Source of the DNA: Chloranthus sessilifolius
Taxonomy: Eukaryota > Streptophyta > Magnoliopsida > Chloranthales > Chloranthaceae
Direction: 5' to 3'
Length of the DNA: 64,000 bases
Assembly: GCA_021018995.1 (NCBI GenBank)
Contig: CM037597.1
Span: 31,746,936-31,810,935, forward strand
The stretch's first letter is position 1, and each line of letters starts with the position of its first letter. Of the stretch, positions 1 through 64,000 are shown one piece after another. Below the pieces are notes generated by a model, which saw only the letters and a program-made list of their open reading frames with translations, had not been told where the DNA came from and did no database searches. Both the position numbers and the translations under genes were made by a program.

Positions 1-187
1 TTACTTTGAGCACGATTTGGGGGGATTTAAGCCATTGTGCATATTTCTAGGTGGAACCCTAGCTCGCATTGGGTAAGCTCCGCAACTCTCCCTCTATGCT
101 TTGATTGATTTAGTAAATTAGAGAGAGAGAAGACGATCTGTGATATTTTTGGTGCCTACTTAAAGTAATCTACATTCTCTGAGATCT
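1..187. other. Leader before the first ORF
   Basis: No gene is seen here. It is AT-rich leader sequence with a short GA run near 121-133, directly upstream of the ATG at 188. Any element boundary lies outside the window. Confidence 0.4.
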
Positions 188-2034
188 ATGAGCCCTGTTT
201 TGCGATTTGGAGCACCTATGGCCAAAAGTTCAAAATTTATTGATACATTGGCGGCTATGTTAAACCCTGCTCCTAGTGGCAGCCCTGTGGCCACTAGGAA
301 ATCCGCAAGGATTGCAGAGGCCTCCACATTGGAGACCTCTGAAGTGCCCTCCCCTAGTACTGAACCCACAATCTCAAAGGAAAAGAAGAAATTTATGCCA
401 AAGAAGAGGGCCAGAGAGCACCCACCTACTGAGGGCCCTAAAAAATCAAACAAGAAGCAGAAAAAGGGGCAGGTTGTGACCCCTATGGCCCCTGAGGTTG
501 CGGAGAAAGAGAATATTAAATCCCTTAGGGTCCCTTCTGAGTTTGTGTTGGCAATTCCGCTAGAGGCAGAAACTATTTTTTATAAAGCCTACTTTGAGGA
601 GCTACCAAAGACCTCTACCTCCATTGAATATCTAAGTAAGGCAACTCTGCTGCCACTGTTGAGACCCTCAATGCAGCTGGTGTTGCCAAGATTAGTCAGA
701 TTGTTTTATCAGAATATGATGTTGAGGACTGGTGATGATGGGAACCCAGCACTGCTGGTACTGATTGATAATTTTAAAATGTTGTTTAACCAGTCTGACA
801 TTGCAAGGGTACTAGAGATACCAGCTAGGTATGACCCTAAGTTTGGCTTGGGACCTCCCCTGACTGCCACCACTACAGAGATAGCCAGAGAACTAACTGG
901 AGGAATCATGGCTTCAGGGGACTCAATTAGGAAAAGAGATCTGCACCTCAACCTCAGATTCATGGATGGGGTGCTGAGAAAAAATGTGTTTTGCTCAGGT
1001 CAAGAGCAAGAGAGGAGGTCCCCCATAGCTGATGCCCTTCTCTCATTTCATAGAAACCACTACTTGGATGCAGCCAAGTTAGTTTTTGAAGGGATTAGGA
1101 ACTTGTGTGAGAAAGTGAAGGTTAACAAGAAACCGCAAGCCCTTCCCTACTGTAGGTTGATTACTGCACTGCTGAAAGATGGAAATACCCCTTCAAAAGG
1201 GAGGAGAAGACAATGGCCCTGAACCCCAAAAATAGTGGAAAGAAACAATGGGGTATCAGTAACACAATGATGAGAAAGAGGGAGAAGAGGAAGAAATTAT
1301 TAAGAGAAGCAGCCCCCACCATTCAGGAAGTGGTTGCTGCTGCCACTGATGAGGCAGCAGCCTCTGTTGGGCAAGCCAGGCCACCAACCTCTACACCCAT
1401 TTCCCCACCACCTCCATCCTCATCCCAGCCCTCATAGCCCCACACAAGTCCAATATCCTTACCTGAGTCACTCCAGCCAACATCCTCCATGGCCGCCTTA
1501 CCCATACCCACACCCTTACCTATTTATCCAGCCCATACCAGCCCACCCGTAAAAGTTGCCTACACTAAGAAAAGAAAACTCACAAAAGGCACAACCCCCA
1601 TAGCACCCCACCCCACCTATATTTCTCAAACCATTCCAATTCCTTATACCACCTTCATTCTAGACCCAATACCCACAACCTATGCACCCCAACCCCATAC
1701 CTTTGACACCCCCCAGCAGCCCAGTGAGACTTCCCAACCTTTTGTACCTATCCCTAGTGAGCCTGTAGACCAATCCATTCCCTTATCCCATGATAGTGAG
1801 TCATTTTCAAGAGAGAAATTTTCCACTATGATGTCTACTATCCTAGGAGACATCAACCTTGAGTATACACCTCTCCCCGACTCACCCCCCTCCCCCCTCC
1901 ACACTTTACACTACCACAGGCCACTACCTTCACTCATAGACCCACATCTCCCCTCCTACCCACACCCAATACCATACCAGACCTCTTACCCCAAATCCTA
2001 CACCTCCTACTATCCCTCCAATCACAAATTTTAG
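188..2034 (+). pseudogene. Broken ORF of the plant retrotransposon accessory (Athila ORF / plant transposon protein) type
   Basis: A 344-codon ORF starts at 188 and stops at 1222. The coding sense then moves to another frame (1213-1437 and 1489-2034), split by one stop, so a frameshift near 1200 and a stop near 1435 break an original protein of about 610 residues. The N-terminal 110 residues are Lys/Arg-rich with nuclear-signal-like clusters (KKRAR, KKQKK). Residues of about 165-310 follow the pattern of the domain called putative plant transposon protein: an FY-N segment, a short beta-rich stretch, then a helix ending in VLEIP. The C-terminal 270 residues are Pro/Ser/Tyr-rich low complexity. 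This assignment rests on pattern memory, not a search. The ORF runs opposite to every retrotransposon in the nest, so it could be an antisense accessory ORF of one of them or a separate unit. Confidence 0.55.
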
Positions 2035-2149
2035 CCAATACCCAAAACCAATCAACCCTCGAAGCCCACCTTCACTCTATTCACTCCACCCTACCAAACC
2101 CTACCTCCATCCCCACTATTTTACAATCCATCCACACAACTCTATCCAC

Positions 2150-2674
2150 TTTTTATAGGTATACGGATAATTGCGTGCATAGGGGAATGTGCGCAATTTT
2201 TCAATTGCGCACATGGCCTTCCGCGTGTAATTAAATTACGAGCATGAAACCATGCATGCAATTCCCTGAAAGTCGATCACCGACTGGGGAATGATCGACT
2301 AACTAGCTCAGCCAGGTATCCTAGTTCCACTGTGCCATGGAACCAATTATGTGCATGGACCCATGCGCATAATCAAATTATGCGCATGGAATCATGCACA
2401 TAATAGGTGAATTCAGGCAGTCATGGGAATCAAAGACCTGGTCCAACTCTGGACCAATTGCGCGCATGTAGCCATGTGTGCAATTGAATTGCGCACTTGG
2501 AGTCAAGTGCGTAATTGTGCACGGAAGGTGTTCCCTAGTCCAACTTGGACCAATTGCGCACATGTATCCATGCTTGCAATTGAATTGCGCGCCCATGTTC
2601 AAGCGCGTAATTTTGGATCCTCCCGAGCCTAGTCGAGTCTGAGTCAATGGGTTGAGATTTCAACCCAGAGCTCC
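2150..2674 (-). mobile_element. Left LTR remnant of Tat/Ogre-like element B, part 1
   Basis: This matches the right LTR of B from its TATA box outward: TTTATAGGTA at 2152-2161 corresponds to 18178-18185, and each is followed at once by a hairpin array. Part 2 is 10990-11149; element A inserted between them. The portion equivalent to 17477-18170 is missing on the left, where Pro-rich coding sequence abuts. Confidence 0.6.
2168..2614. repeat. Array of about nine imperfect hairpins, word AATTGCGCAC/AATTATGCGC
   Basis: Each unit is about 30 nt: a 10-13 nt arm beginning AATTGCGC or AATTATGCGC, a loop of 4-8 nt, and the inverted arm. Units are visible near 2170, 2199, 2233, 2343, 2374, 2456, 2486, 2552 and 2582. 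One unit uses a different word (AGTCGATCA...TGATCGACT, 2270-2300). Confidence 0.85.
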
Positions 2675-3320
2675 TGACCGGCTTATAGTATGTATATATT
2701 TAAATTAAAATCAATCCTTAACCTATCCTATTGCAAGCGCACAATGGAAATTATAGAACTAGTGATAGGATCGATCCCATGAAGAAGTGATTAACTTTTT
2801 ATAGATTTTTTTATTCATTTTTTAAAAACTATCTTTATCTTTTAAGTCCTAAACTACTAGAGAAATATGAATAAAAGAATATTTTCTTAATCTAATTGTA
2901 TAAAAATAACTCCTAATCCTCCTTCTTCAGATTGAGGTTGTCAATCTCAACCTTCAGCTATCAGATGTTTATAAATTTAAAATACCATTACACCGTATTG
3001 TTGCCTTCCAGAATTTGGTCATCAATCAAAAACTAAAATTCTTCAACACAGATTTAATCTAATCAACAATCTCCTAAAATCTGGGTGTCAATCAAACTCG
3101 AGAAAATTGAAGATGGAAAAGTAAAACCATTATACTAATCTGCAAACTTTAACCTGAGTCGTTAATTCAAATCAAAATTTGAAGATGTTTACGAAACATA
3201 TAAAATCTAAAATAAAAATAAAATAAAATTTAAACTACTTTAATCGGGAGAAAACACAGACCTCAGTTGTCAATTGATGTTGTGAAATTCTTCGATGATT
3301 ATTCCTATGTCGAGCCCTCT

Positions 3321-3330
3321 TATTTATAGA
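3321..3330 (-). promoter_or_regulatory. TATA box of element A LTR
   Basis: The minus strand reads TCTATAAATA. The hairpin array begins about 300 nt upstream in transcription sense. The right LTR has the same box at about 10260-10270. Confidence 0.55.
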
Positions 3331-3629
3331 TCATAAGGAGTCGATTTACAGAGTTCTAATTCAAATTTTAACTCTAAAAGAAACTACTAAAATAAAAGAT
3401 TCCTAATATAACTCCAATTCTAATTTTATTCTTCCTTGCTTTCAACGATTGATGTGTTCTGAATTTCTTTCTTTGATAGTAGCAGCAGAGATCTTAGGAG
3501 CCTATCTTCATCAATCTCCTAGATCCGTCATTAGCCAAACTTTTATTAAAGAGTTCTTCTAATTCTGTTCTTAGCGGTGATAATTCTCACATGATCATCA
3601 GCAGCAATAGAAGTAACGAGAAAGTTTCT

Positions 3630-3935
3630 ATAATCGCAATCGTAAATCACGATTATCCTTTTTCTTCTTTTTCTTAGAAAATCATAAATTACGATTTTCT
3701 ATCTTTCATAGCTTCCTCAGTAGACGATTCTCTAATTCACAATTCTTCTGTATCGCCTTTTACTCTTTTGTCACTTTCTGAAGAATCTTATTTTGAAGAA
3801 TCAAAAATTACAATTTCTGATTTTTTCTCTTCTTTGGCTTCAGTATTAGCACTCAATCGTAAAATACGATTTCTCAACTTTCAGTAGGTGGCAAATCGTC
3901 TTCTTACGCTCAATCATCTTTTTACTGTTTTTGGA
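3630..3935. repeat. Hairpin cluster, word AATCGTAA...TTACGATT (left LTR of A)
   Basis: Several imperfect dyads built on AATCGTAA/TTACGATT and GAAAATC/GATTTTC occur near 3638-3655, 3675-3700, 3720-3750, 3795-3820 and 3853-3875. They lie in U3 upstream of the TATA box. Confidence 0.7.
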
Positions 3936-4078
3936 GTTTATTTTGATGAATATTAACACTCTAGCTCTCTTTTATTATTTTTCTTTAATATATGTACATC
4001 AGCATCTTATTAGTAGCAAACTAAGTCCTAGCATCACTAAGTTAAGGGCTATAAAATGGTATATTCTGTGACTGATCA

Positions 4079-4096
4079 TACCCCCAAACTTAAACT
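4079..4096 (-). other. Polypurine tract of element A
   Basis: The minus strand reads AGTTTAAGTTTGGGGGTA directly before the LTR start TGATCAG. It marks the second-strand priming site. Confidence 0.85.
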
Positions 4097-4140
4097 TTTC
4101 TAGTCCCTAGCGAACAAGAAAATATAAACTAAGAAATTTA

Positions 4141-4230
4141 ATGCCACTTTCATAGGGAGCACGATTGCATTTAGCAAATGCAACAAGCCTTTAAACCCCT
4201 AGATGATCCATAGTGGAGGAGTTATAGTCT
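4141..4230 (-). other. PPT-proximal block shared by elements A and F
   Basis: This stretch is almost the same as 36822-36905 in element F, although the LTRs of A and F differ. The shared part includes GCATTTAGC, AACAAGCCTTTAAACCCCTA and TAGTGGAGGAGTT. It is non-coding on both strands. Confidence 0.8.
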
Positions 4231-6202
4231 CCTGAAGGGTTTCAGTGAAGTTACTTATAAACTTCAAATATATTATTATTATTATTTTATTTTATTTTCT
4301 AAAAATTAATAAGTATAAATCAAACTAATCTACTTAATTGCTCAATACATAATCTATTACGATTTTCTAAAATTACCAATCATTTATCCTTATTTTTCAT
4401 TACAATAGTTATCCTTGATTAGAACTCCAACAATTTCAATTCACAATAAGCACAGAGTGTATATGCACTAGTGAACAGTTTATTCTTCATAATTTTTTCT
4501 AAATTGCAGATTTAGAAAATGTTTTCATTTAAAAACTCACTATTGACATACTCTCAAAAAGATATTGAAACTTTTGGGTTCTCTCAGTATATTTTTCAGA
4601 AGAATTCTGTCAAAAATAATTACAAAAATGAATCTCATAGACAAAATAATCCTATCATATTCTTATGATTCCCTGTACAATCTATAATATCTATTATCCT
4701 TATCTCTTATGGTATCAGAGTCACTCGGCTTATGTGTTTACAAATCATAAATCAGAAAGGTCTTTCCTTTAGCTTGTAATGGGGTTTTGGGTTTCAAAAG
4801 GTATCAAGGAAAGGTAGAAAAGGATTCAAAGCTTTTCTGAGAATTTAGCTCTTCTTTTTTCTATCTTCTTCTACTATTCTTCTTCAGTAAGTATCCATGA
4901 TTGGATAACTTCTTCCCATTTTTCTCTTTTTGTATATATATCCCAGTTCTTCAGCTATAAAATCGTCTTTTACGAATTTTCTTTTCTTTATAACTTTTTG
5001 CCAAATCGTAATTTTCTTTTTCAAAATCATTTTTTTTATGATTTTTCTTTCTTTTCCCATATTCTCTTTTATTTCTTTTCTCTGTACCTCGTCTAGCATT
5101 CCCTTTATCTGTTCTTCTTTTACTCCTTTCACTCCCTCTTCTTCCTTTCTTTCCTTCTAAACTCTCAGAAATTGTAATGGCTAAAGGTAGAAAGCTTTGG
5201 GTAGTACATATGGTTGAAGGTTTATAAAATTTTAGTATAAAAAAGTTTCGTTTTAAGCTTCTAATATGGATTCAAGGATAAAATGTTCAGGGATTTTAGC
5301 TTTTTGGCTCTGATTTAAACAAAAGATGGCTTTAAATTATCTTGACGATTTACAAGCATAGATGTCTTATTGCTTTGATATTTCTAATAGATAGTTCTAG
5401 ATAAAAAATCAATTCATCATATTCATAGAATAATTTTATTCTAAATTCAGCAATATAAAATTTCATATTAGTATAGAAGTTCAAAGAAATTTTACGATTT
5501 GAATAGAAACAGTCTCTCTCGGAATAAAAGAGGAAATATGGCTCAAAATCTCACTGGTTCATTATTTTTGAAACTATAGTCTAAATTTTTGCAGTTTAAA
5601 TCAATCTATTGTTTCAAACATTCATTCTAATACAGTGTTTCAATGAGCTAAGCATGAATTATAACTGTTCTAAATTCTAATTATTAAACTTCTATTATAA
5701 TGAATCATAAGTTTTCGGGATTTGTAATTTCTTCTATCATAATTCCTATGCACTAATCAGAAAAAAATTTAAAATTAATAAAACTACTATACACAGAAAT
5801 TATGTATCCCCCAAACTTAAATTAGATAATGCCCACATTGGCATAAAAAATAGGGGACACAAAATAAATAAATAAAATTATTGATATACTAATTATTTAC
5901 CAAAAAAAATATGTTACCAGATATATACTCTCTCCCAAACTTGAGAGAAAATATCCGCGACTTATTCTCGGAGTATCAATAACAAAAATGTTAATAAGAA
6001 GAAAAAAAAAATGTTAGTGATGTTAGTAACCCACACTGTTAGTAAAAAAATGATAGTTAGTAAAAGAAAAATTTTATATTACTGAATATTTACAATGAAC
6101 AGAAAAATAAAAGTAAATAAAAATAATTATATAAAAGAAAATAAACCTAGGAAAAATTCATTGAGATGATACATGTGATGTTTATGATGTTCTGTTATAT
6201 TT
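4231..6202. other. Non-coding 3' interior of element A
   Basis: AT-rich sequence with T-rich runs (about 4900-5160) that make short shadow ORFs. A TAATGGGGTTTTGGGTT motif near 4777 has a counterpart near 37502 in element F. No conserved coding sequence is seen. Confidence 0.6.
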
Positions 6203-7560
6203 TTACTCACTTGGTGATGACTGGTGTGGTGCACAGATAGAAGTAGTGAGGTCATCTTCCGAGTCAGATACCTCAGTAGTAGAATAACTGTCTTTATCTT
6301 TTTTTACAGTTGAATCCTCATGTGCTGATGGTTCAACCACGTCTGTATTTTCTTTTTCATTAATCCTACGGCTAGAAGTTCCATCTTTACACTGCTACTC
6401 CGTATAAGCCTTCTCTTTCAAATCCTTAGTCAGCTTCTTAATCACAGCAGATTTAAGTCGTATCTCACTTCTCAGTTTTTTTGCTTTATCATGTTCTTTT
6501 GCCATAGTGATCAAGTTGTTCTTCATTATAGATTCAATGATTTGTTGTTGTTCTGCGTTGATTGAGTTTAGAGAGGCTTGAGCTTCTTGCAGTTGCAGAA
6601 TTTTTCCTTCAGCTACCGTCAATAAGTGATTTTTCTCACTTAGCTGTTGATGGTGCTTTTGCTAGTAGTCCTTAAGGGCTTTTTCTCTTGCTATTTCTGC
6701 ATCATCATCTGGTACCATTAACCCTCCCAACTGTTCAAGTATGGTTACCATTTTTTCTTCATACACCTTTTTTTCTTTTTCCCAAGCTTGCTGATTTACA
6801 CTCAGTCTTCTATTCTCTGCTTGCAGCTAAGTAAACTGTGCTTGAAGGGTTAAAGTGGCATCTTGGACTCATTTTTCTGTTTCTGCTACCCATCTCGCAC
6901 CTTGATATTGTAGAGCTTTTCATCGCAAGTTTTCCATTATTTCTGCTCGCTCTTGAGCTGTCAAGGTAGTAACCAAGACTCTCTTTTGTAGTCCTCGATA
7001 TTCCTCCATCCATTTTCTTACTATACCTGGCAGTTGTATCAAAGGTGAGGCATTTGTAAAGATCCATTGCTCTAGTTTCCTCACCCTTATGTCTACTTCT
7101 AGTAATGGTAATAGATTTGGTTCATGTGTAAGTTGGCACTGCTCCACTGCCGTCAATCTTCTCTCTAACTCATGAATTGATGTGGTGGTAACTAGAGGAT
7201 CTTTAGGGGGTGCTTCTTCTCCATTTAGTAATTCTTTAAAGCTCTCTCTAGGTAACTCTGAGCTTTGTTCTACTTCAACAGCTGGAGCTATGAAGGTTTG
7301 CTATGTATGGGTTGGAATTGTAGGCTGAGCAACAGGTTCTTCAGATACAGGGATATGGCTCGAAGTAGTCATGTCAGTTATCTGTCGATTAATTGTGGAT
7401 GAAATCTCTTAGTGTATCCTACCATTTGGGTTCTCAGGGTCTGCTTCAGTAGAAACAGGCAGTATGACTATCTCTGTTAAAGGGGGCATGACACGCCCTA
7501 TTGGTGAGTCCAAAGCAGGGTCGTACAGACTAGCTTGGTCTGCAGCTAGGATTTCTAATG
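6203..7560 (-). pseudogene. Coiled-coil accessory ORF of pol-less element A
   Basis: Read in one main frame with about six stops, this is a protein of about 450 residues downstream of gag, where pol would normally be. The N-terminal third is Pro/Ser/Glu-rich. The middle and C-terminal two thirds have long stretches of heptad-like Leu/Ile/Ala spacing with many Glu, Gln and Lys (for example the uninterrupted segments 6395-6622 and 6920-7156), as expected of a coiled coil. The last 40 residues are acidic and Ser/Asp-rich, ending in SSPSE then TAA. I do not recognise the family. Long conservation of the frame suggests it once encoded a protein. Possible roles such as a structural partner for Gag are inference only. 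Confidence 0.6.
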
Positions 7561-7569
7561 AACATAACT

Positions 7570-7675
7570 ACGATCAATCGTAAATCCATACGATTTTCTA
7601 TTAAGCTATACAGTAGGTATGAATTACGACCTATCGCTTTTTAACGAAATAGGTCGTATTATAATACCTATACTA
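7570..7675. repeat. Internal hairpins of element A
   Basis: Dyads AATCGTAA...TACGATTTTC and ACGACCTATCGC...AATAGGTCGTA repeat the LTR hairpin word between the accessory ORF and gag. Around them (7561-8229) I see no other gene. Confidence 0.65.
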
Positions 7676-8229
7676 ACTAAAAAAAAGAGAAATAGTTTAC
7701 ATAGTTTACAATTGGTGCTACGGATGAGTCGGTAGCTCGACAATCCAAGAGGTTTTTATTTTTTAATTTTGGGGAGGCAATGTCTCCCCCAAGACTACTT
7801 GTCCTCTAGGATTATTTACTAGCTGCGTAGACAATTGACCACTTTCTCTTCTTGTCACTTGAGAAGCTAGCTGGCCTATCTGGCTTTCCAACTTTGTTAT
7901 GGATTGCGTGTGTGAATTAAGTACTTGGGAGAACTGACTAAGTTGGTGTACGTCCTTTGAATGCTATTGTGATTGTTGCTATAAATCCCGAAGGATTTGA
8001 ACAACCGTGGCATCAGGTGCATTACTCTGTGATCCATATTGGTACTGCACAGCCGATAATTGAGATTTTTGTTAGAAAATTTGAGTCTAGAGAAATTTGG
8101 GTTGCACAGCTGTTGATGCTAGCTGCGCTCCCCCCATGGAACCATAATTAAATCCACAATGGTTCCTCCATGACGGGTTATAGGTGTTCCCATAATCTTC
8201 CCTTTGAAAAGCTATTACTTGTTCATTTT

Positions 8230-9227
8230 CCATTACCTCCTAGTATGGTGGCGCAGCTAGATTTTCAATAAAATTATGAGTCTGGCTATTAGAGTAGCCT
8301 GCTATAGAGCTATTAGGAGTGCTACATTTAACTGTCATTAATATCGCGATTTGTTGTTCCAGAGCTAAAATTATCGCACTCATATCCTCCTTCTTCTTTA
8401 CTTTATCTTGGGGATATCGTAAAGTCCATCCCTCACGAACGGGGTGTGGCGAGTAACATCAGAATCAGATCTTAGCAAAGTATGTTTTTGTTTTGAATTA
8501 TTGGCCAGTTTTTCAAATAAATTTCAAGACTGCTGGCCATTGTGAGCCATAAAGGCTTCTCCACTTACGGCATTGACTGTAAACTAGTTGGTCTCAGTCA
8601 ACCCTTGATAGAAACTTTGCGCTATCGACCAATTTGATACCTCGTGATGACGACACCTCCGTAACAGATCCTTCATCTATTCCCAACTCTCGTGAAATAA
8701 TTCTCCTAGCTTTTGCCTGAAGTCTTAAATTGTCTGGCGAATTTAGTTAGTTTTACCAATTGAGAAGTACTAGCCCAAGAACTTGGACTGCAATTCCTCT
8801 CAGGTGGTAATACTTCTAGAAGGTAACAAAATTAATCATGGCTTCGCCCTGTCCTTGAGAGAGAAAGGAAGCAGACGTAGTTTTACGGCCTCTTTATTGG
8901 CAGTCGATGTTTGCAATAGTGTGCAAAGTTCTATGAAATCCCTTAAATGCTGGTAGGGATCCTCTCGATCAAACCCATGAAAGGTCGGTACAAATTGAAG
9001 GATATGGAGCTTGATTTCATAATTTTGACCTACAAGCACCTCTAGTGGAACTATACAAGAGGGCTCGGTCAACGCTATGGAACTGAAATGTTCATGGATG
9101 GACAAATTGTCAGCCATTATTAAGGATTCTCTTGTAAAAATTCGGCTTGCTACCAAATTTCGTCGGAGAGTCCTTTCAATTTCTGGATCACACTCGAAGA
9201 AATCTAGACTTCGAGATCGGGTGTGAT
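8230..9227 (-). pseudogene. Degenerate gag of element A (Athila-like)
   Basis: Gag forms the retrotransposon particle. The reading frame begins near 9227 with RSRSLDFFECDPEIERTLRR, an Athila-type N-terminus, and runs to the uninterrupted segment 9156-8836. That segment includes the capsid signature FHGFDREDPYQHLRDFIELC and LRLLPFSLKDRAK, characteristic of the retrotransposon gag family. Downstream, the segments corresponding to FYQGL, to a DAWELFE-like region and to a short Pro/Gln tail remain recognisable but carry many stops. No start codon is obvious before the conserved N-terminus. The gene is dead here. It is homologous to gag of elements D and F in the same window. Confidence 0.85.
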
Positions 9228-9485
9228 GAAGAAAAGAAAACTCTATATTTAATATTTTTAATTTTATATAATTTGTATTCTAGAAATCAAGGAGAGAGAA
9301 TAAATCTAAGCCTCGAGCTTTGCTGATCAGGGGAAGTTGAGACTCAGAGTCGTCGCTCCGAATAAACCTACGAAAGATTAAGAAGTGATTCAAAGAAAGT
9401 TAAAAATATAAAGAAGTATAAAAAGAGAAAGATAAATATTTATTTTTAAAATGGCAATATAAACAAAAATAAAAGATAAAGCGCT

Positions 9486-9503
9486 TCCCCGGCAACGGCG
9501 CCA
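9486..9503 (-). other. PBS of element A (tRNA-Asp)
   Basis: The minus strand reads TGGCGCCGTTGCCGGGGA, complementary to the 3' end of plant tRNA-Asp(GUC). A 6-nt spacer separates it from the LTR, the same spacing as in elements D and F. Confidence 0.92.
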
Positions 9504-9509
9504 GAAACT

Positions 9510-10989
9510 TGACCGGCTTATAGTATATATATATTTAAATTAAAATCAAGCATTAACCTATTGTAAGCGCAAAATGGAAATTATAACACTAGTGATAGGA
9601 TCAATCTCGCGAAGAAGTGATTATCTTTTTATAGATTTTTATATTCTTTTTTTAAAAACTATCTTTATCTTTTAAGTCCTAAACTACTGAAGAAATATGA
9701 ATAAAAGAATATTTTCTTAATCTAATTGCATAAAAATAACTCCTTTTCCTCTTTCTTCATATTGAGGTCGTCAATCTCAACCTTCAGCTATCGGATGTTT
9801 ACAAATTTAAAATAGCGTTACACCATATTGTAGCCTTCCAGAATTTGGTCGTCAATCAAAAACTAAAATTCTTCAACATAGATTTAATCTAATCTACAAT
9901 CTCCTAAAATATGGGCGTCAATCAAATTCAAGAAAATTTAAGATGGAAAAGTAAAACCATTATACTAATCTGCAAACTTTAACCTGAATCGTCAATTCAA
10001 ATAAAATTTGAAGATGTTTACAAAGCATATAAATTCTAAACTAAAAATAAAATAAAATCTAAAATAGAAAGCAAAAGTAGAACCATCCAAAGGGTTGATC
10101 TTTTAGCTTCCTCAGCCTTGGTTGTCAGGCAAAACCTCAGAGAACTGTGGACGATGTTACTTTGTAAATCCTAAACTACTTCGATCGGGAAAAAATACAA
10201 ACCTCAGTTGTCAATTGATATTGTGAAATTCTTCGATGATTATTCCTATGTCGAGCCCTCTTATTTATAGATCATAAGGAGTCGATTTACAGAGTTCTAA
10301 TTCTAATAAAAGAAACTATTAAAATAAAAGATTCCTAATATGACTAATTCTAATTTTATTCTTCCTTGCTTTCAACGGTTGATGTGTTTCGGATTTCTTT
10401 TCTTAATAGCAGCAACTGAGATCTTAGGAGTCTATCTTCATCAACCTCTCAGATCCGTGGTTAGCCAAACTTTTAATTAAAGAGTTCTTCTAATTCTATT
10501 TTTGACAGTGATAATTCTCACGTGACAGGAAAGCTTCTATAATCGCAATCGTAAATCATGATTATCCTTTTTCTTCTTTTTCTTAGAAAATCGTAAATCA
10601 CGATTTTCTATCTTTCATAGCTTCCTCAGTAGACGATTCTCTAATTCACAATTCTTCAGTATCGCCTTTTACTCTTTTGTCACTTTCTGAAGAATCGTCT
10701 TTTAAAGAATCGTAAATTTTGATTTCTCATTTTGCTTCTCTTCTTTGGCTTCAGTATTAGCGCTCAATCGTAAAATACAATTTCTCAGCTTTCAGTCGGT
10801 GGCAAATCGTCTTCTTATGCTCAATCGTCTTTTTACTGCTTTTTGAGTTCATTTTGATGAATATTAATACTTTGACTCTCTTTTACTATTTTTCTTTAAT
10901 ATCTACACATCAGCATCTTATTAGTAGCAAACTAAGTTCTAGCATCACTAAGTTAAGGGTTATAAAATGGTATATTCTGTGACTGATCA
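9510..10989 (-). repeat. 5' LTR of element A (1480 bp)
   Basis: Partner of 2675-4078. TATA box at about 10260-10270. It has about 100 bp near 10060-10170 not present in the other copy, so one LTR has suffered a deletion there. Confidence 0.95.
10535..10830. repeat. Hairpin cluster of element A (right LTR)
   Basis: Second copy of the AATCGTAA/TTACGATT cluster of 3630-3935, with small differences in individual arms. Confidence 0.7.
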
Positions 10990-11149
10990 ACTCCAACATT
11001 CGTTATTTGTATGGTGTATGAGTTTCGGATGTGGGTTTTCAGGGGTTTTAAGACTTTTGGAGAGGATTGGTTCCTTTTTGAAAGTTATGAGAAAATTCAA
11101 AGGTTGACCAAATAGGTTTTTATACTCTAAGAGGGTAACAATGGGGTGT
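10990..11149 (-). mobile_element. Left LTR remnant of element B, part 2
   Basis: On the minus strand the terminus reads TATAGACACCCCATT, matching TGTAGACACCCCATT at the outer edge of the right LTR of B (18756). About 60 nt next to it are clearly similar between the two LTRs. The expected terminal TG is degenerate (TA). Confidence 0.6.
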
Positions 11150-12085
11150 CTATAGGGGGTTAGGGGTAATCTTAGTTATAATGTCAATTTTATGTTTGTC
11201 TCCTGGTGAGATTTGAGGATTTGGTGATATATCAATTTGGACGTTGATTGGAGCCTCATGATTTAATTTTAGGTTTGATTTTAATTTAGTAGTGGGAAGA
11301 GTTTTATGGATTGGTTTATCAATAGATCTGGTGATTGATTCGAGTGTGAGTGGAATGGATGATTTAGAGATAGGTTTGATAATAGGTTCAAGTTCGAGAT
11401 TTAGTTTCGAAGTTGATGAGGTGATAAGTTCGGTAGTGGCTTCAGGTTCTGAAGTGGGTGTGGTGATTGGTTCAAGAGTTGGTTCGGGAGCGAGAAAATT
11501 AATGGTTTCGGAGATCGACTTGATTATGGGTTTAGGTCCAACGTTTAGTTTTGAGATTAGTGGGATGATTGGTTCGGGTGTAGATGGCGTTATGATATGT
11601 TGATGTTTTGGTTGGAGAATTACTTCAGGAACCGGTGGGTGAGTCTGTTCAAGTATTGGTTGCAAAGTCAGTTTAGGTGTTGGTTCAGGAAACGCAAGAA
11701 TCGGTTCACTGGTAGATGAGTTATTGGGTTCGGAGGTAGGTTGGGTCAGTTCATGAATAGGTTTATTGATCTTAAGGATCAGTTGGGTTGATTTGGAATT
11801 GTATTTAATGGTTTTGGTGATAGGTTGAGTCGGATTAAGTTTGGTGATAGGACGGGCATGAAAGATGATTTCAGGTTTAATGGTGTGGGTGACAAAGTTA
11901 GTCAATTGTGGGCAGAAAGCATGCATGTGATTTGGAGGATGTTTGATTTTACGGATTAGGCTAGCTAGGTGACCTGGGGCAGGAGTGAATGAGTGTATAG
12001 ATTCACATGTGAGTTGAGGGCTTGATTGAGTATAGTCAACTGAAGAGTCGTGGAAGGTGGTGTTAGTTGGTATGGTGTTTGGCAA
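11150..12085 (-). CDS. Pro/Thr/Ser/Ile-rich repetitive protein downstream of gag in element B
   Basis: A 311-codon ORF without stops, starting at 12085 and ending with a TAG that lies inside the LTR terminus. Residues 95-255 are an irregular repeat of about 10-14 residues built on PxxEPxxxL or KPI (for example PTSEPNNSSTSEP and EPITTPTSEPEATTE). There are no cysteines of a zinc knuckle and no catalytic motif. It follows a degenerate Pro-rich gag tail and may be the C-terminal extension of gag. A purine-rich PPT is not visible between it and the LTR, which is odd. Function unknown. The open frame could reflect selection or simply a low-complexity composition poor in stop-like codons. Confidence 0.5.
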   Translation of the reverse strand: MPNTIPTNTTFHDSSVDYTQSSPQLTCESIHSFTPAPGHLASLIRKIKHPPNHMHAFCPQLTNFVTHTIKPEIIFHARPITKLNPTQPITKTIKYNSKSTQLILKINKPIHELTQPTSEPNNSSTSEPILAFPEPTPKLTLQPILEQTHPPVPEVILQPKHQHIITPSTPEPIIPLISKLNVGPKPIIKSISETINFLAPEPTLEPITTPTSEPEATTELITSSTSKLNLELEPIIKPISKSSIPLTLESITRSIDKPIHKTLPTTKLKSNLKLNHEAPINVQIDISPNPQISPGDKHKIDIITKITPNPL

Positions 12086-14649
12086 TGGTGGGTAACTAGC
12101 TCTCCTAGGTTGGTATCCTACATTAATTTTGGGGTGTTGGTGTAGATTTTGGTTTTTGTTAGGGTATTGGTTCGTGTATTGGTGTTGTTTTTGGTCATTC
12201 TAATTATATGGATGAGAGTTTATCTAGTTTTGTTCTTGGTTCGTGTTGATTTGTTTAGGGTTTAGGGTCTTCATTTTTGGGTTATTAGGAGAAGCTCCCT
12301 CATATGTTAGCATCGAGAAAGAGAAATCTCTATTCTTAATGTGCCATTGTATGCACAAGGCACGTAGATGAAGACTAGAGAAGTCAGGGTAATCATTTAA
12401 AACAAGAGCACTCCAAAGCCCTCGGGTATTATTAATCACGATATCTATCGCGTCCCTTTCTTTTATTTGATTCCCTATTTGGGCGGCGAGCTTTCTCCAA
12501 CGACTAACAAAGACTGCAAAGTTTTCATCAATCCTTTATTTTGTAGCCATTAGGTCGTTGAGATTAACAGCTTCATGAATTAGATATTTGTATTGGTCTA
12601 GAAATCTACTGGCTAGGTCATCGAATGTCTCGATTTTGTGGAGTGGCAAATCGGCAAACCATTTAAGGAATTCTTCTTCTAAAGATCCTTGAAAATAATG
12701 AATTAGAAGTCCGTGATTATCGCGTATTGGTCGACAGTCGTTACAAAAGAATGCCAAGTGGTGATTTGGATTTCTCGTACCGTTATACTTGTTGAATTTT
12801 GGCGGTTTAAAACCTGCAGGTACAGTAAATTCGATATCTCAGCAAAATTTGTCAAATCTGAAAGAGTGGTTTGGATGCTCTCTTTTATCCATGTAATTAT
12901 CTAGGACTTGAGTAAAGTCCTCCACGGTCATAATGGTGTTTTTCTTTGAAGTCTCAAAGACGGATTGACCTCAACAATCACGACTGAATAAGGTGCATTC
13001 GGGAGGTGACACTGGTGGTGTCTGCAACCTCTCTTAGTGTTTGTTTTCTAAGTTTACCTGTTCATCGATGACACGTCCTTGATCATCCACAACCTATTGG
13101 CCACAGATGCCTTGGTACAAACCAGCCAAAGCTCGAAGTAGAATCTCATATTCTTATCCTCCTTTTGACAGTGTATGGACACTGAGGTTTACAATTTGTT
13201 TGGTGGTACAATTTAGCCTTGTGACAGCCCGATTTTCCCTAAGCCACAAAAACCTACACAATATTTTTCTTCTCTTATTACACACCAAAATTCAGGGAAA
13301 ACCGGACCATTGGATCACACATCATAATCCGAACACAGAAATTACTTGGTATTATCCACGTACCAACATGGAAAAACAAAGCAGATATTAAACATACCTG
13401 AAAATGTAAAATTTGATATCACCAGGCAGATCTAAAACTTTAACTTTATACATATCAAGTCCAAAGACTTAAAGCCCCAAAATCCACCATACAAACCCAA
13501 AAGTGCCCAGTCCAGAACTCACCTAAGGTAAAATTCTCCAAACGGAGATCCTAAGCCTTTCTCCAAAGTCTGCTCCTGATCCTCACCTGTACCTTTGATG
13601 AATAGTCGAGGGATGAGCTACATCTAAGCTCAGTAGAGAAACATCAATAACATGCATATTATCACATCACACATATATCTTATAACAAAATCGAACATCC
13701 TTCTCACATAAAGACTCACAATTTAAAAAATATTTGACTTGAAGCAAGACTAATATCACACACGAATTTTTTCTTTGTTTAAAGCTTAAACACATGATTT
13801 CAAAACTTATTCTCATAACAAAAGAAAAACTTAAACTGATAACTTAAATAATCCCCGAGCACTATAGCATCGAGCCCCGATGGAATACCCACCATCGTCA
13901 TTCAATTGAACCCTTTTAATATGTTACACAAGCCTCTTCGATGGAGGTGACTTGCGGAATGAATCTTACCTCAGAATGATAATCAAAGAGCAGATATCTT
14001 GCTACACCGGATTCACAATTTACCATAAAATGGTAATCAAAGAGTAGATATTCTGCTGCACCATATTCACAATTTGTACGGATATACCGCCATACCGGTT
14101 TGGTATCATTCATAACCTTAAATCAAAGTGCAACAATAACTTATAGTTCATCACCGTGTATTGTGGTAATTTATATTAAGTTTGGAGTTTCAAAACTTTC
14201 ACACCATAGGTTTGAAGTTTCAAATCTTTCACACACGCATATCTGATTTCACACACACACACACACACATATACACTTTTGATGTTCAAAACCATAAAAG
14301 AACTTCATGCTATCCAAATGACAAGTTTCATAAATCACACTTATATTTCTCACATCACAAAATTCATGCTAAATACATGACAAATTACGCACCACACACA
14401 TGTCTTATCATATCATAAAATGCATACTAATCGTAACCAATACACATGTTAAGGATTTTTCCCTACCTCACACGAAGTCACACTCAAGTCCTTAGCTCAA
14501 ATTTAGCCTTCCAAGCCCAAGGCTCAAGTTCACACATAACACATATGAGTTTATGAACACAACGTCAAAATGATGAAAAACAGGAAGAAAATAGGTCTTC
14601 CCCAAAGTCTGGAACTAAAAAACAAAACCCAAACTTAACTGTTCAAAAT

Positions 14650-14975
14650 TGACCGGTCGAATCCCAAATCGACCGATCGGTTTTCCCTCTGAAACCAGAC
14701 CATATTCACCCAACTAGTCGATCTTCCAAATCGACCGGTCGGATTCCACGATCGACCGGTCGAATTAATTTGACCAATCGAACTCCCCAAAACTATATTT
14801 TATAAACTTTCTGTTTTATGAAAATCAACCAGTCGAATTAATTTCAACCGGTCAGTTTTCAAAATCGACCGGTCGATTTCCATTTGGTCGGTCGGTTTCG
14901 GGCTAAAATCTTTAGATCTCCAGACTTGACAAAATCGATCAGTCGGTTTCTTAATTCGATCGGTCGATTTTGTCA
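14650..14975. repeat. Array of GACCGGTC palindromes in the LTR of element C
   Basis: About ten copies of a 14-16 nt palindrome AATCGACCGGTCGATT or close variants (for example near 14650, 14669, 14731, 14752, 14828, 14850, 14866, 14936, 14957), spaced 17-40 nt apart. The core contains a CpG. Confidence 0.88.
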
Positions 14976-15277
14976 GATTTCACCCAGTTCGGGTTTGGAC
15001 TTCTCAAACCCATTTTCCTTCAAATTTTTACCTTTCTTCTTCTAATTTTTCATCCATAAACATAAATCAAATTAACTCAACTCGAAATCATAATTTTAAC
15101 ACAATTTCCATACCTTACATTGATCAATTTCTAAATTCACGCTCTCACACGCAACTAGGGTTTCAAAATTTGAAGCTTTTGATTCCACATGATCCCAAGT
15201 CCGCGATCTCATGCAAAACCTTAAATCCTTGCATGCACAAGCCCACGTACACAAGCTCTCTCCCTTCTCTTTACTCT

Positions 15278-15279
<2 letters not shown>

Positions 15280-15310
<31 letters not shown>
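15280..15310. repeat. (CT)n microsatellite
   Basis: About 15 CT units inside the LTR of element C. It causes a spurious Arg-Glu-repeat ORF on the minus strand. Confidence 0.95.
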
Positions 15311-15311
<1 letters not shown>

Positions 15312-15576
15312 AGAACCCAAAGCATAAGAGAAATAACTTCTCTTGCCTAAAAACCCCTTTTTATGTTTTAAAGATAGGCTTGTGTGTTAAAATACACCGA
15401 AGCTTGGTGTATATGAAATCATCTAATGACCCACACACCATCTAAACCAACCTTTTTCACTTAAGACTCAACCCCAAATAACTTACTTAATGTTTTTCAC
15501 AAAGTCAGGTATGTGACCAGTAGGACACGCACACCAAGGCATACTGTTCACAAGTCAAAAATTTTGGGATGTTACA

Positions 15577-15594
15577 TTCTTCCCACCTTATAAA
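15577..15594 (-). other. Polypurine tract of element C
   Basis: The minus strand reads ATAAGGTGGGAAGAA directly before the LTR start TGTAACATCCC. Confidence 0.7.
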
Positions 15595-16094
15595 ATTTTT
15601 ATCCTCGAAAATTGACATAATTAGTAACATGCGTTTCAAGGGAGTACGCCGAAAACTAGTCACACACACCAAGATCTAATCACATACTAATCACATACTT
15701 AGGTTGGAAAGTGTCCATATCCTAATCCGAAAGCTACATAAGGCAACAGTTCTAATACTGACATCAAATCCATACATCCTTCCCTCGAAAACCCACGCAT
15801 CAAAAATCTACATAAATGAGTACCATTTCCATTCTATAATGACCCAAAGCCCTTCACATTGCATCCTTTAGAAGTTTCTAAGACCAGCCATATTGAAAAT
15901 TTTAACCATTCACATATTTATTGTTTTAATTGAAAACCTGTACCTCTAAAGTTACCATTATTCACAAGTTATTATCATCCAAATTTTGAAATATCCAACT
16001 TATTTTTCTTTAATTATCTCATTCTCAATCTGAAGTCCGTAGCTATCTCTCGACCCCCACATCTAGGTATCCTTTTCACTATTCAACTTCTTCC
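15595..16094. other. Non-coding 3' interior remnant of element C
   Basis: Begins with the TATCCTCGAAAATT motif that also follows the PPT of element E. No coding similarity is seen. Confidence 0.6.
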
Positions 16095-16689
16095 AAACTA
16101 GGGTTATCAAATCATGTGTTTAAGCTTTAAACAAAGAAAGAATTTGTGTGTAATATCAGCCTTGCTCCAAGTCAAATATTCTTTAAATTGTGAGTCTTTA
16201 TGTTAAAAGCATGTTCAATTTTGTCATAAGATATATGCGTGATGTGATAATATGCATGTTATTGATGTTTCTCTACTGAGCTTAGATGTAACTCATCCCT
16301 CGACTATACATCACAGGTACAGGTGAGGATCAGGAGCGGACTTTGGAGAAAGGCTTAGGATCTCCGTTTGGAGAATTTTACCTTAGGTGAGTTCTGGACT
16401 TGGCACTTTTGAGTTTGTATAGTGGATTTTGGGGCTTTAAGTCTTTGGACTTGATATATATAACATTGAAGTTTTAGATCTGCCTGGTGATATCAAATTT
16501 TACATTTTCAGGTATGTTTGATATCTGCTTTGTTTTTCCATGTTGGTACATGAATAATACCAAGTAATTTCTGTGTTTGGATTATGAAGTGTGATCCGAC
16601 GGTCTGATTTTCCCTAAATTTTGGTATGTAAGATGAGAAGAAAAATATTGTGCAGGTTTTTGTGGCTTAGGGAAAATCGGGCTATCACA
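16095..16689 (+). repeat. Inverted copy of the LTR head in element C
   Basis: This is the reverse complement of about 13220-13810. It ends with GGGCTATCACA, the inverse of the LTR start, and contains AGATCTGCCTGGTGATATC, the inverse of about 13417-13435. The two arms could form a stem of about 590 bp. Confidence 0.92.
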
Positions 16690-16890
16690 ATTGGTTTTAA
16701 AGATAGGCTTGTGTGTTAAGCCAATACACCCAAGCTTGGTGTACCCACACACCATCTAAACCAACCTTTTTCACTTAAGACCCAACCCCAAATAACCTAC
16801 TTAATGTTTTTCACAAAGTCGGGTACGTGACTAGTTGGGCACGCATACTGAGGCATACTATTCACAGGTCAAAATTTTTGGGATGTTACA
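16690..16890 (-). repeat. LTR tail of element C (second copy)
   Basis: Direct copy of about 15360-15576, ending GGGATGTTACA at the TSD. Confidence 0.92.
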
Positions 16891-17455
16891 AGCCTTGTAC
16901 CGCTATCTGTTCTATTGTTGTGATTGGTATTTGGTGGAGTGAAAGGAAATTCTTCACATTCGCTAGCCATATTTACCTGACCACGATCTTAGGCTATCTG
17001 TTGAGACTACCCAACACCATACTCGAGATTATTATGGAAGCCCCATAAGGATGAGTCATTATTATATAAGTTTAATTTTCTGATGCCTAACATTTTTTTT
17101 AAAAGTCGATAGCACGAGCACTCAATCTCACAAGTTTTATGAGTAAGGCAAAAGAGTATTCCTATTCTACTCTGAGTACGTAGGCTTCCTTATCGAATAT
17201 GAGGCTTCTCCGGGTCAACAAGGGGTGGGAACAATCTTTGCCTGATTAAGTCTTACGAGAAGGTCCGATGTGTAGGAAGTACTCCAAATCAAATCCCCAA
17301 AGAGATGATCACACCGGCCCTCTCACAACATAGGGGGGTAATAGGAGAATGGTTCCTACAAAAATGCCTACTATGCATGTTAGTATGTGTTAAAAGTAAT
17401 AAAAGAAAAGGAAAAAACTCAAATTAATTAAAATGGGGCAGCCGTAGCAAAAGGA

Positions 17456-17473
17456 GTCCCATTGTGATCGCCA
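17456..17473 (-). other. PBS candidate of element B
   Basis: The minus strand reads TGGCGATCACAATGGGAC, 3 nt from the LTR end, and starts with TGG as a tRNA-primed site should. I do not assign the tRNA. A similar TGGCGATCACAA string occurs at 17651-17662 inside the LTR. The leader from 16971 to 17455 shows no gene. Confidence 0.6.
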
Positions 17474-18175
17474 ATCTGTTGGTACACGTTTTTCAGGAAC
17501 TCTCTTGAATTCGGAAAAATGGCCCAATATGGTCGCATGGGACTCTATTTGTGAAAAGGGGGAGAAGAGATTTACCAATGAGGGTATTTATATGTCCACC
17601 TGCATGGAAATATTGTTAGTTGCAACTGAATTTAATATATACCTGGGTTGTGATCGCCATCTACAGATGTTTATCGACGTTGTAGAATGTCATTGATCCC
17701 GAGGATGAGCGGGGGGTTTGGATTTAGACTCCTATACTAAATATCGGCCTGCTAGCTATAGCAGCTAGGTTTGCCTAAGATTTTAACTAATTTGGGGTTT
17801 TTCTAATCCTAAATAATCTAACTAAAGGGGTATGTTGGCCCCTTATGCGCAGGAGGATCGAACCTATTCCCGAGTACCCTCTGTTGGCTCCCTTGGGAAA
17901 ATCAGTTTGATGGTTATGATTGATTTTGAAAATATGATGAGAATATGGGATGTGACCCTGATTGGATCTAAGTTGAGAATTTCGATAGGGGTTTCCTAAT
18001 GGTTGAATCTAAAGCTAGCTTTATTTCTCTTCGGACTACTTGAGAATCGAAGTAGACGGCCCACCTCAATTAGAATTCAACTCAATTCTATTGCAGAATC
18101 TCAAAGCCATCCTCGAGAATTCCAAAGAGAAAAAGCAAGTGAATGATGTGTGTAGAGAATGAATGGGATAGGGGG

Positions 18176-18184
18176 TATTTATAG
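18176..18184 (-). promoter_or_regulatory. TATA box of the element B LTR
   Basis: The minus strand reads CTATAAATA. The hairpin array begins about 10 nt upstream in transcription sense. The left LTR remnant has CTATAAAA at 2151-2158 in the same relation to its array. Confidence 0.6.
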
Positions 18185-18189
18185 GTACG

Positions 18190-18640
18190 GCGAATTATAT
18201 GCTTGGAGTCCAGCGTATGATTCAAAATTATACGCTGGAAGTCTGACATATATTTAAGATTATATGCTAAGACTCTAGCATATAATGAATTACACATTGT
18301 GGTTCCAACGTATAATTCAGGCGGCTAAGGCGGAGGTCAGTCAACGTGACTGGATGGGTTTGAGAGTCCCAGTCCAAAACGGGCTGATTATACGCTGGTA
18401 TAATCAGTCCCAGTCCAAAATGGACTGAATTATATGCTTTGTTTTAGTGTATAATCCGGAGAGCAGTTCGGTTCACGAAGTATTTGAGTCCTAGTCCAAT
18501 ACAAACCAATATACGTTGATTATATGTTGTGATTCCAGCATATAATCAGGAACTCATCCCGAGCTAGGTCGAGTCCAATTATACGCTGGGAGTCTAGTGT
18601 ATAATCAATTATACGCTAGAGCTCTAGCATATAATTATCA
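18190..18640. repeat. Array of about seven hairpins, word AATTATACGCT
   Basis: Units of about 30 nt with 10-12 nt arms AATTATACGCT / AGCGTATAATT and a variable loop often containing GGAGTC or GAGCTC. Clear units lie near 18193, 18226, 18252, 18425, 18509, 18577 and 18608. AT-rich arms with one CpG. Confidence 0.88.
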
Positions 18641-18759
18641 GAAAGAGGGTTTCAAGATTATTGAAAAATGTTAGTTTTTCCATAAATCTGGGCAATGTCA
18701 GTAGTTGACTGAAAAATTTTGTATACTCCGAGAGGTTGAAAATGGGGTGTCTACAGGTG

Positions 18760-20347
18760 GTGCATCAAAAGTAATGCACTCAACCTCACTTGGAATCTCG
18801 AGTTCGATCATAGGCTTCAACTTTTGACCATTGACCTTTATAACTCTATTATCTTTAGGGTCAAGAATATTAACCGGTCCATGAGAAGAGAAATCAATGA
18901 CAACGTAAAGGCCATCCCTTCGGGAACGTAATTTTCCCGGAAAGATGCATAATTTGGAATTAAAGAGCTACACACATTGTTCGGGCACAAAGGTCTTTCT
19001 CAAAATGTATTTATCATTGAAAACATTCGTCTTTGCCTTGTACAACTTGACATTCTCATAAGCCTCATTCTCAAACTCGTCTAACTCGTCAAGTTGGAGA
19101 CGACATTGAGATCCGGCTTTTAACATATCAAAATTAAAGGCCTTCATAGCCCAATAGGCGCGATGTTCCAAATCAACCAGTAGGTGACAAGATTTCCCGA
19201 ATACCAAATGATAGGGAGACATCCCTATAGGAGTTTTGTAAGTCATACGGTATGTCCAAAGGGCATCATTTAAACTCAGGGTCCAATCTTTACGATCAGG
19301 TTGCACTATTTTCTCAAAGATTTTTTTAATTTCTTGGTTCAAAACCTCAACTTGGCCACTAGTTTGTGGGTGGTAGGGTGTAGCAATGCAATGAGTAACA
19401 TAATATTTTTTAAGCAAGCTCTCAAAGTACCGGTTGTAAAAATGGCTACCACCATCACTTATAATGGTTCGTGGAGTTTCAAATCGGGAAAAAATATTAT
19501 ACTTGAGCAAATTCACCACAACGTTATGATCATTCGTCCTGGTAGTAATGGCTTCTACCCATTTTGTCACGTAATCAACCGCTACCAATATGAACAAATT
19601 ACCACAAGATTACAGAAAAGGCCCCACTAAGTCAAAACCCCATGAAGTCAAGATCCCATTCGTCGAAAAATTTCACAATTAAAATCAGGTTAAACGACAT
19701 CATGTCCCGACGAGACATTGCCCCTTTATGTTGGCATCATGTACAAGCTTTACAAAATTCATGCGCATCCTTCAATAAGGATGGCCACTAGAAACCGGAT
19801 TGCAAAACCATAGCAGTGATTTTCTTACCTTCAAATTGCTCGCCACATGCATGAGAGTAGCAAAACGTGAGGATGACATGAACTCGTCCTCAGGCACACA
19901 CCGTCGGATAACCTAATCCGAACACACCTTGAAAATTTTCAGATCCTCTCAAAAATAAAATCGAATCTTTGAAAAGAAAAGATCTTTAGAGTTCTTATCC
20001 GAATGCGAAGGAATCCGGCTGGTAGCTAGATAATTTATAGTGTAAGCATACCATGGTGCTGATTTAGTAGTGATGGAAAAATGTTTCTCATCAGGGAACG
20101 ATTCTTTGATTGATATTTCATCAATCGCTTCCTCTACTGCAATCCTCAAGAGGTGATCCGCGACAACATTCTCAACTCCTTTCTTACATGGATTTCAAAG
20201 TTAAACTCTTGGAGGAGAAGAATCCATCGAATCAATATTAGCTTGGTGTCCTTTTAGGAGAGAAGGTATTTTAACGCAGAATGATCATAAAAAATAAGAA
20301 TTTTGGAACCTAAGAGATATGATCGGAACTTGTCCAACGCGTAAACC
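18760..20347 (-). pseudogene. RNase H end and integrase of element D
   Basis: From 20347 the frame opens with the RNase H motif YALDKFRSYLLGSKILIFYD, then decays through a stop-rich linker. An intact 209-codon ORF (19597-18968) is the integrase core. Its DDE residues are all visible: Asp in VAVDYVTKW, Asp in IISDGGSHF, and Glu in [17 protein letters not shown]. Typical motifs [16 protein letters not shown] and [19 protein letters not shown] follow. The remaining C-terminus continues past a stop at 18967 to 18760 (PVNILDPKDNRVIKVNG and following). The zinc-binding N-terminal region is too degraded to place exactly. The sequence is cut at 18757 by element B. Confidence 0.9.
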
Positions 20348-21046
20348 TGTAACAGCCCGACTTTTCCCCTTCTCGTAAATGGGAAAGGTCGCGCCGGCGG
20401 ATCACCTAACATGATCCTGTCATATAAGGGCATCGTGTACAAAGTGTTACATATGCGGAAGCGAATTTAATTAACTCTGATATGAAGAAATATGGCAACA
20501 ACTGATATCCATTCCTTTATCTAAGCAGTAAATTGAACAGGAAATATAAACAGAAACCTATACCTGAAGTAGTAAACTATCTTAATTCACACTGCTGTTT
20601 ATACATATTTAATGTTTAAAAACAAATCTCTATCTCTCCCAAAGCTCTCAAGGAAAGAAGTCCTCGTAGAACCTTCCTCCTCGTCCTCCTCCTCAGACTG
20701 GTAGGTAGGATCAGCTTCGTGCTCAGGGTCTTGAGCAATATCTGCAACTAAGACATAAAGTCGTAGGATGAGCTATCATCAAAGCTCAACAGAGAAAATT
20801 AAAATGCTAATTTATATGTTAGATTATCCATTCATGTCTAGATACAAAATAAAACGAAACACATGTCATCTTATATTAGGTATATTCTAGCATCCATATA
20901 TCTTAGCAGTATATAACAAAACAAGCACTAAATCAGGCAATTATTGTATCATGCTGACAATGCTGACATATTCACGCTGACAAGGAATCAAGCGAGATCA
21001 ATGAATCATACTAAAACAAGACATGTACAAGAACAAGAAACAAGAA

Positions 21047-21222
21047 ACTCAAGCTCCCGAGTTAGCGGGATCACTTGTCAAGCTCCCGAGTTAGCGGGAT
21101 CACTTGGACGGGATATCAAGCTCCTGAGATAGCGGGATCACTTGGACGAGATATCAAGCTCCAGAGTTAGCGGGATCACTTGGACAAGATATCAAGCTCC
21201 CGAGTTAGCGGGATCACTTGTT
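21047..21222. repeat. 38-bp tandem repeat, five units
   Basis: Unit TCAAGCTCCCGAGTTAGCGG followed by GATCACTTGGACGGGATA; the first junction lacks the last 9 nt. The other LTR has four units. Confidence 0.92.
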
Positions 21223-22448
21223 TCAAGATGAATTAAAGACGTGTACATGACATCAAGGATAACAGAACATGAACAATGCATGCTAACATATATGCAACAA
21301 CATCATGAACAGATATGATATAGCAAAACTGAACTAGTATCACTGAGTTAGCATAACTATTCATATTCATGCGTTGAAACTGGTCTTATTATCATTCGTA
21401 CATAACTGATCGTATCATCATTTATAATCACACATCTAATTGAATTAGCCTAATAGTCCTACGGCACACTACTTGAATCCTTATCATGCATATTTATTCA
21501 TCAAAACTTAACACGTGCATAGTCATGCAAAGGCATTTATTTAAACTGAAATTAGCATAATCATTAATAGTCATCTATTGAACTGAGCTAACTATTCATC
21601 AAAACTGGTCTAGCATCTTCATTCATTAGTCATACATCAAATCTGACCTATATTTTTATCATTATTTATAAATTCATCTATCTCTAGCCATGATTATTAT
21701 ACATGATTATACATGAGCAATACATGATCATTATTAATCAGAACCATTCCTCTAAACTGATAGAGTATTATCTCGTTATCACTATATATTTGAGCATCAT
21801 CCTTTAACCATAAATCAACACTGAATTCATTAGTATCATATCCATCCCAACTGACATGAGTTCATTATACAAACTGGCATTATCACATGCGTTTGTCATC
21901 AACAAAATTAATTGGCATCCTTATAAATCTCTAATTATCATTTAAAATTGCCTTTATATTCAAAGATTATCATACTGACATATATTCATAGAATAATCCT
22001 ATGTCGAGCTGAACTAGCATGATTCGAGCATCAAAATTCATGGTATAAACATATATGGCTTTGATCTTACTATCATCATAGCTTAGTATTCCTCAGCAGA
22101 ACTAGCATAACTAGCATATGGATTAAACTAACATAAGCATAACTATAATTTGCTAATCAGGAATGAATTCAAAAATAAAATATAAATTAATAATGTAAAC
22201 TCCCTACCTTACACCAGGTTTACGTGTAACTAGTTTCCCGTACACGCTCGTCTTCAAGCAAACGCGTCATGTGTACCAAGTGGCACCTAGAAATATCGTT
22301 CATAGGTTTAGTATTTTTAATAGTTTATTGGGTCAACATAGATCCCAAATATGGACCATTTATGGTCCCAAGTCTCATGGTCAAACTCAGCAAGTCAACC
22401 CAACACAAACCCCTGACAGAGGTGTCGCCAAGTGTGTCAGATGCAGGG

Positions 22449-22955
22449 TTGCCGCGGCAAGCTTTACAATTGCATGTTATCGAGATTTGTCACTACTTTT
22501 GGACCCCTTAAACGTTAGATTCAGAAATTGGTTCCTTTATGAAAGTTGTAGAGCTCGTTGTCCCCTTTCCAAAGCATCAAGCATCGTGTCAATCCTAGTT
22601 AGGGATCAAAAGATATGATTAAAATACCACACAGTGGTTTGAGTATACTATTGCCGCGGCAAGCTTTGCAGTTGCATGTTTCCACGACTTTTCACTATGT
22701 TTTGGCCCTTTAAACGTTAGATTTAGAACTTAGTTACTTCATAAAAGTTGTAGGTCTCGTTGTCTACTTTCCAACTCATTAAGAATCATGCCATTTGGAG
22801 TTCGGGGTCAAAAGATATGACCAACATACCACACAGTTGTTTGAGCATAGGGTTGCCGCGGCAACACATAATGCTTGCCGCGGCAAGAACCTTGCCGCGG
22901 CAACCCTTTGAGGTTGCCGCGGCAAGCCACTCAGCAGAGGGTCTTGCCGCGGCAA
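22449..22955. repeat. Seven perfect TTGCCGCGGCAA palindromes
   Basis: Copies start at 22449, 22651, 22853, 22875, 22892, 22914 and 22944. Each is a 12-bp perfect palindrome with two CpGs and a SacII core. The region between the first copies has a loose repeat of about 200 bp. Confidence 0.95.
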
Positions 22956-23051
22956 CCCCTTGAGGTTACCCTCTGCCGGCAGCTTGCAACTTGACGATCT
23001 TCTTCTTGGCTTTTTATACAGTGCTCCCCCCCTTTTTACTTATATATACTT

Positions 23052-23052
<1 letters not shown>

Positions 23053-23088
<36 letters not shown>
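23053..23088. repeat. (AT)n microsatellite
   Basis: TA dinucleotide run in the LTR of element E, repeated at 30886-30918 in the other LTR. A minus-strand TGTATAAAAAG near 23010-23020 could be the TATA box. Confidence 0.9.
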
Positions 23089-23089
<1 letters not shown>

Positions 23090-24076
23090 TTGTAGAAAGT
23101 CAACAGCTTTTCTACTATATATACTTGTATAAATCTGAAATTTGCACTCTAATATTTCTACATTTATATTGCTAGATTTCTGTTTCTGATGCAAATTTGA
23201 AGTGCAGCAATCTGCACTCAGTTTCAAATATTCATGTTGAATTCAGAGCTCGATTTCATTGTCAATTCTATGATGACCCTTTATTTTAAATGAGATCGAT
23301 AGCATACCTTTTGATGAAATTGTAGTATCCGTCAATTGAGGTTGTGTTTGTCGATCTAAAATCGGAGCAGACCTGAGAAGTCTTTATTGAATTGCAATAC
23401 TATTTGTTTGTTGATTGTTTTATAGATTTACCTCTGGTTTTTCAACAACCCAAGGGACGAAAGAAGTTTTGATTTATACTAAAGGTTATCGACCTTGCGT
23501 GCATGCTCCCGCGAGGTGACGCATTGAAGTTGTGTTCGAAATTTGCCATGCAAGTAGCTTACAAGCTACTTCGGGTAACTCTTTATGCCTAGCCAGTATA
23601 TCTAAGTAAAGGTATTACAGATAAAACAAAACAGGGAGGATTGCTTGTATGCATTTGCAAACATTTGTGTAAGTGTTTAGTGTTTTGTTTTCAGGTAAGA
23701 TACAACAAAAAATTTATCTAATAGCCTCCTTCTCTCTTCTTGGTTGGTTTTAGGCTACAGGCCCTTTGTTTATCTTAAGCTGGAATCTTGGCTATAATTC
23801 CATGCAAATACTCACACGGTTTTGGGTCTGTATAGGCAGATAAAACCAATCGATTTTGGCTTCATTGTAAAGTGTCGATACTACTGATTAGGTATAAGAA
23901 CCTAATTACTGATTAAATTTGTATTATTCTAATAAGACGGCTATGGCTAGTTTGAAGCCCAATGTCAAATGTCTTACTTTGTGCACAGATTTAACGGTTA
24001 GTTTAGTGAGGTCCTTACACGTGAGTGACCTAACCAAACTCTTACTACTACAGTGTTAATTCTGGGGATCGTTACA

Positions 24077-24092
24077 TTCTCCCCTATTTTAG
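24077..24092 (-). other. Polypurine tract of element E
   Basis: The minus strand reads AAAATAGGGGAGAA directly before the LTR start TGTAACGATCC. From here to 24498 the sequence is non-coding. Confidence 0.85.
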
Positions 24093-24498
24093 GAATTTTC
24101 GTCCTCGAAAATAATTCGGGACTATCTGGGTAACAGCTGAATGCCACAATCATGTATATAAATGGGGTAAGGCCTACACAACATGTGGTGTTTACTAACA
24201 ACATTTTTGCAATATTACTATTTAGTATTCAAATTATCTTGAATATTCTCAATATTTAATGTTATAAAATTTTATACTAGTATTATATTTTAATGCTAAA
24301 TACCAGCATGTTATTTCAAGTTATTTCGATCATGGTCCATAGGACTTAACTAATATATATTCAAATTGCCATAATTTCTTGTCTACTGGTGTAGGTGCAT
24401 TTATATTACATTATACTCTAAGCAATGGAAATTTATTTGACTAGTATAACTATAGTGTACATGGATTTGAAGTACGTACCTTATGTAAATAATCGAGG

Positions 24499-25542
24499 TT
24501 ACTGAGCACGGATATTAGCTTCGCGCTCCCAGGTAGCTTCATGCAACCCATGATTCTTCCATTGGATCAAAATGAGTGAAATACATTTTGTTCTCAAGAT
24601 TTGGTCTCTGTGATCCAATATCTGAGCTGACTCTTCAGTCACTGTTAACTCTTCCTGAATATCCAGTGGCTGGTAATTCAACACGTGGGTTGGAGCACAA
24701 ACGTACTTCCTTAGCATAGACATATGGAATGCATTGTGTATGCTGGATCATTGTGGAGGTAACGCAACTCGGTATACTACCTCACCAATTTTGCCCAAAA
24801 CTGGGAATGGTCTAACATAACGAGGACTTAACTTGCCTTGTTTGAGATCGCCATAACTCTTCTGCCGACTCTAGGCACTATTCAGTTGCTTACGAATGAC
24901 GTGTACAACCGCATTGGTATTTTCGATCAAGTCAGGGCTTAAAAGAAGATGTTTACCAGTGTCTTTCCAGTTAATCAGAGATTTACATTGGTGTCCATAC
25001 AGTGCCTCGAATGATGCCATACCGATGCTCCACTGGAAGCTGCTATTGTATGCAAAGTCGATCAGGGTAGGTGCTTATCCCATGATCCCTGAAATTTCAG
25101 CATACAGGCCTTTAACTACCTTTTTTCGTCTATCTGTCGTTCTGAGGATGAAATGCAGAACTGAATTCCAACTTGGAACTCATTCCTTCATGGAAATGCT
25201 GCCAGACGTGGGAGGTATATAACGGATCGGGATCTAACACTATACTCACTGGTATCCCATGTCGTCTGACTATCTTTCTTAGATAGACGTCGGCCAATTT
25301 CGACGCTTCAAGCCACTCCACCAAAACGCCTTCTTTAAGTCTTGATACTTCTTTGTGCTACCAGGATGAATGACATAGGCTGACTTATGAGCTTCGTCAA
25401 AAATTTCATGACGCAAAGCACTATCATTCGGTACACATACTTGGCCTCGAAATAATAAGGACCCATCGTCCTCAATCGAAAAGGCTGGTTGGAGCCCACA
25501 GAGTATTCCCTGTCTTATGGAAATAAGCTCTACATCATGCAT
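24499..25542 (-). pseudogene. Integrase and chromodomain of element E
   Basis: The segment 25542-25279 holds the histidine half of the zinc domain (EIFDEAHKSAYVIHPGSTKK, then FWWSGLK). It then jumps directly to the second half of the core (LADVYLRKIVRRHGIPVSIV, LDPDPLYTSHVW, AFHPQND), so the CxxC half of the zinc domain and the first catalytic Asp are deleted. From 25130 to 24730 the core C-terminal part survives only as frame-shifting fragments. The 74-codon ORF at 24723-24499 is the C-terminal chromodomain (MSMLRKYV, the conserved entry, then LILIQWKNHGLHEATWE with the aromatic WK and TWE residues). Chromodomains of this clade are thought to direct integration to particular chromatin. Confidence 0.9.
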
Positions 25543-25551
25543 CTGGAGTTC

Positions 25552-26110
25552 TCAGATCCTATCGAAGAGTATAGATCTGATCATTACTGTAGCAAGTAAA
25601 CCTCTAGTTGACATTGCTCGAAGAGTGGCACTCAATGATACAATGTCGTTGAGTAAGTTCCATCTTTGTAGCCGTGTCACAAAATGGGATAGCTGAGCGG
25701 ATGATTTTTGACTAAGCGCATTAGCTACTACATTGGCTTTGCCTGGATGGTACTGAAATAGAACAATCATAGTCCTTCAAGAACTCCATTCACCTTCTCT
25801 GCCTCTAATTCAAGTCTTGAAAATCTTGTTCGCATGCCTTAGTCCACTCGAATTTGACAGTCTTTCGAGTGAGCTATGTGAGTGGTCCAGCAAGCTTCAA
25901 AAACCCTTCAACAAATTGTCGGTAATATCCTACAAGATCTAGAAAGGTTCTGATCTCGGTTACTGTTTGTGGCTGCTTCCATTGCACTACAGCTTAAAAT
26001 TTTTTATGTTATTTTTTTTTCGCAGGATCTATGGTAATACCGGCTTCGGAAATTACATGACCAAAAAAACTAACTTGATTCAACCAGAAGTCGCAATTAC
26101 TGCATTTCAC
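25552..26110 (-). pseudogene. RT thumb and RNase H remnant of element E
   Basis: Reading from 26110: [18 protein letters not shown], then TFLDLVGYYRQFV and FEWTKACEQDFQ, the RT-RNase H connection. The sequence then jumps straight to the stretch before the tether (a RQRR-MEFLKDYDC motif, then YHPGKANVVANALSQKSSAQ at 25770-25552). The RNase H core of about 100 residues with its catalytic acids is therefore missing; the junction lies near 25815. Confidence 0.85.
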
Positions 26111-26116
26111 ATACAA

Positions 26117-26706
26117 CTAAGAATCTCTTAATGTCTGTAAAGCAAAACAGTGCTCTGCTTTCGTCTTTAAGTAGATGAGTATATCGTCGATAAAGACTAT
26201 GATACACTGATCTAGATAGGGCTTGAAGACTCGGTTCATCAAGTCCATCAATGCAGCAGGTGCATTGGTCAACCCAAGGGCATGACGAGAAACTCGTACT
26301 GACCGTAGCATGTTCACAAAGTTGTCTTCGAAATATCCTCAGCTTTCACCTTCATTTGGTGATAACCTGATCGTAGGTCAATTTTCGAAAAGAACTGCAC
26401 TCCTTGATCAAAGAGATCTTCAATTCGTGGGAGCGGATATCGATTCTTGATCGTCAGTTTATTGTGTTGACGGTAGTCAATGCAAATATGCATTGACCCA
26501 TCATTCTTCTTTACGAACAATACTGGTGCGTCCCACGGAGACACACTCGGTCTGATAAACCCTTTGCTAAGAAGCTCTTGCAACTGCTCCTTGAGTTCTT
26601 TCAACTCTGCTGGTGTCATTCGATAAGGCACCTTTGATACCTTCTCTATGCCCGGGGCTAAATCACTAGCGAATTCCACTTCCCTGCCAGGCAAAAATCC
26701 TGGCAA
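26117..26706 (-). pseudogene. Reverse transcriptase of element E
   Basis: Two overlapping open segments (26706-26314 and 26317-26117) joined by a frameshift encode most of the RT palm and fingers. Visible motifs: [44 protein letters not shown] with the first catalytic Asp, [17 protein letters not shown] and the catalytic box FIDDILIY. All three catalytic Asp are present, so the enzyme is broken by frameshift rather than by active-site loss. Confidence 0.93.
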
Positions 26707-27200
26707 CTTAGCAGGAAAGATATTAGGGAATTCACAGGCTATTGGTAATCTGCTTCTACAATCAATGCTCGCATGATGATTGGATAGCTAATTCATGCCA
26801 AGGATTACGACAACTCCTTACATATAAAGTAAATCGAGTAAGATTAATCAGCTACTGCTTCATAGTCGTCGTGACCTTAGATTACGACAATGATTGATCG
26901 ACATACCATGTTAGGAGTGACAGACTATTTAGTCGGGACTGACACGTCACAATAAAGTCGAGAGGTTCTGGGGTGGCTCCCAAGTTTCCTAACTTTTCAA
27001 CAAATTAGGTATAATAAAGGAATGTGTCAATCCAGGATCTACCAAAACTCGTGCTTCATACAATAAGTAGGCATCTTCTGGATACAATTACAAGATACCT
27101 AAGATATAGATTTACTATTGTTAGCTAAATTGTGTCTACTTCACAACCTATAAATTTATCATTTCTAAAACTAATGAAAAGGAAACAATATACTAGATGT
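26707..27200 (-). pseudogene. Protease remnant of element E
   Basis: A stop-rich stretch between gag and RT. The active-site region reads ARVLVDPGLTHSFI near 27045, where the usual motif is D-S/T-G; the residue after Asp is Pro. It ends with the linker [14 protein letters not shown] into RT. Confidence 0.7.
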
Positions 27201-27280
27201 ACACATATATAAATTATTTTCCTAGATGCACCTTTCTCATAAATAATTTAAATAACTTATAACTAAATAGTTCACATGCC

Positions 27281-27889
27281 TTAGATAATATCGTTGCTGG
27301 TTTGGGCATCTTGTGTCGTCTTTGATGTCATTCCCACCATCTCTGGGCAATCCTTAATCCAATGTCCCATCATACCACAACGAAAGCACGCCCCAGATGC
27401 TCTACGGCATTCGTCCATGCTATATGTCTTCCCACATTTTCCACAAAATGCTAACGGAATGGATGAAGAGGTGCATGAAGTTTGTGGAACTCCGAATGTT
27501 CCTGTTCTAGTAGGGTTCGAGTGACGGAATGACTCCGAAGGTGTAGATATAGTCGGTTTCGGATAAACACCTTGAGTAGGTTGCTGAGATTCGGGTGTCG
27601 TCTTTTTCGTTTTCGTCGTAGGGCAATCTTTTATCAGATGTCCTAGTCTGCCACATCTGAAACACTCACCTGTGGCCCACCTACATTTCCCCGTCTTGTG
27701 TTGTATTCTACACCGTGAGCATGGCCCAATGAGTGCGGGCAAATAAGTGCATACAGTGGGCTGCACTAGTGTCGTAAGTAACTCCGTCTGCTGGGCCATG
27801 GTTCTGACCATTGTCTCCAATAGTTGCCGAGTTTGTTCATGATCATCCCTCCTAGCATGCGCGATCCTAGCTCTTTTGCGAGGTGCCAT
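27281..27889 (-). CDS. Short gag of element E with two zinc knuckles
   Basis: A 202-codon open frame starting MAPRKRARIAHARRDD, like other Del/Tekay gag starts. After about 50 residues the capsid domain expected in this family (about 200 residues) is absent. Two CX2CX4HX4C knuckles follow: CFRCGRLGHLIKDC (about residues 76-89) and CFRCGMMGHWIKDC (about 168-181). Each is preceded by its own upstream Cys cluster (CSRCRIQHKTGKC and CGKCGKTYSMDEC), so the whole module of about 35 residues is present twice, separated by a Thr/Ser/Gln/Pro-rich linker. Full-length relatives usually have one such module. Without capsid it could not form normal particles. Confidence 0.85.
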   Translation of the reverse strand: MAPRKRARIAHARRDDHEQTRQLLETMVRTMAQQTELLTTLVQPTVCTYLPALIGPCSRCRIQHKTGKCRWATGECFRCGRLGHLIKDCPTTKTKKTTPESQQPTQGVYPKPTISTPSESFRHSNPTRTGTFGVPQTSCTSSSIPLAFCGKCGKTYSMDECRRASGACFRCGMMGHWIKDCPEMVGMTSKTTQDAQTSNDII

Positions 27890-28213
27890 ATTGATCTGTC
27901 ATAATGAAATAAATGTTCCAATTAATAATGATCGTGATCATCATTAGCCCATGACTTGACAACATTTACATCATAACTTGGATCCTAACGGCATACTTTG
28001 ATCCCTATTAACCGAGTACTTTAATCAAGCGTAGTCGTAAAGATCCACAACCTACGCTCTAATAGAACCTACTGCCATAGCCTTAAGTCCATCCTAAAGA
28101 CCTAAAGACCTAAAGACCTAAAGACCTAAAGCCTAGGCTCTAACACTGAAAGAACATCAGAAGTCTTACCATATATCCGTGCCAGAGTTAAGTCTCCAAA
28201 GACTTAACGCCGG

Positions 28214-28225
28214 GCTCTGATACCA
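28214..28225 (-). other. PBS of element E (initiator tRNA-Met)
   Basis: The minus strand reads TGGTATCAGAGC, the classic complement of plant initiator tRNA-Met, two nt from the LTR. The stretch 27890-28213 is the untranslated leader; it holds a short AAAGACCT repeat (28100-28130). Confidence 0.95.
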
Positions 28226-28928
28226 CCTGTAGCAGCCCTACTTTTCCCCTTCTCGTAAATGGGAAAGGTCGCGCCGTCAGATCACCTAACATGGTCCTGT
28301 CATATAAGGGCATCGTGTACAAAGTGTTACATATGCGGAAGCGAATTTAATTAACTCTGATACGAAGAAATATGGCAACAACTGATATCCATTCCTTTAT
28401 CTAAGCAGTAAATTGAACAGGAAATATAATAGAAACCTATACCTGAAGTAGTAAACTATCTTAATTCACACTGCTGTTTATACATATTTAATGTTTAAAA
28501 ACAAATCTCTATCTCTCCCAAAGATCTCAAGGAAAGAAGTCCTCAGTAGAACCTTCCTCCTAATCCTCCTCCTCAGACTGGTAGGTAGGATCAGCTTCAT
28601 GCTCAGGGTATTAGCAATATCTGCAGCTAAGACATAAAGTCGTAGGATGAGCTATCATCAAAGCTCAGTAGGGAAAATTAAAATACTAATTTATATGTTA
28701 GATTATCCATTCATGTCTAGATACAAAATAATACGAAACACATGTCATCTTATATTAGGTATATTCTAGCATCCATATATCCTAGCAGTATATAACAGAA
28801 CAAGCACTAAATCAGGCAATTATTGTATCATGCTGACAATGCTGACATATTCATACTGACAAGGAATCAGGCGAGCTCAATGAATCATGCTGAAACAAGA
28901 CATGTACAAGAACAAGAAATAAGAAAAT

Positions 28929-29063
28929 CAAGCTTCCGAGTTAGCGGGATCACTTGTCAAGCTCCCGAGTTAGCGGGATCACTTGGACGGGATATCAAGC
29001 TCCCGAGTTAGCGGGCTCACTTGGACGGGATATCAAGCTCCCGAGTTAGCGAGATCACTTGTT
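28929..29063. repeat. 38-bp tandem repeat, four units
   Basis: Same unit as 21047-21222, with one unit fewer. Confidence 0.92.
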
Positions 29064-30311
29064 TCAAGATGAATTAAAGACGTGTATATGACATCAAGGA
29101 TAATAGAACATGAACAATGCATACTAACATATATGCAACAACATCATGAACAGATATGATATAGCAAAACTGAACTAGTATCACTGAGTTAGCATAACTC
29201 TTCATATTCATGCGTTGAAACTGATCTTATCATCATTCGTACATAACTGATCGTATCATCATTTATAATCACACATCTAACTGAATTAGCCTAATAGTCC
29301 TACGGCACACTACTTGAATCCTTATCATGCATATTTATTCATCAAAACTTAACACGTGCATAGTCATGCAAAGGCATTTATCTAAACTAAAATTAGCATA
29401 ATCATTAATATTCATCTATTGAACTGAGCTAACTATTCATCAAAACTGGTCTAGCATCTTCATTCATTAGTCATACGTCAAATCTGACCTATATTTTCAT
29501 CATGATTTATAAATTCATCTATCTCTAGCCTTGATTATTATACATGATTATACATGAGCAATACATGATCATTATTAATCAGAACCATTCCTCTGAACTG
29601 ATAGAGTATTATTCTATTATCACTATATATTTGAGCATCATCCTTTACCCATAAATCAACACTGAATTCATTAGTATCATATCCATCCCAACTGACATGA
29701 GTTCATTATACAAACTGACATTATCACATGCATTTGTCATCAACAAAATTAATTGGCATCCTTATAAATCTCTAATTATCATTTAAAATTGCCTTTATAT
29801 TCAAAGATTATCATACTGACATATATTCATAAAATAATCCTATGTCGAGCTGAACTAGCATGATTCGAGCATCAAAATTCATGGTATAAACATATATGGC
29901 TTTGATCTTACTATCCTCATAGCTTAGTATTCCTCAGCAGAACTAGCATAACTAGCATATGGATTAAACTGACATAAGCATAATTATAATTTGCTAATCA
30001 GGAATGAATTCAAAAATAAAATATAAATTAACAATGTAAACTCCCTACCTTACACCAGGTTTACGTGTAACTAGTTTCCCGTACATGCTCGTCTTCAAGC
30101 AAACCCGTCATGTGTACCAAGTGGCACCTAGAAATGTCGTTCATAGGTTTAGTATTTTTAATTGTTTATTGGGTCAACATAGATCCCAAATATGGACCAT
30201 TTATGGTCCCAAGTCTCATGGTCAAACTCGGAAAGTCAACCCAGCACAAACCCCTGACAGAGGTGTCGCCAAGTGTGTTAGATGCAGGGTTGCCGTTGCA
30301 AGCAACATAGG

Positions 30312-30801
30312 TTGCCGCGGCAAGCTTTGCAGTTGCATGTTATCATAATTTGTCACTACTTTTTGACCCCTTAAACATTGGATTCAGAAATTGGTTCCTT
30401 CATGAAAGTTGTAGGGCCCGTTGTTCCCTTTCCAAAGCATCAAGAAATGTGTCAATCCAAGTTCAATATCAAAAGATATGATTAAAATATCACACCATGG
30501 TCTGAGTATACTGTTGCCGCAGCAAGCTTTGCAGTTGCATGTTGCCGCGACTTGTCACTACGTTTTGACCCTTTAAACGTTAGATTTAGAACTTAGTTAC
30601 TTCATAAAAGTTGTAGGTCTCGTTGTCTACTTTTCATCCTATTACAAATCGTGCCATTTGGAGTTTGGGGTCAAACGATATGATCAAAATACCACATAGT
30701 GGTTTGAGCATAGGGTTGCCGCGGCAACACATAATGCTTGCCGCGGTAAGCCACTCAGCAGAGTGTCTTGCCGCGGCAACCCCTTGAGGTTGCCGCGGCA
30801 A
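30312..30801. repeat. TTGCCGCGGCAA palindrome array (second LTR of E)
   Basis: Perfect copies start at 30312, 30716, 30768 and 30790. Degenerate copies lie near 30290, 30513 and 30736. Number and spacing differ from the sister LTR. Confidence 0.93.
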
Positions 30802-30883
30802 GCCTGGCTTGTTGGGCTTCAGCTGGTCTTCTTCTTGGCTTTTTTATCTGTTGTGCTCCCCCCCTTTTTGCTTATATATACTC

Positions 30884-30885
<2 letters not shown>

Positions 30886-30918
<33 letters not shown>
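30886..30918. repeat. (AT)n microsatellite
   Basis: Counterpart of 23053-23088. Confidence 0.9.
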
Positions 30919-30919
<1 letters not shown>

Positions 30920-31908
30920 TTGTATAAAGTCAACAGCTTTTCTACTATATATACTTGTATAAATCTGAAATCTGCACTCTAATATTTCTACATTTATATT
31001 GTTGGATTTCTGTTTCTGATGCAGATTTGAAGTGCAGCAATCTGCACTCAGTTTCAAATATTCATGTTGAATTCAGAGCTCGAGTTCATTGTCGTTTCTA
31101 TGATGACCCTTTATTTTAAATGAGATCGATAGCATACCTTTTGGTGAAATTGTAGTATCTGTCAATTGAGGTTGTGTTTGTCGATCTGAAACCGGAGCAG
31201 ACCTGAGAAGTCTTTATTGAATTGCAGTACTATTTGTTTGTTGATTTTTTTATAGATTTACCTCTGGTTTTCCAACAACCCAAGGGACGAAAGAAGTTTT
31301 GATTTATACTAAAGGTTATCGACCTTGCGTGCATGTTCCTGCGAGGTGACGCATTGAAGTCGTGTTCGAACTTCACCATGCAAGTAGCTTACAAGCTACT
31401 TCGGGTAACTCTTTATGCCTAGCCAGTATATCTATGTAAAGGTATTACAGATAAAACGAAACAGGGAGGATTGCTTGTATGCATTTGCAAACACTTGTGT
31501 AAGTGTTTAGTGTTTAGTTTTTAGGTAAGACAATACAACAAAAAATTTATCTAATAGCCTCCTTCGTTCTTCTTGGTTGGTTTTAGGCTACAGGCCCTTT
31601 GTTTATCTTAAGCTGGAATCTTGGCTATAATTCCATGCAAATACTCACACGGTTTTGGGTCTGTATAGGCAGATAAAACCAATCAATTTTGGCTTCAGTG
31701 TAAAGTGTCGATACTACTGATTAGGTATAAGAACCTAATCACTGATTAAATTTGTATTATTCTAATAAGACGGCTATGGCTAGTTTGAAGCCCAATGTCA
31801 AATGTCTTACTTTGTGCACAGATTTAACGGTTAGTTTAGTGAGGTCCTTACCGTGAGTGACCTAACCAAACTCTTACTACTACAGTGTTAATTCTAGGGA
31901 TCGTTACA

Positions 31909-33405
31909 AAACCACAACAAGCAACTCCTTTTCTGTCGTGGTGTAATTTAATTGAGCATCGGAAAGGGTTTTGCTTGCATAATAAATGACATGCAGAAAC
32001 CGATCTACTCTTGTCCCAAAGCTACGCCAATAGCATAATCGGATGCATCACACATGACTTCAAACGGAAGAGAGTAATAGGGGGTCTTGATGATAGGTGC
32101 GGTGGACAAAAGTTTTGATGAAACATCTATAGAAACCCGTATGGCCCAAAAAATAGGGAATTTGTTTAACTGATGACGAGGGAGGCAGATTCTCTATCAA
32201 ATCAACTTTGGCCTAGTCCACACATATCCCCCAATTGGAAACCACATGTCCCAACACTATACCTTCACGGACCATAAAGTTGCTTTTCTCCCAACTTTAG
32301 ACTAAGTTCTTTTCTTCACATCGTTCAAGGATGAGTTCCAAGTTATGGAGATAAGTATCAAAGGAAGTGCCAAAGACAGAGAAATCGTTCATGAAAACCT
32401 CCAAAAATTTATCCACAATGTTGGAGAAGATCAACATCATGCACCATTAAAATGTCATGGGTGCATTGCATAGTCCAAAGGGCATCCTTCGGTAAGTAAA
32501 GGTGTCGAAAGGGCATGTGAAAGTAGTCTTCTCTTAATCAACGGGAAACACGGGGTTTTGATTATATCCCGAGCATCCATCAAGAAAATAATAGTAATCT
32601 TGTCCCGCCAATTTCTCAAGGATCTCATCGATAAAAGGAAGTGAAAAATGGTCCTTGCAGGTCATGGTGTTAAGCTCGCGGTAATCAATACAAACTCTCC
32701 AACCCATGGTATCGCGTATAGCAACCATCTCCCTATCGGAACTAACCTTCACAGTGATACCAGATTTCTTTGGTACCACTTGAATGGGGTTGACCAACTT
32801 GTTATCCGATATCGGGTAGATAATTTCAGCATCTAAGATTTTACAACCTCTTTCATAACAACCTCTCTCATGTTGGGGTTAAGCTTCTATTGCATCTCCT
32901 GAGAAGGGCGAGAGTCCTCCTCTAAATGAATATAATGCATGCAAACGGATTGATCTATACCCCTTAAATCAGCAACCGACCACTCAATTGCTCTCTTATG
33001 AGTTTCCAGAACTTGAATGAGTTTCCCCTCTTGGGCACCCATGAGGGTAGCAGAAATAATAATCGGGAGAGAGTCACTTTGTCCAAAAAATGCATATTTG
33101 AGTGAAACAGGCAATTTTTTAAGCTCCAAAGATGGAGGCTCTTTGATCGATGGTTTGACTGCGTGACTACTAGAAGGCGGCAATGCTTCAAACTATGGAA
33201 TCCAAGGGGCTGAATTCATAGGTTTTGAGAAAGTTGACATATTGTTGATTTCCTCAAAAGATGACTCAATATCTAGCTCATCTAGCCCCAAATAAAATAT
33301 GGCTGATTCTAACGGGTCCTTAATCATTAGGGTCGGTAGTACTTCCTCATCACACTCATCAATAACATCCAGGAGGAAGCACTCCTCATCCAACTCTGAG
33401 GGCAA
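31909..33405 (-). pseudogene. Pol linker, RT and start of RNase H of element D
   Basis: The segment 33405-33193 is the acidic linker before RT typical of Athila pol (DEECFLLDVIDECDEE, then DPLESAIF). RT follows in pieces: 33183-32887, then 32797-32534 with VVPKKSGITV, WRVCIDYRELN, FSLPFIDEILEKLAGQ and FLDGCSGYNQ (first catalytic Asp present). Further on, the box normally read F-M-D-D reads F-M-N-D (32381-32395), so the second catalytic Asp is Asn. RNase H begins near 32085 with PFEVMCDASDYAIGVALGQ and reaches the TEKELL motif, where element E interrupts it at 31909. The gene is dead. Confidence 0.9.
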
Positions 33406-33580
33406 CTATTGGTCAACATTAAAAATATTGAGCTTGACCCTCATGTTACCAAACGACACCTCCATCACTCCGGTCCGACAATTAATCCAAGAATTGGCCG
33501 TAGCTAAGAAAGGACGACCAAGAATGATGGGTATGTTGTTAGTAGCATTACGATTTTACTGCATATCAAGCACTAAGAAG

Positions 33581-34150
33581 TCAAAAGGAAAAAAAAAAAT
33601 TATCGACTCCTACTAAAACATCCTCAATCACTCCTACTGGTTGCCTCTCCGACCGATCGGTTAACTGAAGAGTTACCGATGTCGGTTTAATTTCCCCCAA
33701 TTCGGGCTCCATGTAAACAGAGTAAGGGAGTAAGTTTACACTTGCTCCTAAATCTAGGAGAACCTTGTTGATAGTGTGGTTACCAATAACATAAGGAATA
33801 GTGGGTGCTCCCAAATCTTTCTGTTTTAGCGGGGTGGTGTTGTTCAGAATGGAACTCACTTGCTCGGTCAAAAAGACCTTTTTAGAAATGTGATATCGTG
33901 ATCTTATTTTTATGGTGCAAAGGTCTTTTATAAATTTAGCATAAGTGGAGACTTGTTTAATGGATCCAAAAGCGAGAGATTGATCTTCGCCTGTTTAAAG
34001 GCATCGATCATCTCTTCCATCCTCATTTTACTTTTATCGAAAGGAGAAGATTCACCCAAGGCTTGCTGAAATGGGGCTCTAGGGACATATGGTACCTCAG
34101 TTGAAGCCTTGGATGTTTCTTTCCTTCGACGAAAAAATTCATCGGGAGGG
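33581..34150 (-). pseudogene. Protease of element D
   Basis: From about 34150 the frame reads a KMRMEEMIDAFKQAKINLSL region, then the open 96-codon segment 33871-33581: TEQVSSILNNTTPLKQKDLG, then the active site LLDLGASVNLLPYSVY (D-L-G-A-S, the form usual in Athila retropepsins) and VGVIEDVLVGVDNFFF. These are the standard parts of a retropepsin-like aspartic protease between gag and RT. A stop after the final Phe-rich end separates it from the RT linker. Confidence 0.9.
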
Positions 34151-34199
34151 ACTTTTTGGGATAAATCTTTTTATTCATGCTCCTCCCCAACCGCAACTT

Positions 34200-35292
34200 G
34201 ATTGCTCGGTTGCCTAACCTCTTCCGACATTGGTGGCATTACTACTCTATTGTCCACAACCTTGCACTTCATAAGGTCATAACAGCTTGAGCTTGTTCAA
34301 GGGAAGAAGAAATCTCCCCATCATAACGCGACCTTTAGGATTGTTCACTGGCTGTGATGGTAATCAGCCCTCATCTCTCTTGTTTAACACAGTAGCTAGT
34401 TGCCCAATCTGGATTTCTAGTTTAGAAATTTATTGCGTATGAGAGTGGAGTAATTGCGTTTGTTGATGGGACTATTGTTGCCAACCTTGAATGGTTGTCA
34501 ACATAGTCTCTTCAAAATTATTGTTCCTTTGAGGTCTAAACTGCTGCTGCCCATGGGGCTGCATTGGAGGTTTTGAAAAACCTGGCTAAGATTTATTTTT
34601 CGGTCAGAAAGGCTGATTTATACCTTGTCCCATACTATTCCTCCAAGACAAATTTGGGTGATTCCTCCAACCAGGATTGTATGTATTGCCGAAACTGCTT
34701 TCAGCTCATTGGTAGAAATTAGCCATGTTGATGTGCTCTTCAACATACTCGAGTAAAGAGGGGCAGCTGGACATTCGGGTACCATATGAGATGGGCTTTC
34801 ACATATACCACAAGCCTTACCTATTTGAGATGGTGCGATTTCGCTCCCAACATAGACTTGAATTTCTTCTCCAAAGCCTTAATTTTGGTAGAAATATCCG
34901 TCGTTGGTTTCACTTCATACAAACCTCCTCGCTTAGGAGGTGCATTCCGTACAACCTCGAGATCGGTCTTACTCAATGCAGCATGTTGCATCGAGTTCTC
35001 GCTTAGGTTCTCAAACAATTCCCAAGCATCTTCTGTTGTCTTTGTAAGGAATGTACCTCAACAAGAAGCATCAATCATATACCGGTTAGGCCCGATCACT
35101 CCTTCATAAAATCTTTGCACGCCAATTAGGTACCTCGTGATGAGGATACTTACGTAAAAGCTCATTAAGTTGTTCCCAACTCTTATGAAATTGCTCATCC
35201 GGATTTTGATGGAAAGTAGTAATAGATTTATGGATTTGGTTCGTCTTACTGATCGGGAAGTATTTAGTAAGGAACTTACTTTGCAATGCTTT
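34200..35292 (-). pseudogene. C-terminal half of gag of element D
   Basis: This continues the gag that begins at 43336; element F splits them. The first residues are QSKFLTKYFPISKTNQ, then SWEQLNELLRKYPHHEVPNW. After a frame change come DAWELFENLSENSMQH and APPKRGGLYEVKP (35018-34821), both also present in gag of element F. A Pro/Gln/Asn-rich tail with remnants of QIGQLATVLNKR follows to about 34200. The TSD of F lies in this coding region, so removing F and one TSD copy restores the frame. Confidence 0.85.
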
Positions 35293-36064
35293 TGATTGTT
35301 TTAAATCGAAACCTTGCAAGTGCACAAGTTCGAATGTACTAGGGCAAGTACAAGGGTGTCGAACCACAGAGATCTGTCGTTTATCTTTATTCAATTTTCA
35401 TTTTATTTTAATAAAAGAATATAAAATTAAGTTTCCTAAATAAACTAAAATAAAAATAAATCTAAAATAGTTTTGAAATAAGAGAGGAAAAGGCAGTGTA
35501 AAATCTCTCTTAGATTTCATACTCGTATATAATAAACCCTATTTCTTTTTCTATTAATGAATCTCAGGTACCCTCGCTTCAAGCTACAAGCTATGTCGCT
35601 TTGTATATGAATTAAATAAATCTAATCGTCAAGGCATCATTACACGTAACCAACTAAAACTACCCTACAAGGCTTAGTCCGTCAGTGAATTTCCTATCTA
35701 ATCCAACTCCAATCCCTACAAGGCCACTGGAATTAAACTAAACAAGATTACAATGTTACTATCATGTTCTTTATATATTCTGAACCTCGAACATGCAATC
35801 GTACCATAAATGGAATTCAAAATAAAAACATAAATAAAACTTTATTATACACTTATCCAAAATTTACAAGAGATCCTAACCTGAGCAAATTCAGTCTCGC
35901 ATCGATCCAGAGACCTTCATGATTGCTGAATCAGTCTTTGATCGATGATTACAGTCAATCTCCCTACATCTCAGAAATATATCTAACCTAAACTACGAAT
36001 ACTCGTGTCAGAAATTCTCTAGAAAGTCTACCATGAGAATTTCCTAAAACCTAACCCTAGGGTC

Positions 36065-36075
36065 CTTATTTATAG
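36065..36075 (-). promoter_or_regulatory. TATA box of element F LTR
   Basis: The minus strand reads CTATAAATAAG. The other LTR has a mutated form at 42202-42210. The GACCGGTC cluster starts about 140 nt upstream in transcription sense. Confidence 0.55.
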
Positions 36076-36217
36076 AGTATAAGGCCCTAGAACAATTATG
36101 CACGATAATTATCTCTTAAAATTCCCAAGAAATCAGGTAGTGGAAGAAGAATTCGGAAGGGATCTGCGTTGCCAGTGAAAATCCAGCTGGAAGGCTGATT
36201 TTTCATGCAGAAACTCT

Positions 36218-36510
36218 GTTGTGACCGGTCAAACTGGATTCTCGATCGGTCAAACTTTAGATTAATTCTCAAGGTCGCGAATGCTTCACGGGCTTCAGAT
36301 TTGCTTTGAGTTCCTGACCGGTCGAGCTGGTTATGACCAATCGACTTTTGTGTTTTTGAAGCTCGTCTGCATTTGACCGGTCGAAACTGACATTCCGATC
36401 GGCCCAAATGGATCCATTTCTTCTTCTCTGTTTTCTTCCTCAGGCACCTCTTTGTTGTGCGATCCTGACCGGGCGAGAATGCAGTCTTGACCGGTCAGAA
36501 TGACCATTCG
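36218..36510. repeat. GACCGGTC palindrome cluster (left LTR of F)
   Basis: Copies and variants near 36223, 36245, 36316, 36335, 36374, 36395, 36466 and 36490, mostly TTGACCGGTCRAA-like. Same core word as in element C. Confidence 0.85.
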
Positions 36511-36713
36511 GTGAATTTCTTCAATGGTTATTCTTGGATCCTTGCCAAAGCTTCGGGTTTCTTCTTAACTTTGCTTTTTTACCTCTTTTTTCATTTATCC
36601 GGCCTTTGAACTTGTTGAAGCACAACATGAATTAAAAGCATCCATTAGTAGTTAAGTGAGAGCTAACAAGGCCGAGATTTGGGTATAAATTATAACATTT
36701 TAGAGGCCGATCA

Positions 36714-36730
36714 CACCCCCAAACCTCAAC
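36714..36730 (-). other. Polypurine tract of element F
   Basis: The minus strand reads TTGAGGTTTGGGGGTG directly before the LTR start TGATCGGCC. Confidence 0.85.
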
Positions 36731-36821
36731 TTCACTAGTCCTCAAGCAAAGACAAAATTGAAAAAACATAGCCCAGAAGCAAACTATCTTAATATTATTC
36801 AAACTACTCTAAAGAGTAAAA

Positions 36822-36905
36822 GCCACTTTCATATGGAGCATGATTGCATTTAGCATATGCAACAAGCCTTTAAACCCCTAGGTGATCCCTAGTGGAGGAG
36901 TTGTC
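36822..36905 (-). other. PPT-proximal block shared with element A
   Basis: Counterpart of 4141-4230. Conserved while the flanking sequence and the LTRs have diverged. Confidence 0.8.
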
Positions 36906-39025
36906 TCCTGAGGGTTTTCAATGAAGACACCCCACAAACTTCGAAAATAATTTTCAAAACCATCAATAAAAGAGTTTTTAAATTTTGGTTTTCATATATA
37001 TATACTTTTTAAATAAAAAACCTGTAATCGTTTCAACATGCAAATTTTCATTTTCAAATGCCAATGTCATGTTAATTCCACTGTTGCCTATTCCAACTAA
37101 CCCCAATGCTCTGATCCTTAGACAAATCTTTCGTTCATGCTTAGAGTGTCGTGTGTGCATGTGTCAATGCTTAAATCTTTCTATCGTTGGATTAATCCAA
37201 ACAGAGAATTGTCGGATCCCAAGTCTCAACTCAATCCTCACCTTAGGTATACACTCACAACAAATTCGCTCCGATGAATGGTTTATTTTTTCACACACAT
37301 GTGAGATGGAATTACAACATGAATTAAAAGATCCCACATGATATAAGAAATACGGTGCATCAAAAAATTTTAAAAGTAATCTTATAAAGAATGATGTTTG
37401 TATCCTAAGCATGTTATATCAAGCGTCATAGACATTGTATCATCACTCTCCACAAGGCATTTACTAATCGAGATTGGATTACAAAGGTCTTTTTCAGGGC
37501 TGTAATGGGGCTCGGGTGAAGGTTGTGAAAGAAAGGGAAATTGGATTCAAATTTTCTCTGAGAAACTAGAAAAATAAGACACATTTGATTTTCTCATTTT
37601 CGCTCTTTCTTTTTTCGAATTTTTTTTCTTTTTCTTTTTTTTCTTTTCTCAACTTTTCCTTCCTTTTCACTCCTTTTTCTTTCAGACATCACCTCATGTT
37701 TTTCATTTATTTCTCATTTTTCTACCTCTTGCACATATACATATTTTTCTTTTTCTCTTTCTCTCCCTTTTTCAAATATATTTCTGCCATATGCTCCTCG
37801 CAAGCATTCTTGCTATTACTCTCCACTCACTTCTCTTATTCTCATCCCTCTTTCCCAATTTCTCAGAGACTAGAGGGTAAGGTCTTTAAATTTTCTATAC
37901 TGGTATAGAGTATGGTTGATATGGCTTAACAAGAAACATTTTAAGGCAAAATTTTCTTTACGGTTCAAAGAGGTGCTAGAAGGCAAATTAGTATGAGGTG
38001 AGGCATTTTAAGTTCAAACGAGCCAAAGATAGCCTTCGATCATTTCCTCACAAGGTGATAACGATGCCTATTTGTCTTGAGTTCCAACACAATGTGTTAT
38101 AGTGCAATGATATAAAACATACAAAATAAACAAACCAAGATCAAATGTATGAGATTAAAATAATTAAGCACGAATTCCAAAGATACTCCGAATTTATTTT
38201 AACACTAATCAAGAATGAGAAAAAAGTTCTAAATCTCACCGGGTTTAGGGATAAATATCCTAAACAACAACAGTCCTAATATGGCATAAATATTTACAAA
38301 CTAGAATTCACATGCATCATCGATTACAATTTGAAAACTATTACAAAAATAATACATGATGGTTTCAAAAACTATGTACAACTAAGGTAATGAAGGTGTA
38401 TAAAAACAGTGGTCCAATACAAGATAAAAAAAATTAAAGAATATGAACCACGCATTAAGCACAACACCCCCAAACCTGAATGGTGCTATGCCCTAATTGC
38501 ACGAAACATAAACAAGAGTAGCAGCAATATGGCATAAATAAAAGGGATGCAAATCAGCCACCCAAGAAGCACAATAGCCCGGCTGAACCGAAGCCAAAAT
38601 ATACCAAGAATGCAGCATACAGTCTGTCCAAACAGGTCAGGGTTAAATAACAAAAACAAAAGCAAGAAATATCAGGGCAAAGAGGCTCAATGTGCCTCCC
38701 CCAAACCAGTTCAAGAACTACATCCACACCACCACTGAAATTAAGCAACCACAAGATATAAGAAAACAAAAAATGAAAGAACTATTATATACAAAATATA
38801 AAATCTACAAATTTTAAAACAAGCACTTATGTACAAAAATTTGAAACCTGGGAAAAATCTAGACACGCCCAAACACTGGCAGTGACCCAGAGACACAGCA
38901 AGATGTGCGTTGAAACGGTCCCATGGTCTTCAAAAAGTTGATCCTCCAAAAAACTTTCGCTCATCCCAGCCCGGGATGGGTGCATCCAATAGAAGAGGAA
39001 AAATAACCCGGGCTAAAAAGAGGAA
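36906..39025. other. Non-coding 3' interior of element F
   Basis: AT-rich with a long T/C-rich run (37585-37900) that gives a spurious Phe-rich ORF. A TAATGGGGCTCGGGTGAAGG motif near 37505 matches a region of element A near 4777. No gene seen. Confidence 0.6.
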
Positions 39026-39250
39026 TTAGGGAGAAGGCAGAGGTGGAGTGGGAGAGGGCGGATGACGTTTATGGTGTTTTGGAGGAGGTGGTGAAGGAGG
39101 GGATGCAAGGTTTGGAAAGTCGGCGTCCAAAACAAGTAGGAGTAGAGCCTCCCACATATCTTTCTCAGCCTCCGACATCGTGGCTGCTTCCCTCTTTAAC
39201 CGATGAGTAATGGCCCTCCGAAATTCAAACCAATTTGGCTCGTCTACCAT
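39026..39250 (-). CDS. Small Pro-rich ORF in element F
   Basis: A 74-codon ORF, MVDEPNWFEFRRAITHRLKR at the start, then an acidic helix (SEAEKDMWEALLLLVLDAD) and a Pro/His/Lys-rich tail. It lies on the gag strand where element A has its coiled-coil ORF. No family is recognised. It could be a remnant of a longer accessory protein or a chance ORF. Confidence 0.35.
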   Translation of the reverse strand: MVDEPNWFEFRRAITHRLKREAATMSEAEKDMWEALLLLVLDADFPNLASPPSPPPPKHHKRHPPSPTPPLPSP

Positions 39251-39483
39251 GACGAAAATGGGTTCAAGGAAAAGGGTGGAAGGAGAAGAAAGTGGATGAA
39301 ATTATCAAGATGGGGCCTGATATTATAATGGAAAAGGGTGGGGAAGGTGAAAGGTTGTGTTTAATGAGGGATGTGGAAGGTTGGAAGGTGAAAGGGTGCG
39401 CCAAAAAAAAGACAAATTCAAAACAATGGGCAGGGCTCAAGGAAGAAGGAGCGGATGGGAAAACTAGGGCAAGACTAGTCAAA

Positions 39484-39780
39484 ATGAGATTTCGATCGGT
39501 CAAAAGGGCTTTATATAGCCCAGGGCCCATGGACTCGACCGGTCACAAAATGAGATAAATACTATTTCTCCAGCAAAGCTTCTGTTCTAAAGCTAAATTC
39601 CCTTATCTCGATTGGTCAAACTCTATTTCGACCTATCAGAACATAGCAAAACAATAACAAAAACTCTGGTTTCTGTTGTATTCTATAATTTCGACCAGTC
39701 GAAATCCGCTACAGTTCTTTTTTCTTGAGCAACTCGACCGGCCAAAATCTGTTTTGACCTGTCAAAGTCTAGTAAAGAAC
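39484..39780. repeat. Internal GACCGGTC-type cluster of element F
   Basis: Variants near 39491, 39535, 39607, 39630, 39690, 39735 and 39754, just upstream of the small ORF in plus coordinates. The LTR word thus recurs inside the element. Confidence 0.75.
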
Positions 39781-40128
39781 TCAGTTCTCAGCCCAGATTT
39801 TATTAACACCAACTTAAAGACTTCTAAAAATAAACAAACTTAAAACTTAAATTAATAATATACATGGTGCTTAGGTTGTGTCCCAAGAAGTACTACGGAT
39901 GCGTCGGCAGCTCGACAAGGTCAAAGTGCTCAGGGCACTTACGGGCCAAAGGAAGAAGAAGTCTCCCCAGCCATTGCTTGACCTTTTGGATTAGTTACCG
40001 GTTGAGACGGTAACCGAGCCTCTTCTCTCTTATTTAAAGAAATCGCTAGTTTCCCAATTTGGGTTCCTAGCGCGGTCGTAGAATGCATGAGAGTGTAGAG
40101 TAAATGTTCTTGGTGTCGGCCTTGGAGG

Positions 40129-41309
40129 CTAATTATTTCTCCACATTGAGTTGGTTTGCCCAGACAGATTTGAATGGTTCCTCCAGCTTGGATTGTAAAT
40201 ATTTACACAACTAAAATTATTATTCAATTGTTGGAAGGAACTCACTGCAGCAGGATGTTCTAGAGTCAATGTGGGGTATAAAGGGGCAACAGGGTGTTCA
40301 GAAATTTCTTGAGCAAGGCTATGGTTGATGCCATAAACCTCACCTCTTAGAGATGTTGGGTGTGATTTTATACCTAACATGGACTGAAATTTCATCTTCC
40401 AAAGCTTCAACTTTGTAAGAAAGTCCATCTTTGATTTCAAGTTGTACAACCCGCCTCGCTTAGGAGGTGCACTTCTCAATTTCTCCGGATCAATCCTTCT
40501 CGATGCAACATGTTGCCTCAATTCCCCATTGAGGGTCTCAAAAAGTTCCCATGCATCCATTGCAATCAGTGTGAAAAACATACCCCCACAAGTAACATCA
40601 ATCATATGTCGGGTTTGTTTGTTAAGCCTTCATAGAAACTGAGCACCATTTCCCAGCACGAGACCTCATGGTGAGGGCAGTTATGCAGAAGCTTGTTGAA
40701 GCTTTTCCAACTCTCATGAAAAGACTCATTTGAAGATTGATAGAACGCAGTAATAGCCTTCTGAAATCGACTCATCTTGTAGATTGGGAAGTACTTTTTA
40801 AGAAATATGTTTTGTAACTTTTCCCAACTAGCAATCGAGTCGTTGGGCAAAGAGGTCAACCACTGGATTGCCATGTCTCTAAGTGAAAATGGGAACAACC
40901 TCAAATGATTGGCCTCTTCTGATAAGTTTTTAATTTTAAACGTAGCACAGATTTCTAGAAAACACGTTAGATGCATATAGGGATCTTTGTTACCATGCCC
41001 ATGAAAAATAGGAAGTAGTTGAAGCAAGTCGGGTTTGATCTCGAAAACCCCATTACCGGTGGCTGCAGGTACACAAATACATGAGGGAGGCGCTAGACTA
41101 GATGGTGTATAATACTCCCTCAACGTTCTAGCCATTTGTTCTTCTCCTGCCGTAATGAACCTGATTGAAAGTAGGGTGGCGCGGCTAGAACGCTCAAAAC
41201 TAATGACATTTTGAGAATAACCGAAGCTAGCGTGAATATGTTGGCACGTTTTCTCACGCACAAGGTCTAGTCGCTCAAGAGAGAAGAATTGCAACCTTAA
41301 CTTTAGCAA
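40129..41309 (-). pseudogene. gag of element F
   Basis: Two open segments cover nearly all of an Athila-like gag. 41309-40602 (235 codons) begins MLKLRLQFFSLERLDLVREK and holds ARTLREYYTPSSLAPPSC, the capsid signature FHGHGNKDPYMHLTCFLEIC, LRLFPFSLRDMAIQWL and LKKYFPIYKMSRFQ. 40605-40129 (158 codons) continues with DAWELFETLNGELRQHVA and APPKRGGLYNLKS. The two overlap by 4 nt in different frames near 40603, so one frameshift plus a stop near 40610 separate them. No zinc knuckle is visible. Closely related to gag of element D (the first 100 residues have the same motifs) and less closely to that of A. Confidence 0.9.
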
Positions 41310-41527
41310 AACAAAGGCTAAAAAATAAAAAGAAAAATAAAGTACTCATCCTAACTAATGAAAATCAAAAGCACGTACCTTAGCCTCTCGCAACATCCTG
41401 TGATAAGCCTTCGTTAAGTTAAAGCCTCTGATCTTCCTAGCCTAAAACAAAAATCAAAGAAAAATAGGGTTAGTATATGATACAGACATACAAAATAAAA
41501 TAGAAATTAAACAAGATAAAGCCAAAG

Positions 41528-41545
41528 TCCCCGACAGCGGCGCCA
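41528..41545 (-). other. PBS of element F (tRNA-Asp type)
   Basis: The minus strand reads TGGCGCCGCTGTCGGGGA, two mismatches from the element A PBS, 6 nt from the LTR. The leader 41310-41527 shows no gene. Confidence 0.9.
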
Positions 41546-41551
41546 AAAATT

Positions 41552-42847
41552 TGATCATTTTAAATCAAAATCTTTCAAGTGCACAAGTTCCAATGTACTA
41601 GGGCAAGTAGAAAGGTGTTGAACCATAGAGACTTGTCGTTTATCTTTATTCAATTTTTATTTTAGTTTAATAAAAGTATAAAATTAAGTTTCCTAAATAA
41701 ACTAAAATAAAAAGAAACCTAAAATAATTTTGAAATAAGAGAGGAGAAGGCAGTCTGAAATCTCTCTTAGATTTCAGACTGGCATATAATAAACTATATT
41801 TCTTTTTCTATTAATGAATCCTAGGTATCCCCCATTCTAGGCTACAAGCTCCGCCACTTCATATATGAATTAGATAAATCTGATTGTCAAGGCATCATTG
41901 CACATAACTGACTAAAACTACCCTACAAGGCCTAGTCCGTCGGTGAATATCTTATCTAATCCAACCACAATCCCTACAAGGCCACTGGAGTTAAACTAAA
42001 CAATATTACAGTATTACAATCACGTTCTCGATATATTCGGAACCTCGAACATGCAATCGTACCATAAACGAAATTTAAAATAAAAATAGAAATAAAACTT
42101 TATCTAAGAACTATATCTAACCTAAACTATGAATACTCACGCCAAAAACACTCTAGAAAGTCTGTCGTGGGAGTTCCGTAAAACCTAATCCTAGGGGTCC
42201 TTATCTATAGAGTATAAGGCCCTAGAACAATTATACACGGCAAATATCTCTCAAAAATCTCAAGAAATCAGGTGGAGGAAGAAGAATCTGGAAGGGATCT
42301 GCGTTGCCAGCGAAAATCCAGCTGGAAGGCTGATTTTTCACGCAAAAACTCTATTGCAACCGGTCGAACTGGATTCTTGACCGGTCAGACTTTAGATTAA
42401 TTCTCCAAGTCACGGACGCTTCGCAGGCTTCATATTTGCTTGAATTCTTGACTAGTCGAACTGGTTGTAACCGGTCGACTTTTGTGTTTCTGAAGCTCGT
42501 CTGCATTTGACCGATCGAAACTGACATTCCAACCAGTCCAATTGGATCCATTTCTTCTTCTCTGTTTTCTTCTTGAGGCACCTCTCTGTTGTGTGATCCT
42601 GACTAGTCGAGAATGCAGTCTTGACTAGTCAGAATGACCATTCGGTGCATTTCTTCACTGGTTCTTCTTGGATTATTGCTAAAGCTTCAAGTTTCTTCTT
42701 AACTTTGCTCTTTTAACTCATTTTTTATTTATCCAACCTTTGAACCTGTTGAAGCACAACATGAACTAAAAGCATCCATTAGTAGTTAAGTGAGAGCTAA
42801 CAAGACCGAGATTTAGGTATAAATTATACCATTTTAGAGGTCGATCA
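41552..42847 (-). repeat. 5' LTR of element F (1296 bp)
   Basis: Starts TGATCATTTTAAATC and ends GGTCGATCA. Carries its own GACCGGTC cluster. Confidence 0.95.
42355..42640. repeat. GACCGGTC palindrome cluster (right LTR of F)
   Basis: Counterpart of 36218-36510. Some copies have changed to GACTAGTC (42451, 42601, 42622), which keeps the palindrome while removing the CpG. Confidence 0.85.
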
Positions 42848-43336
42848 GCTTCCCAACTAGTAATCATATCTTTAGGAATAATTCAACCAATGTTTTGCCC
42901 TATCCTTGAGTGAAAAAGGGAACAACCTCAATCTAGTGTTATCTTTTGTGAGTGTAGTGATTTTTAAAATAGTGCACACTTTCATAAAGTCACCCAAGTG
43001 TTTTTAGAGATCTTCGTAATTTTTCCCATGAAAATTAGGAAGCATTTGAATAAAGTTGGGCTTGATCTCGAAGGTCTCATTACCGGTGGTTGCGGAAAGC
43101 CGAATACATGAGGGAGATAAAAGAGCGGAAGGAGTATAATACTCCCTTAATGTTCTAGCCACAGTTTGCTCTTCTCCCACCATATTAAATCTAAGAGGAG
43201 GAAGAGTCGGGCAATTAGTGCAGAAAAAACTGATAGACAGTTGAGAGGAACGTGCAAAGGCATGATTACGCCAAGTCCTCTCAATCTCAAGGTCGAGTCG
43301 CTCTAGAGATGGAAACTGCAATCTCAACCTTAGCAT
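42848..43336 (-). pseudogene. N-terminal half of gag of element D
   Basis: Starts at 43336 with MLRLRLQFPSLERLDLEIER, close to gag of F. Then ARTLREYYTPSALLSPSC and FIQMLPNFHGKNYEDL. A stop at about 43005 is followed by a readable continuation with LRLFPFSLKDRAKHWL up to element F at 42848. Gag resumes at 35292. The leader 43337-43534 shows no gene. Confidence 0.88.
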
Positions 43337-43534
43337 AGACCACTAAACAAATAAAGGAAATAACTAAACAAAATCTAGAAATAGAGATACATACCTTAAC
43401 CTCTCGCGCTTATCCCTTGTGAAGCTTCTGTAGACTCGAACCTCGGTTTCCAAATCTGGAGAAAACAAAAAACAATGATTAGAAATTACTAATATAAACC
43501 TAATTAAAAGACAATAATTCAAAAAAAGTCATTG

Positions 43535-43552
43535 TCCCCAACAACGGCACCA
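43535..43552 (-). other. PBS of element D (tRNA-Asp type)
   Basis: The minus strand reads TGGTGCCGTTGTTGGGGA, the A-element PBS with two G-to-A-type changes on one strand, 6 nt from the LTR. Confidence 0.88.
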
Positions 43553-44649
43553 AAAACTTGATCGTTAAATAATATAAACCTTGCAAGTGCACAAGTTCAT
43601 AGAACTAGGGCAAGTACTAAGGGTGTCAAACCACAAGGGCTAACTGTTTATCTAGATTAAAGCCTTGACTAGAAAAAGGGTTTTAGAAGTAAATCTAATT
43701 ATAATTATCTAAAAAAAGTAATATAATCATATTTGAAAAGTAATAGAGAAAACAATCTAGGATCCCTCTTAATCGCAGATTCGTAATAATTCACAATTCT
43801 ACTCCTAATCTAATTTGAATTTAGGGTAATAACCTTCTTTTCTCTACAAGCTAAATCTAGGTAAAATAATCAGATCCTATTCATAGTCATGAACTAGTCG
43901 GGACGATATAACCCATCTAATTTCTAGCGATCTAATCCGTAAGCACCAGTCCACAAAACCAATCAAGCTAGACTACAAGTACTAATTTGAAGAATAATAT
44001 TTTATTAAATCTAATCCTAATCCCTACGAGGCGATTTTGATTATCAAAAGCAAAATTAAAATGCTTTAGAATCATTGACATAAAAACCAGAGTGAATATC
44101 AATCATGCAATCATTACCACATAAATTCAAACTAGAAAAGGAAATAGAAATTTAAATTAAAACTTATCTTTGATTTACGAGAGATCCCAAACTTTGGAAA
44201 CTAGTCATGCATCGTGGTTCTGATCTTCATCATCTCTTATTTGACCATAGAATGATAGTTTACAATTCCCTCAATCTCATAAACTCTCTAAATATGAAAA
44301 CTAGAAAACTATGAAACTAAAACTAGAAACTCTTAATTGGAAAGCTCTCCCTATTCTAAAACCTAGGGTAAGGTTCTAGTACATTGAGAAAAACTAGGAA
44401 AAATTTTCTAAAATAACTCTAAATTGAATTGGGAAAGAGTGGATTTTCGAACTTTACAATTATAGAACTACCAACCTTGAACCACGCTGAAATTCCTAAT
44501 CTCGAAAAAAGGTCATTTTCAATCCCACTTCAGTTCAATGTATGAGCTACCACTTCAACTGTTTGGATTGCTCACATCTAAAAATGGTTTTTTACTAAAA
44601 GGTTGTCCGTGTCAATTTTAATTAATTACTAAAATATAAATATAGAGGG

Positions 44650-44658
44650 TATTTATAG
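44650..44658 (-). promoter_or_regulatory. TATA box of element D LTR
   Basis: The minus strand reads CTATAAATA. The hairpin cluster starts about 40 nt upstream in transcription sense. Confidence 0.55.
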
Positions 44659-44693
44659 ATGACCAAAAGATTGCAACACAGGCTGAATACGAG

Positions 44694-44865
44694 TTACTTC
44701 GGGGTTAGCCTACCGAAGCGTGTTTAGCCTTGTCAATTTGTTCCCTCCAAATAAAATCGTCTTTGGGGCAAACCCATTGAAGCGTACTTCAGTGGGACTG
44801 CGTCGATATTATTATACATGCTTCGGTGGGGCTTGGGGCTGCCCCACTAAAGTTGAAGTTTAAGT
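44694..44865. repeat. Hairpin cluster, word CTTCGGTGGGGC/GCCCCACTAAAG
   Basis: Three imperfect stem units: ACTTCGGGGTTAGCCTACCGAAGC (44697 onward, arms CTTCGG/CCGAAG), a unit with GGGGCAAACCCATTGAAGCG and CTTCAGTGGG, and CTTCGGTGGGGC...GCCCCACTAAAG (44821-44852). Confidence 0.7.
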
Positions 44866-45118
44866 TCACAAAACAAATAGTATAGACCCGTACTGTGAGA
44901 AGTTTTAGTGATCTAGAAATTGTGATGTTTTTTTTTAATTTAAATTTCGTGTGCGCAATGCCTGTTAATAAACCCTCTAAATATTTTAGTGGCGTAAGAT
45001 ATTTAAACGCTAAAATGTCACCTGTTAAAAAGTTTTACTACGCACCCATTTTAGAGCATAGGCTTAAAACAGTGACTCTAGGATTTTGGTGGTATATATT
45101 ATGACTATTATTAGAATA

Positions 45119-45540
45119 TGGGTAGCTTTAAAGGCACCAACTGAATCGATCTTACTGGGCACTTATGCTTAAACCTATTGATTGCTATAACTCAGATGAT
45201 GGAGATCATTTTTCGCTCCAATCTTTCACACAAGGTATCTTGAGATCATAGCACACCTATTAGACTGCCAATTTTCAATTTCATATAGGGCAAATCTCAA
45301 AATAGTGGCCTTAAAATCACATGGCACACATTACACTCAAACATGACTTTAGGGATATGTTTTTGGGATCTGTGCAATGTGAAGTCGAAAATTGGTGGTC
45401 TGATAGGTGTGTCGGGATCTCAAGATCCATTTTGTGGAAGATTGGAGCGAAGAACGATCTTCATCGTTAGATTTAAAGCAATCAATGATTTTTAGCATAG
45501 GTGCCTAGTAAGATCCGGTGGGTGCCTTTAAAGCTACCCA
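45119..45540. mobile_element. Foldback MITE 1 (422 bp)
   Basis: Ends TGGGTAGCTTTAAAGGCACC and its inverse GGTGCCTTTAAAGCTACCCA. The arms pair, imperfectly, for about 180 nt on each side around a centre near 45330. No coding sequence. TSD not clear: TATTAGAATA on the left, poly-A on the right. Confidence 0.9.
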
Positions 45541-45646
45541 AAAAAAAAACAATTCCACTTTAAAAACTTTTGATCCTCTTAAAACGGCAAAAGAAAGTTT
45601 TTTTTACTCATTTTCAAAAGAAAAATCCTTCTTTGATCTGGGTTTG

Positions 45647-45740
45647 TGCTACAAAAAATATAGGGTACGCTGACGACTGCCTAATTACAACCGTCGGCGT
45701 AGGCTGTAGTTTTGGGCGGGTAATAAACACCGCCAGCAAT
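45647..45740 (+). mobile_element. CACTA-like terminal fragment (degenerate)
   Basis: TGCTACAAAAAATA with GC-rich subterminal words (CCGTCGGCG, ACTGCC) resembles the CACTACAAAAAA end at 48243, which also has CCGTCGG downstream. It could be the left end of a gene-capturing element. No matching right end was found. Confidence 0.5.
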
Positions 45741-45902
45741 AGTTGGGCAATCCATGAGATCCAACCCGGCGACCCGGCCTCTGTATGTCTCTTCTTTCTC
45801 AACCCATTTTCTCTCACAGTCGGGACCCTTGCGCAAATCCTCGCTCAAACCCTAAATCCCTCTCTCATAACCCAACCTCCTTTAGTCATTTTCTCTCTCT
45901 AG

Positions 45903-46180
45903 ATGGATCGGCGTAACACCATCGAAGAGATGGATTTCTTCTCTAAAGATCGAAGACGAGTCGACGCTCTAATATCCAAAGGCGTTCGCGAAATCAAAGA
46001 CGAGCCTAAGCGAGATTCCAGTGTTAACGTAAGAAACTGAATCACGTATTTTTAATTTTTCAATTTGATTTTTGGTGGATTTGTTTATTCGATTACACAG
46101 AGCTTTTAGTGATCATTTGATTTTACTTTGCTTTTTGCAGATCGGGTTGCATCTTCTAATTGTGGATCCTGGAAGCTGTA
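45903..46180 (+). pseudogene. Fragment of a group IIb WRKY transcription factor gene
   Basis: Exon 1 (45903-46028, 42 codons) encodes MDRRNTIEEMDFFSKDRRR and ends DSSVN before a GT donor. The next segment starts at 46141 after TTTGCAG with IGLHLLIVDPGS. Group IIb WRKY proteins (WRKY6/31/42 type) have an N-terminal DFFS motif and a VNTGLHLLTANTGS-like stretch split by the first intron at this place. After that the similarity is lost, and the leucine zipper and WRKY domain are absent. A CT-rich leader with in-frame stops lies upstream (45740-45902). This is a truncated 5' piece, probably captured by a transposon. The assignment rests on two short motifs and an intron position. Confidence 0.65.
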
Positions 46181-46322
46181 GAGCCATATTTAAAGAGAAA
46201 TCGATTAGGTTTCCATCGATTTCAATCGGTGAGAGTTGTTGGCGCTCTCTCATACTGTAAAATATCATATATGTTTTCCCTATTTTTTGTCATATTTTCT
46301 AACATTTGTCTTTCTTTTGAAG

Positions 46323-46376
46323 ATTGGAGAACTCAAGAAACTAGTTGAAGAAGGCAAGATAAAATACATCGGGCCT
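46323..46376 (+). pseudogene. Aldo/keto reductase exon fragment
   Basis: After an AG acceptor, the frame reads IGELKKLVEEGKIKYIG, the conserved segment of plant aldo/keto reductases of the auxin-induced PCNT115 type, where L-S-E would follow. The sequence departs at once into unrelated coding-like DNA to about 46470. Joined after WRKY sequence, it shows that pieces of different genes have been put together. Confidence 0.75.
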
Positions 46377-46470
46377 CTGCTTCGAAACCTAATTAGTTGC
46401 AGAGAGCGTGAGTGGTTGGCGCTCTTTCACCGATCGGAATCGCCTCGTCTCTGCCTCAATCTGCTATTGT

Positions 46471-47243
46471 AAGTTTCTATTTGATATCTAGGGTTTTTTG
46501 TAGGTTTCAGAAATTTTAATTTGAGGGTTTACTAGTTTCAAGATTCATCTTCCATTTTGATATTTTTTTTCCTAAGTTAGAAAGCTTTTTTATTAATTTG
46601 ATTTATTTTTATTTTCTATACTCTTGTGCTAAGCATCATCTGATCAAATTGGGTTAAATTTGATGTTTAGTTTGTTAATTAAGATTAATGGCTACTATAA
46701 GAAATAATATTTATCATTTTTGGATGAAGTCTTCTTATGGACCGATAGCCTGCATATAATATGTCTGCTAAAATAACTCAATGACTTTTTCATGAAGTTG
46801 TGGTTATTCTAATGTAAAGGAGTATGATTAGAGGTGAGTTGCTATTAAAGGAAGAGTAGAAGTTACCCTAGACCTAAAGTTGTAGCTAAAGAATTATTTT
46901 ATTTAAAAGATGGACTTAAAGTTTGACAAAACTCTGATCTAGCAAAAGCCATTAAAGTTTGTTTTCAAAAAGTAAATTGCTGCTGAACTGGTTAAGTGAA
47001 AACCTTATAAAATGGCCAACTCCTAGAAAGGGCATTGAGTTGGCTGGTTTGTTAAGAGCTGTTTATATGGTTCTGGGTATTGGGATTGGCTTCTCTGTAA
47101 GCTGTACTAGTTTAACTAGATCAAACTGGTCAATCCGGTTATGCCATACAAATTATTGTATTTATTTTCAGTAAATGTTTCCCGTTAGATGTATTTTCTT
47201 GCTACTAGACAGTTATATGTTGCCCGTGTCCTTGATTTTGCAG
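46471..47243. other. No gene seen
   Basis: Intron-like AT-rich DNA between the aldo/keto reductase and ThrRS pieces. Confidence 0.5.
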
Positions 47244-47699
47244 GAAAAACAACCCTTTGAGTGCATTGAAGTATTGATAGAACAATCTCTGAAGATGTTT
47301 GCTGAGAATAATTTTAAGGTAAATGGTGTTGGATATTGCATCTTATAAATCCCCAATATATGTAGCATTCTTTTTGTGACATTACTACCTTTTGACATCA
47401 TCTTTCCCCCATGGGCATTTAACTTTATAATTGGTTGCAAATTAAAAGTTCTTTTTGTGAACAACCTTCTAGGATTTCAAAGAATTTCACTCTTTTAATA
47501 TTTAAAAAAGGAATGGCAGCATATATAATAAATTATATTATATTGTACATTTCACAACTGTTTTGTGCAGGTTGAAATAATTAATGAGTTGCCTGAAGAC
47601 AAGACCATCACTGTTTACAAATGTGGGCCTTTAATCGATCTTTGTCGCAGACCACAGATACCAAATACATCTTTTGTAAAATCATTTGCTTGTTTAAAG
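47244..47699 (+). pseudogene. Threonyl-tRNA synthetase fragment, two exons
   Basis: Exon a, 47244-47318, encodes EKQPFECIEVLIEQSLKMF and on to NNFK. Exon b, 47571-47699, encodes VEIINELPEDKTITVYKCG, then LIDLCRRPQIPNTSFVKSF. Both have correct AG and GT borders and phase 0 joins. They match the editing (second additional) domain of eukaryotic ThrRS, which hydrolyses Ser-tRNA(Thr). The motif normally CGPLVDLCRGPH reads CGPLIDLCRRPQ, so conserved Gly and His are changed. The following exon is 58691-58780, beyond the CACTA element at 47751-58657. The 5' and catalytic parts of the gene are absent, so this is a gene fragment. Confidence 0.92.
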
Positions 47700-48144
47700 G
47701 TAAGGTCATATGGGACAATTAGGCTAGATTTGAGGTATTTATATGTATGTCACTACGTCAAAATGATAAGAAAACCACTTTTGTAATAAAAAAATGAACC
47801 ACTGCCCAAGAAGTAGTATACTAATTCACTGCCAAAATTCATTGTTTATTAAGTTATGATAGTGGTTTAATTCCTAACTCTAATATCACGTGCACTCAAT
47901 CCTATGGTCGCGTGCGAAACTATCGGGACTTAATTCTCCATTTATTGGCAACTCTTTTCTGTAGCTAACAAAATTGTCGTCTCCCCTTCTCTCTCGCCCC
48001 ATCTCCCTCTCACTCCATCTCCCTTTCCCAAACCCTAGCTAGAGATTTTAGTTATAGAATCTCAAAGGAGATCTGTGTTGAAGGTTGGAGACGACGCCAT
48101 TGAAGCGGAGATCTGTGTTGAAGCGATATCTCAATCTCCGTTCA

Positions 48145-48242
48145 AATCACCTTCCCAGCTGATCAGATTCAGGTCATCTCCCTCCTCCTCAAACCCTAAC
48201 TCTTCAGATTCAGGTCATCTCCCTCCTCCTCAAACCCTAACT
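48145..48242. repeat. 37-bp tandem duplication
   Basis: AGATTCAGGTCATCTCCCTC followed by CTCCTCAAACCCTAACTC occurs twice (from about 48165 and 48207). Confidence 0.85.
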
Positions 48243-48345
48243 CACTACAAAAAAAAAGAGGTTTTCACAACGGCAGGAATTGGCAGCCGTCGGGGTAGCG
48301 AGATCCTACACTGACGGGTATTAACCTACCATCGGGTTTCTTTTT
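48243..48345 (+). mobile_element. Nested CACTA-type left end
   Basis: CACTACAAAAAAAAAGAGG with subterminal GGCAGCCGTCGGGG and CTGACGGG. No matching right end was recognised, so its extent is unknown. Confidence 0.6.
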
Positions 48346-48399
48346 CCTCAAAATGCCTCTCGCCCATCTCTCTCTCTCCCTCTATCTCTCTTCAAAACC

Positions 48400-48650
48400 C
48401 TGGCTACTCTTATCTTAATGAATCAAAGATCATGGAATTCATTCAATTTGGCTTTCTCGGCAGCAGCCTCATAAGAGCAATCGTTGGAATCTGATGATCG
48501 TAGCAAGTGCTCTCCAGAATCAGACGATCATAGCAACTTCTCGCCGGTATCAGAGATTATTGACGGAGATCAAAATGAACAATTCGGAGTTCGTCATCTC
48601 ATGCTTGATTTCTTCGATTGATACATTTGGAATCACCTCAGAACATAGTG
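48400..48650. repeat. Dispersed duplicate, copy 1
   Basis: Colinear with 53130-53390. Shared strings include CTAGCTACTCTTAT-like, ATCAGAGATTAT, GACGGAGATCAAA and TTGATTTCTTCGATTGATAC. Looks like a gene 5' region; no frame is conserved enough to name. Confidence 0.8.
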
Positions 48651-49991
48651 ACTCTAGCGAGATTATCCGTTTGGAATCACCCTAGCTGCTTGATCAAATC
48701 TGGCCATGGTATTTTACCAATCTCTTATCATTTATGCTAAATTTTTAGTTAACTTTATATTCAGATCTATGCTTCAACTTTATCAGAAATTGATGCATAT
48801 TTTTTTACTAAAGATCTATTTTTGGTTTATTTTTTGGTTTTATTTATTTTTGGTTTATTTTTTAATAAATACAATTAGGAACACTATGAGAGGGTCATCC
48901 CAGCAGAGTTATTAAGAATGATCATGTTTTTTGTACCTAAAAATAATCATGGGTGGTTCTTAATTGTCAAATGATTAGGGCAGTTTGATTGAATTGCCAA
49001 ATTCATCATATAAGTTGATAAAATATTTTCAAAAATAATCACGGGCTATCATTTTTCAGTTTTTTTGGCACTTTTTAATCAAAGAGTTTATTTTTAGACT
49101 AAAACCAATATAGGCAATACTTTCCAAAAGTGTGAATTTTTTGTTTATTCCAATCTAGGCAATTGATAGTACAAAGGTGCTCCACAGATAACAATGATCC
49201 ATATTCCAAATTATGTTAATTTTGGGAATGGAGCCTTTGTGAAGTTTATATATTTTATTATAGTTCATCTTAAATTATTTATTTTGAAGACGATCCTCTC
49301 TCTTAATATTATTTGGGGATTTTTCCAAGATCTCCTGGTGACAAAGACAAAAAGCTACATAGACTAGACATCATCATGGTCGTTATTAGATAGCGGAGCT
49401 TAGTCAATAAGAAAACGGACTTTTATATCCATGAATTTTTATGCCAATAGCATTCCATGTTGTTATCGGTATACCTGTAAACTCATAGTCTATAATCTAT
49501 CGAAGGGCATATTGCGTAAGGTGTAACAAATACTTGAGACTCATATCTGGGATCTATGTTAGTCATTTTTCCAATTTTCAATGACATCATTTTGCTTCAC
49601 CTTATTTGCAGCGTTTACTTAAAAACACCAAGACAAATAAAACACTCACGGCGCTCTATAGACTAAGCTCCATGAGTTAGACAATTTTATTACAACGCTT
49701 TTGAGTGATCCTGCGATTTGGTGCACCCATCTCTCAGCCAATCAAAGGTAATTTGAGCAATTAATTGATGTGGCACCGCACAACATAGATGGGTATGAGA
49801 AAGACAACTCCGAAAAAATCAGTTGCTTCATTTTAGTTGTGCTACAGAGTCTGCTATGATTAAAAAAATACTTATGGGAGAGTTGGGACCATTCAATCAA
49901 TGTGATTTTTAGCATGTCTTGTCGAAGAGGGGTCCCATTGATTGAATGGACAATGGGCACTTGCACTATTAGTGGGTAGAAATGGAGGGTC

Positions 49992-50030
<39 letters not shown>

Positions 50031-50335
50031 ACTCTCCAATGTGCAGGTAGTAGTCATTCATGATTTGATTGGATAGAACCTAATTCTAGACATAGATCCG
50101 TGAAGCTGTCCCATAATATGGGCAATGTCCATATGCCTACTACATGTTAATATAACCTTTCATATTATTAATGTAGTATTTTATTTGTAGAATTCTGCAT
50201 TCATCTTGTCTAGGAAAAATTGTATTGCAATGGTTTGTGGCACTTTGGTGCTTGATTCTGGGTCATTCTTTTGGAAGATCACAATTCTTCTGGTTTTGGG
50301 TTATTATTTTAATTCATTTTCTTTTATATGTGCAG
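48651..50335. other. No gene recognised
   Basis: AT-rich. Contains a (CT)n run (49993-50024) and a short inverted repeat around GGACCATTCAATCAATG (49887-49953). Confidence 0.5.
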
Positions 50336-50400
50336 AGTATCGTAACATCAAGAAGACATACCTATACCACCGCCATGAAAAGTGCAGCTCTATGGGGTAT
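50336..50400 (+). pseudogene. Exon-like segment, unassigned
   Basis: Between an AG and a GT, one frame reads SIVTSRRHTYTTAMKSAAL. It is flanked by T-rich acceptor-like sequence. Not recognised. It may belong with 51948-52487. Confidence 0.3.
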
Positions 50401-51947
50401 GTCCATCACTATCCAAGATACTATCTCGCTTTTTGAGCTAATATTATAAATTCACTGTGTGTGTCAAAAGTATATAGTCAATCTTGTTTCTTTATCTTTC
50501 ATTCCATCGCATGCTCTATGATCACTTTGTTGTACAATTTTTATTCACAAGTGGTTTGAAAATTAGTCTTATCTTCCGATAAGTAATTTTTAGTTTAAGC
50601 TCTCATTGCTTATGTGTCTAGAAGTCACCTCTTGATTCGGCCTTGTATCTCATAAAAATAAAATCAAAAGATAGCAATCTTACTTGACAAAATTAAATAT
50701 TTTTCATAAGAGAAAACAAAATATTGTACATGCCAATCATCTGATGACATGATTCAAATGTTTGTTCGTGTACCATCCTTTCTCGCTTAATCGGTGATGT
50801 GCAACATGTATTGGCGGCAAGATTTTATCACCCAATCTCATGATTAGGTATCATGGATAAGCGCGGCTCGATGATCATACGTTTTTTGTCAAGAGTGGAT
50901 AGCTTTCCGCATGGATAGCTTTTTGATTAAGTACCTCGGCTTGCCTTTGTGCATTGATAAACCTTCCATTTCTGCATGGGACCGAATCCGGAAAGTGTTG
51001 GTTACCGCCTTTACTCGGGTAATCATTCTTGTCCCAATTTAGACCTGTCAGAAACTTCTACCATTTTAAACAGCTTTAAAGTTGTTAACTAGTTCATCTG
51101 CTTAAAGGCGTCGAGCTCACTGAAAATTTAGTGACTACATTTGAGAACATGGCTCGGTGAAGGATGGTTGGTCCCTTATGCCACATTGTCCTCAACATTT
51201 ATAATTTTCCCATTTATATTAGTGTCGAAAAAGATGGTTGGTCCTTATGCCTCTTTTTTTTCGTTCGATTATTTTCAACGTAATGTGGGCCCCATGACTC
51301 TCCTACCAAATGGAGTAAAATTCTGTTTTGAGTAAAATCATTTGGAGAATCAACGCTCAAATGGCTGGTCTATAATTTCTTTAATTTCCTATTTTGTGAC
51401 CAATTGGCCATTTCCTTTTCGGGATGGCAATCGGTATTATTCATTGCAAGCCTTTTTTAGAAAGAATCTAATTCTTTTTGTATTAATTAGTTTCATGTTT
51501 TTTCTTGTGAATTATTTTCTGACCTCTTAGACTCAAATCAAGGTAATTTTTAATTCTATTTTATGTTCAATTATGTACTTTTTGGTCAATTATTTCTGCT
51601 GCTCTAAACGCCTCAAAGGACATTGGTTTTGGATCCAAAGCCACTAAATCATGCCAATATTTCTAATTTTGAAGACAGAGCCAAATAGTTCACTTAGTAA
51701 ATTGAGCACAATCGTCTTAAGATTTGATCTCTATGAAAAGATCTGTCATTTTTTGTTTTACTTTTAGTTTTTGTTTCTTTTTTTAATATAGAAGGATCTA
51801 CTTTTTCTTTTATCATTTTCATGTGTTTTTAGAACGGTTACATAATTGTTAGTTAGAGGAAATTAGTAGTAGGAGGGATTTGTTTTAGTTTTATTTAAGA
51901 GTTTCAAATGACAGCTTGTTAATTTTCTTTATTTTTAGGTACATTGA

Positions 51948-52487
51948 TCAGTTTTCACGATGCCTCTATGTTGAGTACAAGAAGGGTGGCATCGATGTGC
52001 AATGCCAGGTATGCTGTTCTCTGCTTTGGGTACATTTGTTTTTTGAATAAATTATACGTTTTATTTATGAATAAATTACCTTTTAATTGGTATTTGAAGT
52101 GTGGTTGTTTACCTTTAATCTAATTAATTAGCCACTTAATTTGAAGTTGGGAATTGCCCTTTAGTTGAGGCGCTTCTTATATTTCCTTGGTTGGGAATTG
52201 CCCTTTAGCGAAAAAAAAATTCTTTTGAAGCACACATCAGCATTTTCAGCAGTTATGGTAGCCAAAATGATGTGGCTAATGTAAGACAGACTATAAAATA
52301 TGGTCGTCATCTGCTAGATTCAAAGCATGATTAACTTAGTAATTTTATCTTTGTTTTTAGGTCCATGTCCTTGGCCGCTTAATGCCTTCTGGGAGAGATT
52401 GGTCGCATCAGGGTTGCATGGTTTTCTCGGCAATTAAGGACAGCTTTAATCACACTTTGAATCTAGCAAAGATGAGATCAAATTTGT
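51948..52487 (+). pseudogene. Two exon-like segments of an unrecognised gene
   Basis: Segment 1 (about 51951-52008) reads [20 protein letters not shown] then QCQ before a GT. Segment 2 (about 52361-52487), after TTTTTAG, reads VHVLGRLMPSGRDWSHQGCM and continues through FSAIKDSFNHTLNLAK. Both have good splice-like borders and a common phase, and the intron is 352 bp. The composition looks like a conserved protein, but I cannot name the family. Probably a captured fragment, as with its neighbours. Confidence 0.5.
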
Positions 52488-52496
52488 AGTAGAGGA

Positions 52497-52780
52497 CCTG
52501 TATGGTTGTAGTGCTCTTAGCTCTTTCAAAGAGTGAAAGAGCTGAATTTGAGTCTCTTTAAAGAACAATTTAAACTTCGCTTTAAGTGGGCTGCTCTTTT
52601 CCTCAAGTAGCAATCCCAAACACTTCAGTATAAGACTGAGTATGGTTGTAAGTGCTCTTAGCTCTATCAAAGTGTGAAAGTGCTGTATATGTCTCTCTTA
52701 AAAAGAGCAATTTAAACATGCTCTTTTAAGAGGGGATCTCATTGGCTACAAATAGGAATCCCAAACACAACCTATAATTC
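52497..52780. repeat. Tandem duplicate of a MITE-like unit (about 140 bp each)
   Basis: TATGGTTGTA(A)GTGCTCTTAGCTCT starts both halves (52501 and 52633), and CAATCCCAAACAC or GAATCCCAAACAC ends both. Short inverted AGCTCTTTCA/TGAAAGAGCT words occur inside. Confidence 0.75.
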
Positions 52781-53129
52781 TGCTAATAAATTGTCTTTTA
52801 TTGTTGCGCTATATATTTTTCTTTTGACAACTTTGGATTCTTAAATTGCACTTGTTGGACAAGATGATGGTGAAGCTTAAAGAACAAGGGCATAGAGTGC
52901 TTATATATTCTTAGTTTCAACATATCTTGGACATCGAAGACTACTTAAGTCACAATCTAGTTGATAATCTCATCGTGATTAGTCTGCTAGTATAAGCTAA
53001 CAAAATCTAAAGAGCAAATTTGTGGGACTAAACTTCAAGTTAAACCAAGTAGGCGATATTATTTTGTTTTAAGAAACATTATGATGTCTTTTTTGCATAT
53101 CAACCCATCGATTTCATCAATTCAATTAG

Positions 53130-53390
53130 CCGAAAAACCCTAGCTACTCTTATTTCCGTTTGCATATCAACCCCAATCTGCATGGATTTTGCTTTTTCAG
53201 CAAAGAACATCACAAGAGAAATCACCAAAATGATGATCGAGCAAGTTCTCTCCGTAATCGGAGGATCATAGCCGTTTCGCCAAAGATAAGAGATTATAGA
53301 CGGAGATCAAATGAAGAGTTCGGAGTTCATCGTTTCAAGCTTGATTTCTTCGATTGATACGAAATCACCTCGTGACTACGGATTGAGATG
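53130..53390. repeat. Dispersed duplicate, copy 2
   Basis: Direct-orientation partner of 48400-48650, 4.7 kb away in the same CACTA element. Confidence 0.8.
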
Positions 53391-54582
53391 TTCCAATCTA
53401 GATTTGGAATGGGTCAACTTTCTCCGTTTCATCGCTATACCATGTATCATTGCCAATAAGGAATTATTGCTTTACCATTATTTAATGCAGCCATATGGAT
53501 AATTCATTTAGTGTAAAACATCAATGGTGCACTCTTAAATCAGAATTCAGCATTTACCCAAATGCACAAGTTGAATAAATGTTAATAGGCCATTTTAAAA
53601 TTTTAAGGTGCTCCCCAATGGGGCCTTAGCCTTTAGACATGGTCTTTAATTATGATGTTGCTCTTTTCATCTATTTAGGATGCCAAAATAAAAACATCGA
53701 GAATATACTTGATATTATCCTGCCATCATCTTTATCGAATGGATTACATGGATTTTGCAGTATATATATGAGAATTTTGCTCATTGAATATGTTATATGC
53801 TTGCGAAGCATATTGAAACTGGTACCGATATTCGTTTCATGCATTCCCATGGATGATAGGTCACCTACGTGAATCTATGCAATCCTTCCCATTACTTCTA
53901 TGTGTGGTTTTGTTTTGTTTTTTGTTTCGCTTCCTTTAATCTTGTTGGTGGTTTCTTAAATTTGAAGCACCCATGTAATTTTTGCACAATGTGGACTCAG
54001 TTCCTTTTTGTTTCGTTATAATATTAGTGATCATCATTTTTGCACCATGTGGATGCCAGATTCCATCAATGCAGCATAAGGATTCTCTTCAATGAAGATT
54101 TCAGGGCCTACAGATTTCTCGTGAATGACTTATGATCCGAGGTAACTCTTCTTGCATAAGATTTTTGGAATCATGATTTTGAAGTTGGTCATATTTTTAT
54201 CATATATTATTTTAAGGGTGTATGTTCATTTAAACACCATTTTTGTGTTTAAATGTCAGACAGGAGCCATTATGCTGATAAATATGATCTTACCCACGTC
54301 ACTAAGATGCCATAGATTTGTCATTTGAGAGCTGATGTGGTAGGTATGGGCTGATGCATTTTATCATTTTCTTTGCTCTCTTTCAGGGAAGTCTTACTCT
54401 CGATCAGGTCTCTATATATTGTCATTAATTATGCTGGCTTAATGATGCATCATTTAATATTAGCACGGTTATTTGTTAGGTCAATATAATTAGCAGCCTT
54501 TTGCATACTCTGAAATAGGCATCGTATTCTTCTATATTATGTACAATTGCCAAAATGAATGAAATTTTCTGTAATTGCCGGC
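53391..54582. other. No gene recognised
   Basis: One exon-like frame near 54082-54140 reads ILFNEDFRAYRFLVNDL before a stop; it is not assigned. Confidence 0.4.
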
Positions 54583-54983
54583 TCAAAAGAGGAAGTTGGG
54601 GTTGGTGGAAGATGATATATCCAATCTAGCTCATAAAGCTTCTCTTAAGGAAGAAAAGTTTGCAAAGAGAAACATCGGTGATGATACCCCAGAAATAAGT
54701 AAAAGTCATGGTATATTTATTTGCATGCAAACTCGTTTATGTTCCTGGAGTCATAACTCAATTTCAATTTATTTCTTCTCCTATTTTATTATTGATAGTT
54801 TTATTTAATTGCTCATAGATAACTCAAAGGACTTTACAAGGAATTGGTGAAAGTCATAGAAGCTTCAAATGTCATTTTGAGGTCCTTGATGCAGGATCCC
54901 TTGGAACCCGTTGTGTTGATATTGAAAAGATCTTGATAAAGGCGCATCTGATAAGCATCTTGTTTTGCTTCTTAATAAAATAG
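54583..54983 (+). pseudogene. NSN1: Nucleostemin-like GTPase (NSN1/GNL3 type) fragment, two exons
   Basis: Exon a (about 54583-54700) reads AQKRKLGLVEDDISNLAHKA then SLKEEKFAKRNIGDD, matching the basic and acidic region before the GTPase domain of plant NSN1. Exon b (about 54829-54983) reads YKELVKVIEASNVIL, then after a 1-nt frameshift EVLDAGSLGTRCVDIEKI, and ends DKHLVLLLNKI. This is the start of the circularly permuted GTPase domain, including the G4 box (NKxD, cut by the exon end). The usual DARDPLGTR has become DAGSLGTR. NSN1 works in nucleolar ribosome assembly. Only these two exons are present, with a frameshift, so this is a captured or decayed fragment. Confidence 0.88.
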
Positions 54984-55232
54984 GTATCGCCTTTTATTTT
55001 GTTTAGTGGAAACATCAAGAAACAAGTACGATTTTTAGTCATAGTAATGTGTTTGAGATCGGAAGGTTATGAAGAGCATCCTTGTTTAAAAATATATATA
55101 TTTTAGGATAGATTTTCATGTTCATCATTTGAGGACTCCAAATTTTACTAAATATTAGTAATGAATTTTGTGCTTTCTACACTACTAAATATTAGTAATG
55201 AATTTGATACTAACACTATTATGTAAACTGTG

Positions 55233-55657
55233 GACAAACTATATCTCAACACACCTATCAAAATTGCAATTTTGGACCATGAAAAGAAGAGGACATTTGT
55301 TTTGGGAAAGATGGACTTCCGGATCGGTGAGTTTGGCTATGTCCACTTGGCTCCCATTTAGTTGTTTTCTTTGATTTTTGGAATTTTAGTCTAGGTAAAC
55401 AAAAACCTCTTACAATAAGAGGGCATATTGACCGCTCGATGCATTTTTGCTCTTTCTACAAGGTATGGAATCCTTGGGATAAGAAGGAAAGCGATGCAGA
55501 TTTTGGGGATGATGAGTATAGCCACATGTTATGTGTGGAAGCCTGCAAAAGCCCATCACTCAAACCAGCGAAGAATGGAGAGGAAGACCGGAGATCTCAT
55601 CGTTCCTTCTAATTATTGTAGTGGGGAATTGTATCCTCGAAGGGTTCTCCAAGGGTG
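55233..55657 (+). pseudogene. Glucose-6-phosphate 1-epimerase (apospory-associated protein C-like) fragment
   Basis: Exon a (about 55233-55325) reads VDKLYLNTPIKIAILDHEKK, then RTFVLGK and, after a frame shift, DGLPD, before a GT. Exon b (about 55451-55657) reads WNPWDKKESDADFGDDEYSH, MLCVEA, then shifts frame and still shows PSNYCSGELYPRRVLQG. These are hallmark stretches of plant putative glucose-6-phosphate 1-epimerases, aldose-1-epimerase fold, including the catalytic Glu in MLCVEA. At least two frameshifts disrupt it. Lies 250 bp after the NSN1 fragment, same strand. Confidence 0.9.
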
Positions 55658-56001
55658 AAAGATCGATCTTTTTACAGTGTACTTCAAAACTTTACCTTGG
55701 TTAAAGGGAAATAAAATAAGAGCAAAAATCCCATTTTTGGATTGTAAAATGGGCAGCTTCCTAGTTTATGATCACAGCTTATTATTATTTGGTTCTCGGA
55801 TGTGTTTCTTTCTCTCACCAAAATTAATATTTCCTTCGTGGACACTAGTCTGCATACAAACTTATCTGCTTTTTAGGCATTTCTTATATTTTGTTTTTAT
55901 AGCTAAGCTCGGATAAAGTCGCAACCATGAAGTTGCAATATTCTCAACCTTCCAGCTTGAGCTCCTGATCCAAACCCAACTTATCCATTTTCTTAAAACT
56001 C
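55658..56001. other. No gene seen
   Basis: AT-rich sequence after the epimerase fragment. Confidence 0.5.
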
Positions 56002-56200
56002 AAACATATGAGAAAGTGATATGGCTAGGTCAAGTATTTAAGATTAGAGTTGTGAAGCCTTAAAACATTGTAGTAAGTAATTTAAAAACTTAAAATTAGT
56101 AAACATATGAGAAAGTGATATGGCTGGGTCAAGTATTTAAGATTAGAGTTGGGAAGCCTTAAAACATTGTAGTAAGTAATTTAAAAACTTAAAAATTAGT
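56002..56200. repeat. 99-bp tandem duplication
   Basis: AAACATATGAGAAAGTGATA starts both copies (56002 and 56101). Nearly identical, so recent. Confidence 0.95.
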
Positions 56201-57204
56201 AAAGAGCTCTTGAAATCTGAATTAAATGTATTCTCTTCTTAATGAAAATGTAATGTAACATCATTTAAAATGTAGTATTTCAAAAAATTATTACCAAGCA
56301 ATGCCTAGGGTACTCGTCTGCACCTTATACCAACTCTAATTAGGCCTTTTCTCGCAAAGGTTGTATAGAATGCCAAGTCCTCTTTAATGAACACCGTCCG
56401 TAACTATAGGCTATATTGCGTGTTTTTGAACACCCACTCTTCAATTTTATGCTTTACCTTGTGTGAGGAGAGGATATACCGTCAGATATATAACTATAGC
56501 CTACTATATAAGTGAATTATTAGTATATATTTATTTATTGATATTTGAGTAATATATTTACGTAAATAAGATGAATTGGAAATGCTAACTTCCCATCAAC
56601 CTAACCGTGACGAGGGGCCCTCTTTGTTTGAAAATCATGGGGTTTTGGTAGTGGAATTTAGTATTTACTAAATAATGCTATAGTTATAAAATATATTCTC
56701 TGATATCTTAGTTATTATTATTGGGTTGAATAAAGGAAAATTATAAACGGTGGACCATTTTTTATACACATCTGTGCAGCTTATGTATGGCGTGACATGC
56801 ATAATCGGGTCAGAGTGCTTGGGTCCCACTATGTGTGCAGCCAATCACATAGCACCACATAAGTCACACAAAATTGTCTACTAGATAACACGCCATGCTT
56901 TGAAATATGGAATACCTTATTTTTATATGTTCACTTAAATGGTCGAATCAGCAATCTAATTTAATTAGATTCTTTGTTCAAACATGCAAACATTTATATA
57001 TTTTTTAAAATAAAATGTTTAAAATTAAGGCAAATTAGATCTAACTGAAAACATGAACAATTTCGCTGAGGCCAAACCAAATTGCAAACTCGTTCGTTGC
57101 AAAATGAATCAAAATTTGCGTAGGTTTGAGTGAAGTGTACCAGATTTTCGCAATTGAAGATTGGGTCTTCCCAACTAAGATTTTCACACATGAAAATAAT
57201 TAAT
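56201..57204. other. No gene seen
   Basis: AT-rich sequence. Only short shadow ORFs. Confidence 0.5.
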
Positions 57205-57475
57205 TGTCTTGAATCAGATGATAAAAATTAATTTTCAGCCCAATCTTGCATACAACAAATCTTTAGATCACAGCTAACCTATCAACAATCAGACCGTGAT
57301 TCCATGTGGGATACACCCAATAAATGATTGTGATCACGGGATTTTTAAGATGTTTGCCATGTGAAATCAACATCGTACTATTGATAGGTGAGCCATAATC
57401 TAAATATCAGTTAAGTGAAAGAATGGGTCGAAAAATGATCCCCATCATCTTAAAAATCTTGCTAATGCAATTTGT
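57205..57475. mobile_element. Foldback MITE 2, same family as MITE 1
   Basis: Arms around GATCACAGCTAACCTATCAA and its approximate inverse TTGATAGGTGAGCCATAATC, centre near 57330. The outer AGATGAT...TTTTTCGACCCA... words match the inner arm of MITE 1 (45195-45230). Confidence 0.8.
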
Positions 57476-57990
57476 TTATTTTCATGTTATGCCTAGGTGT
57501 GGTTCATGGGTGAGTACTCCCACATCTCAATGGACTTTGATGATGTAAGTGTTCTTTTCAATTATATTGATATTTGTGTTTTAGCACTAGATATCAGAAC
57601 AGGAACAACCATGCCATTTTTCGTATAGTTTCGTACAGAACAGGAACAACCATGCTTTTGCATGTAATGTGTTCTCTGAGTTGGATTCAATATGCGTAAG
57701 GTAACTAAAGGAAATGTTACAATAAAGTTGTGGGAGCGTTATTGTCGTGCAGTCATCAAATAGCTTTATAAAATAAACTACTGTTTAAACAGATTGCTTT
57801 TAAATAGATTTCAGAGCATGTGGTGTAGGTCCCTCTTTTTGTAATGAAAAGTCATCAATATCTCAATTTAATTGCTTAATATCATAAATATTTAATTACG
57901 TTCTCCTTTTGATTTCAGGCAAAACTTTTCGATTTGAAGCTCACCTCAAACGGATCACTAGGGGACGGGGATATTTGGCAGGAGAGGCGA
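57476..57990. other. No gene assigned
   Basis: Two exon-like pieces (VWFMGEYSHISMDFDD before GTAAGT at about 57497-57545, and AKLFDLKLTSNGSLGDGD after TTTCAG at 57920) cannot be named. Confidence 0.35.
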
Positions 57991-57991
57991 A

Positions 57992-58044
<53 letters not shown>

Positions 58045-58046
58045 TA
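57991..58046. repeat. (AT)n then (T)n run
   Basis: About 17 TA units followed by about 20 T. A/T-rich runs continue to 58410. Confidence 0.95.
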
Positions 58047-58424
58047 ATTATGAAACTAGGTCATGGGGTCCTTAGATTGTTAACTCTTTTTTTTTTTTTT
58101 TGGAATAAAAGGATTGAGCATGTAAAGTATAAAATATTTGGTTGATTTGAAAGGTTGGATCATAGGTTGAAATGCAATATTTTGTTTGAATAAACGAATT
58201 TGGCATCTATTTTATTTATGGATGTGCTTGAATATGAGATTAATAGCTTTTTTTTTTTATATAATTTTTTTTAAAGCATTAAAAAATTACATTAAAAAAA
58301 AGTATTACAAAAAGCATAAAAAATATTGCATTAAAAAAAAGCATAAAAAAAATATTATTTTAAAAAAATTTGCATAAAAAATTGTCGACGTAATTTTTTT
58401 AAAAAACAATTTTGCATAAAAAAG

Positions 58425-58567
58425 CCACTGCCCTAAACAGTTGTAAAAAAAGGAGTGGTTTTATTTTACCACTATACAAGACAGTGGTTTATAAACTTCA
58501 TAAACCACTGTCTTGTATAGTGGTAAAAAAAAACCACTCCTTTTTTTACAATTGTTTAGGGCAGTGG
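58425..58567. repeat. 143-bp near-perfect foldback at the CACTA right end
   Basis: CCACTGCCCTAAACAGTTGT at the left pairs with ACAATTGTTTAGGGCAGTGG at the right. The arms of about 70 nt are almost perfectly complementary, and the centre is near 58496 (ATAAACTTCATAAAC). Confidence 0.93.
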
Positions 58568-58690
58568 TTTTTTGAAAAAAAACCACTGTCAAAGACAGTA
58601 GTTTTTTGAAAAAACCACTATTTAAGGCAGTGGTTTTTTGGGCTTTTTCACGTAGTGTGTGTCATTAATATTACTAGTTGAAATCTCCAG

Positions 58691-58780
58691 GTTTCATCGT
58701 CCTATTGGAGAGGGAAATCAGATCGTGAAAGTCTGCAAAGAGTTTATGGGGTTTCTTTTCCAGAGTTAAAGAGGTTGAAG
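58691..58780 (+). pseudogene. Threonyl-tRNA synthetase fragment, next exon
   Basis: A 30-codon exon with AG and GT borders reads [20 protein letters not shown] and ends FPELKRLK. In plant and other eukaryotic ThrRS this directly follows the FACLK end of the exon at 47571-47699. The CACTA element therefore split one intron of this fragment. No later ThrRS exon is found within the next 1.2 kb. Confidence 0.92.
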
Positions 58781-60064
58781 GTACAATTTCTTGAGCCTCT
58801 TATGCTTAAATATTGTGTCAACTTGAAAGCTCATTGGTTTATTTAAAGCTTGTAACATGACCCCTCTAGATGAAAATTCATAAGGAGAATAGCTCAAGCC
58901 ACAGAACCATATAATAGTGTTACGTGTTTTCTAGGTGGATTAGATTTATGTCCAAGCCATCAAATAGTGTTTGAGTCTATCTCAATCCATAGTTTATCCT
59001 ATGGAGTAAGGATAGGCTTGTCCACAGAGCCTTAACTTCTACATCGTTATCATCAGCCAATTCAATTCGTCGCCATAAGAATTATATATCTTCCTCTACT
59101 ATCATATAGTGAACCCCTCCCACGCCCACTTGGCCTGGATTTCAGATGGTTGATATGGCTGATGAATGCTATTCTTTTGTTTGTAATCTTTTATAGATAT
59201 ATACTTAATTTATGCTTGTTAATAATTTTTTTTTAATGTTCATCTTTATGTTACGATTCCCCATAAACTAAAATCCTACTTCTTTCAATGGTTTCATTAT
59301 GGGTTTAGCAATCCATGATAATCACTTTTTGACTATTTGTAAAAAAGAATCCCCTTGAATAAAATTAAGTGTGTGACCGAGGATAACACTTCATTATGCA
59401 TATTTTTCAAGAAGCTAATGATTTGGCCAATTGATGAGATGGCCAAATCCAACCCTTTGTTGGCCTTTTGCAACTACTGAATGGTACATGTGATGTGGGG
59501 TGTTGTGCGTACTCAGGGACTTAGTCGGGTGCTCTAAGAAAAATTCAGTTAGGAGCACATAAGACCAAAGAATTGCATTTCATCCCATAAAAAAAGGATA
59601 TGCCGGAATTCAGTTAAAAGTATAGAAGACCAAAGAATTGCATTTCATCCATAACTTTCTTTAATCACCACATTTGACCGTAAAAAAATTCATGGGCATT
59701 CATATGGTAAAAGAAAATTTTATTTTCTCAGCCCACAGAGAATTTGGACTTTACAGTCGTCTGTGAACAACACTCAGTTATCATACCCAAAACTATCCAA
59801 AAGCCCAATAAAAACCTCTAAAAAAAAAAAATCACCCTACTTTCTCAATACTCAAGTTCATTTTCACTGATCTTCCTATACTTTCAAAGCAAGACTATAG
59901 AAGAGAACGAAAACTTATTCAAAAATATTTCCAAACGGGTAAGTGGAATCCACAATGATATATATAGAGAATTTCAATAAAATAAATACATGTGAAAGCG
60001 CTATGTAGCAGCATTTCAAGCAGGCTATGACTCTGCACAATAGACAACCAAAAGTTCATCATAC
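58781..60064. other. No gene seen; contains a 46-bp direct repeat
   Basis: ATTCAGTTA(G/A)(G/A)AG...AAGACCAAAGAATTGCATTTC occurs at about 59542-59588 and 59608-59653. Otherwise AT-rich. Confidence 0.6.
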
Positions 60065-60599
60065 CATTAACACCATTTGGAATTTTCCGGAAGTCATCAA
60101 CACCCAAAGCTTTGGGAGTTGAATCCACAATGATCCGTTCCTACAAGCTGCACATCAGAAAAAGTGTAAATCAAAAGGAAGATGTGAGCCACAATATATA
60201 AAAAATATTACCCAGCATCCCGGATTTAGTAGAACTTGATATACAAAAAACAGCTAATATATGAAGGGCTCTATTATATATTTGTGTAGAGCATATGAGA
60301 TATAAACCAAATCTAGTCCAAAGAGAGAGAAACCTACAAAACTCCTGAGAGGGCACCTTGAAGGGATCTACTGTGTTTTGCTTTCCTTATTGGGGGACTC
60401 ATCATGACATACCTATAACATGTAATGGTCACATTATGCTTGGCATAAATTTTTAATTATTGAACAAGTGCAAAGAAAATAACTCAAAAATGTATAAGGA
60501 TTCTTGCTTTGCTGTAGTGGCAAAGTCAGGGTCCCAAATTCCATAATCATCAAGGACCAACACAGAAACTACGGGTTCTCCAATAACTCTCTGACCTTC
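60065..60599 (-). pseudogene. PYD2: Dihydropyrimidinase (PYD2) fragment, three exons
   Basis: Reading right to left. Exon 1 (60599-60507): GQRVIGEPVVSVLVLDDYGI then WDPDFATTAK. Exon 2 (60412-about 60337): YVMMSPPIRKAKHSRSLQGA. Exon 3 (60147-60065): LVGTDHCGFNSTPKALGVDD then FRKIPNGVNG, ending at a GT. These are consecutive parts of plant dihydropyrimidinase, the second enzyme of uracil catabolism (dihydrouracil to N-carbamoyl-beta-alanine). The GTDHC stretch contains the conserved Asp of the amidohydrolase metal site. The donor after exon 1 is not GT (GC-type or mutated). No earlier exon can be present, because a CACTA end begins at 60600; no later exon is seen before 59900. Not functional. 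Confidence 0.92.
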
Positions 60600-60685
60600 C
60601 ACTACAAAAATAAGGTATTTTAGCGGCACTTGCTGTTAAGGCAATTTTTGGTAGCGGAAATACTAATAGGATTTACATTCAGGTC
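60600..60685 (+). mobile_element. CACTA terminal fragment
   Basis: CACTACAAAAATAAGG followed by TTTTAGCGGCACTTGC. Only 86 bp remain before the LTR at 60686. It abuts the dihydropyrimidinase exon. Confidence 0.7.
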
Positions 60686-61798
60686 TGATGCGGGAACTTA
60701 CGAAATGCAATGTTAGGGTTGAGATTAGGATTAAAATTAATTTAATCAATTAAAATAACAATTTCTCATAACAAATTATCATGAAAATTCTAGAAATTCA
60801 ATTAGGTGATTTAATTTAGGCCCAAAATAGTGTTACTTTCGTGTACGTTCCCTATCGCAGATCTAGAAGATTAGGATTCTTATGAACGGCTAGATCTTCG
60901 ATAATTTTAGGGCGTCGAACAAACTCGCAAGTGAGTTCCCTCGGTTCCAAGCGAGTTCTCTTGGTTCCAAGCGAAAATAAAAGGCTAATAAAATTAATGA
61001 TGAATAAATATTGATTTAGGGCTTTTATGAGATCAATAAAATAATTAGGATTACGCTACTTACGCAAACCGTAGATCTAAAGAAGATAGAGATGGAAGAA
61101 GAGTTGGCCTCGCACCAAACCGCAAGCGGGAATCGAAGAATCGCTCTCCATTTTGAGAGAATTACACCCTCACGAAAGTTTAGAACTCTCAATTTGCATA
61201 AGCAATTTTCACTAACCAAAAACCAATAATAAAAGTGTTTACAAGCCTTTAAATAAGCTAGCCAATGCAGAAAATTAGAAATCCTAATATAACTCTAATT
61301 CCTAATTCAAATAAAAGAAATATCCCAATTCTTCTAAAGCAATAAAGTTCTAAACAATAAGGAAACTAATTCTATTTCTAATAAAAGAAATAACTCTTAC
61401 TTTCTAAAATAAAATAATAAAAGAGACTAATCCTAATTCAATTAGGATTTTTGAAATTCGTCACTTTATGTACAACCTTCAAAAATTGACTATAACTTCT
61501 TCAATACTTGTCGGAATTGCTCAAATTTTGGCTCGTTGAAAAGCTATTTCAATAAGCTTTCAAATATGACGAATTTTGCATCAATCCGACTTCGTTTGAT
61601 ACTTCAAAATAGGCCAAATATAAAAGTAACGGGATTGAAAGTTGAAGACCCTAATAAATTTTGGATTTTCTACTTTCTGATCAAACGGGTCTTTAACAGA
61701 CATTTTTTAAAAAAACTCATTTGTGGGTTCACTTTCTCTTTTGACGTCTTCTCTTTATCTGACCACGATTCAAACAGGCAGATCTAAAATACACATCA
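60686..61798 (-). repeat. 3' LTR of element G (1113 bp)
   Basis: Starts TGATGCGGGAACTT and ends ATACACATCA; the PPT follows. The partner is not in the window. A local repeat GAGTTCYCTYGGTTCCAAGC occurs twice (60935-60975). Confidence 0.8.
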
Positions 61799-61813
61799 AT
61801 CCCCTCTACTTTG
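61799..61813 (-). other. Polypurine tract of element G
   Basis: The minus strand reads AAAGTAGAGGGGAT directly before TGATGTGTATT. Confidence 0.8.
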
Positions 61814-61929
61814 AAAAAGTTCGACCTCGAACTTTGGTTGGCATGGATTTTCACGATTTTGATCACAGACAATATATAGGGAACCTCGATCGGAAGTGGC
61901 TTGAATCGGACGTCCCTATCAACTCTCCC

Positions 61930-62569
61930 CAAGTTAGAAGGATGCATTCCCGATGAATACTGGTTGTGATAGAGCTCCAAGAGATCCGGGTCAATCTGCT
62001 GAAATTTTTGTGTAATCCACGTGTTCTCTGAATCACTCTTATTCTTCCACTTGACCAAATACTTCTAAAGTCTCCCATGGTTGATGGACACAATCTGATC
62101 TTCCAGCACATCTTCGATGGATCTCATATATTTTCTACGTAGGTGGGGCTAACGGTATGGGAAGGAAAATAATTAGGTCATCGAATGTAGAAAGCTCAAA
62201 GGGGTTAGCAGTGATGGTTGAAGAGCCATGAAATGGAATAAGGTCCTCTACATTGAAAGTCGTGTTAATCCTCAAATCTAGCAAAAAATCTAAGATGTAA
62301 GCATTAGAACCAGCACGCTTCAAGATCTGATAGGGTCCAACACCGCAAGCTTGTAACTTCTTTGCAACTCCTTGCAAAAATTGCTCATTTCTATTCCGAA
62401 CCATCACAAAATCACCCTCTTGAAATTTTTTGAACCGTCTATGAAAATCTACAGAGAACTTGTAGTTCTCATTCTTTAAATTAATTATTTTCTTAATCAC
62501 AGCATGCAACTCGTGAATGCAATATGCAAAAGTGGATGCAGACTCTGATGACCTTTGATGAATGGGCAT
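61930..62569 (-). pseudogene. Integrase C-terminus and chromodomain of element G
   Basis: The 144-codon segment 62569-62135 has the GPY/F-type C-terminal module: FQEGDFVMVRNRNEQFLQGV, KKLQACGVGPYQILKRAGSN and a FNVEDLIPFHG end. After a frameshift come EDQIVSINHG and a stop, then the chromodomain KYLVKWKNKSDSENTWITQK with DPDLLELY. This is the usual order at the 3' end of chromovirus pol. It has a stop inside the chromodomain entry and a frameshift. Confidence 0.88.
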
Positions 62570-62599
62570 TGGGAGAAAATTTATGTGTGTTCTAGTATT

Positions 62600-62770
62600 C
62601 GGCTTACCCTTTCACTGGATGAGGTATGTCTGATGTGTCTTAGATTGCATTCTCCTTGCAGTCCAAGTGTTGTCAATTTTCGATTTATCTTTCCACTTAA
62701 GAAGATACTCTCAATATGCTTGGTGTGTCTCTACCTTAGTAACAAAATATGGATCTCTCAAAACTGTTCC
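62600..62770 (-). pseudogene. Second chromodomain-like segment beside gag
   Basis: The end of the gag-side ORF (DGTVLRDPYFVTKVETHQAY, then a stop) runs on in frame into EYLLKWKDKSKIDNTWTARR. The WK...DNTW pattern matches the chromodomain of the same element. It lies between gag and the integrase C-terminus, where no chromodomain is expected. Confidence 0.6.
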
Positions 62771-63436
62771 ATCGGTCCTCTTCACATATTGTTCAGGCGG
62801 GTATTTCGAAATCAATGAGTAGATAGGATTGGGCTCAGGTGGATAGGCATCAAGGAATGGGTCTGAAGGTTTTATTGCTAGGCCTAAGAAAGGTGTATGT
62901 GTATCTACACTCAACTCGATTAACTCGTGTGTACTAGCTTCAACCAAAACCATAGACTCTGGGATACTCGATTCAATGGACCCTAATGGTTTTTGTGTAC
63001 CCAGTTCGTTGAGCTCACATGTACTTGATTCAAGGGGCACCAATAAGTCGTGTGTACCCAACTCTACGGATACCAATGACTCATAGACAAGTGGCTCGAT
63101 GGGTTCACGTGTGAGTGACTCAACATCACTACTCACAAGGGAAATAGAAGTCTCTTTAAGATGAACTAGACTCTCATCAGCTTCTTCTATCTCCTCTTCA
63201 CTCAGCACGGTACTAGGGTCGTACACTTCTTTCACTACCTTATTTTTTGGCTCCTTAGGACTCTCTCTTTTAGTCAATAAATTCTGAGTGAGAAATTTCG
63301 TGAGGCATTGGTATACAAAATGTCCAAACCCTTGACACTTAAGGCAATCAGGACACTTATCCGTCTTAATTTTCAAACCCCGAAGAAGGTGATGGTGTGT
63401 TAAAGGAACATACTTTTCAATAAGTCTCACCTTCAT
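62711..63436 (-). CDS. Gag C-terminal half with zinc knuckle, element G
   Basis: A 241-codon open frame. It starts within gag at MKVRLIEKYVPLTHHHLL, the region after the capsid in CRM/Galadriel-like gag. A CX2CX4HX4C knuckle follows (CLKCQGFGHFVYQC, about residues 35-48). Residues 75-200 are a Ser/Glu/Leu-rich linker with a loose repeat of about 15 residues built on (S/E)LGT or SSxxE with a following LxPLES or LV. The tail enters the chromodomain-like segment. The long open linker without catalytic motifs is unusual. Confidence 0.8.
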   Translation of the reverse strand: MKVRLIEKYVPLTHHHLLRGLKIKTDKCPDCLKCQGFGHFVYQCLTKFLTQNLLTKRESPKEPKNKVVKEVYDPSTVLSEEEIEEADESLVHLKETSISLVSSDVESLTREPIEPLVYESLVSVELGTHDLLVPLESSTCELNELGTQKPLGSIESSIPESMVLVEASTHELIELSVDTHTPFLGLAIKPSDPFLDAYPPEPNPIYSLISKYPPEQYVKRTDGTVLRDPYFVTKVETHQAY

Positions 63437-63862
63437 GTCCTCTCATGTGGAGATGTATTTATTTCGAAGAGATTCAGCACGACGTTCTACGCGAGTCCAA
63501 AAAAATTTGGCATTACCCTCCAACTTTTTTTTTGCTAGCCTAATTTTGTACTCCTTTGGTATGTCATACCAATCAAAATATTTCTCTACACTAGACAACC
63601 ACTCCACAAAGGTTTTGGGATTCATCCATCCCTCAAAATTTGGAACCTCATCTTAAATAGATTTGAGAAACTTCTCGGCTGGGTCATACTCGGGTTCACG
63701 ATAATGAGGGTATCTCCTAACTCTAGTTTCATCATGATTTTTGAGACTTTGCCAAGAATTTGAAGTGTAGCGATTTTCTTGTTTGGCTAGTACCCTTTCA
63801 TGACGGGTAAGGAAGTCACATTGACATGTAAGTGACTCATACATGATATTTGACACAAACAC
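63437..63862 (-). pseudogene. Gag capsid part of element G
   Basis: 63625-63443 reads MNPKTFVEWLSSVEKYFDWY, then KIRLAKKKLEGNAKFFWTRV, the capsid core of chromovirus gag. Upstream, 63862-63653 is in another frame and has RNHDETRVRRYPHYREPEYD-like basic sequence. A frame change separates this from the zinc-knuckle part at 63436. 63863-64000 shows no gene. Confidence 0.8.
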
Positions 63863-64000
63863 AACTCAAACACAATACTAAAAAAGACACACTATGAACC
63901 AACAAGGGATGAGGACTTTTGTCAAACACTAGACGTGCACACTAATGAAATAAAATGCAATAATATTGAAATGACATGCAATTATGAAACTAAGTGATGT

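Follow-up and report, generated by a model that had tools for sequence, protein, structure and literature searches.

Palindromic arrays at the locus

The window analyzed here, a 64-kb stretch of DNA from Chloranthus sessilifolius, contains six LTR elements, which we call A to F and whose arrays of short repeated units are listed in Table 1. Element A sits inserted within the LTR fragment that carries the left B array. Element E encodes an Integrase_H2C2 domain above the Pfam cut-off, together with sub-threshold matches to RVT_1 (27.9 bits against a cut-off of 29.6) and, weakly, to Chromo (20.9 against 25.1), and we read it as a probable Ty3/gypsy chromovirus; it also contains a tandem duplication with 202-bp units. 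Element F encodes Retrotrans_gag, a Ty3-type gag in Pfam, for which no relatives were confirmed in viral_contigs. An integrase fragment had at least 120 hits, the listed ones sharing 51-70% identity with it, and wherever a listed hit had an organism name it was that of a plant. The left and right B sequences had been annotated as an LTR pair, but they gave no mutual match in a self-comparison at E 1e-10 and so do not resemble the paired LTRs of a single insertion.

Table 1. Repeat arrays and adjoining TATA-like boxes, in positions of the window
Feature	Positions	Strand	TATA-like box	Units and remarks
B left array	2187..2612	-	see next row	~30-bp dyad units (AATTGCGCAC / TGCGCATAAT words); LTR fragment
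TATA-like box adjoining B left array	2150..2157	-
A left LTR cluster	3613..3920	-		decayed AATCGT cluster (limits by eye), without inverted-repeat excess
A right LTR cluster	10520..10840	-	10262-10269	chiefly direct AATCGT repeats plus one 11-bp-stem hairpin
C array	14640..14970	-	sought nearby, none found	CGACCGGTCG units; single LTR 13222-15588
B right array	18190..18640	-	18176-18183	~30-bp dyad units (AATTATACGCT..AGCGTATAATT)
Second repeat array, E left LTR	21049..21220	-		29/38-bp units with inner inverted repeat CCCG..CGGG (read by eye)
E left LTR array	22447..22960	-	23011-23018; array begins ~60 bp downstream	7 exact TTGCCGCGGCAA
E right LTR array	30306..30811	-	nearest box 444 bp upstream of array	4 exact TTGCCGCGGCAA plus decayed units
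F left LTR array	36220..36500	-	36067-36074	TGACCGGTCA units
Extra cluster between F LTRs	39480..39760	-	39510-39517, surrounded by the cluster	degenerate GACCGGTC units
F right LTR array	42360..42640	-	none by the pattern used	units of F left (TGACCGGTCA), decayed at CpG
D cluster	44688..44865	-	44650-44657	degenerate CTTCGGTGGGGC units, both orientations

Inverted-repeat excess and word content

The clusters are a genuine feature of the sequence. Ten cluster regions named by the first-pass annotation (E right left out) were tested for inverted 12-mer repeats with at most 2 mismatches, and nine exceeded all 200 dinucleotide shuffles, the exception being the left LTR of A (92/200). The region of the left B array (2140-2676) held 107 inverted 12-mer matches, against a shuffled mean of 12.4 and a maximum of 28. 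When 319 intervals of 400 bp were scanned, the top scores were mostly the named clusters. That scan also gave top scores to long fold-backs at two places, near 45.2 and 58.4 kb. The plain ratio of observed to expected CpG is 0.78-1.95 in ten clusters versus 0.51-0.87 in seven other LTR pieces.

The excess was also scored over whole LTRs with exact 8-mers against dinucleotide shuffles. Both LTRs of E, both of F, C and the right LTR of B exceeded 200/200 shuffles, and there was no excess in the left LTR of A (score reached by 158/200 shuffles), its right LTR (26/200) or D (151/200). The first-pass annotation had placed a palindrome cluster in every main family, each family with its own. The first part stands firmly for four of the six elements (B, C, E and F). 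A, by contrast, has mainly direct repeats with one clear hairpin, and D exceeds its shuffles in the 12-mer test but is weak and degenerate. The second part is too strong because C and F have one word, GACCGGTC, in common: its 10 exact copies include four near 14.7 kb, four near 36.3 kb and singles at 39,537 and 42,379. The 11 exact copies of TTGCCGCGGCAA are divided between the two E LTRs, seven and four. AATTGCGCAC occurs three times forward and once in reverse, AATTATACGCT three times and CTTCGGTGGGGC once exactly, and AATCGTAA (nine forward, five reverse) is dispersed across the whole window.

Position of the arrays within LTRs

Placement was examined in 16 LTRs, with the left LTRs of A and B and the 39.5-kb cluster left out and with the limits of some LTRs judged by eye or from the self-match. 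In all 16 the array fell between relative positions 0.00 and 0.44 of the LTR. In 11 it ended 6-250 bp upstream of a TATA-like box, compared with 3.0 expected when arrays are placed randomly in the same LTRs, the TATA-like pattern having been composed after the sequences had been viewed. By that pattern, no box lay 6-250 bp past the array in either E LTR, C, the right LTR of F or the left LTR of a further pair, P7. The place of the arrays relative to the TATA-like box appears non-random.

Recurrence and turnover of the words

The excess over chance extends to an independent 200 kb, where 23 array hits were found against none or one in each of five shuffles, and where four of six LTR pairs showed inverted-repeat excess in the exact 8-mer test. 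These pairs, each at least 500 bp (12 LTRs), came from 11 direct-repeat rows. Only 6 of the 23 hits overlap one of the 12 tested LTRs, one of them by 33 bp, and the 17 that overlap none indicate that short palindrome arrays are no LTR speciality. These 17 hits would be expected if a mutational process without selection, such as strand switching, slippage or hairpin copying in reverse transcription, multiplied palindromes in LTRs and other repeats, and some arrays have indeed been extended by tandem duplication (the 202-bp units of E; similar alternate CAATCGATTG spacers among the pairs listed). Such a process seems quite unlikely as the explanation, however, because the arrays have an apparently non-random place relative to the TATA-like box, because the words persist at fast-decaying CpG sites while the spacers between palindromes of the same word differ, and because the exact word is kept in 10 of 14 E-relative pieces (picked for diversity from 54 matches).

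The D family provides a different view of turnover. D and its ~80% identical relatives carry different words at the same place, and the relatives share the core word GACCGGTC with C and F. The sequence itself was viewed for 7 of the 14 relatives, whereas the statistics cover all 14 and exclude L025, which is D itself; unit counts allowed 4 mismatches in 14, and in a control with the word reversed, run at 3 mismatches, 1 unit was found versus 86. Decay in the 14 D-relative pieces comprised 69 C>T and 68 G>A changes, and in 16 E pieces 30 G>A and 14 C>T. Given these counts, the decayed units have no bias toward changes that keep G-U pairs in sense RNA. The pattern of decay suggests that dead copies are methylated.

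Family-specific words, the exchange of words at one place in D and its relatives, and decay suggestive of methylation are all features that could arise if each family encoded a protein that binds its arrays and removes silencing marks, as VANC does for VANDAL transposons, whose reported targets are short motifs packed densely into non-coding regions (PMC5735166). We consider this doubtful, more so than the mutational process above: no candidate gene was found in Pfam scans, the VANC motifs are reported to be non-palindromic and in one orientation, and the presence of GACCGGTC in C, F and the relatives of D is a better fit to a host factor.

Spacing of palindrome doublets

For four words, palindromes of the same word lie mostly 19-22 bp apart, center to center. 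This is judged from the first 50 plus-strand pairs listed for each word, which are the earliest on contigs C1-C2 and hence a non-random sample. Spacings of 21-22 bp account for 38/50 pairs of CGCTCGAGCG (18,695 pairs genome-wide), 41/50 of CAATCGATTG (24,156) and 26/50 of TTGCCGCGGCAA (988), the last with a further 15 at 29-31 bp; for CGACCGGTCG (416), 35/50 are at 19-22 bp and the remaining 15 at 38-41. Reversed controls for these four words gave 0 pairs genome-wide, as did an arbitrary CG palindrome. The spacing is not universal, as CGATACGTATCG breaks the rule: its 7,184 pairs are mostly 14 and 26 bp apart in the places listed, with almost uniform spacers, as in one copied family. Genome-wide pair counts cover these five words.

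Similar spacers were collapsed into groups, the 32 distinct 22-bp spacers from the listed CAATCGATTG pairs, for example, forming 12. Groups at 19-22 bp numbered 14/24, 9/27 and 14/23, against 3.1, 3.5 and 3.0 expected if each of the 31 gaps searched were equally likely. The mean spacer identity of 0.35-0.41 is low partly by construction, owing to the prior collapse at ~65% identity. A word-free test on the 200 kb, in which TCGATCGA-type words are counted in several registers, likewise gave a peak of same-word palindrome pairs at 20-22 bp (35 versus 1.7 shuffled); without the LTRs of pair P5, 24 pairs in 23 separate places remained, and the next highest 3-bp bin held 12. A ladder of 21-bp steps (21, 42, 63) was considered and rejected: about half of the peaks at 41-43 and 62-64 came from P5, and they were not prominent without it. 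Spacings past the doublet are 33, 46, 49 and 70 bp in the relatives of D and 39 and 52 bp in E, not all of them whole helical turns, and the B units have a ~30-bp period.

The spacing bears on whether the palindromes act in RNA, either as hairpins of the LTR transcript for packaging or dimerization of genomic RNA or as a source of small RNAs for host silencing. RNA folds of the two arrays that were folded, B right and C, each beat 100/100 shuffles (z of -10.6 and -7.0), and the palindromes of maize Sireviruses are reported in later papers to be small-RNA hot spots. An Rfam search gave no match at gathering scores. Nevertheless, a function in RNA seems rather unlikely overall. Centers stay ~19-22 bp apart though the palindromes span 10 to ~20 bp, so that no loop size would be fixed; the decayed units lack the bias to G-U-keeping changes noted above; and the arrays that lie upstream of a TATA-like box (11/16 LTRs) would enter the transcript only close to its 3' end.

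A proposed model of dimeric sites in LTR promoters

The reading that we favor, with moderate confidence, is that the clusters are promoter-proximal LTR arrays composed of doublets of predicted sites for dimeric proteins. The units would be short, dyad-symmetric DNA sites, mostly bearing CpG, that are used chiefly as doublets whose centers are separated by roughly two turns of the helix (19-22 bp) and, in E, also by ~30 bp. A putative homodimeric protein would bind such a doublet cooperatively, as a dimer of dimers, and could either activate the LTR promoter or hold it open against silencing. The use of different words by different families implies different factors, or members of one factor family. 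The first-pass annotation had suggested a recurrent process or shared selection, with binding of a dimeric factor as one candidate; a recurrent, selected feature with such sites is indeed the best fit to the place in the LTR, the preferred spacing around differing spacers and the decay without G-U bias, with binding itself predicted from these properties.

A broader proposal, conceivable though still unlikely, is that one architecture of palindrome doublets at ~21 bp is common to the LTR promoters of Ty1/copia-like and Ty3/gypsy elements in this genome, with the word serving as an exchangeable family key, as between D and its relatives. Diversified cooperative dimeric factors, encoded by the host or by the elements themselves, would then meet these words as lock and key and decide which family escapes silencing.

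If these ideas are correct, a feature regarded as special to Sireviruses would extend to Ty3/gypsy elements, and the sequence itself would offer a way into the question of why certain families evade silencing. If unrelated LTR promoters converge on one geometry with different words, the words together with the 21-bp spacing are ready baits for the factor that reads them. Tens of thousands of palindrome pairs in one genome also represent a rich reservoir of sites that could be regulatory.

Comparison with known systems

Repeated transcription-factor sites upstream of TATA are familiar in plant LTRs, as in the heat-shock element clusters of the ONSEN LTR and the repeated boxes of the Tnt1 U3, a place that many of the present arrays may share. 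ONSEN and Tnt1, unlike these arrays, have few units and known host factors. A literature search by the letters of six words matched 516 papers, none of the 15 listed concerning transposons by title, and a paper on palindromes in insertion targeting (PMC6911290) was set aside because, in the text available, it concerns insertion sites rather than LTR arrays.

The VANC target arrays of VANDAL DNA transposons, for which the element-encoded binding protein is known (PMC5735166), resemble the present arrays in their dense, family-specific short motifs in non-coding transposon parts, their fast turnover and their link to methylation. They differ in being described as having one orientation and in belonging to DNA transposons, whereas here palindromic units are found within LTR retrotransposons.

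The closest precedent is found in Sireviruses, a Ty1/copia group, in whose LTRs palindromic repeated motifs (RM boxes) are described as defining CpG islands just upstream of TATA (Bousios et al. 2010, PMC2829016). The remark in the first-pass annotation that no standard LTR feature predicts such clusters thus overlooked one known since 2010. As with RM boxes as described, the present arrays consist of multicopy palindromic units that lie in the upper half of LTRs, with words that vary among elements. Their tendency to a raised CpG ratio and the TATA-like box shortly downstream in 11/16 LTRs may be further points in common; in addition, the published word of the Sirevirus Tnd-1, ACAATCGATTGT, contains CAATCGATTG of C. 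sessilifolius (PMC2829016). According to citing papers, a follow-up in maize (Genome Research 2016) found the palindromes to be small-RNA hot spots. We found no earlier report of a 19-22-bp doublet spacing in the literature searched, although the 2016 maize study may treat spacing, and the published RM-box description, in the parts available, makes no mention of such doublets (PMC2829016). The doublet spacing appears to be new here. Two other differences are apparent. First, a CGG-CCG core is reported for the RM boxes of every element except Tnd-1; the words of C, E and F have a CCGG or CCGCGG core, and the reported core is missing from AATCGT, AATTATACGCT, CAATCGATTG and CGCTCGAGCG. Second, RM boxes are reported to be specific to Sireviruses, whereas here E appears to be a chromovirus of the Ty3/gypsy type and F encodes a gag of Ty3 type.

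Palindrome arrays in the LTRs of the window

The palindrome arrays, rows of short palindromic words within LTRs, are a real feature of this 2.17-Gb genome, whose element types and named protein matches point to a plant, and recur outside the window. Self-comparison of the window gave, among others, three clear LTR pairs, belonging to elements A, E and F; these are listed with the single LTRs and fragments in the table.

LTRs and LTR fragments of the window, with the basis of their placement
Feature	Position	Strand	Basis
A, LTR pair	2675-4078/9510-10989	minus (read)	self-comparison
B-left, LTR fragment, split by inserted element A	2148-2674 + 10990-11148	minus (read)	by eye
C, single LTR or fragment	13222-15588	minus (read)	ends placed by eye
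B-right, single LTR or fragment	17480-18738	minus (read)	ends placed by eye
E, LTR pair	20345-24076/28225-31908	minus (read)	self-comparison
F, LTR pair	35291-36713/41550-42847	minus (read)	self-comparison
D, single LTR or fragment	43560-45010	minus (read)	ends placed by eye

We read E as a Ty3/gypsy chromovirus from its Pfam matches: the H2C2 zinc domain of an integrase, a weak chromodomain, and a reverse transcriptase that falls slightly short of the cut-off. Inside F there is a Pfam match to Retrotrans_gag. For the remaining elements, the names Athila, Tat and Tekay are putative assignments by LTR and primer-site features.

Several elements show further structure. What remains of the B-left LTR, the host of the A insertion, breaks off near its own TATA-like box, and directly to its left lies an open frame (164-1222, plus strand) with a sub-threshold Pfam match to Transposase_32 (35.5 bits versus a cut-off of 45). 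C is rearranged, with a stretch of its LTR in 588-bp inverted copies (13219-13806 and 16103-16690, 93%) and an additional, incomplete copy of the LTR at 16694-16890. The E LTRs contain a second array (21049-21220 and 28928-29061) of 29/38-bp units, in about four and about three copies, which contain CCCG..CGGG inverted repeats.

The first-pass annotation had proposed that every main LTR family carries its own palindrome cluster, on the evidence of six elements. Its words are present in the window, that of D in only one exact copy, and shuffle tests bear out the clusters in substance, with A and D overstated. Over whole LTRs, exact 8-mer inverted repeats exceeded all 200 shuffles in both LTRs of E, both of F, C and B-right, and did not do so in either LTR of A or in D; when mismatches were allowed, 9 of 10 cluster regions exceeded all 200. 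In a sliding 8-mer scan, the matches listed include peaks at B-left, C, B-right and both LTRs of E and F, a weak one at A-right, and none at A-left or D. Fold-backs at ~45.1-45.5 and ~58.4-58.6 kb peak as well, as do, less strongly, places near 46, 52 and 61 kb. Both fold-backs are MITE-like: one (45119-45540) is long and imperfect, 74% self-inverse over ~420 bp, and adjoins LTR D; the other (58419-58573) is a near-perfect 155 bp (94%) surrounded by AAAGCATAAAA repeats. Sixteen 1.4-kb stretches of the window served as controls: twelve fell inside the shuffle range, and the scores of the other four were reached by just 0 or 1 of 100 shuffles; thus, isolated high stretches also exist outside LTRs.

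Arrays elsewhere in the genome

In 200 kb picked blindly from contig C1 (60.0-60.2 Mb), we found 23 array matches versus 0, 0, 0, 1 and 0 in five block-shuffled versions; the same search gave 8 in the window versus 1, 2, 0, 0 and 1. The words were mostly new (TCAATCGA, TCGATCGA, CGCTCGAG, GATACGTA, ATTTCGGC and others). Six LTR-like pairs of at least 500 bp (12 LTRs) were tested in this sample, and both copies of four (P1, P3, P5 and P7) had an 8-mer excess, weakest in the right P7 copy, whose score 9 of 200 shuffles reach; P2 and P9 had no 8-mer inverted-repeat excess. Six array matches overlap these 12 LTRs, one by 33 bp, and 17 do not; the 23 include neither P7 nor the left LTR of P3. By eye, a methionine-tRNA-type primer site adjoins the ends of P1 and P7. 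Throughout the 200 kb, 10-bp palindromes centred on CG occur at three times the expected number (73 versus 24.4), and those centred on GC, AT or TA at 1.06-1.2 times.

Querying the genome with the stretch just downstream of D's TATA-like box gave 1,051 candidates, 40 of which were scored. All of the 42 matches listed, except D itself, begin at query position 136 or beyond, at 70-91% identity, and D's upstream stretch (44641-45010) had no match better than an E value of 0.18 in the 14 relatives fetched. Thirteen of these (the exception being L028) have at least five units of another palindrome, around CTCGACCGGTCGAG, most commonly stepping by 21 bp (36 of 90 successive spacings). An array is thus retained near this place with a differing word; D's array, however, is weak, and the 13 relatives, being of common descent, do not count as independent cases. 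Among 14 pieces of E cut from 54 matches, 10 keep at least one exact TTGCCGCGGCAA; L047, L048, L051 and L053 have none.

Spacing of same-word palindromes

Measured centre to centre, 35 same-word pairs in the 200 kb lie 20-22 bp apart, versus 1.7 in shuffles. The P5 LTR pair supplies half of the CpG-containing pairs among those listed; without it, 24 pairs at 23 separate places remain at 20-22 bp, and the runner-up among the 3-bp bins has 12. Different-word palindromes have no spacing peak in this sample. Leaving out P5 also cuts two extra peaks, at 41-43 and 62-64 bp, to 8 and 9 pairs, at which they no longer stand out.

Genome-wide, a search for word pairs with gaps of 1-31 bases gave 18,695 pairs for CGCTCGAGCG, 24,156 for CAATCGATTG, 988 for TTGCCGCGGCAA and 416 for CGACCGGTCG, each versus 0 with the pattern reversed; GTTCGCGAAC, a palindrome chosen arbitrarily, had 0 pairs, and its reversed control 1. 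In the 50 plus-strand places that head each word's listing, spacing was 21-22 bp in 38 for CGCTCGAGCG, 41 for CAATCGATTG and 26 for TTGCCGCGGCAA (15 more at 29-31), and 19-22 bp in 35 for CGACCGGTCG, with the other 15 at 38-41, close to the end of the search range. The spacers vary; collapsing similar ones leaves 14 of 24, 9 of 27 and 14 of 23 groups at 19-22 bp, where a uniform spread predicts about 3 per set, and CAATCGATTG has 12 groups at 22 bp. A fifth word, CGATACGTATCG, noted at C1:60.0-60.2 Mb and with 7,184 pairs genome-wide, is an exception to the spacing rule: among the places listed, its palindromes are mostly 14 and 26 bp apart, the spacers hardly vary, and the pairs look like one copied family.

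Position in the LTR and possible mode of action

Counted from the LTR start, the array falls within relative positions 0.00-0.44 in each of the 16 LTRs examined. In 11, a TATA-like box, defined by a pattern composed after the sequences had been seen, follows 6-250 bp later, versus 3.0 expected for random array placement in the same LTRs and 0.5 for the opposite strand. The position is enhancer-like in most LTRs. The LTRs without such a following box are both of E, C, right F and left P7; the E arrays begin 60 bp (left) and 444 bp (right) downstream of the nearest box and possibly lie in the transcribed leader.

The arrays might instead act as hairpins in sense RNA. Two of them have very stable predicted RNA folds (z -10.6 and -7.0), and comparable arrays in maize are reportedly small-RNA hot spots. 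Selection for such hairpins, however, should favor C>T changes, which leave a G-U pair, and decayed units show no such bias: the D relatives carry C>T and G>A in equal measure (69 and 68), and G>A predominates in E (30 versus 14). Transitions at C and G account for 137 of 178 changes in the D relatives and 44 of 51 in E, a predominance that partly reflects composition, the words being C- and G-rich. Deamination of methylated C on both strands would be expected to leave such a pattern. Moreover, the centre distance is nearly constant although the palindromes span 10 to ~20 bp, which favors DNA geometry. Doublets of family-specific words near the LTR promoter would then offer sites for putative dimeric factors, and cooperative binding of these is the most likely mechanism.

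Comparison with known systems

Bousios et al. 2010 (PMC2829016) describe palindromic repeated motifs in 13 Sireviruses; the motifs cluster in the upper half of the LTR, within CpG islands that a TATA box follows closely, and are not present in the other Ty1/copia elements of that comparison. Two later papers cite a 2016 maize study, and one of them states that arrays of repeats, sometimes palindromic, often make up the regulatory regions of TEs. The arrays here are similar in look to those of Sireviruses and probably work like them. Nevertheless, E, as a presumed Ty3/gypsy chromovirus, falls outside the Sirevirus clade, and several words of this genome lack the Sirevirus CGG-CCG core. As far as we could see, what is new is the presence of such arrays in a Ty3/gypsy chromovirus, their scale, and the 19-22-bp doublets.
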